Below are positions 1 through 64,000 of a stretch of DNA of 64,000 nucleotides, in pieces. The position numbers and the translations under genes are program-made. The number at the start of each line of letters is the position of its first letter. Position 1 is the stretch's first letter. Source of the DNA: Liolophura sinensis (lineage: Eukaryota > Mollusca > Polyplacophora > Chitonida > Chitonidae); NCBI RefSeq assembly GCF_032854445.1, contig NC_088299.1, forward strand, positions 15,927,608 to 15,991,607, given 5' to 3'. The notes beneath the pieces are model-generated. The model ran no database searches. It saw only the letters and a program-made list of their open reading frames with translations, and was not told the origin of the DNA.

Positions 1-134
1 GGAGAAATGTCCATAGAGTGGATGATGTCCATCGCAGAAATATCCAAAAGTTGGGGACGGAGGGGATTTACATATACGAAGGAATCTCAGTGCTCATTGA
101 AATCACACGTCATGTACATGTGTAACTATTCAGC

Positions 135-1181
135 TTATGCCGTAAATTGAACTCTTGACCAAGATGACTGAAATAGTTCCTTGACTTCCTTGCGAAACGT
201 TGCTTCAAGACACAAATACACGACAAAATTGCTCACAAAACTGATTTGATGCAATTCGAAAATTACCAAGTTTGCTTTAATATGTCCGAAAGCCATCAAA
301 ATTGCGGGAATGTATACTATAAGCGACACGACTGTCAACGTAAACATAGTAACTGTCACAGAGATCTGCTCCTTTTGGAATTTCACCGACTGCCTCCCTT
401 TTTCGTCGGCTGGACTACCCTCAGGATTGCCAGATGTCGCCGATTCACCAGCATTCGACGAAGCAGACTCCGTGTCACTACTAGACATGTCACCAACGCC
501 CTCTAGTGGAGAAGCCTGAATGAGCTGTTTTGACCTATCTTTCCGGTAAAGTGTCATGGCGAAGATTGTTGCATACGTGAGGGTCAAAACAGCCGCGCCT
601 GTGATAAAAGCACCCAAAGAAAACCAATAAAAATGCACGATGGATTCGAACGAAATGATCTCAGGAGAGAAGCGGCAAAAACCATCGTGAACTCCGTGTA
701 CTATCGTTGGAACAATGGACGCCAATACTGAATACAAGCTAACGATTCCAACAGCGATGAAAGCTCGTCGATGATATGTGGCTTGAGTTTGGCCGACACA
801 CACGCATGCGCATCGATCAAGGGCAATTAATACCAAGAATGGCATGATAAAAAAATACGTTGCATTTCCAATAAAGTGGTAAGATTTACAAGAAAAGTTG
901 GAGGAGGTGCTGAAGCTTAGAGCTTCAAGCGCGATACACAAAGGTAGGAGCATAGAGCAGGCGATAAGGTCTCTGACGGCCATCGATAATATTGCAATGA
1001 TGTATGTGAGACGCTCACCCCGCTTCCCGAATAAGAACAGCACTAAGGAGTTTCCGACCACTCCCGTCAAGCAGAGCACTGCCTGCATTCCGATAGTGAT
1101 GTGCTCCTCAAGACAGCTCTGCAATCCCTTAAGGCCTTCGCCACCTTCCTCTACAAAAGTGTCGTTCTCAAACGATCCCAT
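135..1181 (-). CDS. Class A (rhodopsin-like) G protein-coupled receptor, orphan
   Basis: A 348-residue seven-helix receptor of the plasma membrane. I chose the ATG at 1179-1181 because it has a strong context (TACCATGG), follows a good splice acceptor (TTGCTTTTACAG) by only a few bases, and opens with a glycosylation sequon (N6-D-T8). An in-frame ATG at 1226 would lie upstream of that acceptor. Visible landmarks are G43-N44 in helix 1, D71 in helix 2 (SMAVRDL), C98 before helix 3, and D122-R123-C124 closing helix 3 in place of DRY. A second-loop cysteine sits in DGFCRF. The third intracellular loop is long, Ser/Glu/Gly-rich and acidic. Helix 6 has YIPA rather than CWxP, and helix 7 has SNFVVY where NPxxY is expected. 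The size is normal for the class. The ligand cannot be told; the divergent motifs suggest a lineage-specific orphan. Any upstream exon would be 5' UTR only. Confidence 0.8.
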   Translation of the reverse strand: MGSFENDTFVEEGGEGLKGLQSCLEEHITIGMQAVLCLTGVVGNSLVLFLFGKRGERLTYIIAILSMAVRDLIACSMLLPLCIALEALSFSTSSNFSCKSYHFIGNATYFFIMPFLVLIALDRCACVCVGQTQATYHRRAFIAVGIVSLYSVLASIVPTIVHGVHDGFCRFSPEIISFESIVHFYWFSLGAFITGAAVLTLTYATIFAMTLYRKDRSKQLIQASPLEGVGDMSSSDTESASSNAGESATSGNPEGSPADEKGRQSVKFQKEQISVTVTMFTLTVVSLIVYIPAILMAFGHIKANLVIFELHQISFVSNFVVYLCLEATFRKEVKELFQSSWSRVQFTA

Positions 1182-1317
1182 GGTACCCGGCTGTAAAAGC
1201 AAGCAAATGCGAAGAGGAAAGATCACATGACAATAATGAAGGTTTTAAAGTTAGCCTATATTTATTTCAAACAACTTACTTGGAGAGAACCCTATATTAA
1301 ATGCAGTATTCTACATG

Positions 1318-1330
1318 CAGACCTCTCAAC
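1318..1330 (+). repeat. Left terminal inverted repeat of the hAT element
   Basis: CAGACCTCTCAAC, a perfect inverted match to 5258-5270. Confidence 0.85.
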
Positions 1331-1331
1331 T

Positions 1332-1407
1332 CTCACGCATTTGGCGTGAGACTCACGCATTCGGCTTCAATCTCACGCTCTCACGCAGCTACTTTAAAAT
1401 CTCACGC
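1332..1407 (+). promoter_or_regulatory. Subterminal CTCACGC repeats (probable transposase-binding sites)
   Basis: The heptamer CTCACGC occurs at 1332, 1352, 1372, 1380 and 1401, and once inverted (GCGTGAG) at 1344, all within 90 bp of the left end. Clustered short subterminal repeats are the known binding sites of hAT transposases in other elements; the role here is inferred. The right end shows no comparable cluster. Confidence 0.6.
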
Positions 1408-1654
1408 ATTCTGAAGGTTTAGGGTAAAAAATAAAAAAAACACTGGTAATTGTTGCTTTGCTTAAGATATTCAACTGACCAAAGTACGGGTCGTGTCTTC
1501 AGTCATCCGAGGGGATTTCGCATGTTTATTTTTAACCTCCCCAGAGTTGTCGTTCCTGCTTCACCTAGTGATTGAAAAGGAACGATAACTCTGGATAGAG
1601 ATTGCGACGACAGTTCAGATACACGCAATATCTGGCACCACGTGATCTGTCAAA

Positions 1655-4477
1655 ATGTCGGACACGCGGCACAGTTCAGATTCCGATTCCACCTTGGACG
1701 ACATTCTACCCGTAAAACGGACCAAATATACAGGAGCCGCCACTTACAAAAGCAAATTCAATAGAGAATGGATCAAGAAATATCCATTCATCAGCGCTGT
1801 GGAAGGTGACAGTTCTAAGTTTTACTGCAATATTTGTACTCGAAATTTGTCCTGTTCCCATCAAGGGGAAACTGATGTAAAACGTCACATCAGCAGTGAT
1901 ACCCATCAGCAATTTGTGAAGACGAAGAGCAAACAACCTACAATTTCCAGTATGTTTGCTGGCCAGTCATCTGACCTGAATACCAAGGTGATTTTTAATT
2001 CTAATCTTTTGAAGCTTTATTTTTTCGTTGTTTTTCAATACCTCTGTTATCGATAGGCCATTATCATATTATATATTAACTTGAGCAATCTCATCGAAGG
2101 TATTATCTACCCTTGAAGTACCGGTGCTGTATATTATTATCGTTAGATATCAGTATGAACGTACATTTAGGGGCCTACCGATAAATTACGTTGACTGCCG
2201 AGTGTTGAGAAGGACATTAGTAGGTTTATCTATTATTTGTTTGTTTTTGCGATGTATCTCCCTTATTAAAACCATTATGTAATGATTCTCACACTCACCT
2301 ACTACCCTCGAAAACAAAACAACGCTTTTCATTAAGACCATTCCGTGCCCGAGCGGTTTACCGTGCAACGCACAATGATCGCTGAAGGCGCACACCAATG
2401 AGGTTGTGAGTTCATATTCAGTTCCCGTTGACTTTGTCTCCAGCTTTACGTGCGAATTAAGGTTTGCCAGCAACCTGCAGGAGGCCGCGGGTTCCTGCCG
2501 GGCACAGCCCGGTTTCCTGCCACATTAACGCTGTCATATGAGTGAAATAATCTGGAGCACGGCGTAAAACTCCAATCAATCAAACAATCATTAAAACCAT
2601 GGACATGCTATTATTGTTTTCATATAAGTGCTGTGCTTATTCAAATATCAATGTATTTTTATATTACAGGTGATTCGTGCAGAAGTTAAGATGGCAACGC
2701 TGTTGGCCAATCAAAACATTCCCTTGGCATTCTCAAATCATTTAAGTCCGCTTTTCTCAGATATGTTCCCCGATTCTCAAATTGCGAAGAAGTATGCATC
2801 GGCAGCAACAAAATCAACGTGTATGATAATGGTTCCATCGCACCTTATTTTCTGAGGGAACTTGTTGGTTTCATGAAGAACAACCCTTATCCGCTACTTA
2901 CGGATGGCTCCAATGATGTAGGTTTAGACAAAATGAATCCCGTAACAGTGCGGATTTTTGATGTGAGCTGCGGCAGAGTGGAAAGCCGATTTTTGGACAT
3001 GTGTGCCACTAAAGGAAGAGATTCAGCGACCGCTCAAGCGATATTCAATAAAATCGACCAGGTTCTAAACTCAAATGGAATCCCGTGGATCAACTGTGTT
3101 GGCTTTGGTGTCGACAACACCAGTGTTAATCTTGGGGTTAGGAATTCTATATTTACAAGGGTAGAACAACAAAACGCTGATTGTTATTTCATGGGGTGCC
3201 CATGTCATCTTGTGCACAATGTGGCTTGTAGGGCATCTAGTTCATTTTCTGACTTTTCTGGTTTTGACGTTGAGGATATGTGCATTGATGTCTTTTATTA
3301 TTTTGACAAAAGTACAAAAAGAAAGTCAATGCTTGTTGAGTTTGCAGACTTCTGTGATGTCAAGTATCGTCAAGTGATAAAACATGTTAATACACGTTGG
3401 CTAAGTCTGGAAATAGCTGTGAAGAGAATTCTTCAAATGTACCCCGCCCTGAAGAGCTACTTCCTCTCAAACAGTGAGAGTATTCCTCGTTTCAAACGAT
3501 TGAAAGATCTGTTCAATGATCCAATGACAGAAATCTATTTACTGTTCTACAACGCTGTCCTGCCAACGTTCACAGCCGTGAATAGGTTCCTTCAAAGAGA
3601 AGACCCTTGTATTTACGCAATCTACCACCAGCTCCGCAGATTTCTGATGAAGTTGATTGGGAAGTTCATCACCATTCAGCATATGAAAGCTGCCGGGATT
3701 GATCTGATGAGTGTCAACTATTCTGAGACAATGAATCAACTGAAGGATGATCAGCTCTTCATTGGTTTTGTGACAAAACAGAAAGTTCAGAAGTTGTTGA
3801 ATGATGGTGACGTATCACCAAGGGAAGTTACTGAGTTCTATTCGGCAGTGCGTCAATTCTACATGAAAGCTACAAAAGAATGTCTTGCAAAACTTCCACT
3901 AAATGACGACCTGCTTCTGCACGCCCAGTTCGTTGATTTCTTCAGGAAAGATGAGAGTGGATTTGATGATATTGAATTCTTCGTTAAAAAATTTCCACAC
4001 CATTTCCCCTCAACAACGAATGAGATCGAGAAGCTCCAAGAAGAGTTTGTGGAATATCAAATGCTGGAAAAAAGTCACATTCCAGGACAAATCTGGGACA
4101 GCGCCCGCGTCAAACCTACTGAAGATGATAATGACCAGGAACTGGACGAGACTTCGTCTTATTTCCGGATGGATGTCATTTGGGGTCATCTTTCCTCTCT
4201 TAAATTAGTAGACGGCAGCTCTAGGTTTGGAAGGTTGAGTAAAGTGGCTAAATTGATACTTATCCTACCACATTCCAACGCTAGCGAGGAGAGGGTATTT
4301 TCAATGGTGAGAAAGAACAAAACCGCTTTTCGAGGATCGCTGGGAGTAGAGGGCACGCTGTCCTCTTTGATGACCATCAAACTAGCGAACTGTCACCAAT
4401 TTGAACCACCAAGTGAAGTCTTAACCAGCGCCAAGAAGGCCACTCGTGAATACAATTTGTTACACAAGAAAAAATAA
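1655..4477 (+). pseudogene. hAT transposase with BED-type zinc finger, two exons, one frameshift
   Basis: Exon 1 (1655-1987) gives a Ser/Asp-rich N-terminus and a BED-like finger: C58 and C61 in FYCNIC, H78 and H84 in KRHISSDTH. Exon 2 (2670-4477) carries the transposase core. The region around LLTDGSND and FGVDNTSVN holds likely catalytic aspartates, and the end (PHSNASEERVFSMVRKN) is the classic hAT dimerisation motif. The intron has GTGATT/TTACAG borders in phase 0. The first frame of exon 2 stops at 2853-2855, but homologous coding continues one frame over from about 2830. The break maps to 2820-2830 and fits loss of one base. The downstream 540 codons are otherwise open, so the inactivation looks recent, or it is an assembly error. 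An AATAAA follows at 4489-4494. The product would bind the element's ends and cut and paste it in the nucleus. Confidence 0.8.
2342..2595 (+). mobile_element. SINE (family A relative) inside the transposase intron
   Basis: A tRNA-like 5' part (GAGTTCATATTCAG region near 2410) is followed by a body with GCACAGCCCGGTTTCCTGCC and the tail GCACGGCGTAAAACTCCAAT ending in CAATCA repeats. The head differs from the other copies, so it may be a distinct subfamily. It is nested in the hAT intron. Confidence 0.7.
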
Positions 4478-5257
4478 TCTTTTCAAATAATAAAAGAGCA
4501 CTCACGAGTCACATTCTTGTAACCACTGGCAGTGTAATTGTTTTACCACTAGACCTACCTCCGATCGATGATTCATCGGGCGTTGCCACCTGATTATAAA
4601 TCTGTGTGCCACGTCACCTTATAAGGTTATAAACAGTCACAATGCCGTCTAGCTAGTGTAAATTGTTGCAGACTACTGGCTAATTAAAAAGTGACTAATC
4701 TGATTATATTTTCATAAATATTTTATGAAGCCACTTCACGGTATTTAGATCACGTCTTGCATTGTACATTATCTTCGGTTTGTTGTGTGTTTGGATTGTT
4801 TCCACAATTTGAATAATTTCAGGGAAATACAGTTTCCAATCTGACAAATGGTGTTGGTTATTAGTATTGATTTTCCCCACAAAATCTGTATAGATTTGCA
4901 TCAAAGCGCCTAAAACGAGATCCAAAACGAAGTAGAATACGGAAAGTTTCCTAACAATTCCACATTGGAATAGGGCCTACAGTAAGCTCACTCTTGGACT
5001 TCCAGTTTATTGTCTTAAGGAGAGAATAATATCAAAAGCAGTCCATATTTGCTGATAAATATGATGGTTATTCTTATGTAAAAATAGAAGATATTGTAAA
5101 AACCGTAAGTTAACATTGTCTAATGATTTGCAGTTTTATTCTCCGGAAATGAGCTAGAATGCATCTCGGGCAATCTAGAACCCCAGAGCTTCCAGGGGCC
5201 GCCTAGGCCTAATTGGCTGGGATAGTAACCCAATCTCACTCCTTGGGAACATTTTAG

Positions 5258-5270
5258 GTTGAGAGGTCTG
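5258..5270 (-). repeat. Right terminal inverted repeat of the hAT element
   Basis: GTTGAGAGGTCTG on the plus strand, the reverse complement of the left end; TACATG follows directly. Confidence 0.85.
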
Positions 5271-5276
5271 TACATG

Positions 5277-5534
5277 CGTGGTATGGACATTAATAATAAA
5301 ATACATCATTACACATTCACAGAACGGATCAAAGATGCACTTGAGACAAACAAACATACACTTTATAGGCAGTTATGCCAATGTTATAATACTAATGATT
5401 TGGAGTCCATTTCTAATTTTTTTTATGTGTACTGTTTTAAGATTTCGACTATTGCCCATCCCACCTCAAGTCCCATGTGTCAAGGAGGTTCACGTAACAT
5501 GAAATGTGTCAACTTGGGTGTGATTGCCAAGGAT
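5277..5534. other. Short unique stretch
   Basis: AT-rich sequence between the hAT element and the 42-bp array. I see no gene, RNA or repeat here. The open frames have no recognisable domain. Confidence 0.5.
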
Positions 5535-8500
5535 CAATATAATAGTAGCCAGTACAGCAGAATCCTTACCGAGCTATATACCAACGGTACAGGGGTACAG
5601 CTAGCTCCAACTTGGTCGTGCCACTAGCTTCTAAGGGAAGCATTCTGATGTACCGTACTAGCTGCAGTAACATGTTGGCTGCGAAAAATTCTGCTGTACT
5701 GGCTATAGCGTATGTTGTTTAGGGAAGGATTCCGCTGTACTGGCTACAGTGACATGCTGAAGGGGGATGGAATCTGCTGTACAGGCTCCAGTAACATGTT
5801 GGCTGAGGAAGCATTCGGATATACTGTCTACAGTAACATATTGGTTGGGGAAGGACTCTGCTGTGCTGGCTACAGTTACATCACAGCTTGGGAAGTATTC
5901 TGCTGTACTGTCTACAGTAACATCATAGCTGGGGAAGTATTCTGCTGTACTGGCTACAGTTACATCATAGTTTGGGAAGTATTCTGCTGTACTGGCATCA
6001 GTAACATCATAGCTAGGGAGGATTCTGCTCTACTGCCTACAGTAACATCATAGCTGGGGAAGTATTCTGCTGTACTGGCTACAGTTACATCACAGCTTGG
6101 GAAGTATTCTGCTGTACTGGCTCCAGTAACATCATAGCTAGGGAGGATTCTGCTCTACTGCCTACAGTAACATCATAGCTGGGGAAGTATTCTGCTGTAC
6201 TGTCTGCAGTAACATATTGGTTGGGGAAGTATTTTTATGTACAGGCTACAATAACATCATAGCTGGGGAAGTATTCTGCTGTACGGTCTACAGTAACATA
6301 TTGCTTGGGGAAGGATACTGCTGTACTGGCTCCAGTAACACGTTGGCTGAGGAAGGATACTGCTGTACTGGCTGCAGTAACATGTTGGCTGAGGAAGCAT
6401 TGGGATATTCTGTCTACAGTAACATCATAGCTGGGGGAGGATTCTGCTGTACTGGCTACAGTAACATGTTGGCTGGGGAAGGATTTTACTCTACTGGCTA
6501 CAGTAACACCATAGTTTGGTAAGTATTCTGCTGTACTGTCTACCTTAACATCATAGCTGGGGAAGGATTCTGCTGTACTGGCTACAGTAACATGTTGGCT
6601 GGGGAAGGATTTTACTCTACTGGCTACAGTAACACCATAGTTTGGTAAGTGTTCTGCTGTACTGTCTACCTTAACATCATAGCTGGGGAAGGATTCTGCT
6701 GTACTGGCTACAGTAACATGTTGGCTGGGGAAGGATTTTACTCTACTGGCTACAGTAACACCATAGTTTAGTAAGTATTCTGCTGTACTGTCTACCTTAA
6801 CATCATAGCTGGGGAAGGATTCTGCTGTACTAGCTACAGTAACATGTTGGCTGGGGAAGGAATTTACTGTACTGTCTACAGTAACATCATAACTGGAGGA
6901 GGATTTTGCTGTACTGGCTACAGTAACATCATAGCTGGAGAAGGAATTTACTGTACAGGCTACAGTAACATCATAGCTGGGGAAGTATTCTGCTGTACTG
7001 GCTACAGTTAATTCATAGCTGGGGAAGTATTCTGTTGTACTGTCTACAGTAACATCATAGCTGGGGAAGGATTCTGCTATACTGGCTACAGTAATATTAT
7101 AGCTAGGGAAGTATTCTGCTGTACTGGCTGTAGTAACATTATAGCTGGGGAAATATTCTGTTGTACGGGCTACAGTTACATCATAGCTGGGGAAGTATTC
7201 TGCTGTACTGTCTACAGTAACATATTGGTTGGGGAAGTATTTTTCTGTACAGGCTACAGTAACACCATAGCTGGGGAAGTATTCTGCTATACTGTCTACA
7301 GTAACATATTGCTTGGGGAAGGATACTGCTGTACTGGCTACAGTAACACGTTGGCTGAGGAAGGATACTGCTGTACTGGCTGCAGTAACATGTTGGCTGA
7401 GGAAGCATTGGGATATTCTGTCTACAGTAACATCATAGCTGGGGAAGGATTCTGCTGTACTGGCTACAGTAACATGTTGGCTGGGGAAGGATTTTACTCT
7501 ACTGGCTACAGTAACACCATAGTTTGGTAAGTATTCTGCTGTACTGTCTACCTTAACATCATAGCTGGGGAAGGATTCTGCTGTACTGGCTACAGTAACA
7601 TGTTGGCTGGGGAAGGATTTTACTCTACTGGCTACAGTAACACCATAGTTTGGTAAGTATTCTGCTGTACTGTCTACCTTAACATCATAGCTGGGGAAGG
7701 ATTGTGCTGTACTGTCTACAGTAACATATTGGTTGGGGAAGTATTTTTCTGTACAGGCTACAGTAACATCATAGCTGGGAAAGTATCCTGCTGTACGGTC
7801 TACAGTAACATATTGCTTGGGGAAGGATACTGCTGTACTGGCTCCAGTAACACGTTGGCTGAGGAAGGATACTGCTGTACTGGCTGCAGTAACATGTTGG
7901 CTGAGGAAGCATTGGGATATTCTGTCTACTGTAACGTCATAGCTGGGGAAGGATTCTGCTGTACTGGCTACAGTAACATGTTGGCTGGGGAAGGATTTTA
8001 CTCTACTGGCTACAGTAACACCATAGTTTGGTAAGTGTTCTGCTGTACTGTCTACCTTAACATCATAACTGGGGAAGGATTCTGCTGTACTGGCTACAGT
8101 AACATGTTGGCTGGGGAAGGATTTTACTCTACTGGCTACAGTAACACCATAGTTTGGTAAGTGTTCTGCTGTACTGTCTACCTTAACATCATAACAGGGG
8201 AAGGATTCTGCTGTACTGGCTACAGTAACATGTTGACTGGGGAAGGAATTTACTGTACTGTCTACATTAACATCATAACTGGGGGAGGATTCAGCTGTAC
8301 TGGCTACAGTAACATCATAGCTGGAGAAGGACTCTGCCTTACTGGCTACAGTAACATCATAGTTGGGGAGGATTCTGCTGTACTGGATACAGTAACATCA
8401 TAGCTGGGGAAGTATTCTGTTGTACTGGCTACAGTAACATCATAGCTTGGGAAGTATTCTGCTTTACTGGATACAGTAACATCATAGCTGGGGAAGTATT

Positions 8501-8955
8501 CTGCTGCACTGGCTACAGTAACATCATAACTTGGGAAGTATTCTGCTTTACTGGATACAGTAACATCATAGCTGGGGAAGTATTCTGCTGTACTGGTTAT
8601 AGTAACATCATAGCTGGGAAAGTATTCTGTTGTACTGGCTACAGTAACATCATAGCTGGGGAAGTATTCTGCTGTACTGGCTACAGTAACATCATAGCTG
8701 GGGAAGTATTCTGTTGTACTGGCTACACTAACATCATAGCTGGGGAAGTATTCTGCTGTACTGGTTATAGTAACATCATAGCTGGGAAAGTATTCTGTTG
8801 TACTGTCTACAGTAACATCATAGCTTGGGAAGTATTCTGCTGTACTGGCTACAGTAACATCATAGCTGGGGAAGTATTCTGCTGTACTGGTTATAGTAAC
8901 ATCATAGCTGGGGGAGTATTCTGCTGTAATGGCTATAGTAAAATCATTGCTGGGC
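5535..8955 (+). repeat. 42-bp tandem array, about 79 units, with higher-order structure and an inverted unit at its left edge
   Basis: The unit reads roughly GGCTACAGTAACATCATAGC then TGGGGAAGTATTCTGCTGTACT. Variants are grouped: one recognisable run starts at 6217, 7225 and 7729, spaced 1008 and 504 bp (24 and 12 units), and a 126-bp (3-unit) block repeats at 6500-6840, 7510-7690 and 8000-8170. At 5537-5580 one unit lies in the opposite orientation (TAGCCAGTACAGCAGAATCC). Because 42 is a multiple of three, several frames stay open for 80-110 codons. These have no protein character beyond the repeat. Confidence 0.9.
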
Positions 8956-9015
8956 CAACCCTTCGAGCTGTGCTGAATAACCTGGGAATTATATCAAAAC
9001 GGTGTCCTTTTTGAC

Positions 9016-9147
9016 ATGGATTCTAACTACACAGAAGCCAATATATTGCTGTATCAATTTGAATCCATAGTTGAGGATGTTGAAGTTCCGATATATGACA
9101 CTGGCGTCTCTGGACAGACTTCAGATTCCGAGTTTTCAAACGTTTAA
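9016..9147 (+). CDS. Small open frame or terminal exon of unknown identity
   Basis: A 43-codon frame from ATG to TAA, rich in acidic and polar residues (starting MDSNYTEANILLYQFES). Its composition looks more protein-like than the surrounding sequence. It lies just after the 42-bp array. I do not recognise it; it could be a transposon remnant or chance. Confidence 0.2.
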   Translation: MDSNYTEANILLYQFESIVEDVEVPIYDTGVSGQTSDSEFSNV

Positions 9148-9712
9148 TTTGATCTTTGTCTCGACTGGTAAGCCAATAGCTTTATTCTGTGTTACATTGT
9201 ACATTTCGTGTGTTTATTTTAAGATTTAACATTTATTTACTATTATTTCCCTCTGTCCGCTTCACAATAAATATCATTCCTAACGGGGGGGGGGGGTCTA
9301 AATTCATACCTATCTACCGGTACATGTTATTGTACATGTTATAACAGAGTCGTGTACAATATAAATACATACATGTAGTTTGTGGACGTCGGCGTTATAT
9401 GTAAGCAAATGCGAATGTACAGAGATGCTTTGACGACCCGTTTTTGCAAACGTATGCAGAGCAGCAAGACATTTCATGGAGAAATTCGATGTACTTGTTG
9501 TCACTCTTGTAGCTTTTTTTAAACACTGAACTAAATGGCCAAGGTCTGACATCTTGTAAAGGTTGGACTTGTATGATGTTTAAAGACCATATTTGTGAAT
9601 ACGTTTTCACGCTCTTTAACTTGACTTGGCACAGCTTTTATGTTTTCATCTCCCTTAAGTAAATTCAAGGACAATTTCTTACATCGTACACTGATAATAT
9701 AATTAAAACAAA

Positions 9713-9924
9713 TTCATTTATCTATTTATTTGATTGGTATTTTTCGCCGCACTCAAGACCAGCATTATGGTGAGAGGAAACCGGGCAGAGCCCGGGAGAA
9801 ACCCACGACCATCTGCAGGTTTGTTGACAGACCTTCCCACTTAGTCGAAGTCACAACGACCGCATTGGTGAGATGCTCCTGAGTCATTACGCTGCGCTAG
9901 CGCGCTAACCAACTGAGCTAAAAC
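9713..9924 (-). mobile_element. SINE family A, minus orientation
   Basis: On the plus strand it reads tail first: TATTTATTTGATTGG, CGCCGCACTCAAG, AAACCGGGCAGAGCCC, then the tRNA-like head ending CGCTAACCAACTGAGCT (a box A complement). Confidence 0.85.
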
Positions 9925-11536
9925 AAATTATAAAATCGTGAAATATCCATGCTGTACACACATCGTTTCATAGACTCAGCCCATATCTTTCCTTCGACAA
10001 AAGCAAAGGCGATCTTTATGTCAATAGAACGATAATATTTAGACAATTTCGTATGAATTCCTATTGTTTCAAAGTTTTATGGATTATCACGCAAGCCCTT
10101 TCACCTGATTTACATTAACGTATTGAACTTGTCCACTGTGCGGGTGCATGGGCTTGAAATAAATAAATAAACTAAAAAAATACCTTTGCGTTCCGTCTTT
10201 ACCGCTGTTTAAGTCTGGTAAGCCCAAATCCAGTTTGGAACCTGGTGAGCTGCTGAGTCGTTAATGGAATGCTTACAACAATTCCGTAAACGACGCTTTA
10301 ATTGAGTGATTCAGCAGATGTTTTCCTGCTTTCCAGTGCAAATATTAGCCGGGACAATATCCATCAACGTCGTTGAATTAAAAACGTGGATTGTTTGCAC
10401 TGTTAATCAGGTGTTATGGGGCGAAGACTCCTCTTCTTCGTTTGATTTAAGAAAACTGAGTAAATACTTGTTCGTTGACATTGAAGAATACGGCTACACC
10501 AAGTAAAGACACTGTGCACTAGAGTATATATGTAGGACTTAAAACTGCGATGCTCGGGACTTAATTTCGCCACGCACGCGTAACATTACCCCAACTGGGT
10601 GACCTGATTATATACAGCGACAAAAACGTACATGGCAAGTTCAAGCCCTTTCAACTTAGCGTTCCAAAAATCTTCGGGTCAAGGTCACGTTTTCGTATTC
10701 TGTGAGGCCGTGAGCCCCCTACCGTTATCCGAACAGGACTCATAGTCGCCTTACCACTCGCCTGTCTGTCCGTCACCAAGGGTAGAGTTTTCCGGACTTC
10801 GTTTCGTGACTGTCCGTCGTAATGAATGGAGACTTAGTAGGCTACATGGTTTCACCACAATCAATTATGGATTAAAATTGAGTTCCGGCCATTTGTGACA
10901 GTTTTTATGATTGTACTTGTCATGGTTCCAGGATTACGAAGCCGTCTTACACATAAATTAGACTTAGTATTTATTAACTTTGTGACTTACGATAATGACT
11001 TTTAGTTTAATATTATAGGAGTAGTCTTAGACATGACATAAAAAAATGTTAGCGGTTTCAAACATTTCTAGGAATAATGCAACAAGGTAAACCTTCGTCA
11101 TACAAACGGTAGCAAAGTCAGACAAAAAACAAAATGAAAACACACCCCACACATAAAAACAAAGAAACCAAAAAAAATCTTTACGGAGACGTAAAAGTTA
11201 TAAGATGAAAGAGATCATTTTTGGAGAGAAGAAATCAAAAGAAAAAATCTATTTCTTTAACACCCGACTTATATGCAAGGGCTATTTGCCATCCAGTAGC
11301 CAACACATGAGGACTCTTAATCTTGGAACTTTGAAAATCGAGAATAAAAAAACCTCCCTTTTTAAATTTTTTTTTATATTCCGAAATTTTCTTTTCTGTC
11401 AAATGGCACATTACGCCTCGTACACCTCAGAGCCATGGCGGCAAAAAGTGGCGTATGAGTGACTTTATACATGAAGCTTGTAGAACAATGGGTCATCGAC
11501 CAACCTATAGAGTCTGGGATTAAAAGTCTATCTTAA

Positions 11537-11738
11537 CCCCCTGTGAGTTCAAGTCCAGCTCATGCTGGCTTCCTCTCCGGCAGTTAAGGTCTCCGTGGGA
11601 AGGTCCGTTAGGAACCTGCGGATGGCCGTGTGTTCCCCTCTGTGCGGTTTCCTCCCACCATAATGCTGGCCTCCGTCGTATAAGTGAAATATTCTTGAGT
11701 ACGACGTTAAGCATCAATCAAATAAATAAATAAATAAT
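11537..11738 (+). mobile_element. SINE family A, plus orientation, 5'-truncated
   Basis: Starts near the box B-like GTGAGTTCAAGTCC, continues through CATGCTGGCTTCCTCTCCGG and ends TTGAGTACGACGTTAAGCAT plus AATAAATAAATAA. Confidence 0.85.
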
Positions 11739-12639
11739 CCCAGATAAAGCTAACCACACAGGAACACACAGGAAGGGTGTAAATCGAATGGTCCTACATA
11801 TTGCGTAGACGCATAACGCTTGTAGCATTTGTTAGATCATGTAAAAAAATGTGACGATTTCAGTCTGTCAATTTATACGCTCAACAACTAGTGTGTTAAG
11901 GATATTCCATGAAAGGCTTTCACTCCAGATTCTCAAATTAAACGAACACCTTTTCTGGTGGACATGGAGAAAACCATCATGGTCTCAGGTGATCAGTTTC
12001 ATAGTTGTTGTATTTCCGCTTTCACCCGGGCAAGGGCCTAGATGTCCTGTCTACAATATCGACTGCCTCTCAGTCATCATCGGAAACTGATGACTGCCTC
12101 CCTCTTGCGTGCATTACCAGCTTTGTATGCTGTTTGTTTCTTATGTATTCCTTTGACAACTAGCGATTTTTTTTTGGGGGGGGGGGGGGTGTCTCGCTAT
12201 TATCGCCTTAGGACGCACCCTTGCGCTCCCAAGGTCAGACTTTACCCTTCAGTTACTGATGTACTACAAGAAGCAATTAACATATATGAAGGAGACACAC
12301 ATAGCTAGGAAGTTGAACCTGGAAATACTGTTTTCCTGCAACCCTTTTGCAAAGCTGTACAAGTCTTCTAAATATTCGCACAGCTTTCATAGCTAAACCA
12401 AAATTAACCCAATTTGTAAACGTGGTATCAAAGTCGTGGGTCCTCCTTGTCAATGGTGTGAAAGGTATACAAAATCACACATTTGCTGAAACCCGTATTA
12501 AAACTTAAATCATGAAACGAACGAGCGACCGAGTGGGTGTCATTCGTATGGGGATTTTCACTGAAAGCGTTGCTCATCTGTTTTCAATTCAGCCATACAC
12601 GAGTAAAATACTCCACACGTACGTACAGCCAGTTGTTCA

Positions 12640-12765
12640 GCCAGTGCCCAATTTTGCACCAGGAACGTCAGGATCCAATTTCCTGATTATGGGCACGAAC
12701 CCGGGACAGAAATATTCCTGAGTTACCGCGTTGAACACCAATCAACCGAATGAATTAGTCCCAGC
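12640..12765 (+). mobile_element. Decayed SINE family A remnant
   Basis: The tail ATATTCCTGAGTTACCGCGT followed by TGAACACCAATCAACC resembles the family A tail with many changes. The body is barely recognisable. Confidence 0.35.
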
Positions 12766-13544
12766 AAAAACATAGTGATCCAAAATACACACTGACAACT
12801 TACACGCATGTGTTACACCAAGCGGTAAGTAAGGTATTAATTATTTCACCTGTTTGTCACAATATAGTTGTCCAAAAGTGACCAATAAGTCGACTGTTTT
12901 GTGGTTTGAGATTTAGAGCATGCGGCACTCCCTTCGATTATCCTTGCCAGTGCTCCGAATTTACAGATGGCCAAGTCCCTCTCAGTCGTTTGGTTCTGTC
13001 TCATCATTGACGACTGGTGCCGTAGATGTACTTGTGAATAAACATTACTGGAATAGGCGCAGATACAGCATAACTTATGTTCCTTAGCTTAACTGATCAA
13101 TACGCTTCACTGTGGACGCCTAGGCACTCTAAACGAGAGCCGCTGACAAGCTGATATGTCGCCAGTTCTGCAGAACACCCCAGGCTGATTTGATATGCCA
13201 GCAAACATCTGAATTTTTCCACAAGCTATCTTACTGTACTGATACACGTATATACAAATTTCATTCACAAGCGTTTGAAAAAGACAATCACAAAACATTT
13301 TCTGGTAAAATGTCAAGTACTTTTGATACATTTTTTGACACTTCCATATAAAATCTAATGCTGAAGATCAATGTTTAAATCTGCTCTTTTTCTGTATGCT
13401 GTTTTCTATCTACTTGTTGAATTTTTGCAACAATCATTTCTGTTGAAAGATGAAAAATGATTATGAAACCCCACAAAATAATCAGTGATATCCATTCAGA
13501 TTACTGTTACACACATATATGTCGTATATTAAAGTGAAAAACTC

Positions 13545-13550
13545 TTTATT
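13545..13550 (-). terminator. Polyadenylation signal, probably for the CENPM homologue
   Basis: AATAAA on the minus strand, about 560 bases past the CENPM stop codon. There is no other gene on this strand between them. Confidence 0.4.
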
Positions 13551-14106
13551 AAGGTGTCAGACATAAATGAAATAAACACCAGTGTAGGATGTTTTAACTG
13601 ACAGGAGATTAGCACCGCACTAAAATATTGCTTTACTTGCATCACGGCCATGTCACAGGTCAGGTTCACTGGTGGGAGGAAACCAAGTTGTTCTGAGGAA
13701 ATGACGGCCTCACCAGGTACCTGACAATCCTCTGCAGTGAAGGATAAACTCATGGCATGCATTAGAAAACACTTTTTTTAAATTGGCAACTTCAAGGCTT
13801 GAATCCACAGCAGAGTAGTATCAATGATAACATTGAGTTTTATTGACTAAACGCCATACTTACTACTCATCAATAGCGAGGTTTCCGTATGCACACACAC
13901 AACACTTCAGACAAAACAAGCACCTCTTGTATCACCCTGTCCTTGTCTCTTAGGACATTCATCTCATCACCATTGTAAACAAAATCAGATTTACTGCTGA
14001 CATTTACACATATAAAAGAGGTAAATAGCAAATCTATCTTTCCACTATTACCAGTTTTAAAGACTTGGTGATTCACTAAACACATACCCCACAGAATCAA
14101 TTTGAT

Positions 14107-14655
14107 TTACAAGAGGTTAGGCAAGCCATACTCTTTAGTTGTGTCAATCACAGATGGAGTGATGTACTTCTTGAACCCTGTGGCATTCAGCACCATCTGG
14201 ATTATACGCTTGCCAAGGGCAGACAACTGCGCCTCATCCTGAGACTGGGCACAGAGAGTGTGCATGTTGTACTTGTCAGCCAAGTCTATGACTTGTTCAA
14301 GGTCCACTATGTTCTTGACAGTGTCCTGTACCTTACTGACCACCAGACAGGATCTGCCCAGGAAGTATTCCACGTCAACCTTGCTTAGGCAACTCTCCAC
14401 CACTTTGACGCTCTCCTTGTTAGTCAGGTCAATCATGAAGCAGATGAAGTCTATCCTGGGACGCTCTGCCTCCTTCTCCCTGGGCAAGGGCAATGATGTG
14501 GCTGTCCTGATAGCCACAGAGAAATGTGTGTCAATGTCTATTATAGCACGAGCCAGTCTCTGTTTACCTACACCTTGGCACCCCAACAATAGAACTGTCA
14601 AAGCATTATGACTCGGAGCTTTGTCAAATGCATTGAGAACATCCAAACTGGCCAT
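14107..14655 (-). CDS. CENPM: Centromere protein M homologue (small-GTPase-like kinetochore protein)
   Basis: A 182-residue single-exon product. CENP-M is a pseudo-GTPase that holds the CENP-H/I/K arm of the inner kinetochore together. Identification rests on the conserved stretches SLPLPREKEAERPRIDFICF and DVEYFLGRSC, and on length (vertebrate forms about 180). I chose the ATG at 14653-14655, which aligns with the usual family start (MASLDVLNAFDK). An in-frame ATG at 14709 would add 18 residues and may be intron or 5' UTR. Residues 25-32 (GCQGVGKQ) are a near-complete P-loop whose last Ser/Thr is Gln; no DxxG switch is visible. The gene lies 246 bp downstream of the LYRM7 stop on the same strand, so its promoter would fall in or next to the LYRM7 3' UTR. 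The absence of introns may mean retroposition or ancestral loss. Confidence 0.85.
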   Translation of the reverse strand: MASLDVLNAFDKAPSHNALTVLLLGCQGVGKQRLARAIIDIDTHFSVAIRTATSLPLPREKEAERPRIDFICFMIDLTNKESVKVVESCLSKVDVEYFLGRSCLVVSKVQDTVKNIVDLEQVIDLADKYNMHTLCAQSQDEAQLSALGKRIIQMVLNATGFKKYITPSVIDTTKEYGLPNLL

Positions 14656-14901
14656 ACTGCCTACCTGTGTATTACTGTATGGATAAGTAGACACGGGATG
14701 CTGTGGCAAAACTAAAAAGTCAGAGCATATGACAGGGGAACATTTAAAATTCTAATCACTACAGATACCTGTAACTGTACATCTACAGGTCAAGTCACAC
14801 TGGTGTACTATCAGGCTAATTGACAATGAACAAATACAAATGTGTGACATTTAGAGCTATTCCTGAGGCAGATTCCAGTCACTCAGGCCAGTCTCTGTGG
14901 A

Positions 14902-15079
14902 CTAGGGTGTAATGTCTTGCTTGTCACTACATTTCCTTTGCCTTCCTCGAGCAGGTAAAACAGCATCGTCTTTAAATATTGTGTTTTCCCCCAGCAGTGT
15001 ATCCTTTGTTATAACAACCTCTGAAAATACAAGGTCAGCAAAATCACCGACTTTAGTATTATACAAGACAAATGACACA

Positions 15080-15134
<55 letters not shown>

Positions 15135-18100
15135 TAAAAGGACAATTTACATCTTCTAATAAACTTTTCCATAAAAATGCAAACATCTAGTGTCGATGGT
15201 GTCAGTTTTAACCTGTGGAAGATTAGGACTTTGGAAGGAACATGGTCAAATTCTTATCTTCCACCATTTCATCTATCGCTGGTATTAAGAGTTGGCCAAG
15301 ATCCAGTAAGAACAATATCATGTTCCTCTATGTAACTGGCCCTATTCAGCAGCTCAGACACCATGTACTCTGCCCTATTCAGCCAGTCAGACACCATGTA
15401 CTCTGCCCTATTCAGCCAGTCAGACACCATGTACTCTGCCCTATTCAGTAGCTCAGACACCATGCACTCTGCCCTATTCAGCCAGTCAGACACCACATAC
15501 TCTACCCTATTCAGCAGCTCAGACACCATGTACTCTGCCCTATTCAGCAGCTCAGACACCACATACTCTACCCTATTCAGCAGCTCAGACACCATGTACT
15601 CTGCCCTATTCAGCAGCTCAGACACCACATACTCTACCCTATTCAGCAGCTCAGACACCATGTACTCTGCCCTATTCAGCAGCTCAGACACCACATACTC
15701 TACCCTATTCAGCAGCTCAGACACCATGTACTCTGCCCTATTCAGCCAGTCAGACACCACGTACTCTGCCCTACTCAGCAGCTCAGACACCATGTACTCT
15801 GCCCTATTCAGCAGCTCAGACACCACATACTCTACCCTATTCAGCAGCTCAGACACCATGTACTCTGCCCTATTCAGCCAGTCAGACACCATGTACTCTA
15901 CCCTATTCAGCAGCTCAGACACCATGTACTCTGCCCTATTCAGCCAGTCAGACACCATGTACTCTGCCCTATTCAGCAGCTCAGACACCATGTACTCTGC
16001 CCTATTCAGCAGCTCAGACACCATGTACTCTGCCCTATTCAGTAGCTCAGACACCATGTACTCTGCCCTACTCAGCAGCTCAGACACCATGTACTCTACC
16101 CTATTCAGCAGCTCAGACACCATGTACTCTGCCCTATTCAGCCAGTTAGACACCATGTACTCTGCCCTATTCAGCAGCTCAGACACCATGTACTCTGCCC
16201 TATTCAGCAGCTCAGACACCATGTACTCTACCCTATTCAGCAGCTCAGACACCATGCACTCTGCCCTACTCAGCAGCTCAGACAACATGTACTCTGCCCT
16301 ATTCAGCAGCTCAGACACCATGTACTCTGCTCTATTCAGCAGCTCAGACACCATGTACTCTACCCTATTCAGCAGCTCAGACACCATGTACTCTGCCCTA
16401 TTCAGCAGCTCAGACACCATGTACTCTGCCCTATTCAGCAGCTCAGACACCACATACTCTACCCTATTCAGCAGCTCAGACACCATGTACTCTGCCCTAT
16501 TCAGCAGCTCAGACACCATGTACTCTGCTCTATTCAGCAGCTCAGACACCACATACTCTACCCTATTCAGCAGCTCAGACACCATGCACTCTGCCCTACT
16601 CAGCAGCTCAGACAACATGTACTCTGCCCTATTCAGCAGCTCAGACACCATGTACTCTGCTCTATTCAGCAGCTCAGACACCACATACTCTACCCTATTC
16701 AGCAGCTCAGACACCATGCACTCTGCCCTACTCAGCAGCTCAGACAACATGTACTCTACCCTATTCAGCAGATCAGACACCATGTACTCTGCCCTATTCA
16801 GCAGCTCAGACACCACATACTCTACCCTATTCATCAGCTCAGACACCATGTACTCTGCCCTACTCAGCAGCTCAGACACCATGTACTCTGCCCTATTCAG
16901 CCAGTCAGACACCATGTACTCTGCCCTATTCAGCAGCTCAGACACCATGTACTCTGCCCTATTCAGCAGCTCAGACACCATGTACTCTGCCCTATTCACT
17001 CAATCACTGTGTACTCCGCCCAATTCACTCAGGCACTAAGGGCTCTATCTTATTCACTCAGGCACTATCCATTCCATCCTATTCGCTGAGGCATTATTCA
17101 CTGGGGCACTGTGTACACTACTCTTCTCACTCAGACACTATGCACTCTTCTCTATTCACAAAGGCACTATGCACTCTACACTTTTCACTATGTACTGTTG
17201 AGTTAATGTTGTTTATTTTTCGCACAATATGAGCTGGTGGCAAGGTGACACCTTGCCCGTTTCAATACCCTGCACGGCAGCTCCGGGTGAGTGAGTGCTT
17301 GGGGTTTAACGTCGTACTCAACAATTTTTCAGCAGCTCTGGGTGCTAATTCTCGCCACATGGAGTCAAGTCAGTGACAGTGATGTGTGCAGGTCTCCTGA
17401 CTAGTGGGCCTTTTTGTACCTCTCTAAATACCATGCCAAACAAGGAATGTACATACACAATGTACACTGCAGACGAACTGATTATTCGGGTTATTATACG
17501 TGAAAGTCACCTCACACTTGGTGAACGGTTGTCTGCTGAGAGCCCTCATTATGCAATACATGTATGTGTACAAATGTATTTTAGCTAAAAACTAATTTCA
17601 CAGAGAAATATCTGTCATCAGCTTCCCGTGTATCAGTCTACACTCACATTTTGTTTCTTTATAGTCAGAACTGTCCTCCTATTGCAGAATAGTGCCTTTT
17701 CACTTGTTTTCATATCGGGAACCTCCATTAAACAGAGAAAAGATATTCCACGTGAGGTTTCCGAAAACTACTATGATTTAATTTTACCCCTTTTCAGTAG
17801 CACTGTGTGCAAATATTGGAAGACAGTATTTGTTATCACATCTGGAGTTTGCACAACACCGTCACTGGTTTTATGAACAAAATGTTTTAGGATTTCCTGT
17901 AGACAGTTTTACCAAGACGTGATTTACATTTCCCCAGCGAAGGATATGATTATTGTTTTGACTTTTACCAGCAAAAATCACATACAGTGTTCATACAGGT
18001 ATATGAAAACGAAATTCAAGGAGCTTTTTTTTTCATTTTCAAGGTTAGTTTAAACATACCATGGTGCAAATTATAGACTATAGTGTAAGTCTGAATTATA

Positions 18101-21100
18101 GATGCTTTAATTTACATGCATGTATATTAAATAGTATGCTTGCTTTTGCAAGAAATATCTGCCCTTCACCTCTGTAACGCGACACATTCTTTGACCCAAC
18201 TTTGGCTCAGTCAAAAAAAGGATTATGAAGGGCTTCCTCTGGGTCAGTATTTTTTTTTAGCCAGTCACTTTAGCCACTCATCAGATTTTGTAGTAAATAC
18301 TATTTTTCTGTTGCCATACTTCCTAAGCGGCCATGACTCTTCTAGGTCTCCTTCTGTAATTCGTTTTTATCTGCCTTGGTGTAGCTGCTAGAATCAGTTT
18401 GGTCTCTACTAGCTATATCTGGAGTTTATCAAATGTTACATTTAGAACAATTGTCCTCAAAATAATGGACCAATGCTTGGCAGTATGTTTTTGTTTTTTG
18501 AAAAAAAAAATCAATCCTTTTTTCAACCTATCTGCAAAGATCCTAGTAAAATGTAATTTCCTCTATGAAAAAAAATTTGTTACGAAATTAATTTGTACAT
18601 TCAGTTTATTTAAATGCAACATTATGATCAGTACATTGGAGTAACATAGTTTGACAGGAGAAAACCAGATGGCGTACACATTTATGTAACGGCACTTATT
18701 CTGAAACATTTAATTTACTTTGGATAAAAAAAAAAAAATAGTTTATTAAGTGGAAAAGTTAAAATTTTTCATGGAAGGTAACTTCATTTACAGGTGTAAC
18801 TCTACCTTAATTTATTTCCCTTGATGATTTTTTTTTCTACCACTGGCGATGAAAGGCATTCCCCAAAATGCCATGATTCTCATTCATTATTTAACAAGAA
18901 TGATTTCAAGTGTTATTTAATGTCAGTCAACTTGCAACAATGCTGAACTCCATTTGTAGATTTCTGTAAAGTAATTGCCATACAACTGTGATGCTGTTGT
19001 TTCGCCGAGATGAGGCCGTTTGAAATGAAAGTAAGTGAATTATTTTGATAGGAAAAATTGTGAAAATCTGCTAAAAACCCCAGAAAACTCTAATGGTGGA
19101 TTTTGTATAACGTTTGTATTTTTTTCTTAAGTAAATAAATTTGTCACCAAAAACATTCCCATTTTTCCAAATTTTATCGCCATTTCAAAAAATTGTACTA
19201 AATTTGTGACAATGGCGAGAGCCAGCGGAAGCCCTGATTATGGGAGAATTATCTGCGAGCTTCCAATATACAGACTCGGCGGTCAGCAGACAATATTTAA
19301 GTTCTGGACAAACTAAGATTTTCAAGAATTTTCCAGGAGTATTTGTCTTTATTAAGGACTTTCAAGTACTTGAAAATAAAATTGTATTTTTGACGGAGTT
19401 TCAAGGACTGTGTGCACTCTGGTACCCTCCATTTCCTTAGGTATCATTCTCCGGCACAATGTACTGTCTATTGACAGAGTAATTATATACATGCACCTAT
19501 CCCTTGTCATTCTCCCAGTATATAGCTATCCCTATTCGCTCTGCCAGTGTATAGCTAACTCTATTCACTGTGTCAGTATACAGCTATCCCTATTCACTTT
19601 GCCAGTATATAGCTATCCCTATTCACTTTGCCAGTATATAGCTATCCCCATTCACTCTGCCAGTATATAGCTATCCCTATTCACTATTACTAATGTGGAT
19701 CTGCTTGCCATGGTAAATCACTTCACACAGGATAATTATGTCAAGACTTTATTGCGATTCATGTTTTTTATTTTCTTTTTAACCTAGCTATCACAAGTTA
19801 TTTCCCTTGGCTGGATTTGATTTTAACACAGTATGTTCCCTCTTTATGTTGAGGGAGCAGTGTATTTACATATCCTGTACATAATTAGTGTAACACTTAC
19901 GGTAAGTGTTTTCCCCAACCCGTCTCCCCTGCACCACCTCAGTCCGTAATAACTTCTCACTTTCTTCAGCTATTTGAATCAGCTGTGAACAGAAAGGTAG
20001 ATTTAGCCACTATCATGACTACTACAAGAAATAGCAGTGTCCTGTCTGTAACATGCAGAAAAAAGTGAATGGGTGATTTATGGGTTATTTTATGTCTTTT
20101 TTTGTCATGTGATTATACAATCTGAAAATAATGAACAAAGCATTTTCTTCAAGCAGGGTTCTCATATGTGATAAGAAGATAAATTCCAGGACTTTTCAGG
20201 ACTCAAAAAGACAAAATTCAAGCACTGTTCAGAATTCAAAATTGAAACAACAGATGCTGCCTGTCACACTCACACACACGCCCTCAGTCCCGCTTGGATA
20301 TGGCATGATCCCCATCCTGTAACGATGTGTGTGAATGACACTGTCATCCTTTCTGAGAGATAAACTACCATGCTCCAAACTCAGTTTGTGTACAATAGCT
20401 AGCAGCAGGGCTGATGTTCACTTTCATTCCCTAACTTCTCCACATAAAAATTACACACACTCCTGCTGTTCTGGTGAGTTAGGCTGTTTGTCAAGAGTTA
20501 CCTCCCCTATCACATATATTATGTACAGGTAACCTCTTGTTTGTAAGGATCGCCGTGTGTTTATCTGTGCACCTTTTCAACCAATCTTTACATTCTTGCA
20601 ATAATGGCCACTCGACATAAAACTTACATTTCCCTGGCATTTTTCCATGCCCAGGCTGTACTAACAATGGTCAAAATAATACTGTATCAAACAAAATCCC
20701 TGAATACTAACACCAAGGTGCTACAAGATACCAGTCAACCAAGTTGCGGTCCCCAGCGAACACTGAAGACGAGTTGGAAAATAAACAAGGCAGAAATAGG
20801 ATAAAACGTGGAAGGTTTCATACTGTTTTGCTCTTTCACATATGTGACATTAACCTCACTGATCCTCCTGAAATTCAAGCACTTTCAAGGACTTTTATTA
20901 ATAAAACAGTCAATTTCAAGCACTTTCAAGGCCTGGAATTTCAACACAAAAAAAATTCAAGTGCTTTCTAGGTTTTCAAGGACATGTGTGAACCCTGTTC
21001 AAGGCCTACTTTGGAAATAAGTTTCAATAACAAATAAAAGAATGAAACACATCATTAAACAATGTACATCACTATCGGCTCACCTTTTGAATTTCTGATG

Positions 21101-24100
21101 CATCTGTTACATGTTTATTTTTCTTGAACTCGCTGTTTATTTGTACTCTTGCTGCTAAAAAGCAAAGAGACAAAAAAAAAGATAAAGAGATTAGATCAGC
21201 CATAATAAATCAACGGTGAAAGGTGTTATATGGAGATAATGTACTCTACTGGCAGAACACTTTCTAAACCTTCACTTCATCAAGCCAGTAATGTCCAACA
21301 AAACCAACCTTCAGATACTGAACCATGTTAACTCTCCAAACCCTGTGTTGTGGTGAACTTGCCAACACAAATATGGAGGATTCACTGTCCAGTCAGGTTC
21401 CTCTTGGAATCCAATGCCAGTGCCTGTCAAACCAGTGGGCTTCTGAACACTTTCATATGTGCAGTCAAGCAAAGAGAGATTATGAAATTTATAACCGAGA
21501 ATCAACCTTCGTCCTTGCTGACAGTAAGATAATTTATCCAATCAAGTCCTGCTCAGGCTGGCTTCCTCATCCCCATCCCTTGGGAAGGTTTGACACCAAC
21601 ATGCTGCTGGTTGTGGGATTTTCATCCCTAGTTTCTCTGATCATAATGCTGAATGGTGTTGTATATATGAAATATTCTAAAGTACGAAGTAAAATTCCAG
21701 TGAAATAAATAAATAAATACCCCTGCTATCCATGTTACTTTCAGAGGTAATTTATCAATTTTAGTCACCTTTCAGAGCCTCTTCATCTCCATGGAATACT
21801 GTTTCTCTTGTTCTGTGTAGTTGACGAAATACTGACAAAACCTGAAACATTGAAAAGAAAAACCAAAAAATTAGTAATAACATTGTTGGTATTTTTTTTA
21901 TTGATAAGTTTTGCTCACTTTACATGTCGTCCTTAAGAACATAAAGATCTCAAGGACACCTGTCTCATAAAACATGTTTAATTGTTCTTTTTTTTTTCTT
22001 TTTCGGATTAAAATTACACATTTCAGGTTATTTTCCTTCTATAATAATATGACTATTGCCTATTGTGCTTGGTGATTAACCAATTGCTGCTTGATGCCCA
22101 TAATGGGGGTAATCTTTAGGGGTAAGGATACCCGAGTGCCAACAGTAAACCAACGACCTTTGGCAAGTTACTGAAAATGTAATATACAAACTGCTAAAAC
22201 GGCCATCATCAACCACTTTCAGTCAGCTGTGGGGGGAAATATTCAGGTGACCAAATGCCACCTGGAAGACATCAACCTGACCAATTGCCAACTGAAAGAC
22301 ATCTTGCTGACCAAATGACCAAATCAGTGAACAGAAAGCAGAAATGCTGTACCATGTATAAGATATTCCACACACATACAGCACAACTTTCTATTTATTT
22401 ATTTGATTGGTGTTTTACGCCGTACTCAAGAATTTTTCACTTATGCGACGACGACCAGCATTATGGTGGGTGGAAACCGGGCAGAGCCCAGGGGAAACGC
22501 ACGACCATCCGCAGGTTGCTGTCAGACCTTCCCATGTACGGCCGGAGAGGAAGCCAGCATGAGCTGGTCTTGAACTCACAGCCACCGCATTGGTGAGAGG
22601 CTTTTGGGTCATTACGCTGCGCTAGCGCGTTAACCGACTGAGCCACGAAGGCCCAGCATATCTTTCTGACTTTCATATCACCTTACATGTAGATGCAACA
22701 TAAATTAGATTCTTGCAAGTGCATCTCATTCCATGTTGGTGAGCTGACAGGCAGTGGGTTATTCTGATTAGGAATACATGTATATGTCTTGTAGATTGAT
22801 TCAAACATTACACGTGTCATTTATTTGTTTGTTGGATTGCCATACTGGAGACAGAATTAATGGTGGGAGTAAACCCACACTAGTACATGTATGAACATGT
22901 ATTGCTGATATGTGTTACAGTGTATGTGTATTTGATATCTTGGGTGTAACCAGATATACCACAGTGGTTTGCAGCCTTCAAATGTTAGGGAAAAAGTGTT
23001 ATCAAAGTGTCACCTCCCCCACATTGAGAACTACATGATAATGTACTACTGGAGACTGCATATACGTACAAGAATTCCTCATCACTCAGCTAAAGCCAAT
23101 CATTCGGAATGATCAGACTACAAGTACCTTATCAGCCCAACCTTTATACTTATTGTCCTACATAGCAATTATCATGTATCACAACATGTCTGGAGAAGTT
23201 TTCCGTATAAAAACTCATTTGTACGATTTGATCTTAAGCATCACTAAGATTGACACAGTGTGTTGTTTAATAATTCTCACACCGCATGTTGTTGATGTTT
23301 TATATGCTGTTCATTTTTAATATGTTTCTACACCTAGACTGTTTACTGGAAGTCAGATAATGACAGATAGAATTTCTTGAGGCCGTCATAATCTCACTAA
23401 GCATGTTTCGAAATCTCTGAGCAGTTCCTCAGTTCAAAAGTATGTGTTCAAAAACATGGACATCCGGGCATGTGGAATTTTACTTGCATCCAATGGCATG
23501 TACACATGCTACTCACGCAGCCAGAGGTGAAAATACTGTGTAAACAACATGTAAGCTAATACAAAACTTTCACCACAATGCAAGTCCAAAGTTAGGCTTT
23601 CCTGACATTCACAATTTACATATCCTCAGCAGATTGTTCGGTTGTCTCACATACTATAATTTTGGGTTCTCAAGATTTCATCTACTGTTGCCACGATGTT
23701 GTCATCATCACAATTAACAAATTGCCAAATTCATGTGTTAGTAGGAATACTTTAACGTGAACTTAAGCTTTTTGACTCGGGTCCATTGTAGTGAGATAAA
23801 AGGAAGTGGAACTTAATGAAGAAGCAGAGAGCCTTTTAATGTGAGTGTCACCTGGGGTCTGTTCGATTCTCTCCCCCTTGTCCACCGGAGGAGACCAGTG
23901 GCGTCACTGCCGCCACGGAGTCTGACTTCGGTGGGGATGGTGACGTATTGTAACGTCGTAACTTACGCAACTTGACGCGACTTCTGGAACATTGGGAGGT
24001 CACACTCTGTCCTTCGGTGGCCACTGAATCTTCCACCAGTGGCGGTCAGATCGACGAATGGAACACACCCCAGATCTTCTGTGGAACATTTCACACAGAA

Positions 24101-24338
24101 TGCTAAACCTATCTCCACTGGCAATGTGTAGCGCAATGTTGTTGTTGTTGCTGTGTCTCCCGTAAAGCCTTAACAAAGTAATGTTCTTAAAACTCCCTTG
24201 ATTTCTTCGACTGTATTTGCGACTTAATATGTTCCCAATGCATTCACTGTGACTCTGACTTACTAAAGGTATGAAATAAAATAGAATACCGCATGTACAA
24301 CATTGGTGCACTCTACGTACCCGATTTTTTAAACTCAT
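14902..24338 (-). CDS. LYRM7: LYRM7 / MZM1-like complex III assembly factor, five exons
   Basis: LYRM7 is a small mitochondrial matrix LYR protein that stabilises the Rieske iron-sulphur subunit before its insertion into respiratory complex III. Exons (minus strand): 24338-24321, 21841-21769, 21154-21084, 19982-19901, 15020-14902. They join in frame with GT-AG borders to 120 residues (family about 104). The first exon is only 18 nt (MSLKNR). The LYR region is VLSVFRQLHRTRETVF, with Leu-His-Arg at residues 14-16, as vertebrate LYRM7 also has. Further matches are AARVQINSEFKKNK, EKLLRTEVVQG and, in the last exon, TKDTLLGENTIF. The C-terminus has a basic extension (ARGRQRKCSDKQDITP). The gene faces TMEM232 head-to-head. 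The 4.9-kb last intron contains a 30-bp minisatellite and a TA microsatellite. Confidence 0.85.
15081..15131. repeat. (TA)n dinucleotide microsatellite
   Basis: About 25 uninterrupted TA units in the last LYRM7 intron, 60 bp from the exon 5 acceptor. Confidence 0.95.
15338..17190 (+). repeat. 30-bp tandem array, about 55 regular units plus decayed units, open on both strands
   Basis: The unit is CAGCTCAGACACCATGTACT followed by CTGCCCTATT. Variants (CCAGTCAGAC, CACATACTCTACCC, ATGCACTCTGCCCTACTC) alternate in blocks, which shows higher-order duplication. Units decay after about 17000. One frame on each strand stays open for over 550 codons (plus 15363-17039; minus 15269-16999) because the unit is ten codons without stops. 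The array lies in the last LYRM7 intron, so I do not call either frame a gene. Confidence 0.92.
17290..17331 (-). mobile_element. 5'-truncated SINE family B fragment with 13-bp target duplication
   Basis: Only the 3' tail is present (GTGCTTGGGGTTTAACGTCG and ACTCAACAATTTTTC). It is flanked by GCAGCTCCGGGTG (17277-17289) and GCAGCTCTGGGTG (17332-17344), a 13-bp duplication with one mismatch. This is the pattern of a truncated LINE-driven insertion. Confidence 0.8.
17345..19529. other. LYRM7 last-intron sequence without further features
   Basis: AT-rich sequence with many T-runs. I found no exon, RNA gene or clear repeat. Confidence 0.5.
19500..19690 (+). repeat. 29-bp minisatellite, five to six units
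   Basis: The unit is CAGTATATAGCTATCCCTAT followed by TCACTTTGC. The 29-bp period shifts frame each unit. The words CTATTCAC and TCTGCC echo the decayed edge of the 30-bp array, so a distant link is possible. Confidence 0.85.
21540..21718 (+). mobile_element. Decayed SINE family A in the LYRM7 second intron
   Basis: GCTCAGGCTGGCTTCCTCAT, then GGGAAGGTTTGACACCAACATG and the tail AAAGTACGAAGTAAAATTCC plus AATAAATAAATA follow the family A order with many substitutions. Confidence 0.7.
22391..22655 (-). mobile_element. Near full-length SINE family A in the first LYRM7 intron
   Basis: Plus strand order is tail to head: TATTTATTTGATTGGTGTTT, GCCGTACTCAAGAATTTTTC, CCAGCATTATGGTGGG, ACGGCCGGAGAGGAAGCCAG, then GCGTTAACCGACTGAGCCAC, which is the complement of a tRNA-like head with box A. 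Box B complement is near TCTTGAACTCAC. Confidence 0.9.
22815..22885 (-). mobile_element. Decayed SINE family A tail
   Basis: TTTATTTGTTTGTTGGATTG followed by AATGGTGGGAGTAAACCCAC keeps the family A order over about 70 bp. Confidence 0.4.
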
Positions 24339-24640
24339 ATTTTCCCCCGATGGCGGTATAGTCGGGCTGCATTCAAAATTAAAACTTAGCCAACGGAACG
24401 TTGAGTCGCAATGAAATCTGAAACCTTTAACGATGATTTTAAAGCTTCATTAATCATCTTTAACCATTTAAAATAGTTTTTAAAGCTTAGAATTAAAAAA
24501 AACCTAAAAGATTGATTACATTTGTAGCTTTTTCGTGACATGTACGGATTATCCGAATTTAAATAATTCCGTTTTCGTTTATTTTTAGCGTTACAAATTA
24601 GGTGTCAATTTCCATGGCAATAAACATCATGGCGGACAAC
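24339..24640. promoter_or_regulatory. Presumed bidirectional promoter between LYRM7 and TMEM232
   Basis: The LYRM7 start codon lies at 24338 on the minus strand and the next plus-strand gene opens to the right. The interval is AT-rich, has no TATA box at an obvious position, and contains the X-box-like site below. The promoter role is inferred from position. Confidence 0.45.
24608..24621 (+). promoter_or_regulatory. X-box-like RFX site
   Basis: ATTTCCATGGCAAT matches the palindromic X-box GTTGCCATGGCAAC at 11 of 14 positions, with the central CCATGG intact. RFX factors drive ciliary genes; TMEM232 is a flagellar protein and lies downstream. Confidence 0.45.
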
Positions 24641-24754
24641 TGGCTGTCAACGTACTAACGAAAACATTTAAGAGGTGATATTTAAGATTGCAAAGACTGT
24701 TTAGGTTCATCAACAGAGTTGTTGAATTATGTTTATAGACAGCTTACAGTAAAG
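24629..24754 (+). other. Possible non-coding first exon of TMEM232
   Basis: A short open frame (ATGGCGGACAACTGGC..., nine codons to TAA at about 24658) and a donor-like AAAG|GTGGGT at 24755 are what a 5' UTR exon with an upstream ORF would show. It would splice to an acceptor TTTGTTGGCAG at 25702-25712. No coding proof. Confidence 0.3.
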
Positions 24755-25740
24755 GTGGGTCGTTTCTCCAACTGGTAACTGTTTTGTAAAATGGGTTGCA
24801 ATAAAGACTAACACTGTGCATGAAACGAATGCAGTGTACTGAATGTGTAGGTCTGTAGCTAAATAGGCCTAAATGTAGAAGCCTCTTGTGTTTATTCTAG
24901 AGCAGTATTGTCGTACACTGCTCCGAATGACCTAAACTTTCGTCTATGGCCACATACAGATATAGGTTGCTCATTTTGCCTGAGTTTTGTTGATCTTAGA
25001 GAACTTCTTTGAGGTTAGTTGGTTAGTAGAGAGGAGATGATACCTACTAGAAAAAACTTTCAACATCAAAGCTAATACTTTTTGACATTTATTTGTTTTT
25101 AAAAATTATCCTGTTTGGGTGAACTTTTTGGTCATTTACTATGTGTAAATGTATATCTCCTACTAGGTAGGCGCCCAACTGGTAAAGATTTATGCCTCCA
25201 TAGTAGCCTAAAGATGGACTTAGTTGAATCTCTTTTTTGCTACATCTTCCATATCATTTAAGCTTGTGCATGCTTAAGTTTAGCTATTATTGAGCTATTA
25301 TTTTCATAATTACTCCCGTTCAGGTTCTTAGTGCTATAATGGATTTTCATGTACACAGATTTTGGCCCTGCAACTCCTGCTAAAGTAGCAATTTCCCAAG
25401 TTTGTATCGAAGTGGGATGAAATTAAACATTAAACATTTCTGTGATTGCAGAGTATCCAGATATTAAGCACTATATTACTACACATTTTGTATTTCATTC
25501 TATGCAATAGTATGCATGTTCATTTACCGATGAATATTTCAATGTAAAAAACAAGTAAAAAATGGAGGAAGGATTTACTTTCTTCACCGCTGCTTACTCC
25601 CTTCTTACTTTCATGTGTTTCATATCCCTTTGTCTGATAGCTTCCATGTAGTTTATATGTTTGTAGTACATGTTGTTCAACAAAATCTTGATAGTTTCAC
25701 TTTTGTTGGCAGTTTTGTTCTGCTAAGCCAAGTGCCCATC

Positions 25741-28700
25741 ATGCCCGTGACCAAAGTTCCTGTGGTGCACAAATTTGGAATCATCTCCTACAGCCAACGC
25801 TTGCAGTTACAGGAGAGGTTGCTTAAACAGTCTTTTCCAGAAGTACAAGGCTCTAAACAATCAGCTGTACACACATCAAGGTACATGTACATGTGTATGG
25901 ACTAGCTATTATGGAATAAGTATTGTATTTATTTCCAAATTGTGAATGATTTAGTCATAATACTGTTATCATTGTCTTATTTCTCACTTAACTCCTTAGA
26001 TTTGCATTTGAGTTATAATTAACCCTGTATCACTATTAAGGTGTTCAATCCATTAGATGGGGGAGGAAGGCAGATGGTAGGTTTAGGTAAAGATTAGATC
26101 TGTGAGGAAGGCAGGTGGTTAGATTTAGTGGATGATTAGCTGGGTGATAAGGCAGGTGGTTAGGCTTAGGTAAAGATAGATGGGAGAGAAAGGTGGTTAG
26201 GGCTAGGTAAATATTAGATGGATGGGGGAGGCAGGTGGTTATATTTAGGTAAAGATTAGATGGGTGAGGAAGTCAGACGGTTAGATTTAGGTAAAGGTTA
26301 CATAGGTGAGGGAGGCAGGTGGTTAGATTTAAGTAAAGATTAGATGGTTGAGAGAGGCAGGTGGTTAGGTTTAGGTAGAGATTAGATTGGTGGGGGAGGC
26401 AGGTGGTTAGGTTTAGTTGAAGATTAGATTGATGGGGGAGGCAGGTGCTTATGTTTAGGTAAAGATTAGTTGAATGAGGAAGGCATGTGATTAGGCTTAG
26501 GTAAAGATTAGTTGGGTGAGGAAGGCAAGTGGTTATATTTAAGTAAAGATTAGATGATTGAGGGAGGCAGGTGGTTAGGTTTAGGTAAAGATTAGATTGA
26601 TGGGGAGGCAGGTGGTTATGTTTAGGTAAAGATTAGATGGGAGAGGAAGGAAGGTTGTTAGATTTATGTAAATATTAGGTTGATGGGGGAGGCAGGTGGT
26701 TAGGTTTAGGTTAAGATTAGATGATAGGTGGATGAGGGAGGCAGGTGGTTATGTTTAGGTAAAGATTATATGAGTGAGGAAGGCAGATGGTTAGGTTTAG
26801 GTGAAGATTATATATGATGAGGAAGGCAGGTGGTTAGGTAAAGATTAGGTGAATGAGGGAGGCAGTGGTTAGGTTTAGATAAAGATTATATATGATGAGG
26901 AAGGCAGGTGGTTAGGTAAAGATTAGGTGAATGAGGGAGGCAGTGGTTAGGTTTAGGTAAAGATTAGTTGAATGAGGAAGGCAGATGGTTAGTTTAAGAT
27001 TAGATGGGTGAGGGAGGCAGATGGTTAGGTTTGGATAAAACAAGATGGGTGAGGAAGGCAGGTGGTTATGTTTAGATAAAGATTAGAAGGGTGAGGGAGG
27101 CAGGTGGTTAGGTTTAGGTAAAGATTAGATGGGTGAGGGAGACAGGTGGTTAGGTTGAAGTAAAGATTAAATGGGAGAGGGAGGCAGGTGGTAAGATTAG
27201 ATGGATGAGGGAGGCAGATGGTTAGGTTTAGGTAAAGATTAGTTGGATGAGATAGACATGTGGTTATGTATAGGTAAAGATTAGATGGATGAGGAAGGCA
27301 GATGTTAGAGTTAGGTAAAGATTAGTTGGATGAAGAAAGCATGTGGTTAGGGTTAGGTAATGTTTAGCTGGATGAGGAAGACAGATGGTTAGGTTTAGGT
27401 AAAGATTAGATGGTGAGGGAGGCAGGTGGTTAGGTTTAGGTAAAGATTAGATGGGTGAGGGAGGCAGGTGATCAGGTTTAGGTAAAGATAAGGTGAGTGA
27501 GGGAGGCAGTGGTTAGGCTTAGGTTAAGATTAGAGGGATGGGGAAGGCAGATGGTTAGTTTAAGATTAGATGGGTGAGGGAGGCAGATGATTAGGTTTAG
27601 ATAAAATAAGATGGGTGAGGAAGGCAGGTAGTTAGGCTTAGGTAAAGATTAGCTGGGTGAGGGAGACAGGTGGTTAGGTTGAGGTAAAGATTAAATGGGT
27701 GAGAAAGGCAGGTGGTAAGATTAGATGGATGAGGGAGGTAGGTGGTTAGGTTTAGGTAAAGATTAGTTGGATGTGAAGACATGTGGTTATGTTTAGGCAA
27801 AGGTTAGATGGGTGAGGGAGGCAGATGGTTAGGTTTAGGTAAAGATTAGAGGGATGAGATAGACAGGTGGTTAGGTTGAGGTAAAGATGGCATGGATGCG
27901 GGAGAGAGGTGGTTATGTTTAGACAAAGATTAGTTAGATGAGAGAGGCAGATGGTTGGGTTTAGGTAAAGATTAGATGGATGAGGCACACACGGGGTTTA
28001 GGTTTAGGTTTAGGTAAAGATTAGAGGGATGATGGAGGCAGGTGGTTAGGTTTGGGTAAAGATTAGTTGGATTAGACAGAAAGGTGGTTAGGTTTTGGTA
28101 AAGGATTATTCAGGTGAAGAAGACAGGTGGTTAGGTTTAGGTAAAGATTACATGTAGGTGGGTGAAGAAGGCAGGTGGTTAGGTTTAGGTAAAGCTTAGA
28201 TGGGCTTTGATTCTATTGTCTATTCCAAATGGAGTATAATGCTCCAACCCTCGTACATAAACTGCAGAAATGTAGACAACTAAATTCAGACTGAGGTAGC
28301 TAACACTGTAATACCGTTGCGTTTGTTGTTTTGCCTTTAGACTTCCACTGGAAATAACAGAGACCTTCATACAGCAGTACAACAATGCTAAAGGACTGGA
28401 TGAGTGTGAGAAGTTTGAGGACCTGGCTCAGAAGATGCTGGAGAGGATTAAGGTGTAGCCTATGCACTGGGTTTCACACACATGCATTACCATATAACTC
28501 CATAACTGTCCATGTGCCTCCATAGAACCTTTCAATTGTTTGTATAACCTCAGTACATTACCCACATTTCCTTTGCTTTTCATTGTTGTGATGTTGCTTT
28601 TATTATTTATCATGTAATGTAATATACCTTAATAATGAAGGGGTTTTGTTATAGTTGGGATCGTCAGAACTGTTTCTTTGCTTAGCCTAGGTGTAAGTTT

Positions 28701-31700
28701 AATATGGTCACTTATTAATACCATGCAGTTTTTGTTAAAATTTGTGTTTGGTTGCTGAGAGTTCACAAATTTCAGTACATTGGTAAATTGATGATTGGTT
28801 CATTGGTGGTTATATTGTTGATACATACATAGTTGTGGATATTCATTGTTACATTATATTTCAAAACTTAATGTATTTGAAGCAGATTCTTTGTTTTGAA
28901 TACTAAACATTGTCTTTTAGTGTTTCAAAAACAACATTGAGGCATACATACATATGCACCATGCTTTATAACATTGTTCATTACCATGGATGTCATTTAC
29001 CATTTTACAAAAAATGTTAACATCGTAGCTCACACTCATGTAACACACTCAGAATGTGAAAATTTTCTGTGTAAGAGCATTCCAACTGATAAAGATGAGT
29101 CTATGTCTAATTTACTTCTGGAAGTGTGATAATATTATAGACCCTTACATACTCAGACGTGCTGACAGCCTTTCTCTGATGTGTTTGCTGTTTCAGAGAC
29201 GTACTGGAGTAAGGGTAGGTTCTCAGGGTCAGCACATTAACCTTCCCTTGGCCTGGACAGAACTCTCCCAGCTGGCTCAGTGTAAAGGGTCCATCCAGGA
29301 AGGTGGGTAGTGCAGGTCACCATAGCGTAGAAGTCTTGTAAAGGCTCCTTCCAGGAAGGTGAGTAGTGCAGGTCACCATAGTGTAGAAGTCTTGTAAAGG
29401 CTGCATCCAGATAGGTGGGTGGTGCAGGTCACCTTAGTGTGGGAGTGTTGTAAAGGCTGCATCCAGGAAGGTGGGTGGTGCAGGTCACCTTAGTGTGGGA
29501 GTGTTGTAAAGGCTGCATCCAGGAAGGTGGGTGGTGCAGGTCACCATAGTGTAGAAGTCTTGTAAAGGCTCCTTCCAGGAAGGTGAGTAGTGCAGGTCAC
29601 CATAGTGTAGAAGTCTTGTAAAGGCTGCATCCAGATAATTGGGTGGTGCAGGTCACCTTAGTGTGGGAGTGTTGTAAAGGCTGCATCCAGATAGGTGGGT
29701 GGTGCAGGTCACCTTAGTGTGGGAGTGTTGTAAAGGCTGCATCCAGATAATTGGGTGGTGCAGGTCACCTTAGTGTGGGAATGTTGTAAAGGCTGCATCA
29801 AGATAATTGGGTGGTGCAGGTCACCTTAGTGTGGAAGTGTTGTAAAGGCTGCATCCAGATATGTGGGTAGTGCAGGTCACCTTAGTGTGGGAGTGTTGTA
29901 AAGGCTGCATCCAGATATGTGGGTGGTGCAGGTCACCGTAGTGTGGGAGTGTTGTGAAGGCTGCATTCAGATATGTGGGTGGTGCAGGTCACCTTAGCAT
30001 GCGGGTGTTGTAAAGGCTGCATCCAGATATGTGGGTGGTGCAGGTCACCTTAGTATGAGAGTGTTGTAAAGGCTGCATCCAGGAAGGTGGGTGGTGCAGG
30101 TCACCTTAGCGTGCGGGTGTTGTAAAGGCTGCATCCAGGAAGGTGGGTGGTGCAGGTCACCTTAGTGTGGGAGTGTTGTAAAGGCTGCATCCAGGAAGGT
30201 GAGTAGTGGAGGTCACCTTAGTGTGGGAGTCTGGTAAAGACTCCACTCCAGTAAGGTGGGTAGTGCAGGCCACTTTAGTATGGGAGTGTTGTAAAGGCTG
30301 TATCCAGGAAGGTGGGTAGTGCAGGTTACCTTAGTAGGCAGGTGTTTTAAAGACTGCATCCAGATACATGTAGGTAGGTGGGGCAGGTCACCTTAGTATG
30401 GGAATGTTGTAAAATCTGCATCCAGGAAGATGGGTGGTGCAGGTCACCTTAGCGTGTAGGTGTTATAAAGGCTGCACCCAGGAAGGTGGGTGGTGCAGGT
30501 CACCTTAGCATGTGGGTGTTGTAAAGACTGCATCCAGGAAGGTGGGTGGTGCAGGTCACCTTAGAGTGCGGGTGTTGTAAAATCTGCATCCAGGAAGGTG
30601 GGTGGTGTAGGTCACCTTAGCATGTGGGTGTTGTAAAGGCTGCATGCAGGAAGGTGGGTGGTGCAGGTCACCTTAGCCTGTGGGTGTTGTAAAAGCTGCA
30701 TCCAGGAAGGTGGGTGGTGCAGGTCGCCTTAGCATGCAGGTGTTATAAAGGCTGCATCCAGGAAGGTGGGTGGTGCAGCTCACCTTAGCGTGTGAGTGTT
30801 ATAAAGGCTGCATCCAGGAAAGTGGGTGGTGCAGGTCACCTTAGCATGCAGGTGTTATAAAGGTGGTGCAGGTCACCTTAGCGTGTGAGTGTTATAAAGG
30901 CTGCATCCAGGAAGGTGGGTGGTGCAGGTCACCTTAGCCTGTGGGTGTTGTAAAAGCTGCATCCAGGAAGGTGAGTGGTGCAGGTCACCTTAGTGTGCGG
31001 GTGTTATAAAGGCTGCATCCAGGAAGATGGGTGGTGCAGGTCACCTTAGCGTGTGGGTGTTGTAAAAGCTGCATCCAGGAAGGTGGGTGGTGCAGGTCAC
31101 CTTAGCGTGTGGGTGTTGTAAAAGCTACATCCAGGAAGATGGGTGGTGCTGGTCATCTTAGTGTGGGAGTGTTGTAAAGGCTGCATCCAGGAAGGTGAGT
31201 AGTGGAGGTCACCTTAGTGTGGGAGTGTTGTCACAAATGCTCATATATTGGACGATTGCCTGTCCCACTCTTACATGTCTAGTCACTCTGGCTAGTCTCA
31301 ATAATGTTTTACAGAGAAGTCTCTGATATTTGGAGGTTTATTTGTCACCTGGTTAAGGTTGGTACTTTACTCTGGGCTCTCTGCCAATAAACTTGACCGA
31401 GGGGTTGTCATATTAGTGAAATAAGTTCTTAAGCATCAGTTGAGAATGTGGACTCAATCTGCATTATACATTCTTGGATTGATGGTTGTTCGCTACTAAC
31501 CTGGCAAAATCTGCTCAATCTTAGTACCATTTTATGTCCTAGATCTTCACTCTTTTCAGCTGCCTCTGCAACCAATATTTTGGAATGTTCTGAGAGAACT
31601 ATGGCGTGTAGAGAAATAATTTGCACAGTTTCATAAAGGTAACATCTTTAATGACACAACCACATCATTTTTAGTGTAATTTTCATAGTAACTGTATGCA

Positions 31701-34700
31701 GAAATTCTACTGAAAAAGTGGTTTAGTGGTTGGAAAGGTTGAAGATGTCCATTCCCCTGATTTACAGATTGCCTGGATGTGTTGATTATCTCCCTGGATC
31801 AAGCCCCTCTAGAGCACTGTCACATCCCTGCACTGTTCTTCCTGGCTGAGACAATGCTGTATTGGCTGAGAACAGATGTCATTCACCAGCCATATCTACG
31901 GACAGCTGAGATCAAACTACTGAGAGTGAGCAAACAGTTTTCTGTCCCTTGACACAAAGATATTTTACCAAACTTTGTCCGTAACAATAACTGTCTTGCC
32001 AGATGGTTTTGTCACAATTCCAGAATATTAACTAAAACTCCATACGTGTAAATGCTGCATGCTCACAGTCTATATAATTTCGCAGTGTACAGTTCAGATT
32101 TAGACTCGATGACATTATGCATTGTACAGATGGGCCAACTTGTATTCACACGCCTGTTTTACCATCACATGGCGGGAGAACTCAGGGAGGAGAAGGAGTT
32201 CAAGGAGCGACTCTTTACCTACCTAGACGGTAAGATGTAATTGTCAAATTATATTGGTAATAACTTGAATTGGGAAGATCACTGAAGAATTAGTAGGGTG
32301 TGTATCACCTTTACCCGAATGTTGTGTTTTCCTTGTGGTCTGTCAGTCTATCACTCAGTCACTCACACAGTCTGTCTGTCTACATGGCTGAAGAATTAGC
32401 AGGATGTGTATTGCCCTTACCCGAATGCCCTGTTTTCCTTGTGTTGTCTGTCAGTCTATCACTCAGTCACTCACACAACCTGTCTGACTACATGGCTGAA
32501 GAATTACCGTGGTGTGTATCTTCCTTCTGTCTGACTACAGGCTGAAAAATTACCAAAATATCTATCTCCCTTACCCTGATATCCTGTTTTCCTTGTGTTG
32601 TCTGTCAGTCTATCACTCAGGCACTCACACAACCTGTCTGACTACATGGCTGAAGAATTACTGTGGTGTGTATCTTCCTTCTGTCTGACAACAGGCTGAA
32701 AAATTACCAAAATATCTATCTCCATTACCCTAATATCCTGTTTTCCTTGTGTTGTCTGTCAGTCTCTCACTCAGTCACTCACACAGCCTGTCTGTCTGTC
32801 TACAGGACTGAAGGATTACCAGGATATGTAGCTGACTTACCCCAATGTTCTGTTTTCCGTGTGGTCTGTCAGCCTGTCACTCAGTCACTCACACAGTCTG
32901 TCCGTCTGTCTACAGGACTAAAGGATTACCAGGATGCGTACCGCCCATATCCCAATGCCCTGCTTTCCTTACGGTTTGTCATTGCGGTGGGGAAGATCAT
33001 CTTGTCTGATTTGGATCTGGTTACCGCACAAGCAAAGGAAGAGAAGTCTTCATCTGACCAGCCAGACCAGGAAAAGGGGAGTAAGCCACAAACTGTGCAC
33101 AAAGAGAGACAGAAGCTACCGGTATCAGCCTCATCCACGCGGAAAGTAACGACCCCCAAGTCCTTGGCCTCATCATCTAGAGCCACACGCTTCTCATTCC
33201 ACAGTCGGCCAGACTCCACCACATGGGACTCTAAGGTAAGCTGTTTCTCATTTTGTATTCTTGCTGACAACTTTACCAGAAGTCTGGTAAGGACATGTGC
33301 ACTACTTGCCTGTACATATAGCTGTTATTTGACAGTTTGACAAGAGCAGTATGGCAGTATAATTTATTTATAATTTATTTATTTCATTGGTGTTTTATGC
33401 CCTACTGAAAGAATTTTTTATGTATACAACGCAATCAGCATTATGGTTTGAGGAAACTGGGCAGAACCAGGGGGAACCCACGACCATCCACAGGTTGCTG
33501 AGACTTTTCCACGTACTGCCGAAGAGGAAGCCAGCATGAGCTGGACTTGAACTCACATTGACTGCATTGGTGAGAGGCTCCTGGGTCATTGCACTGCACT
33601 GGTGTGCTGACCACCTCAGCCATGGAGGATCCTGTATGGAGTTATGAGGTTTTTTTTTTTCATGCTTGTTGTCTCTGTCAACATGTTTACAGGACTGAGG
33701 TACAGTGTGAAGTAGTGTTTATGCTCTCATGTAACCTTAACGAAGTTTACTCTCACATGGGAGAGTTTGCCAGTGCAACTTGCCAAATGTTGGTAGTTTA
33801 TTCTGGCACTCAAGTTTCCTCCTATAAGTGAAAACTTCTTGAACAAGGCAGTTAAACAAAGGTCAAAAAAAAGAAGAAAACAATGGGAGAACAATTATCA
33901 AAAGAAAAAAAGTGATAAGATTTTGAATACTAGGATGTGTTGTTTAGGCCTAATGAGGTGAAGTTGAGATAAATTCATAGAATAACCTGTGCTGATCAGA
34001 TAACATTCCTTCAGCATACCAAAACATGCACTACATATATGTGTGTGGTTGAATTTGTTAGGGATGTGGATTATGCTCAAGTAATAGAGATTGTGTTTTG
34101 TGTGTACGGACCTGTTCTAGCTGTTCTCCACTGTGTCAAGTAAAGCTTGTGATGCTCACTCTGCATGCTGGGGCAACAGCGGAGCTCTGAGTAGCAGTAT
34201 CCACGACCTAAGCCCCACCCTGTGGCACTCCCTGGATGTCTGGAGGTGCACCAATCATCTGGGCAGAGGGCTCAGTCATGCTCTCCGAGCATTGGCTTGT
34301 TGTGCAAGCGGATTAGCCAATGAAACCTGGTGAGTGAGAAACACTGGACACACCCCCTGAAATGTACACATATTGTCTTGTTCATTTCTGTTTTACTATC
34401 ATCTCTGTGGACTGTAAGGTAAAAATGATCTGCTGTGTACAGATGGAAACGTTTGTCATGATTACGTGTAACTTAATACATTCAGCAAGAAAGATGAGGC
34501 TGGATGGTACAAATGTAGTAACACAGGGAGTGAGATGTGGCTCGGTGGTATTACATGTGCATGTGTTGATGAGTGATCCACAAACATGTCCTGAGGATTC
34601 GCTGCAAAACATGTCCTGTCGATTCGCTGCAAACATGTCCTGTCGATTCAATCTGGACTTGCACCAGATTTCCACATCATGGGGTCTTGAAGACAGTATG

Positions 34701-37700
34701 CGATCAGCAGTGCTTGTGGGGCCACTTGCACAGTCTTTCAAGACCATTTGTATTCTGCTAAAATGGCATGTGTGTGTCACGCCTATAGGAAAGTTTATCA
34801 CAAACTTGCCATTGGTTGATGGTTTATGCCAGGAACAGTGTTGTTCTCAATTCATAGCTGACGGTCACCATATATGCCAGGAATTTTTCATTATGGCATT
34901 TAACAACAATGTAATAAATTCATGTAAATACCCCTCTGGAGACAGTGTTTGGGTGTGAAATGAAGTTTTGGCTGCCCAACTCTCCCTGTTATGTTACATG
35001 TAGGACCTGAAAACTTGTAAAGGCATGATACAGAAAATGTCAGAGCTGATTCCAGTGCCATCACAAACTGCAGTGGACATGTACACGGATGTTTTTGAGT
35101 TATTTTACACTACTGATTACATTCTTTAATATTTTTTCTTTCCTATTTTTTAATCCCAAAGGATTGACACAACCTGTTCCATGTTGATCCTGGCTGAAGC
35201 AGCTAAATCAAACTTGGCTGCTCTAAAGGTGATGCAAAACCTGGCCAAAGGGGAGATTCCCCAAGACTTCCAGGACTCCCCACCAAGCAGCAGGCACACT
35301 GAGGAGTCAGGTAGGCCAGGCTCTAGTCCCACATGATTGAGAAACTGGGTTGTTCCATCGTATGAAATAATAGATCATATGAGATAAAACGTTTGGGAGC
35401 AGGACCTTGATGTCATTTTATGAACGTCAACTTTTCCTTTCCCAGCTCATGACGATGACGTCACATTAAAGACAGTACAAAGGTACAATAGAAACTGATG
35501 CATTGTGGCATTAGAGACATTGGCACTACAATTGATTGTGATGTAACAATGGGTCAAGGTCCTGCTTCTCATAGCGTAAAAAAATATGCCGCATCACCAT
35601 TAGGTTATTTCCTGACAAAATTCCTAAACATGGGTTTATACCCCTTGGTAAAAATTGACATCAATTAACAGTACTACCCTACATTTATACACGTGTATGT
35701 GCTACTTCCGAAAGGTGACTGACATACATATGTGCTACTTCTGAAGGGTCACTGACATATGTATGTGCTATTTCTGAAGGGTCACTGACATATGTATGTG
35801 CTATTTCTGAAGGGTCACTGACATATGTATGTGCTACTTCTGAAGAGCCACTGACATACATATGTGCTACTTCTGAAGGGTCACTCACCTACATACAAAT
35901 ACATGTATGTTGCCTTTGAAATGTGACTGATACACATACACTACTTCTGAAAGGTCACTGACATACATACACCTGCATGCCACTTGCATGTATATATAAG
36001 TTACTGGGTTGTCAGATTTTCCAAAGGGCTTGTAAATGTATCATCTGTGAAAAGGGTTATGAAGAATATTCTGGAATGGCAGAGAGCTGTTAAGTTCATC
36101 ACACTGAAGATTTTATTAGCAAAAAAATGCTTGATGATTTTCTTTAAATGTCTACAGGATCATTTTTATTGGTTTTCTCCTTGCACATGTACTGGCCTTG
36201 TTAATGTCATTAGATAGTCGTTAATAAGTCTATGAATAAAGTACACCATATCAGTATCATTGATGTCCTCAGATACATTCAGCATGGAGAATGGTGACTG
36301 TGGCGAAGAGGATTCACCAGTGAGTGATACCAGCTCTCGACCCTCCCTCAGTGATATATTTGAGCGTAGTGAGGAAGGGGAGACAGAGTCGAGGGTGAAG
36401 CCTTCAGAAATCGACTCCTCCCCTGACAGTTTCCAGGAACAACAACATGTGACAGCAGAGTCACCCATGCAGGACAGACCAGGCAAGGTGCAAGATTGTA
36501 CTGGTGACGGTGGTCAAGAGCAGAGGTGTCAAGAGGATGGCTCACCAGACATTGAACATTCTAGGCAGGAAGATGGGGCACAAGTCACCAGAGGTTTTGC
36601 TGAGGCCAAAAGTAATGATTCTGACCTGGATGGAAAGGGTTCTAAACCAGATGGGAAGGGTTCCAGTCATAAGGAGGAGGATTCCAAATTGGATGGGAAA
36701 GGTTTCAACCAACCCGAGGAGGGTTCTAAGCTAGATGGGGAAGGTTCCAGCCAAGATGAGGAGGGCTCTGTACTGGATGGGAATGGTTCTAGTCAAGAAG
36801 GGAAGGATTCCAGAGGAAATGAGAGACCCAAACCCGTCCTGCGTGACCCAGGTGTGAGTAAACACAACACTGGCAGAGAAGTCTCCTTTGATGAGAACAT
36901 CCAGTTGGCTGTGGTGGAGGAATTGAACACCTCAGATCCAGCCGTTAGTGCTGGTCTGTCTGCCAGTAAGGAGGAAGCCCAGTCCTGTGTGGATTTGGCT
37001 CACCAATCACAGGAGGACTCCTCGGTGCTAGATGCCCTGGACACTAATAAAAGAACTGGTCACAGACAGGACTCTGCGGATCTGTCAGGACGAGGCTCGA
37101 GGGCTAGCTCAGCGCCTACCTTCACCAACCAAGCGGTCAGTACATAGAAGAGCTATTTATTTGATCCTTGTTTAATGCTATGCTCAAAGGGTTTTCACAG
37201 TATTGGAACATGATGGAACAGTGTTGGAACATGGTGCTACAGTGTTAGAACATGGTGATACAGTGTTGGGAACACAATTTTGGAAGAAGTTCAATACTGC
37301 TTGCAAAGTTTATCCTTTTGAATCAAATGGGGAACCATTATGTATTTCATACTTCGTTAACAACATTCTTTGGAAATGTTCACTTCCACATGGATGAAGA
37401 TGGTTAGATTCATCAGTAGAGCAGGTACTTGAATATGTGGCTGATGAACCTCATCTCTTCTAGTCCTGTCCTACACCATATCTCTGCCAAAGAGAGCTAG
37501 ATACAAGTCTGCCTCATACTCACTGACCGCGGGGTAAGTAGGCTCAGGCAAGTTGAACATCACTTAGTCTAAATGAGTCAAGGCTTCCTGTATTATCATA
37601 AATTCAAAAACATATAAACTTGTAAGGAGTTGGCATCACCCTTAGGTTTAAATTAAATAGTGTATCTGTTGTGCGGTTAGCCCAGAACCCCATGGCTGGC

Positions 37701-40700
37701 ATTGGGAGACTGGTATTATGTACACAGAGATCATTGTTTTGTTGAAATCTGGGTGACAGAGTGTGAGCAGCCCTGGTCCACATGGCTTGCATTGGGAGAT
37801 GGGCATCATTTATGCAGAGGTCTGTTTATTTCGATGAATTTTGGTTTACAGAGTGTGGGCAGCTCTGGTCTCCATGGCTGGCATTGGGAGACTCAGACAA
37901 GCAACATGTACAGTGAAAGCAGAGGTTTTTGTTTTGATGAATTGTGGGTTACAGAGTGTGGGCAGCCCTGGTCTCCATGGCTGGCATGAGGAGACTCAGA
38001 CAAGCAACATATACAGTGAAAGCAGAGGTTTTTGTTTTGATGAATTGTGGGTTACAGAGTGTGGGCAGCCCTGGTCTCCATGGCTGGCATTGTGAGACTC
38101 AGACGGGCATCATGTACACAGAGATCATTGTTTTGATGAATTTTTGGTTACAGAGTGTGAGCATCCCTGGTCTCCATGGCTGGCTTTGGGAGACAGGTAT
38201 CATTTACACAAAGATTATTATTTGGTTGAAGTTTAGGTTACAGAGTGTGAGCAGCACTGGTCTCCATGGCAGGCTTTGGGAGACAGGTATCATTTACACA
38301 AAGATTATTATTTGGTTGAAGTTTAGGTTACAGAGTGTGAGCAGCACTGGTCTCCATGGCTGGCTTTGGGAGACAGGTATCATCTATACAGAGGTCTTTC
38401 TTTATTTTGATGAATTGTGGGTTACAGAATGTGGTCAGCCATGATCTCCATGACTGACATTTGGAGACTGGTATCATGTGCACAGAGATCATTGTTTTGT
38501 TGAATTCTGGGTTACAGAGTGTGGTCAGCCCTGGTCTCCATGGCTGGCATTGGGAGACGGGCATCATGTACACAGAGGTCATGGCAGACATTTGCCTCCA
38601 CGGCAGTTCCTCCCACATACAGAAAAGAGCTTTGGTCGGGGACAACGAGGATTTCCGTGAAGTGTTGAGACGACGGATCACGCAGATGCCCCTGTCCAGT
38701 GCAGGGTTGTTAGACTTGGCATTTTTCCACTCCGCAACTGATTCGAAGGATGGCAGTACGTATATTTATTAATATCTGATTAAAATTTGAAGAATATTGC
38801 TATACTGTTTTTATTTGTACCAGATTTAACAGATTTTAGACTGTTAGTTTCTTAGATTTTCTCTTTATTAGGCTGTGTCATCTAGTGCAGTCTGTGCAGA
38901 TTTTCTCTGATTTTCTCTTTATTGGGCGGTGTCATCTAGTGCAGCCTGTGGTTAAATTAGCCCCAACTGATGACTGGTAATTAGGATTTCAAGGCATCAT
39001 TATACATCAGCCCCTTCAGTCATGTCAGTGATTGTTCTAATACAGTACTGATTCGGGGGCAGTAGATCCAGAGTCATTTATGGGTCGGGTCACACCTTAG
39101 ACTTTAAAAGTTGTAACATCCACACCTAGCGGTCAACATTAAGGGGATAATGCAACAACTGGTTTGGCTTGGGTGACCAGATTACTTGTCTTCAGTAAGT
39201 CATCTCAGTGAAGCAGCACTAGATAAAAGAGCAGTGGTAATCTGTCCTGCAACAAGGAGGTACATTTACGTGCACTCTAAGGACTCCTGCGTCATCATAT
39301 GAGTGAAAAATTGTTACGATGTTAAACCCCAAGCACTGGCTCACTCCTAATACAGTATAAGACTTAGTAGGGGAGTTTTGGGTTGGGACTCTTTTGTCGT
39401 CAAAGGTAAGAGTAGTTCTGCTATGTCATGTGACTTGTGAAAAAAGTTAGGTAAGCTTTGTTGACATTAATTTACTGATCACCTGTCCCATCGTGTTCCA
39501 AAGGCACATATCATACCTCTTTCCTTTAGAATCTTCTCAAGTTCACAATTGTTCAGGTTCTTGCTTTTCTTTGTTTTTTGTCTACTCTAAATTACTTTTT
39601 ATGAAACTTTTTAAAGACGCCCATGTTATAGTAAATGTGATCAAAAATAGTTGCTTAACATTTTTGACAGGTCACATGATACAGTTGGGCTGTTTTTACC
39701 TTCACTGATAAAACAGTTCGAACTCGAAACTGCCCCATTCTTTCCATTGAATGTCAGGACTTTACAGTTATACTGTGTGGTATTTGGTTTATAGACTGGA
39801 GTTGGAGGATTCGCTGTGGTGCCATCCACTCTCTGGTGAAGATCTGCCACTGTCTGTGATGGTTAGTTAGTGTCAGTGTGTCATTACATTTTAATGTCTT
39901 GTTTCTGTAGATGAAAGTGACTGGAGTTGGAGGATTCGCTGTGGTGCCATCCACTCCCTGGTGAAGATCTGCCACTGTCTGTGATGGTTAGTTAGTGTCA
40001 GTGTGTCATTACATTTTAATGTCTTGTTTGTGTAGATGAAAGTGACTGGAGTTGGAGGATTTGCTGTGGTGCCATCCACTCCCTGGTGATGATCTGCCAC
40101 TGTCTGTGATGGTCAGTTAGTGTCAGTGTGTCATTACATTTTAATGTCTGGTTTGTGTAGGTGAGAGTGACTGGACTTGGAGGATTCGCTGTGGTGCCAT
40201 CCACTCCCTGGTGAAAATCTGCCACTGCCTGTGATGGTCAGTTTGTGTCAGTGTGTCATTACATTTTAATGTCTGGTTTGTGTAGATGATAGTTACTGGA
40301 GTTGGAGGATTTGCTGTGGTGCCATCCACTCCCTGGTGAAGATCTGCCACTGTCTATGAGGATCAGTTAGTGTCAGTGTGTCATTACATTTTAATGTCTG
40401 GTTTGTGTAATGTCTGGAGTTGGAGGATTCGCTGTGGTGCCATCCACTCTCTGGTGAAGATCAGCCACTGTCTATGAGGATCAGTTAGTGTCAGTGTGTC
40501 ATTACATTTTAATGTCTGGTTTGTGTAGATGAAAGTGACTGGAGTTGGAGGATTCGCTGTGGTGCCATCCACTCCCTGGTGAAGATCTGCCACTGTCTGT
40601 GATGGTCAGTTAGTGTCAGTGTGTCATTACATTTTAATGTCTTGTTTGTGTAGATGAAAGTGACTGGAGTTGGAGGATTTGCTGTGGTGCCATCCACTCT

Positions 40701-43700
40701 CTGGTGAAGATCTGCCACTGTCTATGAGGATCAGTTAGTGTCAGTGTGTCATTACATTTTAATGTCTGGTATGTGTAGGTGAGAATGACTGGAGTTGGAG
40801 GATTCGCTGTGGTGCCATCCACTCTCTGGTGAAGATCTGCCACTGTCTGTGATGGTCAGTTAGTGTCAGTGTGTCATTACATTTTAATGTCTGGTTTCTG
40901 TAGATGAAAGTGACTGGAGTTGGAGGATTTGCTGTGGTGCCATCCACTCCCTGGTGAAGATCTGCCACTGTCTATGAGGATCAGTTAGTGTCAGTGTGTC
41001 ATTACATTTTAATGTCTTGTTTCTGTAGGTGAGAGTGACTGGAGTTGGAGGATTTGCTGTGATGCCATCCACTCCCTGGTGAAGATCTGCCACTGTCTAT
41101 GAGGATCAGTTAGTGTCAGTGTGTCATTACATTTTAATGTCTGGTTTGTGTAGATGATAGTGACTGGAGTTGGAGGATTCGCTGTGGTGCCATCCACTCC
41201 CTGGTGAAAATCTGCCACTGTCTATGAGAATCAGTTAGTGTAAATGTGTCGTTACATTTTAATGTCTGGTTTGTGTAGATGATAGTGACTGGAGTTGGAG
41301 GATTTGCTGTGGTGCCATCCACTCCCTGGTGAAGATCTGCCACTGTCTATGAGGATCAGTTAGTGTCAGTGTGTCATTACATTTTAATGTCTGGTTTGTG
41401 TAGATGATAGTGACTGGAGTTGGAGGATTTGCTGTGGTGCCATCCACTCCCTGGTGAAGATCTGCCACTGTCTATGAGGATCAGTTAGTGTCAGTGTGTC
41501 ATTACATTTTAATGTCTTGTTTCTGTAGATGAAAGTGACTGGAGTTGGAGGATTTGCTGTGATGCCATCCACTCCCTGGTGAAGATCTGCCACTGTCTAT
41601 GAGGATCAGTTAGTGTCAGTGTGCCATTACATTTTAATGTCTGGTTTGTTTAGGTGAGAGTGACTGGAGTTGAAGGATTTGCCGTGGTGCCATCCACTCC
41701 CTGGTGAAGATCTGCCACAGTCTATGAGGATCAATTAGTGTCAGTGTGCCATTACATTTTAATGTCTTGTTTCTGTAGATGAAAATGACTGGAGTTGGAG
41801 GATTCGCTGTGGTGCCATCCACTCCCTGGTGATGATCTGCCACTGTCTATGAGGATCAGTTTGTGTCAGTGTGTCATTACATTTTAATGTCTGGTTTGTG
41901 TAGATGATAGTGACGCGAGTTGGAGGATTCGCTGTGGTACCATCCACTCCCTGGTGAAGATCTGCCACTGCCTGTGATGGTCAGGTAGTGTTAGTGTGTC
42001 ATTGCATTTTAATGTCTGGTTTGTGTAGGTGAGAGTGACTGGAGTTGGAGGATTTGCTGTGATGCCATCCACTCCCTGGTTAAGATCTGCCACTGTCTGT
42101 GAGGATCAGTTATTATCAGTGTGTCATTACATTTTAATGTCTGGTTTGTGTAGATGATAGTGACTGGAGTTGGAGGATTTGCTGTGGTGCCATCCACTCC
42201 CTGGTGAAGATCTGCCACTGTCTGTGATGATCAGTTAGTGTCAATGTGTCGTTACATTTTAATGTCTGGTTTGTGTAGATGATAGTGACTGGAGTTGGAG
42301 GATTTGCTGTGGTGCCATCCACTCCCTGGTGAAGATCTGCCACTGTCTATGAGGATCAGTTAGTGTCAGTGTGTCATTACATTTTAATGTCTGGTTTGTG
42401 TAGGTGAGAGTGACTGGAGTTGGAGGATTTGCTGTGGTGCCATCCACTCCCTAGTGAAGATCTGCCACTGTCTATGAGGATCAGTTAGTGTCAGTGTGTC
42501 ATTACATTTTAATGTCTGGTTTCTGTAGATGAAAGTGACTGGAGTTGGAGGATTTGCTGTGGTGCCATTCACTCCCTGGTGAAGATCTGCCACTGTCTAT
42601 GAGGATCAGTTAGTGTCAGTGTGTCATTACATTTTAATGTCTGGTTTGTGTAGGTGAGAGTGACTGGAGTTGGAGGATTTGCTGTGATGCCATCCACTCC
42701 CTGGTGAAGATCTGCCACTGTCTATGAGGATCAGTTAGTGTCAGTGTGCCATTACATTTTAATGTCTGGTTTGTTTAGGTGAGAGTGACTGGAGTTGAAG
42801 GATTTGCTGTGGTGCCATCCACTCCCTGGTGAAGATCTGCCACAGTCTATGAGGATCAATTAGTGTCAGTGTGCCATTACATTTTAATGTCTTGTTTCTG
42901 TAGGTGAGAGTGACTGGAGTTGGAGGATTTGCTGTGGTGCCATCCACTCCCTGGTGATGATCTGCCACTGTCTATGAGGATCAGTTTGTGTCAGTGTGTC
43001 ATTACATTTTAATGTCTGGTTTGTGTAGATGATAGTGACGCGAGTTGGAGGATTCGCTGTGGTACCATCCACTCCCTGGTGAAGATCTGCCACTGCCTGT
43101 GATGGTCAGGTAGTGTTAGTGTGTCATTGCATTTTAATGTCTGGTTTGTGTAGGTGAGAGTGACTGGAGTTGGAGGATTCGCTATGGTGCCATCCACTCC
43201 CTGGTGAAGATCTGCCACTGTCTTTGAGGATCAGTTTGTGTCAGTGTGCCATTACATTTTAATGTCTGGTTTGTGTAGATGATAGTGACTGGAGTTGGAG
43301 GATTTGCTGTGGTGCCATCCACTCCCTGGTGAAGATCTGCCACTGTCTATGAGGATCAATTAGTGTCAGTGTGCCATTACATTTTAATGTCTGGTTTCTG
43401 TAGGTGAGAGTGACTGGAGTTGGAGGATTTGCTGTGGTGCCATCCACTCCCTGGTGAGTGAGTGAGTGAGTGCTTGGGGTTTAACGTCGTACTCAACAAT
43501 TTTTCAGTCATATGACGACGAAGGAATCATTAGGGTGCATGCACGTGTAATGTGCCTCCTTGTTGCAGGACGGATTTCCACCGCTCTTTTATTTAGTGCT
43601 GCATCACTGAGACGACTTACCGAAGGCAAGTAAGCCGTCCCGCCCGAGCCATTATACTGATACGGGTCAACCAGTCGTTGCACTATCCCCTTCATGCTGA

Positions 43701-46700
43701 ACGCCAAGCGAGGAAGTTACAACTTCCTCTTTTAAAGTCTTAGGTGTGACTCGACCAAGGATTGATCCTGGATCTACCGGTCCCGAAGCGGACGCTCTAC
43801 CAACTGTGCTATCCGGGCCGGTCACTCCCTGGTGAAGATCTGCCACTGTCTGTGATGGTCAGTTAGTGTCAGTGTGTCATTACATTTTAATGTCTGGTTT
43901 GTGTAATGTCTGGAGTTGGAGGATTCGCTGTGGTGCCATCCACTCTCTGGTGAAGATCTGCCACTGTCTATGAGGATCAGTTAGTGTCAGTGTGTCATTA
44001 CATTTTAATGTCTGGTTTGTGTAGGTGATAGTGACTGGAGTTGGAGGATTTGCTGTGGTGCCATCCACTCCCTGGTGAAGATCTGCCACTGTCTATGAGG
44101 ATCAGTTAGTGTCAGTGTGTCATTACATTTTAATGTCTGGTTTGTGTAGGTGAGAATGACTGGAGTTGGAGGATTCGTTATGGTGCCATCCACTCCTTGG
44201 TAAAGATCTGCCGCTGTCTGACCAATGACAAGGCTAAGGAAGGTCTACGGAATGTGGCCTGGGCCACACTTATTCACGCCCATTCCAAGGAGAAAGACGA
44301 CAGAGTCCTGGAGGCTCTCAAAGTGGGAGAGGTAAGGCCTTAGTCAGATCACTCACTAATCAGCACACTGAAGCAGATAAATAGCCTCTGCTACCTACAT
44401 ACTCTTCAGCCACCAGTACACAAGGACATGAATGACATAAGTCATAAAGAGGTGAGTTCTTGCCTACGTCAAGCAGACAGACATGACAAAGGTCAAAGAA
44501 ATAGGTCTTTAGTGAATATAATGCTCAATCAGCACACAGAAGCAGATTTCCTGTCCCCTCTTTAACACCTCTGCTACCAGTACACAGAGACATACAGTGA
44601 GCATAATGCCCAAAACAGTACATATAAATTGTAGGAAAACACCCCTGGAAGGTGATACCTGTGTTGAAGTCAGCACCAGTAAGCCGCTTCTTTTGACTGC
44701 TTGCCTATAGCTTCAGCTTGAATGTTGAGAAAGTGAGATTTGTTATTGTTAACAACAGATTTCATTTGCCAGGTTTGATTGTTTGAGGTAAAGTTCTTTA
44801 ATGATCATTTCTCACCTGCTCCAGCTTCATAGTCCATGATACATGTGTATGTGCATTCCAGTATGTGTGGTTTATGGTCAGAAGACAGATGTTAGACCCT
44901 AGAAGACACAGTACATGTCATCATAGGATTTATAGAGATTTATACTATAATAATTTAATTTTGAACACCAACAATTAATGAATGAATATGAAATTAATCA
45001 AGAGAAAAGTAGTGTGAAATGGAAGCAAATCGGAACTAAATTAACAGATAGATATAAATATGTTTGACTGCTCCAGAGTTTTCTGTACATGCTGTACATG
45101 AAGTATCCACATGTACATGTTAATTTCAGGTACACAGTACTTTAGAGAGTCTGGCTGGAAGTCACATGGCAACACCTGCTAATGTGATCGGAGGGAGGAT
45201 TGCAGCCAGACTGGCCAGCATATATTTACCTCCCCTTCCCTGCCCTGTCAGCATCCCTACTTCTAAGAAGAGCCGAACTCGCAGGTCGCGATACCCAACC
45301 AGTGTCAAGACAGACACCCACTCTCGACAGCCACTGAGAACATCCCTCAGGTAAGGCACTAGTGCACAGAGCCACAGCCTAACTACCCGTTACACTTTTA
45401 GTTTGTACTCCTACAAAGCACTTAATAATCTGAATATCATTTATGTAGTTAAAAGACTTTCTTGTGTATGGTAATAGTGTTGATAAAACTCAGTTTCAGC
45501 ATGTTGTTGTATTGAGATTTTAAATTTTAGTTTTGACATGAAATTATAATGAAAAGCATTATATAATTATTATTATAATTATATAATATTGTTGATATAG
45601 AAACTTTAATTTGGACATATAATAGTATTGATAGCTTTGGTAAAGACATGCAATTGTATTGATAACTTTGATTTGGACATGTAATAGCAACGGTATTAAA
45701 AAATTAGTTTGAGACTTGTAATTGCATTGATAACTTTGCTTTGGGCGTGTAACAGCATTGATAATTTTAATTTGGATATGTGATACCATTGATAACTTTC
45801 ATTTGGACATGTAATTATATTGACAGCTTTGATATGGACATTGATTTGATTTGGACAGCTTTGATATGTACATTGCTTTGATTTGGACAGCTTTGATTTG
45901 GACATGTAATTGTATTGACAGCTTTGATTTGGACAGCTTTGATTTGGACGTGTAATTGTATTGACAGCTTTGATTTGGACATGTAATTGTATTGATAACT
46001 TTGATTTGAATATGTAATTACCTGTATATTCATATGGTTCACGAAGTAAGCTGAAACGTGAACTGATGTAACAGTGTCATGCAGGTAGATGTTTGATCCA
46101 TATGTACATATGCTGATGCTCTGCTCTTATAGGGATGAGGTTACCCTGGCCACAGCGCTACATCAACCACAGCCCAGCTTTAACGTTCGTATGAGCTTTG
46201 ACTTGCGGCGTATTGTGGAGGACCAGGTACAGTATGGTCAGACTTTAGTGTATTGTAGAGGATCAGGTACAGTATGGTCAGACTTTAGTGTATTGTGGAA
46301 GATCGTGTACAGTGTGGTCAGACTTTGGTGTATTGTGGAGGATCAGGTACAGTATGGCCAGACTTTAGCATATTGTGGAGGATCAGGTACAGTATGGTCA
46401 GAGTTTGATGTATTGTGGAGGATCAGGTACAGTATGGCCAGTCTTTGGTGTATTGTGGAGGATCAGGTACAGTATGGTCAGACTTTAGTGTATTGTGGAG
46501 GATCAGGTACAGTATAGCAAGGCTTTGGTGTATTGTGGAGGATAATGTACAGCATGGCCAGTCTTTGGTGTGTTGTGGAGGATCAGTTACATGATGGCCA
46601 GATTTTGGTGTATTTTGGAGGATCAGGTACAGTATAGCAAGACTTTAGTGCATTGTGGAGGATCAGGTACAGTATAACAAGGCTTTGGTGTATTGTGGAG

Positions 46701-47286
46701 GATCAGTTACATGATGGCCAGATTTTGGTGTATTGTGGAGGATCAGGTACAGTATAGCAAGGCTTTAGTGCATTGTGGAGGATCAGGTACAGTATAGCAA
46801 GACTTTGGTGTATTGTGGAGGATCAAGTACAGTATGGCCAGTCTTTGGTGTAGGCCCCTATTGTGGAGGATCAGGTACAGTATGGCCAGTCTTCGGTGTA
46901 TTGTGGAGGATCAAGTACAGTATGGCCAGTCTTTGGTGTATTGTGGAGGATCAGTTACATGATGGCCAGACTTTGGTGTATTGTGGAGGATCAAGTACAG
47001 TATGGCCAGACTTTCATGTGTGGCGAAGATGGGCAGTTTACCCTAGGCATTGCAGTTTCCTCCACTTATAAAACTCACTGTCATCTCATAAGTGAAAAAT
47101 TTGTTGGTACATTGTTAAACAACAATCAAATAAATGTTGCAGTGGCGTAAAGAGCTGCAGGCTGGTTTGGATGAAGAGGAGAGTGGTCGTCAAGAAGCAT
47201 TGGAACGTGAGCAGGCGGCAGAGGAGAGGAGACAGCGACGGCTGGCTGAGGACAAAACCAGAAAGTTCACACAAACAGCTACATAA
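25741..47286 (+). CDS. TMEM232: Transmembrane protein 232 homologue, 15 coding exons
   Basis: Exons: 25741-25880, 28341-28452, 29197-29302, 31768-31925, 32130-32229, 32916-33235, 34121-34329, 35162-35310, 36273-37139, 37464-37533, 38529-38755, 44150-44331, 45130-45350, 46133-46226, 47143-47286. All but one border are canonical and in phase; the exon 11 acceptor is uncertain. The sum is 1032 residues. TMEM232 is known from sperm-flagellum work in mammals. Identification rests on the N-terminus (MPVTKVPVVHKFGIIS), AWTELSQLAQCKGSIQE, HIPALFFLAETMLYWL and YTEVMADICL, which match my memory of the family. The protein is helical and HEAT-like (DWSWRIRYGAIHSLVKI). Extra length over the mammalian form (about 650) comes mainly from exon 9 and a Ser/Lys insert in exon 6. 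The C-terminus is a charged helix (EREQAAEERRQRRLAEDK). The ATG at 25741 was chosen over an in-frame one at 25615 because the family starts with MP. Five introns carry splice-junction arrays. Confidence 0.78.
26045..28200 (+). repeat. 42-bp G-rich tandem array, about 50 units, in TMEM232 intron 1
   Basis: The unit is about GGTGGTTAGGTTTAGGTAAA followed by GATTAGATGGGTGAGGGAGGCA. It has many point changes and indels. At 27995-28015 it runs into TTTAGG-type telomere-like words. It ends 140 bp before exon 2 and does not contain exon sequence. Confidence 0.9.
29281..31240 (+). repeat. 56-bp array of exon 3 donor junctions, about 35 units
   Basis: Each unit holds the last about 22 bases of exon 3 (TGTAAAGGCTGCATCCAGGA plus AG) joined to the donor GTGGGT or GTGAGT and about 34 bases of intron (GTGCAGGTCACCTTAGTGTG...). 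The real exon end at 29302 is the first unit. Most units keep AGG(A/T)AG or a variant before GT. Confidence 0.9.
31335..31442 (+). mobile_element. Decayed SINE family A remnant in TMEM232 intron 3
   Basis: TTTACTCTGGGCTCTCTGCC followed by GTCATATTAGTGAAATAAGT and TCTTAAGCATCA matches body and tail of family A with heavy decay. Confidence 0.45.
32280..32970 (+). repeat. About 110-bp array of exon 6 acceptor junctions, seven decoy copies
   Basis: Copies of the exon 6 start (GACTGAAGGATTACCAGGAT; variants GCTGAAGAATTAGCAGG) with part of the polypyrimidine tract (CTCACACAGTCTGTCTGTCT) recur at about 32284, 32385, 32490, 32540, 32650, 32695 and 32806. The real exon follows at 32916. Three copies keep an AG; others have ACATGG where the AG should be. 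Confidence 0.85.
33361..33633 (-). mobile_element. Full-length SINE family A, diverged, in TMEM232 intron 6
   Basis: Tail TTTATTTCATTGGTGTTTTA, then AAACTGGGCAGAACCAGGGG, GAAGAGGAAGCCAGCATGAG and the head complement GTGTGCTGACCACCTCAGCC. Confidence 0.85.
33690..33865 (+). mobile_element. Decayed SINE family A remnant
   Basis: TTCCTCCTATAAGTGAAAAC followed by TTCTTGAACAAGGCAGTTAAACA follows the family A tail order. Confidence 0.45.
35690..35975 (+). repeat. 33-bp minisatellite, about eight units, in TMEM232 intron 8
   Basis: Unit ACATATGTATGTGCTATTTC then TGAAGGGTCACTG. No exon sequence in it. Confidence 0.85.
36273..37139 (+). CDS. TMEM232: TMEM232 exon 9: long acidic low-complexity insert
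   Basis: A 289-codon exon, far larger than its neighbours (70-320 bp). It is rich in Ser, Asp, Glu, Gly and Gln. Between about 36620 and 36810 it holds a degenerate coding repeat (LDGKGSS, SKLDGEGSSQDEEGS and similar). The donor must be GTACAT at 37140: the nearer GTCAGT at 37136 would put exon 10 out of frame. It is probably disordered and accounts for much of the size difference from mammalian TMEM232. Confidence 0.7.
37195..37275 (+). repeat. Short 21-bp repeat, four units, in TMEM232 intron 9
   Basis: ACAGTGTTGGAACATGGTG and close variants follow exon 9 by about 60 bp. Confidence 0.7.
37690..38580 (+). repeat. 90-105-bp array of exon 11 acceptor junctions, about nine decoy copies
   Basis: Each copy has GGGTTACAGAGTGTGGGCAG followed by CCCTGGTCTCCATGGCTGGC (the exon 11 start) and a stretch like CATGTACACAGAGATCATTG. 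Copies begin near 37756, 37850, 37951, 38053, 38150, 38240, 38330 and 38423, with a partial near 37690. The real exon is the last copy (38509 on). Confidence 0.88.
38529..38755 (+). CDS. TMEM232: TMEM232 exon 11, acceptor ambiguous
   Basis: The frame HGWHWETGIMYTEVMADICL is the family-like one. It demands a phase-2 entry after exon 10 (ends ACC GCG GG). The strong acceptor GGGTTACAG at 38509-38517 would give phase 0 and break the frame. The AG at 38527-38528 restores phase but has a weak tract. The exon is the last unit of a repeat in which the acceptor and exon start recur about nine times upstream, so an extra small exon inside the array is also possible. Confidence 0.55.
38756..39044. other. 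TMEM232 intron 11, unique part
   Basis: A 45-bp stretch around GATTTTCTCTTTATTAGGCT is duplicated once (38860-38945). Otherwise nothing seen. Confidence 0.5.
39045..39352 (+). mobile_element. SINE family B, plus orientation, diverged
   Basis: Order: GGGGCAGTAGATCCAGAGTC (tRNA-like box B area), GGTCACACCTTAGACTTTAA, GTAAGTCATCTCAGTGAAGC, TGTCCTGCAACAAGGAGGTA and the tail TTAAACCCCAAGCACTGGCT. Confidence 0.8.
39780..44219 (+). repeat. 125-bp array of exon 12 acceptor junctions, about 33 units, interrupted by a SINE
   Basis: Each unit has about 55 bases of intron ending TGTCTGGTTTGTGTAG and about 70 bases of exon (GTGAGAGTGACTGGAGTTGG onward to GATCTGCCACTGTCT). The AG is kept in nearly every unit; the next base alternates between GTGA and ATGA. 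Minus-strand frames of 69 codons recur every 125 bp as a by-product. The real exon 12 (44150) is the last unit. A SINE splits one unit at 43458-43822. Confidence 0.93.
43458..43822 (-). mobile_element. Full-length SINE family B inserted in the 125-bp array
   Basis: Tail first on the plus strand: (GTGA)n, GTGCTTGGGGTTTAACGTCG, CATATGACGACGAAGGAATC, then GGTGTGACTCGACCAAGGAT and the tRNA-like head complement CTCTACCAACTGTGCTATCC. CACTCCCTGGTGA flanks it on both sides (43445-43457 and 43823-43835), a clean 13-bp target duplication. Confidence 0.92.
44150..44331 (+). CDS. TMEM232: TMEM232 exon 12, last unit of a 125-bp splice-acceptor array
   Basis: Acceptor TTTGTGTAG; the frame SENDWSWRIRYGAIHSLVKI continues into CLTNDKAKEGLRNVAWATLI and reads like a HEAT hairpin. 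Its first 70 bases are the same sequence that repeats about 33 times upstream. The upstream copies run into TGA right after the shared part and differ at Tyr (Cys in copies) and Arg (His in copies). Confidence 0.8.
45585..46025 (+). repeat. 31-bp minisatellite, about 14 units, in TMEM232 intron 13
   Basis: Unit ACATGTAATTGTATTGACAG followed by CTTTGATTTGG; several units are truncated. It ends about 110 bp before exon 14 and holds no exon sequence. Confidence 0.85.
46208..47018 (+). repeat. 40-bp array of exon 14 donor junctions, about 20 units
   Basis: Each unit carries the exon 14 end (GTATTGTGGAGGATCAG) and donor GTACAGTATGG plus TCAGACTTTA. The real exon end at 46226 is the first unit (GACCAG there, GATCAG in the copies). 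Confidence 0.92.
47028..47133 (+). mobile_element. Decayed SINE family A ending against exon 15
   Basis: GCAGTTTCCTCCACTTATAA, CATAAGTGAAAAATTTGTTG and the tail AACAACAATCAAATAAA match the family. The tail stops about ten bases before the exon 15 acceptor (TGTTGCAG at 47135-47142). Confidence 0.6.
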
Positions 47287-47377
47287 CCTGATCTACATAT
47301 ATCACAAACAGCAAACCAAGATTACTGAGAATTACTCCCCTTTACCACTAAGTGGCACATCAGCGGATGTTAGAGCT

Positions 47378-47383
47378 AATAAA
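47378..47383 (+). terminator. Polyadenylation signal of TMEM232
   Basis: AATAAA, 92 bases after the stop codon at 47284-47286 and the first such hexamer downstream. Confidence 0.55.
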
Positions 47384-47514
47384 CAAAACTGCTGACAGTA
47401 TCAGAGAGGTATAATAATTGAAGTGAACTTGACAAGTGTGGCTTGTTTCTTGTTTCATTTTAACATAATGATTTATATTTGTTATACTTCACATATTATT
47501 ATTATTTTGTATCT

Positions 47515-47825
47515 TATGGACTGTTACATGGAACATACATATACACATGTGGATTGTGGTATTTTTATAGACTGTTGTGTGGACTGTTGGATGGAACATA
47601 CATATACACATGTGGATTGTGGTATTTTTATAGACTGTTGTGTGGACTGTTGGATGGAACATACATATACACATGTGGATTGTGGTATTTTTATAGACTG
47701 TTGTGTGGACTGTTGGATGGAACATACATATACACATGTGGATTGTGGTATTTTTATAGACTGTTGTGTGGACTGTTGGATGGAACATACATATACACAT
47801 GTGGATTGTGGTATTTTTCCCAGCT
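47515..47825 (+). repeat. 63-bp tandem repeat, five near-identical units
   Basis: Unit TGGAACATACATATACACAT then GTGGATTGTGGTATTTTTAT and so on. Units are almost identical, so the expansion is recent. The multiple-of-three length leaves three frames open for 120-144 codons; none is a plausible protein. Confidence 0.93.
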
Positions 47826-48359
47826 GTGGGAGTTGAAAGTATGTGTATCACAATATTACACCAGTTTCACTGGAATGCTTTTATGCTCTGTTGATTACAA
47901 TTTTTACGGCTAGCCACAACTGAAGGTAATATTGTTTTTAATACCAACGTTTTCAATAATTACGTGCAAAAATTTGTTACTTGTACAAGAAGTATATGAC
48001 CATTTCTCCTCTCATAATACAATGTAACCACTTTTTCCTTGTAAAAGGTTATTGTTCAGGAAGAGAACAGCTGCTGTTAATATTTAATGTTTATACTTCT
48101 ATGTAAGTTTTTGGTGATTGTATTTTAAGTCAACAAAAGAAAGTAAAACCTGTTTGTAAAAACTTACTTTGTCACATCCTTTTTTTTTTTTTCTCTCCTG
48201 GGTTTGCATTAACAACTGGGCGATACCATGCGTAAATGGTGCACCTATATATCAGGTATGCCTGTTAAAATGAATACTTTACTTTGCTTTTGTCTTATTT
48301 CCAAAATCACAGGAGCCGAACTCCAGAAAACTTTATAAATGAAGTCCTATGCAACCCCC

Positions 48360-48935
48360 ATTTGGCCGTAGGGCATGTTGCATGTAGCCTGAGGGACCTA
48401 TGACATACTTCATGTCTGAGTTTTGTAGCTGAGGCCTTTCGGCTGTAGCTGGAGGTTTGGGTTAAAGCTAGGGGTGTTGGGTACCATGGTTGTAGCTGGA
48501 GGTTGTAGTTATAGCTGGGGGATTTTGCTCATTATAACCTGGGACATTTGGTTTTAGTTGGGGGTTTTAGTTATACATGTAGTTGGGCAGTTTTGCTTAC
48601 AGCTGGGGGCTTTAGTTATAGGTGAGGGTAGTGGTGGTTATAGCTGGGCATTTTGGCAATAGTTGGGGATTTCGGTTATAGTTGTGGGCAGGGGTGGGGT
48701 GTGGGGTAGTGTGTGCTTTTAGCTGGGGCGTTGTAGCTATAGCTGGGGATTTTGGTTATAGTTGTGGGGGTTTGAGTTTAGCCGGGGGATTTGGTGATAG
48801 CTGGTGGCTTTGGTGATAGTTGGGGGCTTTGGTGATAGCTGGGGGCTTTGGTGATAGCCGAGGGATTTAGTGGTAGCCGGGGGATTTGGTGATAGCTGGG
48901 GGCTTTTAGTCATAGCTGGATTTTTTTATTAGTTA
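48360..48935 (+). repeat. Imperfect 18-20-bp G-rich repeat
   Basis: Variants of TAGCTGGGGGCTTTGGTGA recur irregularly about 25 times in the intergenic space between the convergent TMEM232 and oxidoreductase genes. Confidence 0.75.
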
Positions 48936-49200
48936 TGTTTGTCTAGTTTAGACAAGAGACATCACATGATCAAAATATTTACTACGAACCTCGCATGCTG
49001 CTCAAGTCGTATAAACATACCCATCGTGGCAGTGATGTGAGCAATGTGTCGCATACAAAGGGTCATACTCTTAACAGCTCGTGCCGTTCTCTAACATTGG
49101 CCGCCACCAATACGACTTTGTGAAATCTTGAACAACATGGAGCTCACAGACTAGAGTCACGACACAAGCACTCTGCCTCAACATTTGTTTTATAATAATT

Positions 49201-49229
49201 TTGATTAGGCTCAGACTGAGCCTAATCAA
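49201..49229. repeat. Perfect 29-bp palindrome (14-bp arms, one-base loop)
   Basis: TTGATTAGGCTCAG, then A, then CTGAGCCTAATCAA. Around it GTGGCAGTGATGTGAGC (about 49026) and GTGGCAGTGATGTAAGC (about 49265) form a direct repeat pair. Confidence 0.85.
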
Positions 49230-49909
49230 GCCTACTGGCTCCAAAGATCAAGCTTGTCTAACGGTGGCAGTGATGTAAGCGAGTGTAGAGATCGGCACAT
49301 GTGCTGTGAGGAGTATGACAAAGGGAGAGTCATTTAGTGAAAAGGGCCAATCACAAATCTTGAAGTGACCAATACAAAATCAAGAAATTCATGAGGTGTA
49401 AATAAAATAAAATAAAGACATTTCATACATTGTCCATATATTATACAAATATACATGTATATAAATTATGTACAATCTCCTGAAAATCTGTGTGCTGTAC
49501 AACATGGTAGCTATTTGAATTACACCAGAGCAACAGATCTTCACTGTTACACATGGACACGGCCAACATTACATCATCACACCCTGGTACCCGGATTGAC
49601 AACCATAACAAGTTGTCTAACATCAAGTTCATTCATTCAGATTTTAAAAGCAAATATTAAATACTAAAAGATTTCACCACAACATGTCTCAAATCTGTCA
49701 TATGACTCGATAGTTGCCTGGCTGTAATGTTGGGAATGATGCCAGTCTACACAATTACGCAATTCTTCAGGTGATAAAAGGCCCGTAATAACAACAAGTT
49801 GACAGCAGCCTACTACAAATTAGGGTAACCTACTAACTGCGTTCAGCCACTTGAAAAGCCTTAACAGTGAAACAGTAGTCTAGGACCTCAGCAAAAGTAC
49901 CTGAATGAT
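49230..49909. other. Intergenic sequence
   Basis: No gene or repeat recognised apart from the direct-repeat arm noted with the palindrome. Confidence 0.5.
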
Positions 49910-50070
49910 TTATCTATTTATTTATTTGATTGGTGTTTTATGCCGTACTCAAGATTGCCATATTTCACTTATACCACGGCTGCCAGGATTATGGTAGGAG
50001 AAAACCGGGCAGAGCCCACCGGAAACCCACAACCATCTGCAGGTTGTTGACAGACCTTCCCACATACCAA
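49910..50070 (-). mobile_element. SINE family A, 5'-truncated
   Basis: TATTTATTTGATTGGTGTTT, TGCCGTACTCAAGATTGCCA, AAAACCGGGCAGAGCCCACC, CAGACCTTCCCACATACC; the tRNA-like head is missing. Confidence 0.88.
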
Positions 50071-50089
50071 GGCCCCACCTGAAGGGTTT

Positions 50090-50535
50090 ATCACAGTATA
50101 ACAGTAGTGTGTAAACTGAGTACAACTGCATGAGGCCGTAACAGTAAAACAGTTATCAGGAACTTAAGTACAACCCCATGAGGCCTTAACAGTGAAACAG
50201 CTGTCTAATGTACAAACTCAGTACAACCACATAAGGCCTTAACAGTAAACCAGTAGTGTGGAACCCCAGTGCAACCATATGAAGCCTTAACAGGAGTGTG
50301 GAACCCCAGTACAATCAAATGAAGCCTTAACAGCAATATGAAGCCTTGACAGTAATGTGAAATCTCAGTACAGCCACATGCAGCCTTAACAGTAGTGTGG
50401 AACCCCAGTACAACCACATAAAGCCTTAACAGTAAAAAGGTAGTACGGAAACTCAGGACAGCCACATTAAGTGTTAACAATATTGTGGAACCTCAGTACA
50501 ACCACATGAAGCCTTAACAGTATAACAATAGTGTA
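50090..50535 (+). repeat. About 40-48-bp imperfect repeat, about 11 units
   Basis: Built from GTGTGGAACCCCAGTACAAC and CACATGAAGCCTTAACAGTA with frequent indels. Confidence 0.8.
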
Positions 50536-50784
50536 GAAACTCAAGAAATATATCTTTAATAAAGCAAGTAGCGCTGAAAATGCACCATACTGCACATAAT
50601 AAACTTTCTCATTTCTGCAACAATGTAACTGTCCTGTAACAGCTTCCAACGAACATTCACATGAATGCATGGATTTGGCAAATGTTGCAGATTGTGTAAA
50701 ACAACTCTCAAAACTGGAGCAAATATAAATCTTGCTTACATCTTTAAACGGCAGTAGTGAAAGGAACATAAAAAGCCAGTGGCA

Positions 50785-51215
50785 TATGCATATACAGCCC
50801 AAAACACCTGTCGCATATACAGCCCAAAACACCTGTCGCACATACAGCCCAAAACACCTGTTGCATATACAGCCCAAAACACCTGTTGCATGTACAGCTC
50901 AAAACACCTGTCACATATATAGCCCAAAACACCTGTCACATATACAGCCCAAAATGCCTGTCACACATACAGCACAAAACACCTGTCACATATACAGCAG
51001 AAAACACCTGTCACAAATACAGCCCAAAACACCTGTTGCATGTACAACCCAAAACACCTGTTGCACATACAGCCCAAAACACCCGTCACATGTACAGCCC
51101 AAAACACATGTTGCATGTACAGCCCAAAACACCTGTCACATACACAGCCCAAAACACCTTCCACACATACAGCCCAAAACACCTGTCACATATATAGCCC
51201 AAAACACCAGTCAAG
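50785..51215 (+). repeat. 25-bp minisatellite, about 17 units
   Basis: Unit TACAGCCCAAAACACCTGTC then ACATA. It lies downstream of the oxidoreductase stop. Confidence 0.93.
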
Positions 51216-51865
51216 ACGGAGTAAATCCTACAGCTTGAAACATGGAAGTACATGATGTATACATGTATCAATCACTTTTCAAACGTGTGGAATAAAGGAT
51301 GGTATCTTCCGGGAAATACCAACTCAAAGCTGAATAATTCACATATAAAAATGCATACAGTTATCAAAACTGGACTAATCCATGTAAAGAATGGTTCAAG
51401 ACCCATGAAAGTTAAGGTAAATTGTGTATTTGATATACATGTAAGGCTAGGAAGTATAATTTCTAGATTATAACATGATAAAACACATCCTGAATATAAA
51501 TGGAATACCTTTCCAAAGCGAAAACAATATGTGCAGTGTAGCAGCATAAGACACTTGATGATATTAGCACTGGCTTAGTGTCTTAGGATCTCCACATTGA
51601 TCTCTACATTGGTTCAAAATCTGTTCACAAGGACATCCAGGGCAAGTCACAGCAGACATACTGGAGTATGTAGAGTGAGGAAAATCAAGCTCCCTGGTCT
51701 CAAACCATTGTGTATGAACTTGACTGGTTGAAAACGGTCATAGATATCTTCACAGAAAAAGGTGTGACAACAGAAGGATGAACACATGCAAACACAGAAA
51801 GCATTTCCATGGTCCCTCAACATTAATGGAGCAGGTTCCTGTCACGTGTCCTTATCTACATTGAC

Positions 51866-51991
51866 ACGGAGGTAACTCTACTTTCCTTCCTGGCGTTCTC
51901 TGCAGCACAGATTACTTTACAGTGACAGGGAGATAACTCTATTTTCCTTCCTGGCCTTCTCAGCAGCAAAGACCAGGAGGTGGCTTCTGAG
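51866..51991 (-). repeat. Two-copy duplication of the last oxidoreductase exon end
   Basis: The sequence around AACTCTATTTTCCTTCCTGG (in the coding exon, 51935 on) recurs 61 bp away beyond the stop (AACTCTACTTTCCTTCCTGG, 51874 on), including the copy of CTCAGCAGCA. The copy lies in the 3' UTR. Confidence 0.8.
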
Positions 51992-54900
51992 GCTCTCTTC
52001 TGGTCCAGTTGACAGCAAAGACGAATCACCTGTCTGAACACATCAACAAAATACCATTTATCCCTTTAATGACTAGAAGTGAAAGCTCAAATACTGTTAG
52101 TTTTTTTATTATGACAGAGTTAAAAAAATCCAAAGTTGCCTTGGGATACTTTGTATTATGTCTACATGTTGTGCATTTCACAGGCCTCAAGAATTGTATA
52201 TTATGTATAACTGTATATTATGGGTACTGGCAGGAGTGGTGGTGTGTACTGTTAGGAGGGGTGGGGTGTACTGGGAGGAGGGGTGGATTTATTCGTACGA
52301 GAGGTGAATGTACTGTTAGTGGGGGGGGTGTACTGGGAGGAGGAGCGGGGTGTACTGTTAGGAGGGGTGGGGTGAACTGGGAGGAGGGGTGGGTGTACTC
52401 ATACAAGGGGTGAAATGTACTGGGAGGAGGGGTGGGTGTACTGGGAGGAGGGGTGGGGTGTACTGCTAGGAGGGGTGGGTGCACTGTTACGAGGGCTGGG
52501 GTGTACCGTTTCGAGGGCTGGGGTGTACTGGTAGGAGGGGAGAAATGTACTGGTGAGAGGAGTGGGTGTACTGGTAGGAGGGGTGAAATGTACTGGTACG
52601 AGGGGTGGAGTATCCTGGTGAGAGGGGTGAATACTGGTAGGATGGGTGGGGTGTGTTGATAAGACAGGTGAAATGTACTAGTATGAGGGGTAAAATGTAT
52701 TGCTAGGATGGATGAAATGTACTGGTAGGATGGAGGAAATGTACAGGTAGGACAGGTGAGGCGTACTGGTAAAAGGGGTGGGGTGTACTGGTAGGAAGGG
52801 AGAGGTGGGGTGTACTGGTGCCAGGCTGGGTCTACTGTTGGAAGAGGTGGGCTATACTGGTGGGAGGGGTGAATACTGGTAGAGTGGGTGGGGTGTGTTG
52901 ATAGGACAGGTGAAATGGACTAAAAAGAGAGGTGAAATGTATTGCTAGGATGGGGTTTTGTGTGGGTGAGCCCTGTAAGTGTGTGTTTGTGTGAAGAGTG
53001 AGGGAGTGAGTCAATGAGTGCTTGGGGGAATGCCAAGGGAGGAAGTTACAACTTACAACTCTTAGGTGTGACCCGACCTAGGATTGACCCTTTATCTACC
53101 GCCCCCAAGCAGACACTCCACCCGCTGAGGTACAGGGGTCAGTTGACTGGGGGAGTACTAGGTATGGAAGAAAAACATGAGTGAAGTGTATACGCTGAGA
53201 CCTTTACCTGAAGGGCCTTGAGGAAGGACCTGATTGTCCGATAGTCTGCCCCACCATGACCTGACAGACCCGCTGGAGCATTGCTAAGCTCTGGGCTGTG
53301 TGTTACTGAAACAAAACAAGTGGCTGACCTTACAAGGGCCTAACATTTTAATTCAGGACATAGCTTAGGCCAAAATGTTTTATGACATATCAATTGAATG
53401 AGCATCAGTCCTAATTATTTATTTATTTATTTCATGTGATTATTGCCTTATCCAAGAACTTTTAAACCAGAAACCAGAGTGATCAGAGTGATAACAGGAA
53501 ACTGGACTGATGCAAGGAACTTTAAGTGACCAGAGTGATCACATGAAACCAAAGTGAGCAAGGGAAACTGTAGTTGTCAGAGGAACATTGAGTGACCAGA
53601 GGACACCATAGTGATCAAATGAAACTAAACTGAGCAAGGGAAAGCAGGAGTTATAACACAAAACTAGAGTGATCAGACAAAACAAAGTCAGCAATGGGAA
53701 ACGTAAGATCAAGGGAAACCAGAGTGATCAGATGAAACCAAACTGAGCAAAGGAAACTGGAGTGATCAGAAGAAAACAGAGTGACCAGATGAAACCAAAC
53801 TGAGCAAGGGAAAGCAGGAGTGATGAGAGGAAACCACAGTGACCAGAAGAAACAGTCAGCAATGGGAAACAGGTGATCAGAGAAAACCAGAGTGAACAAA
53901 GGAAACTAGAGTGATCAGATGAAACAAAGCCAGTAATGGGAAACGTGTGATCAAGGGAAACCAGAGTGATCAGAAGAAACAGTCAGCAATGGGAAACAGG
54001 TGATCAGAGAAAACCAGAGTGATCAGAAGAAACCAGTGAACAAAGGAAACTAGAGTGATCAGATGAAACAACGCGAGCAATTGGAAACTGGGGTAATCAG
54101 AGGAAACCAGAGTGACCAGATGAAACCAAACTGAGCAATGGAAAGCAGGAGTGATCAGAGGAAACCACAGTGACTAGATGAAACAAAATCAGTAATGGGA
54201 AACAGGTGATTAGAGAAAACCAGAGTGATCAGATGAAACCATAGTGATCAGGGGAATCCAAAGTGAGCACTGGAAGCTGAAGTGATCAGAGGAAACCAGA
54301 ATGATCAGAGGAAATCAGAGTGATCAGGGGAATCCAAAGTGAGCACTGGAAGCTGAAGTGATCAGAGGAACCAGAATGATCAGAGGAACCAGAGTGATCA
54401 GGGGAATCCAAAGTGAGCACTGGAAGCTGAAGTGATCAGAGGAACCAGAATGATCAGAGGAACCAGAGTGATCAGGGGAATCCAAAGTGAGCACTGGAAG
54501 CTGAAGTGATCAGAGGAAACCAGAATGATCAGAGGAAATCAGAGTGATCAGGGGAATCCAAAGTGAGCACTGGAAGCTGAAGTGATCAGAGGAAACCAGA
54601 ATGATCAGAGGAACCAGAGTGATCAAGGGAATCCAAAGTCAGGAAGGGAAAGTTGAGTGATCAGAGGACACCAGAGTGAGCTAGGAAACCCGAGGGACCA
54701 GAGTAAACCACCACCTTTCCACAAGGTACCGGACAAATAGATTGGAAAACCAAATCAAAAAGACCTGGTTTTGAAAATGCAGCTTCTTAGGTCAAGAGCC
54801 TGGCAGTGGAGCAGCAATCCAGCACACAATGTAGTTCAGCCAACATGAACTCTCAAAAAATAATGTCAACTGCTTCTACCAAGTCATACTGAACGATTAC

Positions 54901-57900
54901 ATACATGTATGTGTAGCAGCTAGAATATAAAGTTGAGATGATGCTAAGAGCTAACACACCTCTCAAGGGGAATGAGAGTCAAGTATATCTCATCCTTTTT
55001 ACTTGAAAGGTCTCCTAGACAACTGTACATGCTTTAATTGCCATTTGTCTCTCCTGAAAAAGTTCCAGTCTCCTAACATGGAGGTACAGAGGTTCACATG
55101 ATCATTTGGGTGATACCTACATGCAAAAGACCAGTGCACTGTACCCAGACAAAACGTGATTGTAGAACTGTTCAGTGAATGTAGAGCTGCCAAGTGTACG
55201 TGCAGTGAAATGCTAAGTTGCCAAATGAGTGCAAAGGTCCCAAATAAATTCAGAGAGGATGGGTGAATAAAGGCTTGGCAGGATCACATTTTTTTAAACC
55301 CTCACACAGTTAATGTACCAAGGAGCTTCACAAAGCTAGATGTACCAAGGGGATACAGAGCTCTAAAGGGGATTAAGGGGATAAAAAGGCTGTTAAGGGG
55401 ATTGATAACTGCAGATAGTTGTCACATAAATAGGAAGAAAAGACGAGTGGCTATGCATGAGACACATAGCAAAATAAAATCATGTGCTCTTAATTATATG
55501 TGCAGGAATTTGAGACAACACCCAAAGATACATTAAAATTAACCAGGAAAGCTGTTTGTCCCATAAGAATGTATACTCTCTTTAAACCATGTGAGAAACA
55601 CCTTTTTGCCTATATCAAGAGTTGATTTTCAATGCCTATGCAGCTATATTCCTGAAATGACCATTTTGGCTGGTTAAAAGTGACCTTTGTACTTACTCAT
55701 TTTTCTGGTGCGGAAATCATATTGATAGACTGGTCCCCCAAACTTACATGTCAGCTCCCCCTATAGGGAACAATTACAATATGTGTAGGTCAACCAGAAA
55801 AAAAACCTATCAGTTTTGTACACAAATGCCTAACATTGGCTGCTTGTCTCATAAAAACAATCTTTGTGTTAGAGATTGGATTTCTGGAGGAAAATGACAA
55901 AAACTGGATACCTCAATCAGTTTTATGATTTCAACATGGAATGTAGCCTTTGCAGAGGGAAAAAGAGGTGTGTTTACTGGATGCGTCAGTAATGAGTTTA
56001 GGCTACTGGATCTTTTCAGATTTTACTGTGTCAGAGACAAAGAACGCGTATATATCAACATCACTATTAGAGACGGGTTTAAAATTATCTTTGATGATCA
56101 CAAATGGAAACTGATCAAGTCAAAACAGAATACCCCAACCTTTATAAATAGCTTTTATCCCCTTATTTTTTTCCAACACAAATTTACCACACTCTTTTTG
56201 TCAGCAAATTTTGACTGAATAATAAATAAATTGAATGCTGTGATGAGAAACTCCGGGTGCATACACACTCATAGGGATCTTTCCAGTCTGAAGCACTGAT
56301 TGACTTAACACACTGTAAGCTTTAACATAAATAAGGGAACCTGGCCACTCACCATGGTGCCATGGACTTTGACTTCTCGTCGGCAGACAGACTCTGTAAA
56401 GGCCACCATGGTGAAGGAGACGGTCTGACCTTGATCAAACTGTAAGTTCACCACCTAGAACATCAAAAACGTCAGAGTGAAGTCTTTAGTGATGTGAAAA
56501 CAAGATTAAAGCTACCAAAGAGCTCAGCTGAAGAAAAAACATGACTGCAAAACTTCTCCTCAATATATAAAAAGCTATTTGAGTTTGCACACTTGACATT
56601 AATACTAATGTTGAGTAACAAATCAGTGACAAAGTCATTAATTTTTTAATTTACCATTACAGGATAAATTAGCATAAACCAGGACTTCCTGGGCAGTACA
56701 ACCACAAGCAGGGCATCAATGATGAAACACCCTTCTTCTTGCATCAGTGTGGTTTACAATGTACAGGTGCAAGCAGGGCTTCAGTGATGAAATAATCCCT
56801 TCTTGTGTCACTGTGGTTTACAATGTACAAGTGCAAGCAGGGCTTCAGTGGTGAAATAATCCCTTCCTGCATCAGTGTGGTTTACAATGTACAGGTGCTA
56901 GCAGGGCTTCAGTGATGAAATAATCCCTTCTTGTGTCACTGTGGTTTACAATGTATAGGTGCAAGCAGGGCATCAGTGATGAAATAATCCCTTCTTGTGT
57001 CACTGTGGTTTACAATGTACAGGTGCAAGCAGGGCTTCAGTGATGAAATAATCCCTTCTTTTGTCACTGTGGTTTACAATGTATAGATACAAGCAGGGCA
57101 TCAGTGATGAAATAATCCCTTGTGTCACGGTGGTTTACAATGTACAGGTGCAAGCATGGCATCAGTGATAAAATAATCCCTTCTTGTGTCACTGTGGTTT
57201 ACAATGTATAGATACAAGCAGGGCATCAGTGATGAAATAATCCCTTCTTTTGTCATTGTGGTTTACAATGTACACGTGCAAGCAGGGCATCAGTGATGAA
57301 ATAATCCCTTCTTGTGTCACTGTGGTTTACAATGTACACGTGCAAGCAGAGCATCAGTGATGAAATAATCCCTTCTTGTGTCACTGTGGTTTACAATGTA
57401 CACGTGCAAGCAGGGCATCAGTGATGAAATAATCCCTTCTTGTGTCACTGTGGTTTACAATGTACACGTGCAAGCAGAGCATCAGTGATGAAATAATCCC
57501 TTCTTGTGTCACTGTGGTTTACAATGTACACGTGCAAGCAGAGCATCAGTGATGAAATAATCCCTTCTTGTGTCACTGTGGTTTACAATGTACACGTGCA
57601 AGCAGAGCATCAGTGATGAAATAATCCCTTCTTGTGTCACTGTGGTTTACAATGTACACGTGCAAGCAGGGCATCAGTGATGAAATAATCCCTTCTTGTG
57701 TCACTGTGGTTTACAATGTACAGGTGCAAGCAGGGCATCAGTGATGAAATAATCCCTTCTTGTGTCACTGTGGTTTACAATGTACAGAAACAAGCAGGGC
57801 ATCAGTGATGAAATAATCCCTTCTTGTGTCACTGTGGTTTACAATGTACAGAAACAAGCAGGGCATCAGTGATGAAATAATCCCTTCTTATGTCACTGTG

Positions 57901-60900
57901 GTTTACAATGTGCAGATACAAACCTGAGATCAACCCATGCTATTTGACACGTATTTGTCATTAACACACAAGCATCAATCAACACAGGAAAACATATGCG
58001 CAAAATCTGAGCTTAACATGTATACAAAACATTTTGGGTTTTTTTAATGTAAATACAGTACTGCTTAATTCTAATGTTGTATCTTAGACATATGTGGGTC
58101 GGAATAACCTTGTATAAAAATATTTTCACAAAATTATTGTCACACACACTGGAATTAGTGAAAATTTTGTGAACTTGATACTATAGGTGTACCTGGTGGG
58201 TAACAACATCATTGTCGCAGTCATACACACATCGCCCGTATGGGCCAGTCCTTAGAGCTTCTGTCACGCTTTCAATGTCAGGAATGTCCACCACAACATC
58301 AACAGGCCAGTGAGTATTTCCCTGGGAAAACACAAGACTGACTTTCAATCTGACTTTCATTCTCAGTTGCAGTTTTATATATACATGTTGTCTTCTCCTG
58401 TTGTAAAAAGAGTAAAAACAGAGTGGATGTTAATCACAGTCCATGCTCTTCACGATACTACCGGTAAACACTTTCAGTACTGAACCTTGATGACCATCTA
58501 CACTGTCCTGGATTATTGCCCTAAAATGTGAAAATATGAAGGAAATTAAAATCACAAGTAATAATAAATACTTACCCTGACTGTTGAGTGAACATGTTAT
58601 TCAATACTGAAAGAAAACAATGTAAAATTTTATATTTTTGTTAGGCCCTCTGGGCGATATGCCCTCTTGAAATTGTCAGTAATATCATTAAACCATAATC
58701 TTGTGCACCGGCCACAGGGAAAATCATCAGGCCAAATTTGCTGAATTTTTACATGGTGCTTGCCAACCTTTAAACCAGCACAACTGAATCGAACAAATAC
58801 ATTTTTGAGACCTTACTGACCTCAGGATTATGAATTTCAATGAAATATTCTCCTTCAAAATATGGCATCTTGTAATTGCCAAAAAACGTTTAAAAATTTA
58901 ATATGCAGGCTTTGTGCAAGAGTGCACAAAACATGCCATTGCAGTTTTCCATAGGAACAGGCATCAAGCTGGCAACAGTCTGTTCTTTCTGTCTTTTGTT
59001 CTCTGCTGTGAGCAGAAGATCAAAGCTACATAATCTCTATGCACTAAATGGCAGTCTCTGGTTCAAATCCAGGGTATTTTTTTTCTCACATTTTTTCGAT
59101 AGCAATCCCTGGAATTTCTGTTCTCAACAGCTAGGTTTTGTGTTGGAATTATCAGAGATTTCTATAAATTCTTGGATCTTGATATTATGCTGCATCCAAA
59201 GTTTGGACATTAGGTCCTGGAAAACAGTGCAGATAGTCAGACTTTTTTGCAGATAAGCAACATCAAGGTAGTGTATACTGTGGGAGGAGATATCTGGAAT
59301 TGTCAGTTTGAGACAAGTGATATTCAGCATTTGTCTACAGATGACAACTGATTATTCCATCCCACAGAATGCACAATGTTTAAATTATACCAAAAAGGTA
59401 AAGAAAAGAGTGATAACTGAGTTAGAAATCATGTGTCAGATCATTGGCTAGTGTCACATATTAATACTGCTTAGTGAATGTAGAATATAACTTTGTGAAA
59501 GTGGGATATTACTTTGTAAATATGGGATATTGCCTTGTGAATGTGGGATATTACTTTGTGAATGTGGGATATTACTTTGTGAATGTGGGATATTACTTTG
59601 TGAATGTGGGATATTACTTTGTAAATATGGGATATTGCCTTGTGAATGTGGGATATTAGTTTTTGAATGTGGGATATTGCCTTGTGAAAGTGGGATATTG
59701 CTTTGTGAATGTGGGATGTTGCTTTGTGAATGTGGGATGTTGCTTTGTGAAAGTGGGATGTTGCTTTGTGAATGAGGGATACTACTTTGTGAGTATGGGA
59801 CATTGCTTTGTGAATTTGGGATATTACTTCGTGAATTTGGGATATTGCTTTGTGAATGTAGGATATTGCTTTTTGAATGTGGGACATTGCCTTGTGAATG
59901 TGGGATGTTGCTCTGTGAAAGTGGGATGTTGCTTTGTGAATGGGATATTGCGCTGTGAATGTGGGATATTACTTTGTGAGAGTGATGTTCCTCTGCTTGT
60001 CATTATCTATGTGTGCATATTCAATCTATTGGCAATTTGATTTATTTCTTTCCTTCTTATTTAATGGCAAGCTCTGGATTTTTTCAAGTGTACAATGATG
60101 GTTAAAGTATTTATTTATTCATTTGATTGGTGTTTTATGCCGTACTCAAGAATATGTCACTTATATGATGGCGGCCGGCTTTATGGTGGGAGGAAACCCT
60201 TGACCGTCCACAGGTTCTTGACATTAGAGCAGAGTGTACAATGCTAATAACAGTACTTCTAAACAAGATCAAAGTGTAAAGGGAGATAACCAGGTTACTA
60301 GATAAGGCTACGTGTTACCTGTTTGACTTGATTCAGGTAAAGCTTGACGGCAGAGTAAGGACATTCCTTCTCCACTTTACAGTCCAGACACCGATTGGCT
60401 GCCCCCTCGGGCTGCAAACACCGGATTAAGGGAAATACATGACAAGCCATTAGGGGAACACATAACAAACCACGACGGGAAAAACATGACAAGCCATTAG
60501 GGGAACACATAACAAACCACGACGGGAAAAACATGACAAGACATGACAGTAGCAGTAACTCATCAGTCACAGTAGCAATAATTCATCTTAAAAGAAAAAT
60601 AACACATAATATAACCACTGGTTATTTTGAATGAGGGCTGTAAAAACAGACCTATGCAACCATTGCCATTTGTTCTGTGCACCACCTGCCTGACTGATGA
60701 CACCCTCATTACAAATTCCTAGCATTATTACCTTGTGTTCCTCGGTAAAGTCTGTCAGCTGTCCGAATGATGACACCCTCATTAACAACTCATAGCATTA
60801 TTACTTTGTGTTCCTTGGTAAAGTGTCTCAGCTGTCCCAATGATGACACCCTCATTACCAACTCCTAGCATTATTACCTTCTGTTCCTTGGTAAAGTCTG

Positions 60901-62158
60901 TCAGCTGTCCGAATGATGACACCCTCATTAACAACTCATAGCATTATTACTTTGTGTTCCTTGGTAAAGTGTCTCAGCTGTCCCAATGATGACACCCTCA
61001 TTACAAACTCCTAGCATTATTACCTTCTGTTCCTTGGTAAAGTCTGTCAGCTGTCCGAATGATGACACCCTCATTACCAACTCCTAGCATTATTACCTTG
61101 TGTTCCTTGGTAAATTGCGTCAGCTGTCCGAATGATGACACCCTCATTACAAACTCCTAGCATTATTACCTTGTGTTTCTTGGTAAAGTGTGTGAGATGT
61201 CCGAATGATGACACCCTCATTAACAACTCATAGCATTATTACTTTGTGTTCCTTGGTAAAGTGTGTCAGCTGTCCGAATGACAACACCCTCATTACAAAC
61301 TCCTGGCATTATTACCTTGTGTTTCTTGGTAAAGTGTGTGAGATGTCAGAATGATGACACCCTCATTACCAACTCCTAGCATTATTACCTTGTGTTTCTT
61401 GGTAAAGTGTGTGAGATGTCAGAATGATGACACCCTCATTACAAACTCCTAGCATTATTACTTTGTGTTCCTTGGTAAAGTGTGTCAGCTGTCCGAATGA
61501 TGACACCCTCATTACAAACTCCTAGCATTATTACCTTGTGTTTCTTGGTAAAGTGTGTGAGATGTCGGAATGATGACACCCTCATTACAAACTCCTAGCA
61601 TTATTACCTTGTGTTCCTTGGTAAAGTGTGTCAGCTGTCCGAATGATGACACCCTCATTACAAACTCCTAGCATTATTACCTTGTGTTCCTTGGTAAAGT
61701 GTGTCAGCTGTCCGAATGATGACACCCTCATTACAAACTCCTAGCATTATTACCTTGTGTTCCTTGGTAAAGTGTGTGAGATGTCAGAATGATGACACCC
61801 TCATTACAAACTCCTAGCATTATTACTTTGTGTTCCTTGGTAAAGTCTGTCAGCTGTCCGAATGATGACACCCTCATTACAAACTCCTGGCATTATTACC
61901 TTGTGTTTCTTGGTAAAGTGTGTGAGATGTCAGAATGATGACACCCTCATTACCAACTCCTAGCATTATTACCTTGTGTTCCTTGGTAAAGTGTGTCAGC
62001 TGTCCGAATGATGACACCTTTACACATTTACTCCTCCCCATCCAGTAGCAGATAAGGTCAAGGTCATGACAGGACTTGGTCATTAGACAGAAACTACTCT
62101 CGTCTTCCCGTCTCCAGTTTCCTCGCACGTAAGAGTGGCCATAGTGCCAAAACCCTAT
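51917..62158 (-). CDS. Gfo/Idh/MocA-family oxidoreductase, last seven exons (5' end not in view)
   Basis: Exons in order of reading: 62158-61973, 60411-60319, 58321-58193, 56454-56353, 55760-55697, 53305-53208, 52033-51917. They splice in frame to 262 residues plus stop. The family uses NAD(P) to oxidise or reduce sugars and related polyols. What is here is the C-terminal alpha/beta substrate and dimer domain: [14 protein letters not shown] (the family's H-D-D helix), [65 protein letters not shown] and [20 protein letters not shown]. The N-terminal Rossmann domain, about 170 residues by family length, must lie upstream of 62158; I found no such exon up to 64000. It converges on TMEM232. The substrate cannot be told. 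Most introns are phase 0. Confidence 0.82.
52205..52965 (+). repeat. 20-21-bp G-rich minisatellite, about 36 units, in the last oxidoreductase intron
   Basis: Unit GTACTGGGAGGAGGGGTGGG. The plus strand has many GGG/GGGG runs at short spacing, so G-quadruplexes are possible. Confidence 0.88.
52990..53142 (-). mobile_element. SINE family B, internally deleted
   Basis: (GTGA)n then GAGTGCTTGGGGGAATGCCA, AGGAAGTTACAACTTACAAC, TTAGGTGTGACCCGACCTAG and the head complement CCACCCGCTGAGGTACAGGG. The middle about 200 bp is missing. Confidence 0.75.
53455..54715 (+). repeat. Degenerate GATCAGAGGAAACC array with an about 80-bp higher-order unit
   Basis: Short words (GTGATCAGAGGAAACCAGA) recur throughout. 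From 54240 to 54620 a longer unit with GGGGAATCCAAAGTGAGCAC and TGGAAGCTGAAGTGATCAGA repeats about five times. It lies in the oxidoreductase intron between exons 55697 and 53305. Confidence 0.88.
54716..55690. other. Intron sequence without recognised features
   Basis: AT-rich. Two small open frames lack family features. Confidence 0.5.
56690..57925 (+). repeat. 64-bp array, about 19 units, in an oxidoreductase intron
   Basis: Unit GTGCAAGCAGGGCATCAGTG then ATGAAATAATCCCTTCTTGT and so on. The variants CACGTG, CAGGTG and CAGAAAC are clustered in neighbouring units (for example CACGTG at 57270-57660), showing local duplication. No exon sequence is included, unlike the junction arrays. Confidence 0.93.
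58322..59470. other. Intron sequence without recognised features
   Basis: No exon, RNA gene or repeat recognised. Confidence 0.5.
59475..59995 (+). repeat. 21-bp minisatellite, about 24 units
   Basis: Unit TGGGATATTGCTTTGTGAAT plus G. It is open in several frames for 60-138 codons only because the period is seven codons. It lies in the oxidoreductase intron. Confidence 0.93.
60104..60225 (-). mobile_element. SINE family A, 5'-truncated
   Basis: TTTATTCATTTGATTGGTGT, TTATGCCGTACTCAAGAATA, GGCGGCCGGCTTTATGGTGG, then a shortened body. Confidence 0.85.
60690..62035 (-). repeat. 73-bp array of oxidoreductase exon donor junctions, about 18 units
   Basis: Read on the minus strand, each unit has 46 bases of exon (GGTGTCATCATTCGGACAGC ... 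CCAAGGAACACAAG) and the donor GTAATAATGCTAGGAGTTTG with 27 bases of intron. The real exon end (61973) is the first unit in reading order. All units I checked keep AAG|GTAA. Confidence 0.93.
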
Positions 62159-64000
62159 CTGAAGTAAACACACACTGGTTACAGCCCATACAGTAAATCA
62201 TCCAGTCATCGAAGCATTTGATTCCTCACAAGCTAAATTAGGCCCTTACAAAAAACTGTATCTGTATTACAGCACACATAATAATTGTTCAAAAGAAAAG
62301 TTAACATTTTACTTAAGGCTACAAATACTTGCGTACACATGTGTGAACAAAAACAGAAACGTCATACATTATGTGTTTTTTTAATAGTGAGACTAATGAA
62401 GACAGAAAAGATTGCATAATCCAGGAAGGTGCACAAACCATACGGTATGAAATAAAAGTTTATGATGTACATGTACAAGATAAGAGTGGCACTGTAACTG
62501 GCACACAGTTCAATCTACGCAGCTACTACCTTGGTGCAGTAATAACGTCCTTTTATTCTACATTGTATGTAGATGTCTTATCTTTATCTTGTATTTCCAC
62601 GTTCATGAAATTTAGACGTGTGAAATTCCCTCAACTCAATGACCACACCTTTAAATTCTCTGTACGACGAGCAAGAAATGAGTTTAGCCAGGTCCTCCAG
62701 GTCTTTCACGTCACCCGGTGGACCGTGTAACATTTTGTAACACAGCTCTCAACCGCCAGGGCTTTAATCTGGAGGACAAATCTCTGCTGGTGAAAGATTA
62801 ACGCCAGTACTGCCTAAGGTGAATTTCCTCAATGTTTCCCAAAAATCGTTGGTAATGTGGAAACGTGCACAAAGGACAGTGACCATTCTGATCAGCACTA
62901 CAGTACAGCTGGATTCTAGCCTTAAATCCTCCTCCATATGCAGACCATGGGCCGACAGTGAGCATGCAAATCTGTTGTCACCATCAGCGCATCATCCAGC
63001 CATTACATGTGGATGATATTCAGATCATGGCTGCTCGACTGGCTTAAGATTTTACGACATTACCAGTAAGTTCAGCTTAGACTTGCACATTTTTTTTTTT
63101 GCTTCTCTGTAAAACTTTGATGGCTGTGTGAAAACTCTTCCATATCCAATCAACCTGAACTAGTTTTTATCTCAAATCCTTCTACGGATTATGAAATTGT
63201 GAAATCTTTTCCACTGCTAGGGTGAACTTCCTTTAATGGCCGAATTAGAATTGACACAGTTTGCATGTGGGAGGTCTGTAAGGTCACATCAGTATTTTCA
63301 TTACACAGCTCCATTCATTGGTCAATGTATTTATTCAAAATCTGACTCAGGGGCCTTTCGATCCTTGCTACTCGCTTGAACATTCATCAGTCTAGAATAG
63401 AGTACATGGTATCCTTGAGAGCTAGATAAAGTATCTAGGTAAAGTACCTCTCCGGGGTTTATCGTGGCCTTGTAATGTATACCCATCTGACAAAGAGGTT
63501 TCCAATTTATCAATGGCTTGTAAATGATTAGAGTCAGTGCGTCTACAACGGAATGGCCATCATGCCGGAGATAATGATGATAACATAATGATGATAAACT
63601 TTGAACATGATATGCAGACCCTCCTAGTATCATCTGCGTGTGATGATCGGAGGACGACAACATCAACCGTGTAGGGGACATGATTGGTGTATGGTCCGAG
63701 GATCATCCCCGTATCATCTGGCAACCTTGGGTGTAGGATTTAAGGTTACGCTGAACTGTACATCAACATTTTGAAAGAACGGATGAAAAACCTAGCTCCT
63801 TGTTTGGACCAAAGTATATAATGAATTTACTATACCATGGAAGCTTAACTTCTGTTGCCAAAAGTGTCATTGTTCCCAATCTTTTGAACGAAAGTGAGGT
63901 TAACTGATCATGTGGCCATAATTAACCACTGTGTTGGTGGAATTAGCCATTGCTGTTAAATGATCAATTATCCACAAGCCCAAAATGTGGTGATCGGCAC
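62159..64000. other. Upstream intron or flank of the oxidoreductase gene
   Basis: The acceptor GTTTACTTCAG lies just upstream of 62158, so this stretch starts as intron. I found no Rossmann-domain exon in it. Open frames at 62371-62730 (+) and 63331-63681 (-) have no family features. Confidence 0.5.

What the first reader, a model, noticed from the sequence alone, without database searches (positions are those of the whole stretch)
29281..62035. Minisatellites built from exon-intron junctions, in two unrelated genes
Six arrays (29281-31240, 32280-32970, 37690-38580, 39780-44219, 46208-47018, 60690-62035) each repeat a block of exon edge + splice site + intron edge. Three multiply donors and three multiply acceptors. 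All expand into the intron only, with the functional exon as the outermost unit on the exon side. Unit lengths differ (40, 56, 73, about 100, 110, 125 bp) and unit sequences are unrelated, so they arose independently by a shared process. Other minisatellites in the same introns contain no exon sequence, so the genome expands tandem repeats generally, but splice junctions are hit surprisingly often. Possible readings: junctions as recombination or slippage hot spots (for example through R-loops); selection that tolerates growth only on the intron side; or redundant splice sites that buffer or regulate splicing.
Basis: partly seen in the sequence, partly recalled or inferred. Interest (0 to 1): 0.92.

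Follow-up and report, generated by a model that had tools for sequence, protein, structure and literature searches.

The report
Splice-junction minisatellites in a chiton
In this chiton (a mollusc) short stretches spanning the edge of an exon and its neighbouring intron have been copied in tandem many times into the intron, leaving one splice site next to many look-alikes; the phenomenon was already known from lancelets as 'mirages', and here it looks like a by-product of a genome very rich in tandem repeats rather than a special attraction to splice sites.

Summary
All six arrays exist and each repeats an exon-edge/splice-site/intron-edge block (three donors, three acceptors). 122 junction copies were found; 106 keep GT or AG. 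Five arrays lie in a TMEM232 gene, one in a Gfo/Idh/MocA-type gene. Contig lengths identify the chiton Liolophura japonica.

It is not unique to these genes: in 36 loci picked by exon hits (kinesin, myosin, dynein), 9 of 300 exon edges sit inside such an array.

That junctions are hit surprisingly often is not supported. If array seeds fall at random on unique intron sequence, 5.5 of 300 are expected (ratio 1.6, interval 0.75-3.1, P=0.11), and arrays do not crowd near exons. Expansion "into the intron only" follows from geometry plus the need to keep the protein intact.

64 of 116 decoy sites score at least as well as the functional one, and their GT/AG show no consistent conservation or decay. 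This fits neutral minisatellites, with the exon-proximal copy chosen by exon definition (inferred; no RNA data).

The kind is known: amphioxus "mirages". What is new is a mollusc, a rate per junction and a null test.

The parts
29281..31231 (+). Array 1: 56-bp unit spanning the TMEM232 exon 3 donor (functional site AGGAAG|GTGGGT at 29302), 34 junction copies
32282..32969 (+). Array 2: 110/154-bp composite unit spanning the exon 6 acceptor (CTACAG|GACTAAAGG, exon starts 32916), 7 junction copies
37680..38582 (+). Array 3: about 90-bp unit spanning the exon 11 acceptor (GTCAG|CCCTGG, exon starts 38529), 10 junction copies; TRF calls it from 37814, the earlier part is degenerate
39794..44219 (+). 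Array 4: 125-bp unit spanning the exon 12 acceptor (GTGTAG|GTGAGAATG, exon starts 44150), 33 copies found
43458..43822 (.). Insertion inside array 4 that looks like a tRNA-derived SINE (read by eye, family type recalled, not searched)
46210..47014 (+). Array 5: 40-bp unit spanning the exon 14 donor (GACCAG|GTACAG at 46226), 20 junction copies
60695..62018 (-). Array 6: 73-bp unit spanning a donor of the Gfo/Idh/MocA-type gene (CACAAG|GTAATA at 61973), 18 junction copies
25741..47286 (+). TMEM232 gene, 15 coding exons (5 of its 28 modelled splice junctions lie in an array)
51917..62158 (-). C-terminal seven exons of a Gfo/Idh/MocA-family oxidoreductase-like gene; upstream exons not modelled. 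One search put the first exon's start one base too far out (62159); the acceptor TTCAG ends there
51857..51972 (-). Two-copy 61-bp repeat spanning the stop codon of the oxidoreductase-like gene: the same geometry at a coding/3'UTR boundary
36636..36798 (+). In-frame 42-bp coding repeat inside TMEM232 exon 9, the only array fully inside an exon of the two gene models

Best explanation
These are 'mirages': minisatellites whose founding tandem duplication happened to span an exon-intron boundary. Shown: the sampled genes of this chiton carry many minisatellites, and junction-spanning ones occur at, or at most about three-fold above, the rate that random seeding gives. Follows from geometry: a tandem duplication across a junction always leaves one copy joined to the exon body, so if that copy is spliced the protein is unchanged and all further copies are intronic. 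Inferred: the spliceosome uses the copy nearest the exon body because sites are paired across short exons (exon definition), selection removes cases where it does not, and later unequal exchange or slippage grows the array neutrally, which lengthens the intron and reinforces exon definition.
For: Arrays cover 12.6% of 273 kb of sampled loci and 36.6% of the window. 9 of 300 sampled edges lie in an array, 5.5 expected; by hand 7 donors and 2 acceptors. Arrays not touching exon hits show no pull towards exon edges: within 60 bp 7 seen against 6.6 expected, within 200 bp 19 against 20.0. Over all copies found, 64 of 116 decoys score at least as well as the functional site, and decoy GT/AG columns vary inconsistently against the other columns: 9.1 against 9.5%, 25 against 12%, 5.6 against 17.3%, 9.4 against 5.5%, 7.9 against 8.2%, 0 against 4.7% for arrays 1-6, so position rather than sequence must decide. 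The exon came first: Pfam TMEM232 runs across the junctions of arrays 1, 2 and 4, and from the fifth or sixth residue of exon 11 for array 3; GFO_IDH_MocA_C spans the junction of array 6. The same geometry is seen at a stop codon. Sites closest across the exon are preferred when flanking introns are long (PMC9225289, abstract). Amphioxus mirages are reported not to disturb regular splicing (PMC3087553, passages).
Against: Observed counts exceed expectation in both data sets (9 against 5.5; 6 against 2.9-3.8), and pooled 15 against 8.4 gives P=0.025, although the window was chosen for the pattern. Some ancestral introns may have been short: the non-array part of the intron is only 52, 128 and 147 nt for arrays 2, 5 and 3, where intron definition would be expected to favour the copy nearest the other splice site. 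No RNA evidence for which copy is used.
Confidence: 0.8

Rival explanations
1. Splice junctions are hot spots for the founding duplication (R-loops, nascent-RNA pausing, or the conserved AG/GT context), so arrays start there preferentially.
For: Ratio observed/expected 1.6 with upper limit 3.1 in the sample; pooled P=0.025 including the selected window.
Against: Not significant in the sample chosen blind to repeats (P=0.11); no excess of arrays within 30, 60, 100 or 200 bp of exon edges (2, 7, 13, 19 seen; 3.4, 6.6, 10.8, 20.0 expected); donors and acceptors both hit, 10 to 5 over window and sample, P=0.30.
Confidence: 0.12
2. The repeated sites are functional: they buffer or regulate splicing, for example by unproductive splicing into decoys that bring early stops.
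For: Use of decoy acceptors would meet an in-frame stop before the functional acceptor in every case tested (3 of array 2's 6 decoys, the ones with AG, and all 9 of array 3; 29 of array 4's 32, the ones with AG); the donor decoys of array 1 lie behind a stop that begins 6 nt past the junction. 100 of 116 decoys keep GT/AG. In arrays 3 and 6 the dinucleotides vary less than the other columns.
Against: In arrays 1 and 5 they vary like the other columns and in arrays 2 and 4 more. Such arrays occur at a near-random rate in unrelated genes.
Confidence: 0.06
3. The arrays came first and the splice sites or introns were born from them (introns from tandem arrays, or intron gain by tandem duplication).
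For: Known in principle in other genes: potato RdRp (PMC4974935, abstract); introns from tandem arrays in human (seen only as a citation within PMC3087553).
Against: The coding sequence at the functional edge matches Pfam TMEM232 across the junctions of arrays 1, 2 and 4, and the extra copies lie on the intron side of a coding-consistent junction. Intron positions in other species were not compared.
Confidence: 0.02

Closest known systems
Amphioxus 'mirages' (Adh3; globins BflGb6 and BflGb9; TnC; PGBD5)
   Same: [quoted passage not shown] both 5' and 3' boundaries; extra copies intronic; unit lengths vary by locus; many but not all copies keep AG/GT (PMC3087553 passages; PMC3902484 passage).
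   Different: A mollusc rather than a cephalochordate; up to 34 junction copies (BflGb6 has 3 or 6 repeat units by haplotype); five junctions of one gene affected; a rate per junction and a null expectation given here. RT-PCR and somatic-instability evidence exists only for amphioxus.
Intronic minisatellite of abalone TSSK1-like (Mollusca)
   Same: A 27-bp tandem repeat in a mollusc intron with differing repeat numbers among individuals (PMC6905558, passages).
   Different: The passages seen do not say that it spans an exon-intron boundary; its supplementary figure was not seen.
[quoted passage not shown]
   Same: Tandem duplication that includes splice signals (PMC4974935, abstract).
   Different: There a new intron arises inside or beside duplicated exon; here existing introns lengthen and no new intron is inferred.
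Competition between alternative splice sites under exon definition (PMC9225289, abstract only)
   Same: Competing sites resolved by closeness across the exon when introns are long.
   Different: That study used a database of alternative sites; here natural arrays offer up to 33 near-identical competitors, untested by RNA.

Membership tests
Mirage (exon-intron-boundary minisatellite, named in amphioxus) | Tandem repeat unit that contains exon edge, splice site and intron edge | tested here: met
   6 of 6 window arrays; 9 sampled arrays read by hand, one with only about 6 bp and one with 7 bp of exon
Mirage (exon-intron-boundary minisatellite, named in amphioxus) | Both donor and acceptor boundaries affected | tested here: met
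   window 3 donors and 3 acceptors; sample 7 donors and 2 acceptors
Mirage (exon-intron-boundary minisatellite, named in amphioxus) | Functional junction is the copy joined to the exon body; extra copies intronic | tested here: met
   By coding frame and Pfam match only; no RNA
Mirage (exon-intron-boundary minisatellite, named in amphioxus) | Regular mRNA splicing is undisturbed | not testable with these tools
Mirage (exon-intron-boundary minisatellite, named in amphioxus) | Copy-number polymorphism or somatic instability | not testable with these tools
   one assembly only; heterogeneous copies within arrays suggest turnover but do not show it
Intron gain by tandem duplication | A new intron formed between duplicated exon segments | tested here: not met
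   Pfam TMEM232 runs across the junctions of arrays 1, 2 and 4 and GFO_IDH_MocA_C across that of array 6; extra copies on the intron side; array 5 lies outside the Pfam domain and was not tested
Introner or dispersed mobile element | Related units at different introns | tested here: not met
   13 of 15 unit pairs within the shuffled range; two pairs share a short similarity. Genome-wide dispersal of each unit was not searched

The most novel reading that the evidence does not exclude
Splice junctions in this lineage seed tandem duplications two- to three-fold more often than other intron sequence, and the resulting ladders of equal-strength decoy sites take part in splicing (as sinks that set the productive fraction, or as a source of length-variable isoforms, as the array 5 decoys could give because the frame stays open for 289 nt past the donor). 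This would make minisatellite copy number a heritable dial on splicing.
Probability: 0.08. Interest if true: 0.85.

Novelty: new member of a known kind. Interest (0 to 1): 0.5.

Why it matters
It takes a curiosity described gene by gene in lancelets to a mollusc and to a many-gene sample: 9 of 300 sampled splice edges (3%) carry an array. Each array is a natural competition experiment in which one splice site faces up to 33 near-identical competitors, so long-read RNA from this species would directly test whether closeness to the exon decides splice-site choice. It also shows why such arrays look 'directed' into introns when geometry and selection suffice, and it offers ready material for intron lengthening. 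Gene annotation in such genomes is likely to be misled by decoy sites (inference).

Tried and rejected
Junction hot spot: tested by count and by distance of arrays to exon edges; not supported. Selection to keep or destroy decoys: one search seemed to show decoy GT/AG varying no faster than other columns, but I had left out the three array 4 copies without AG, one array 3 copy and array 2; with all copies two arrays vary more, two equally, two less, so no consistent signal. Shared unit ancestry among the six arrays: rejected for 13 of 15 pairs. Amphioxus as the source organism: suspected from the mirage papers, rejected because contig number and lengths equal the published Liolophura japonica table.

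Led nowhere: the first regex copy count skipped copies and was replaced (which printed its table, then failed only at saving a file). The automatic site choice misplaced two junctions (L018 called as an acceptor on a decoy, L021 on a decoy donor); both were read by hand as donors. Paper searches for a mollusc case: one search gave 0 papers; one search listed 4, of which I searched two within after that listing (PMC6905558: an intronic 27-bp minisatellite in abalone, not said to span a boundary; PMC3862624: minisatellite only in a reference title), one was the PGBD5 paper already seen in passage, and one (PMC5780484) was seen as a listing only. PMC12005716 (five chiton genomes) was searched within for tandem repeat, minisatellite, satellite and intron: one hit, in the reference list.

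Limits of the sample: all 132 kinesin and 81 myosin rows and 75 of 86 DHC_N2 rows were typed in; 168 of those 288 hits lie in the 36 fetched loci (71 kinesin, 24 myosin, 73 dynein). The first 20 loci were picked by script for most hits per 10 kb and the 16 dynein loci by hand from hit clusters, which favours short introns and so fewer arrays. The 90 AAA_6 rows were not used because their DNA could not be fetched. L002 and L003, beside the window, were not used for junctions.
Full report
What was checked. I built gene models by hand and script: a 15-exon plus-strand gene with one open 3099-nt coding sequence that matches Pfam TMEM232 at 1.2e-103, and seven exons of a minus-strand gene that matches GFO_IDH_MocA_C at 6e-8. 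In one search the minus-strand frame broke between its fifth and sixth exons; moving that donor by hand to the consensus GTAAGT keeps the frame, and that protein was used. Each array crosses one modelled splice junction: donors for arrays 1, 5 and 6, acceptors for arrays 2, 3 and 4. Copy by copy, GT or AG is intact in 28 of 34, 4 of 7, 9 of 10, 30 of 33, 17 of 20 and 18 of 18 junction copies, functional copy included (array 2).

Where it is. The window lies in a genome of 609 Mb in 632 contigs. Contig lengths 96,433,062, 37,343,639 and 19,479,325 equal the longest scaffold, N50 and scaffold_13 given for the chiton Liolophura japonica, 632 scaffolds (PMC11068029, passages). The total length differs by about 31 kb (609,464,459 against 609,495,693). 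That assembly used HiFi reads averaging 8,347 bp, longer than any of the six arrays, so collapse or false expansion is unlikely, though not tested.

Is it special to these genes? No. I searched the genome with Pfam kinesin, myosin-head and dynein DHC_N2 profiles (132, 81 and 86 exon matches), picked loci by exon hits without seeing their repeats, and fetched 36 loci (273,316 bp). Of 168 exon hits in them, 300 edges had a plausible splice site, and 9 of the 300 lie inside a tandem array with at least 6 bp on each side. Read by eye, these are donor arrays in L004, L013 (two), L014, L018, L021 and L034 and acceptor arrays in L007 and L009. L021 has only about 6 bp and L009 7 bp of exon in the unit; with at least 10 bp of exon demanded by eye, 7 remain. 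A further array touching an exon hit in L019 (12-bp unit) fell below the 15-bp period limit, and one in L033 begins about 5 bp past the exon hit; neither is counted.

Is it more than random seeding? Shuffling whole arrays would mislead, because one array covers thousands of intron bases but can hold only one true junction. I therefore counted each array as one founding unit over unique intron sequence. Expected in the sample: 5.5 of 300; seen 9; ratio 1.6, 95% interval 0.75-3.1, P=0.11. With 10 bp demanded on each side: expected 5.1, seen 8 by script, P=0.14. In the window's two genes: expected 3.8 of 41, seen 6, P=0.17; with the shorter periods and array 4 counted once, expected 2.9, P=0.065. 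Pooled: 15 against 8.4, P=0.025, but the window was chosen for showing the pattern. Arrays that do not touch exon hits (61) are not drawn to exon edges: within 30, 60, 100 and 200 bp, 2, 7, 13 and 19 seen against 3.4, 6.6, 10.8 and 20.0. A modest excess cannot be excluded; one much above three-fold can.

Why 'into the intron only'. If a block spanning a junction is tandemly duplicated, one copy stays joined to the exon body. If that copy is used, all others are intron by definition; if another is used, the exon gains intron sequence. So the direction carries information about splice choice and selection, not about a directed growth process. A repeat across the stop codon of the minus-strand gene (51857-51972) has the same shape, and the only array fully inside an exon of the two gene models is in frame (42 bp, exon 9).

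How the cell could cope. On a generic matrix that I wrote from recall, 64 of 116 decoys score at least as well as the functional site, and 100 of 116 keep GT/AG. The GT/AG columns of the decoys depart from the decoy consensus at 9.1, 25, 5.6, 9.4, 7.9 and 0% in arrays 1-6, against 9.5, 12, 17.3, 5.5, 8.2 and 4.7% for the other columns: no consistent direction. (An earlier version, left out some copies and looked more uniform; one search replaces it.) Sequence alone cannot pick the right copy, so position must. The abstract of PMC9225289 reports that, with long flanking introns, sites closest across the exon are chosen. The exons at the six junctions are short (94-320 nt) and their present introns 686-5,394 nt. 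Using a decoy would usually be harmful: every decoy acceptor tested in arrays 2, 3 and 4 (3, 9 and 29) meets an in-frame stop before the functional acceptor, and array 1 has a stop 6 nt past the donor; array 5 stays open for 289 nt and array 6 for 94 nt. Against this, the non-array part of three introns is only 52-147 nt, so some arrays may have begun in short introns. Which copy is used was not observed.

Exon first. Pfam TMEM232 aligns across the junctions of arrays 1, 2 and 4 and from the fifth or sixth residue of exon 11 for array 3; GFO_IDH_MocA_C spans the junction of array 6; exons 14-15 (array 5) gave no TMEM232 match. So, except for array 5, the units were copied from an existing exon edge.

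What is known. Tandem repeats across exon-intron boundaries were named 'mirages' in amphioxus Adh3 and described in two globin genes, at both kinds of boundary, with RT-PCR suggesting undisturbed splicing and somatic instability at Adh3 (PMC3087553, abstract and passages), and again in PGBD5, citing TnC (PMC3902484, one passage). I found no mollusc report of boundary-spanning arrays in the library (searches; passages 64, 69, 70), but most subscription papers are not held. The finding is therefore a new member of a known kind, in a distant phylum, with an estimate of rate and a null test.

Noticed in passing
window 51857-51972 (-): Two-copy 61-bp repeat spanning the stop codon of the oxidoreductase-like gene, the coding/UTR analogue of a splice-junction array.
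   Followed up: partly
window 36636-36798: In-frame 42-bp minisatellite inside TMEM232 exon 9, giving a degenerate 14-residue repeat.
   Followed up: partly
window 43458-43822: Insertion interrupting array 4 with a tRNA-like end and a GTGAGTGAGTG start, looks like a SINE; similar fragments near 17288-17333 and 53001-53140 (by eye).
   Followed up: no
window 1646-4477 (+): Long open frames that read like a hAT-type transposase or a domesticated relative (by eye, not searched).
   Followed up: no
window 14107-14751 (-): Open frame matching CENP-M (Pfam E=6.4e-48); exons of an LYRM7-like gene seem to lie at about 19.9-21.9 kb on the minus strand (by eye, not searched).
   Followed up: partly
window 1-64000 and L004-L039: Tandem arrays cover 36.6% of the window and 12.6% of the 36 sampled loci, very unevenly (0 to 55% per locus).
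   Followed up: partly
L014 1451-2022, L018 6963-9036: A myosin and a kinesin locus where 50 bp or more of coding exon is copied together with its donor several to many times, candidates for RNA tests of decoy use.
   Followed up: partly
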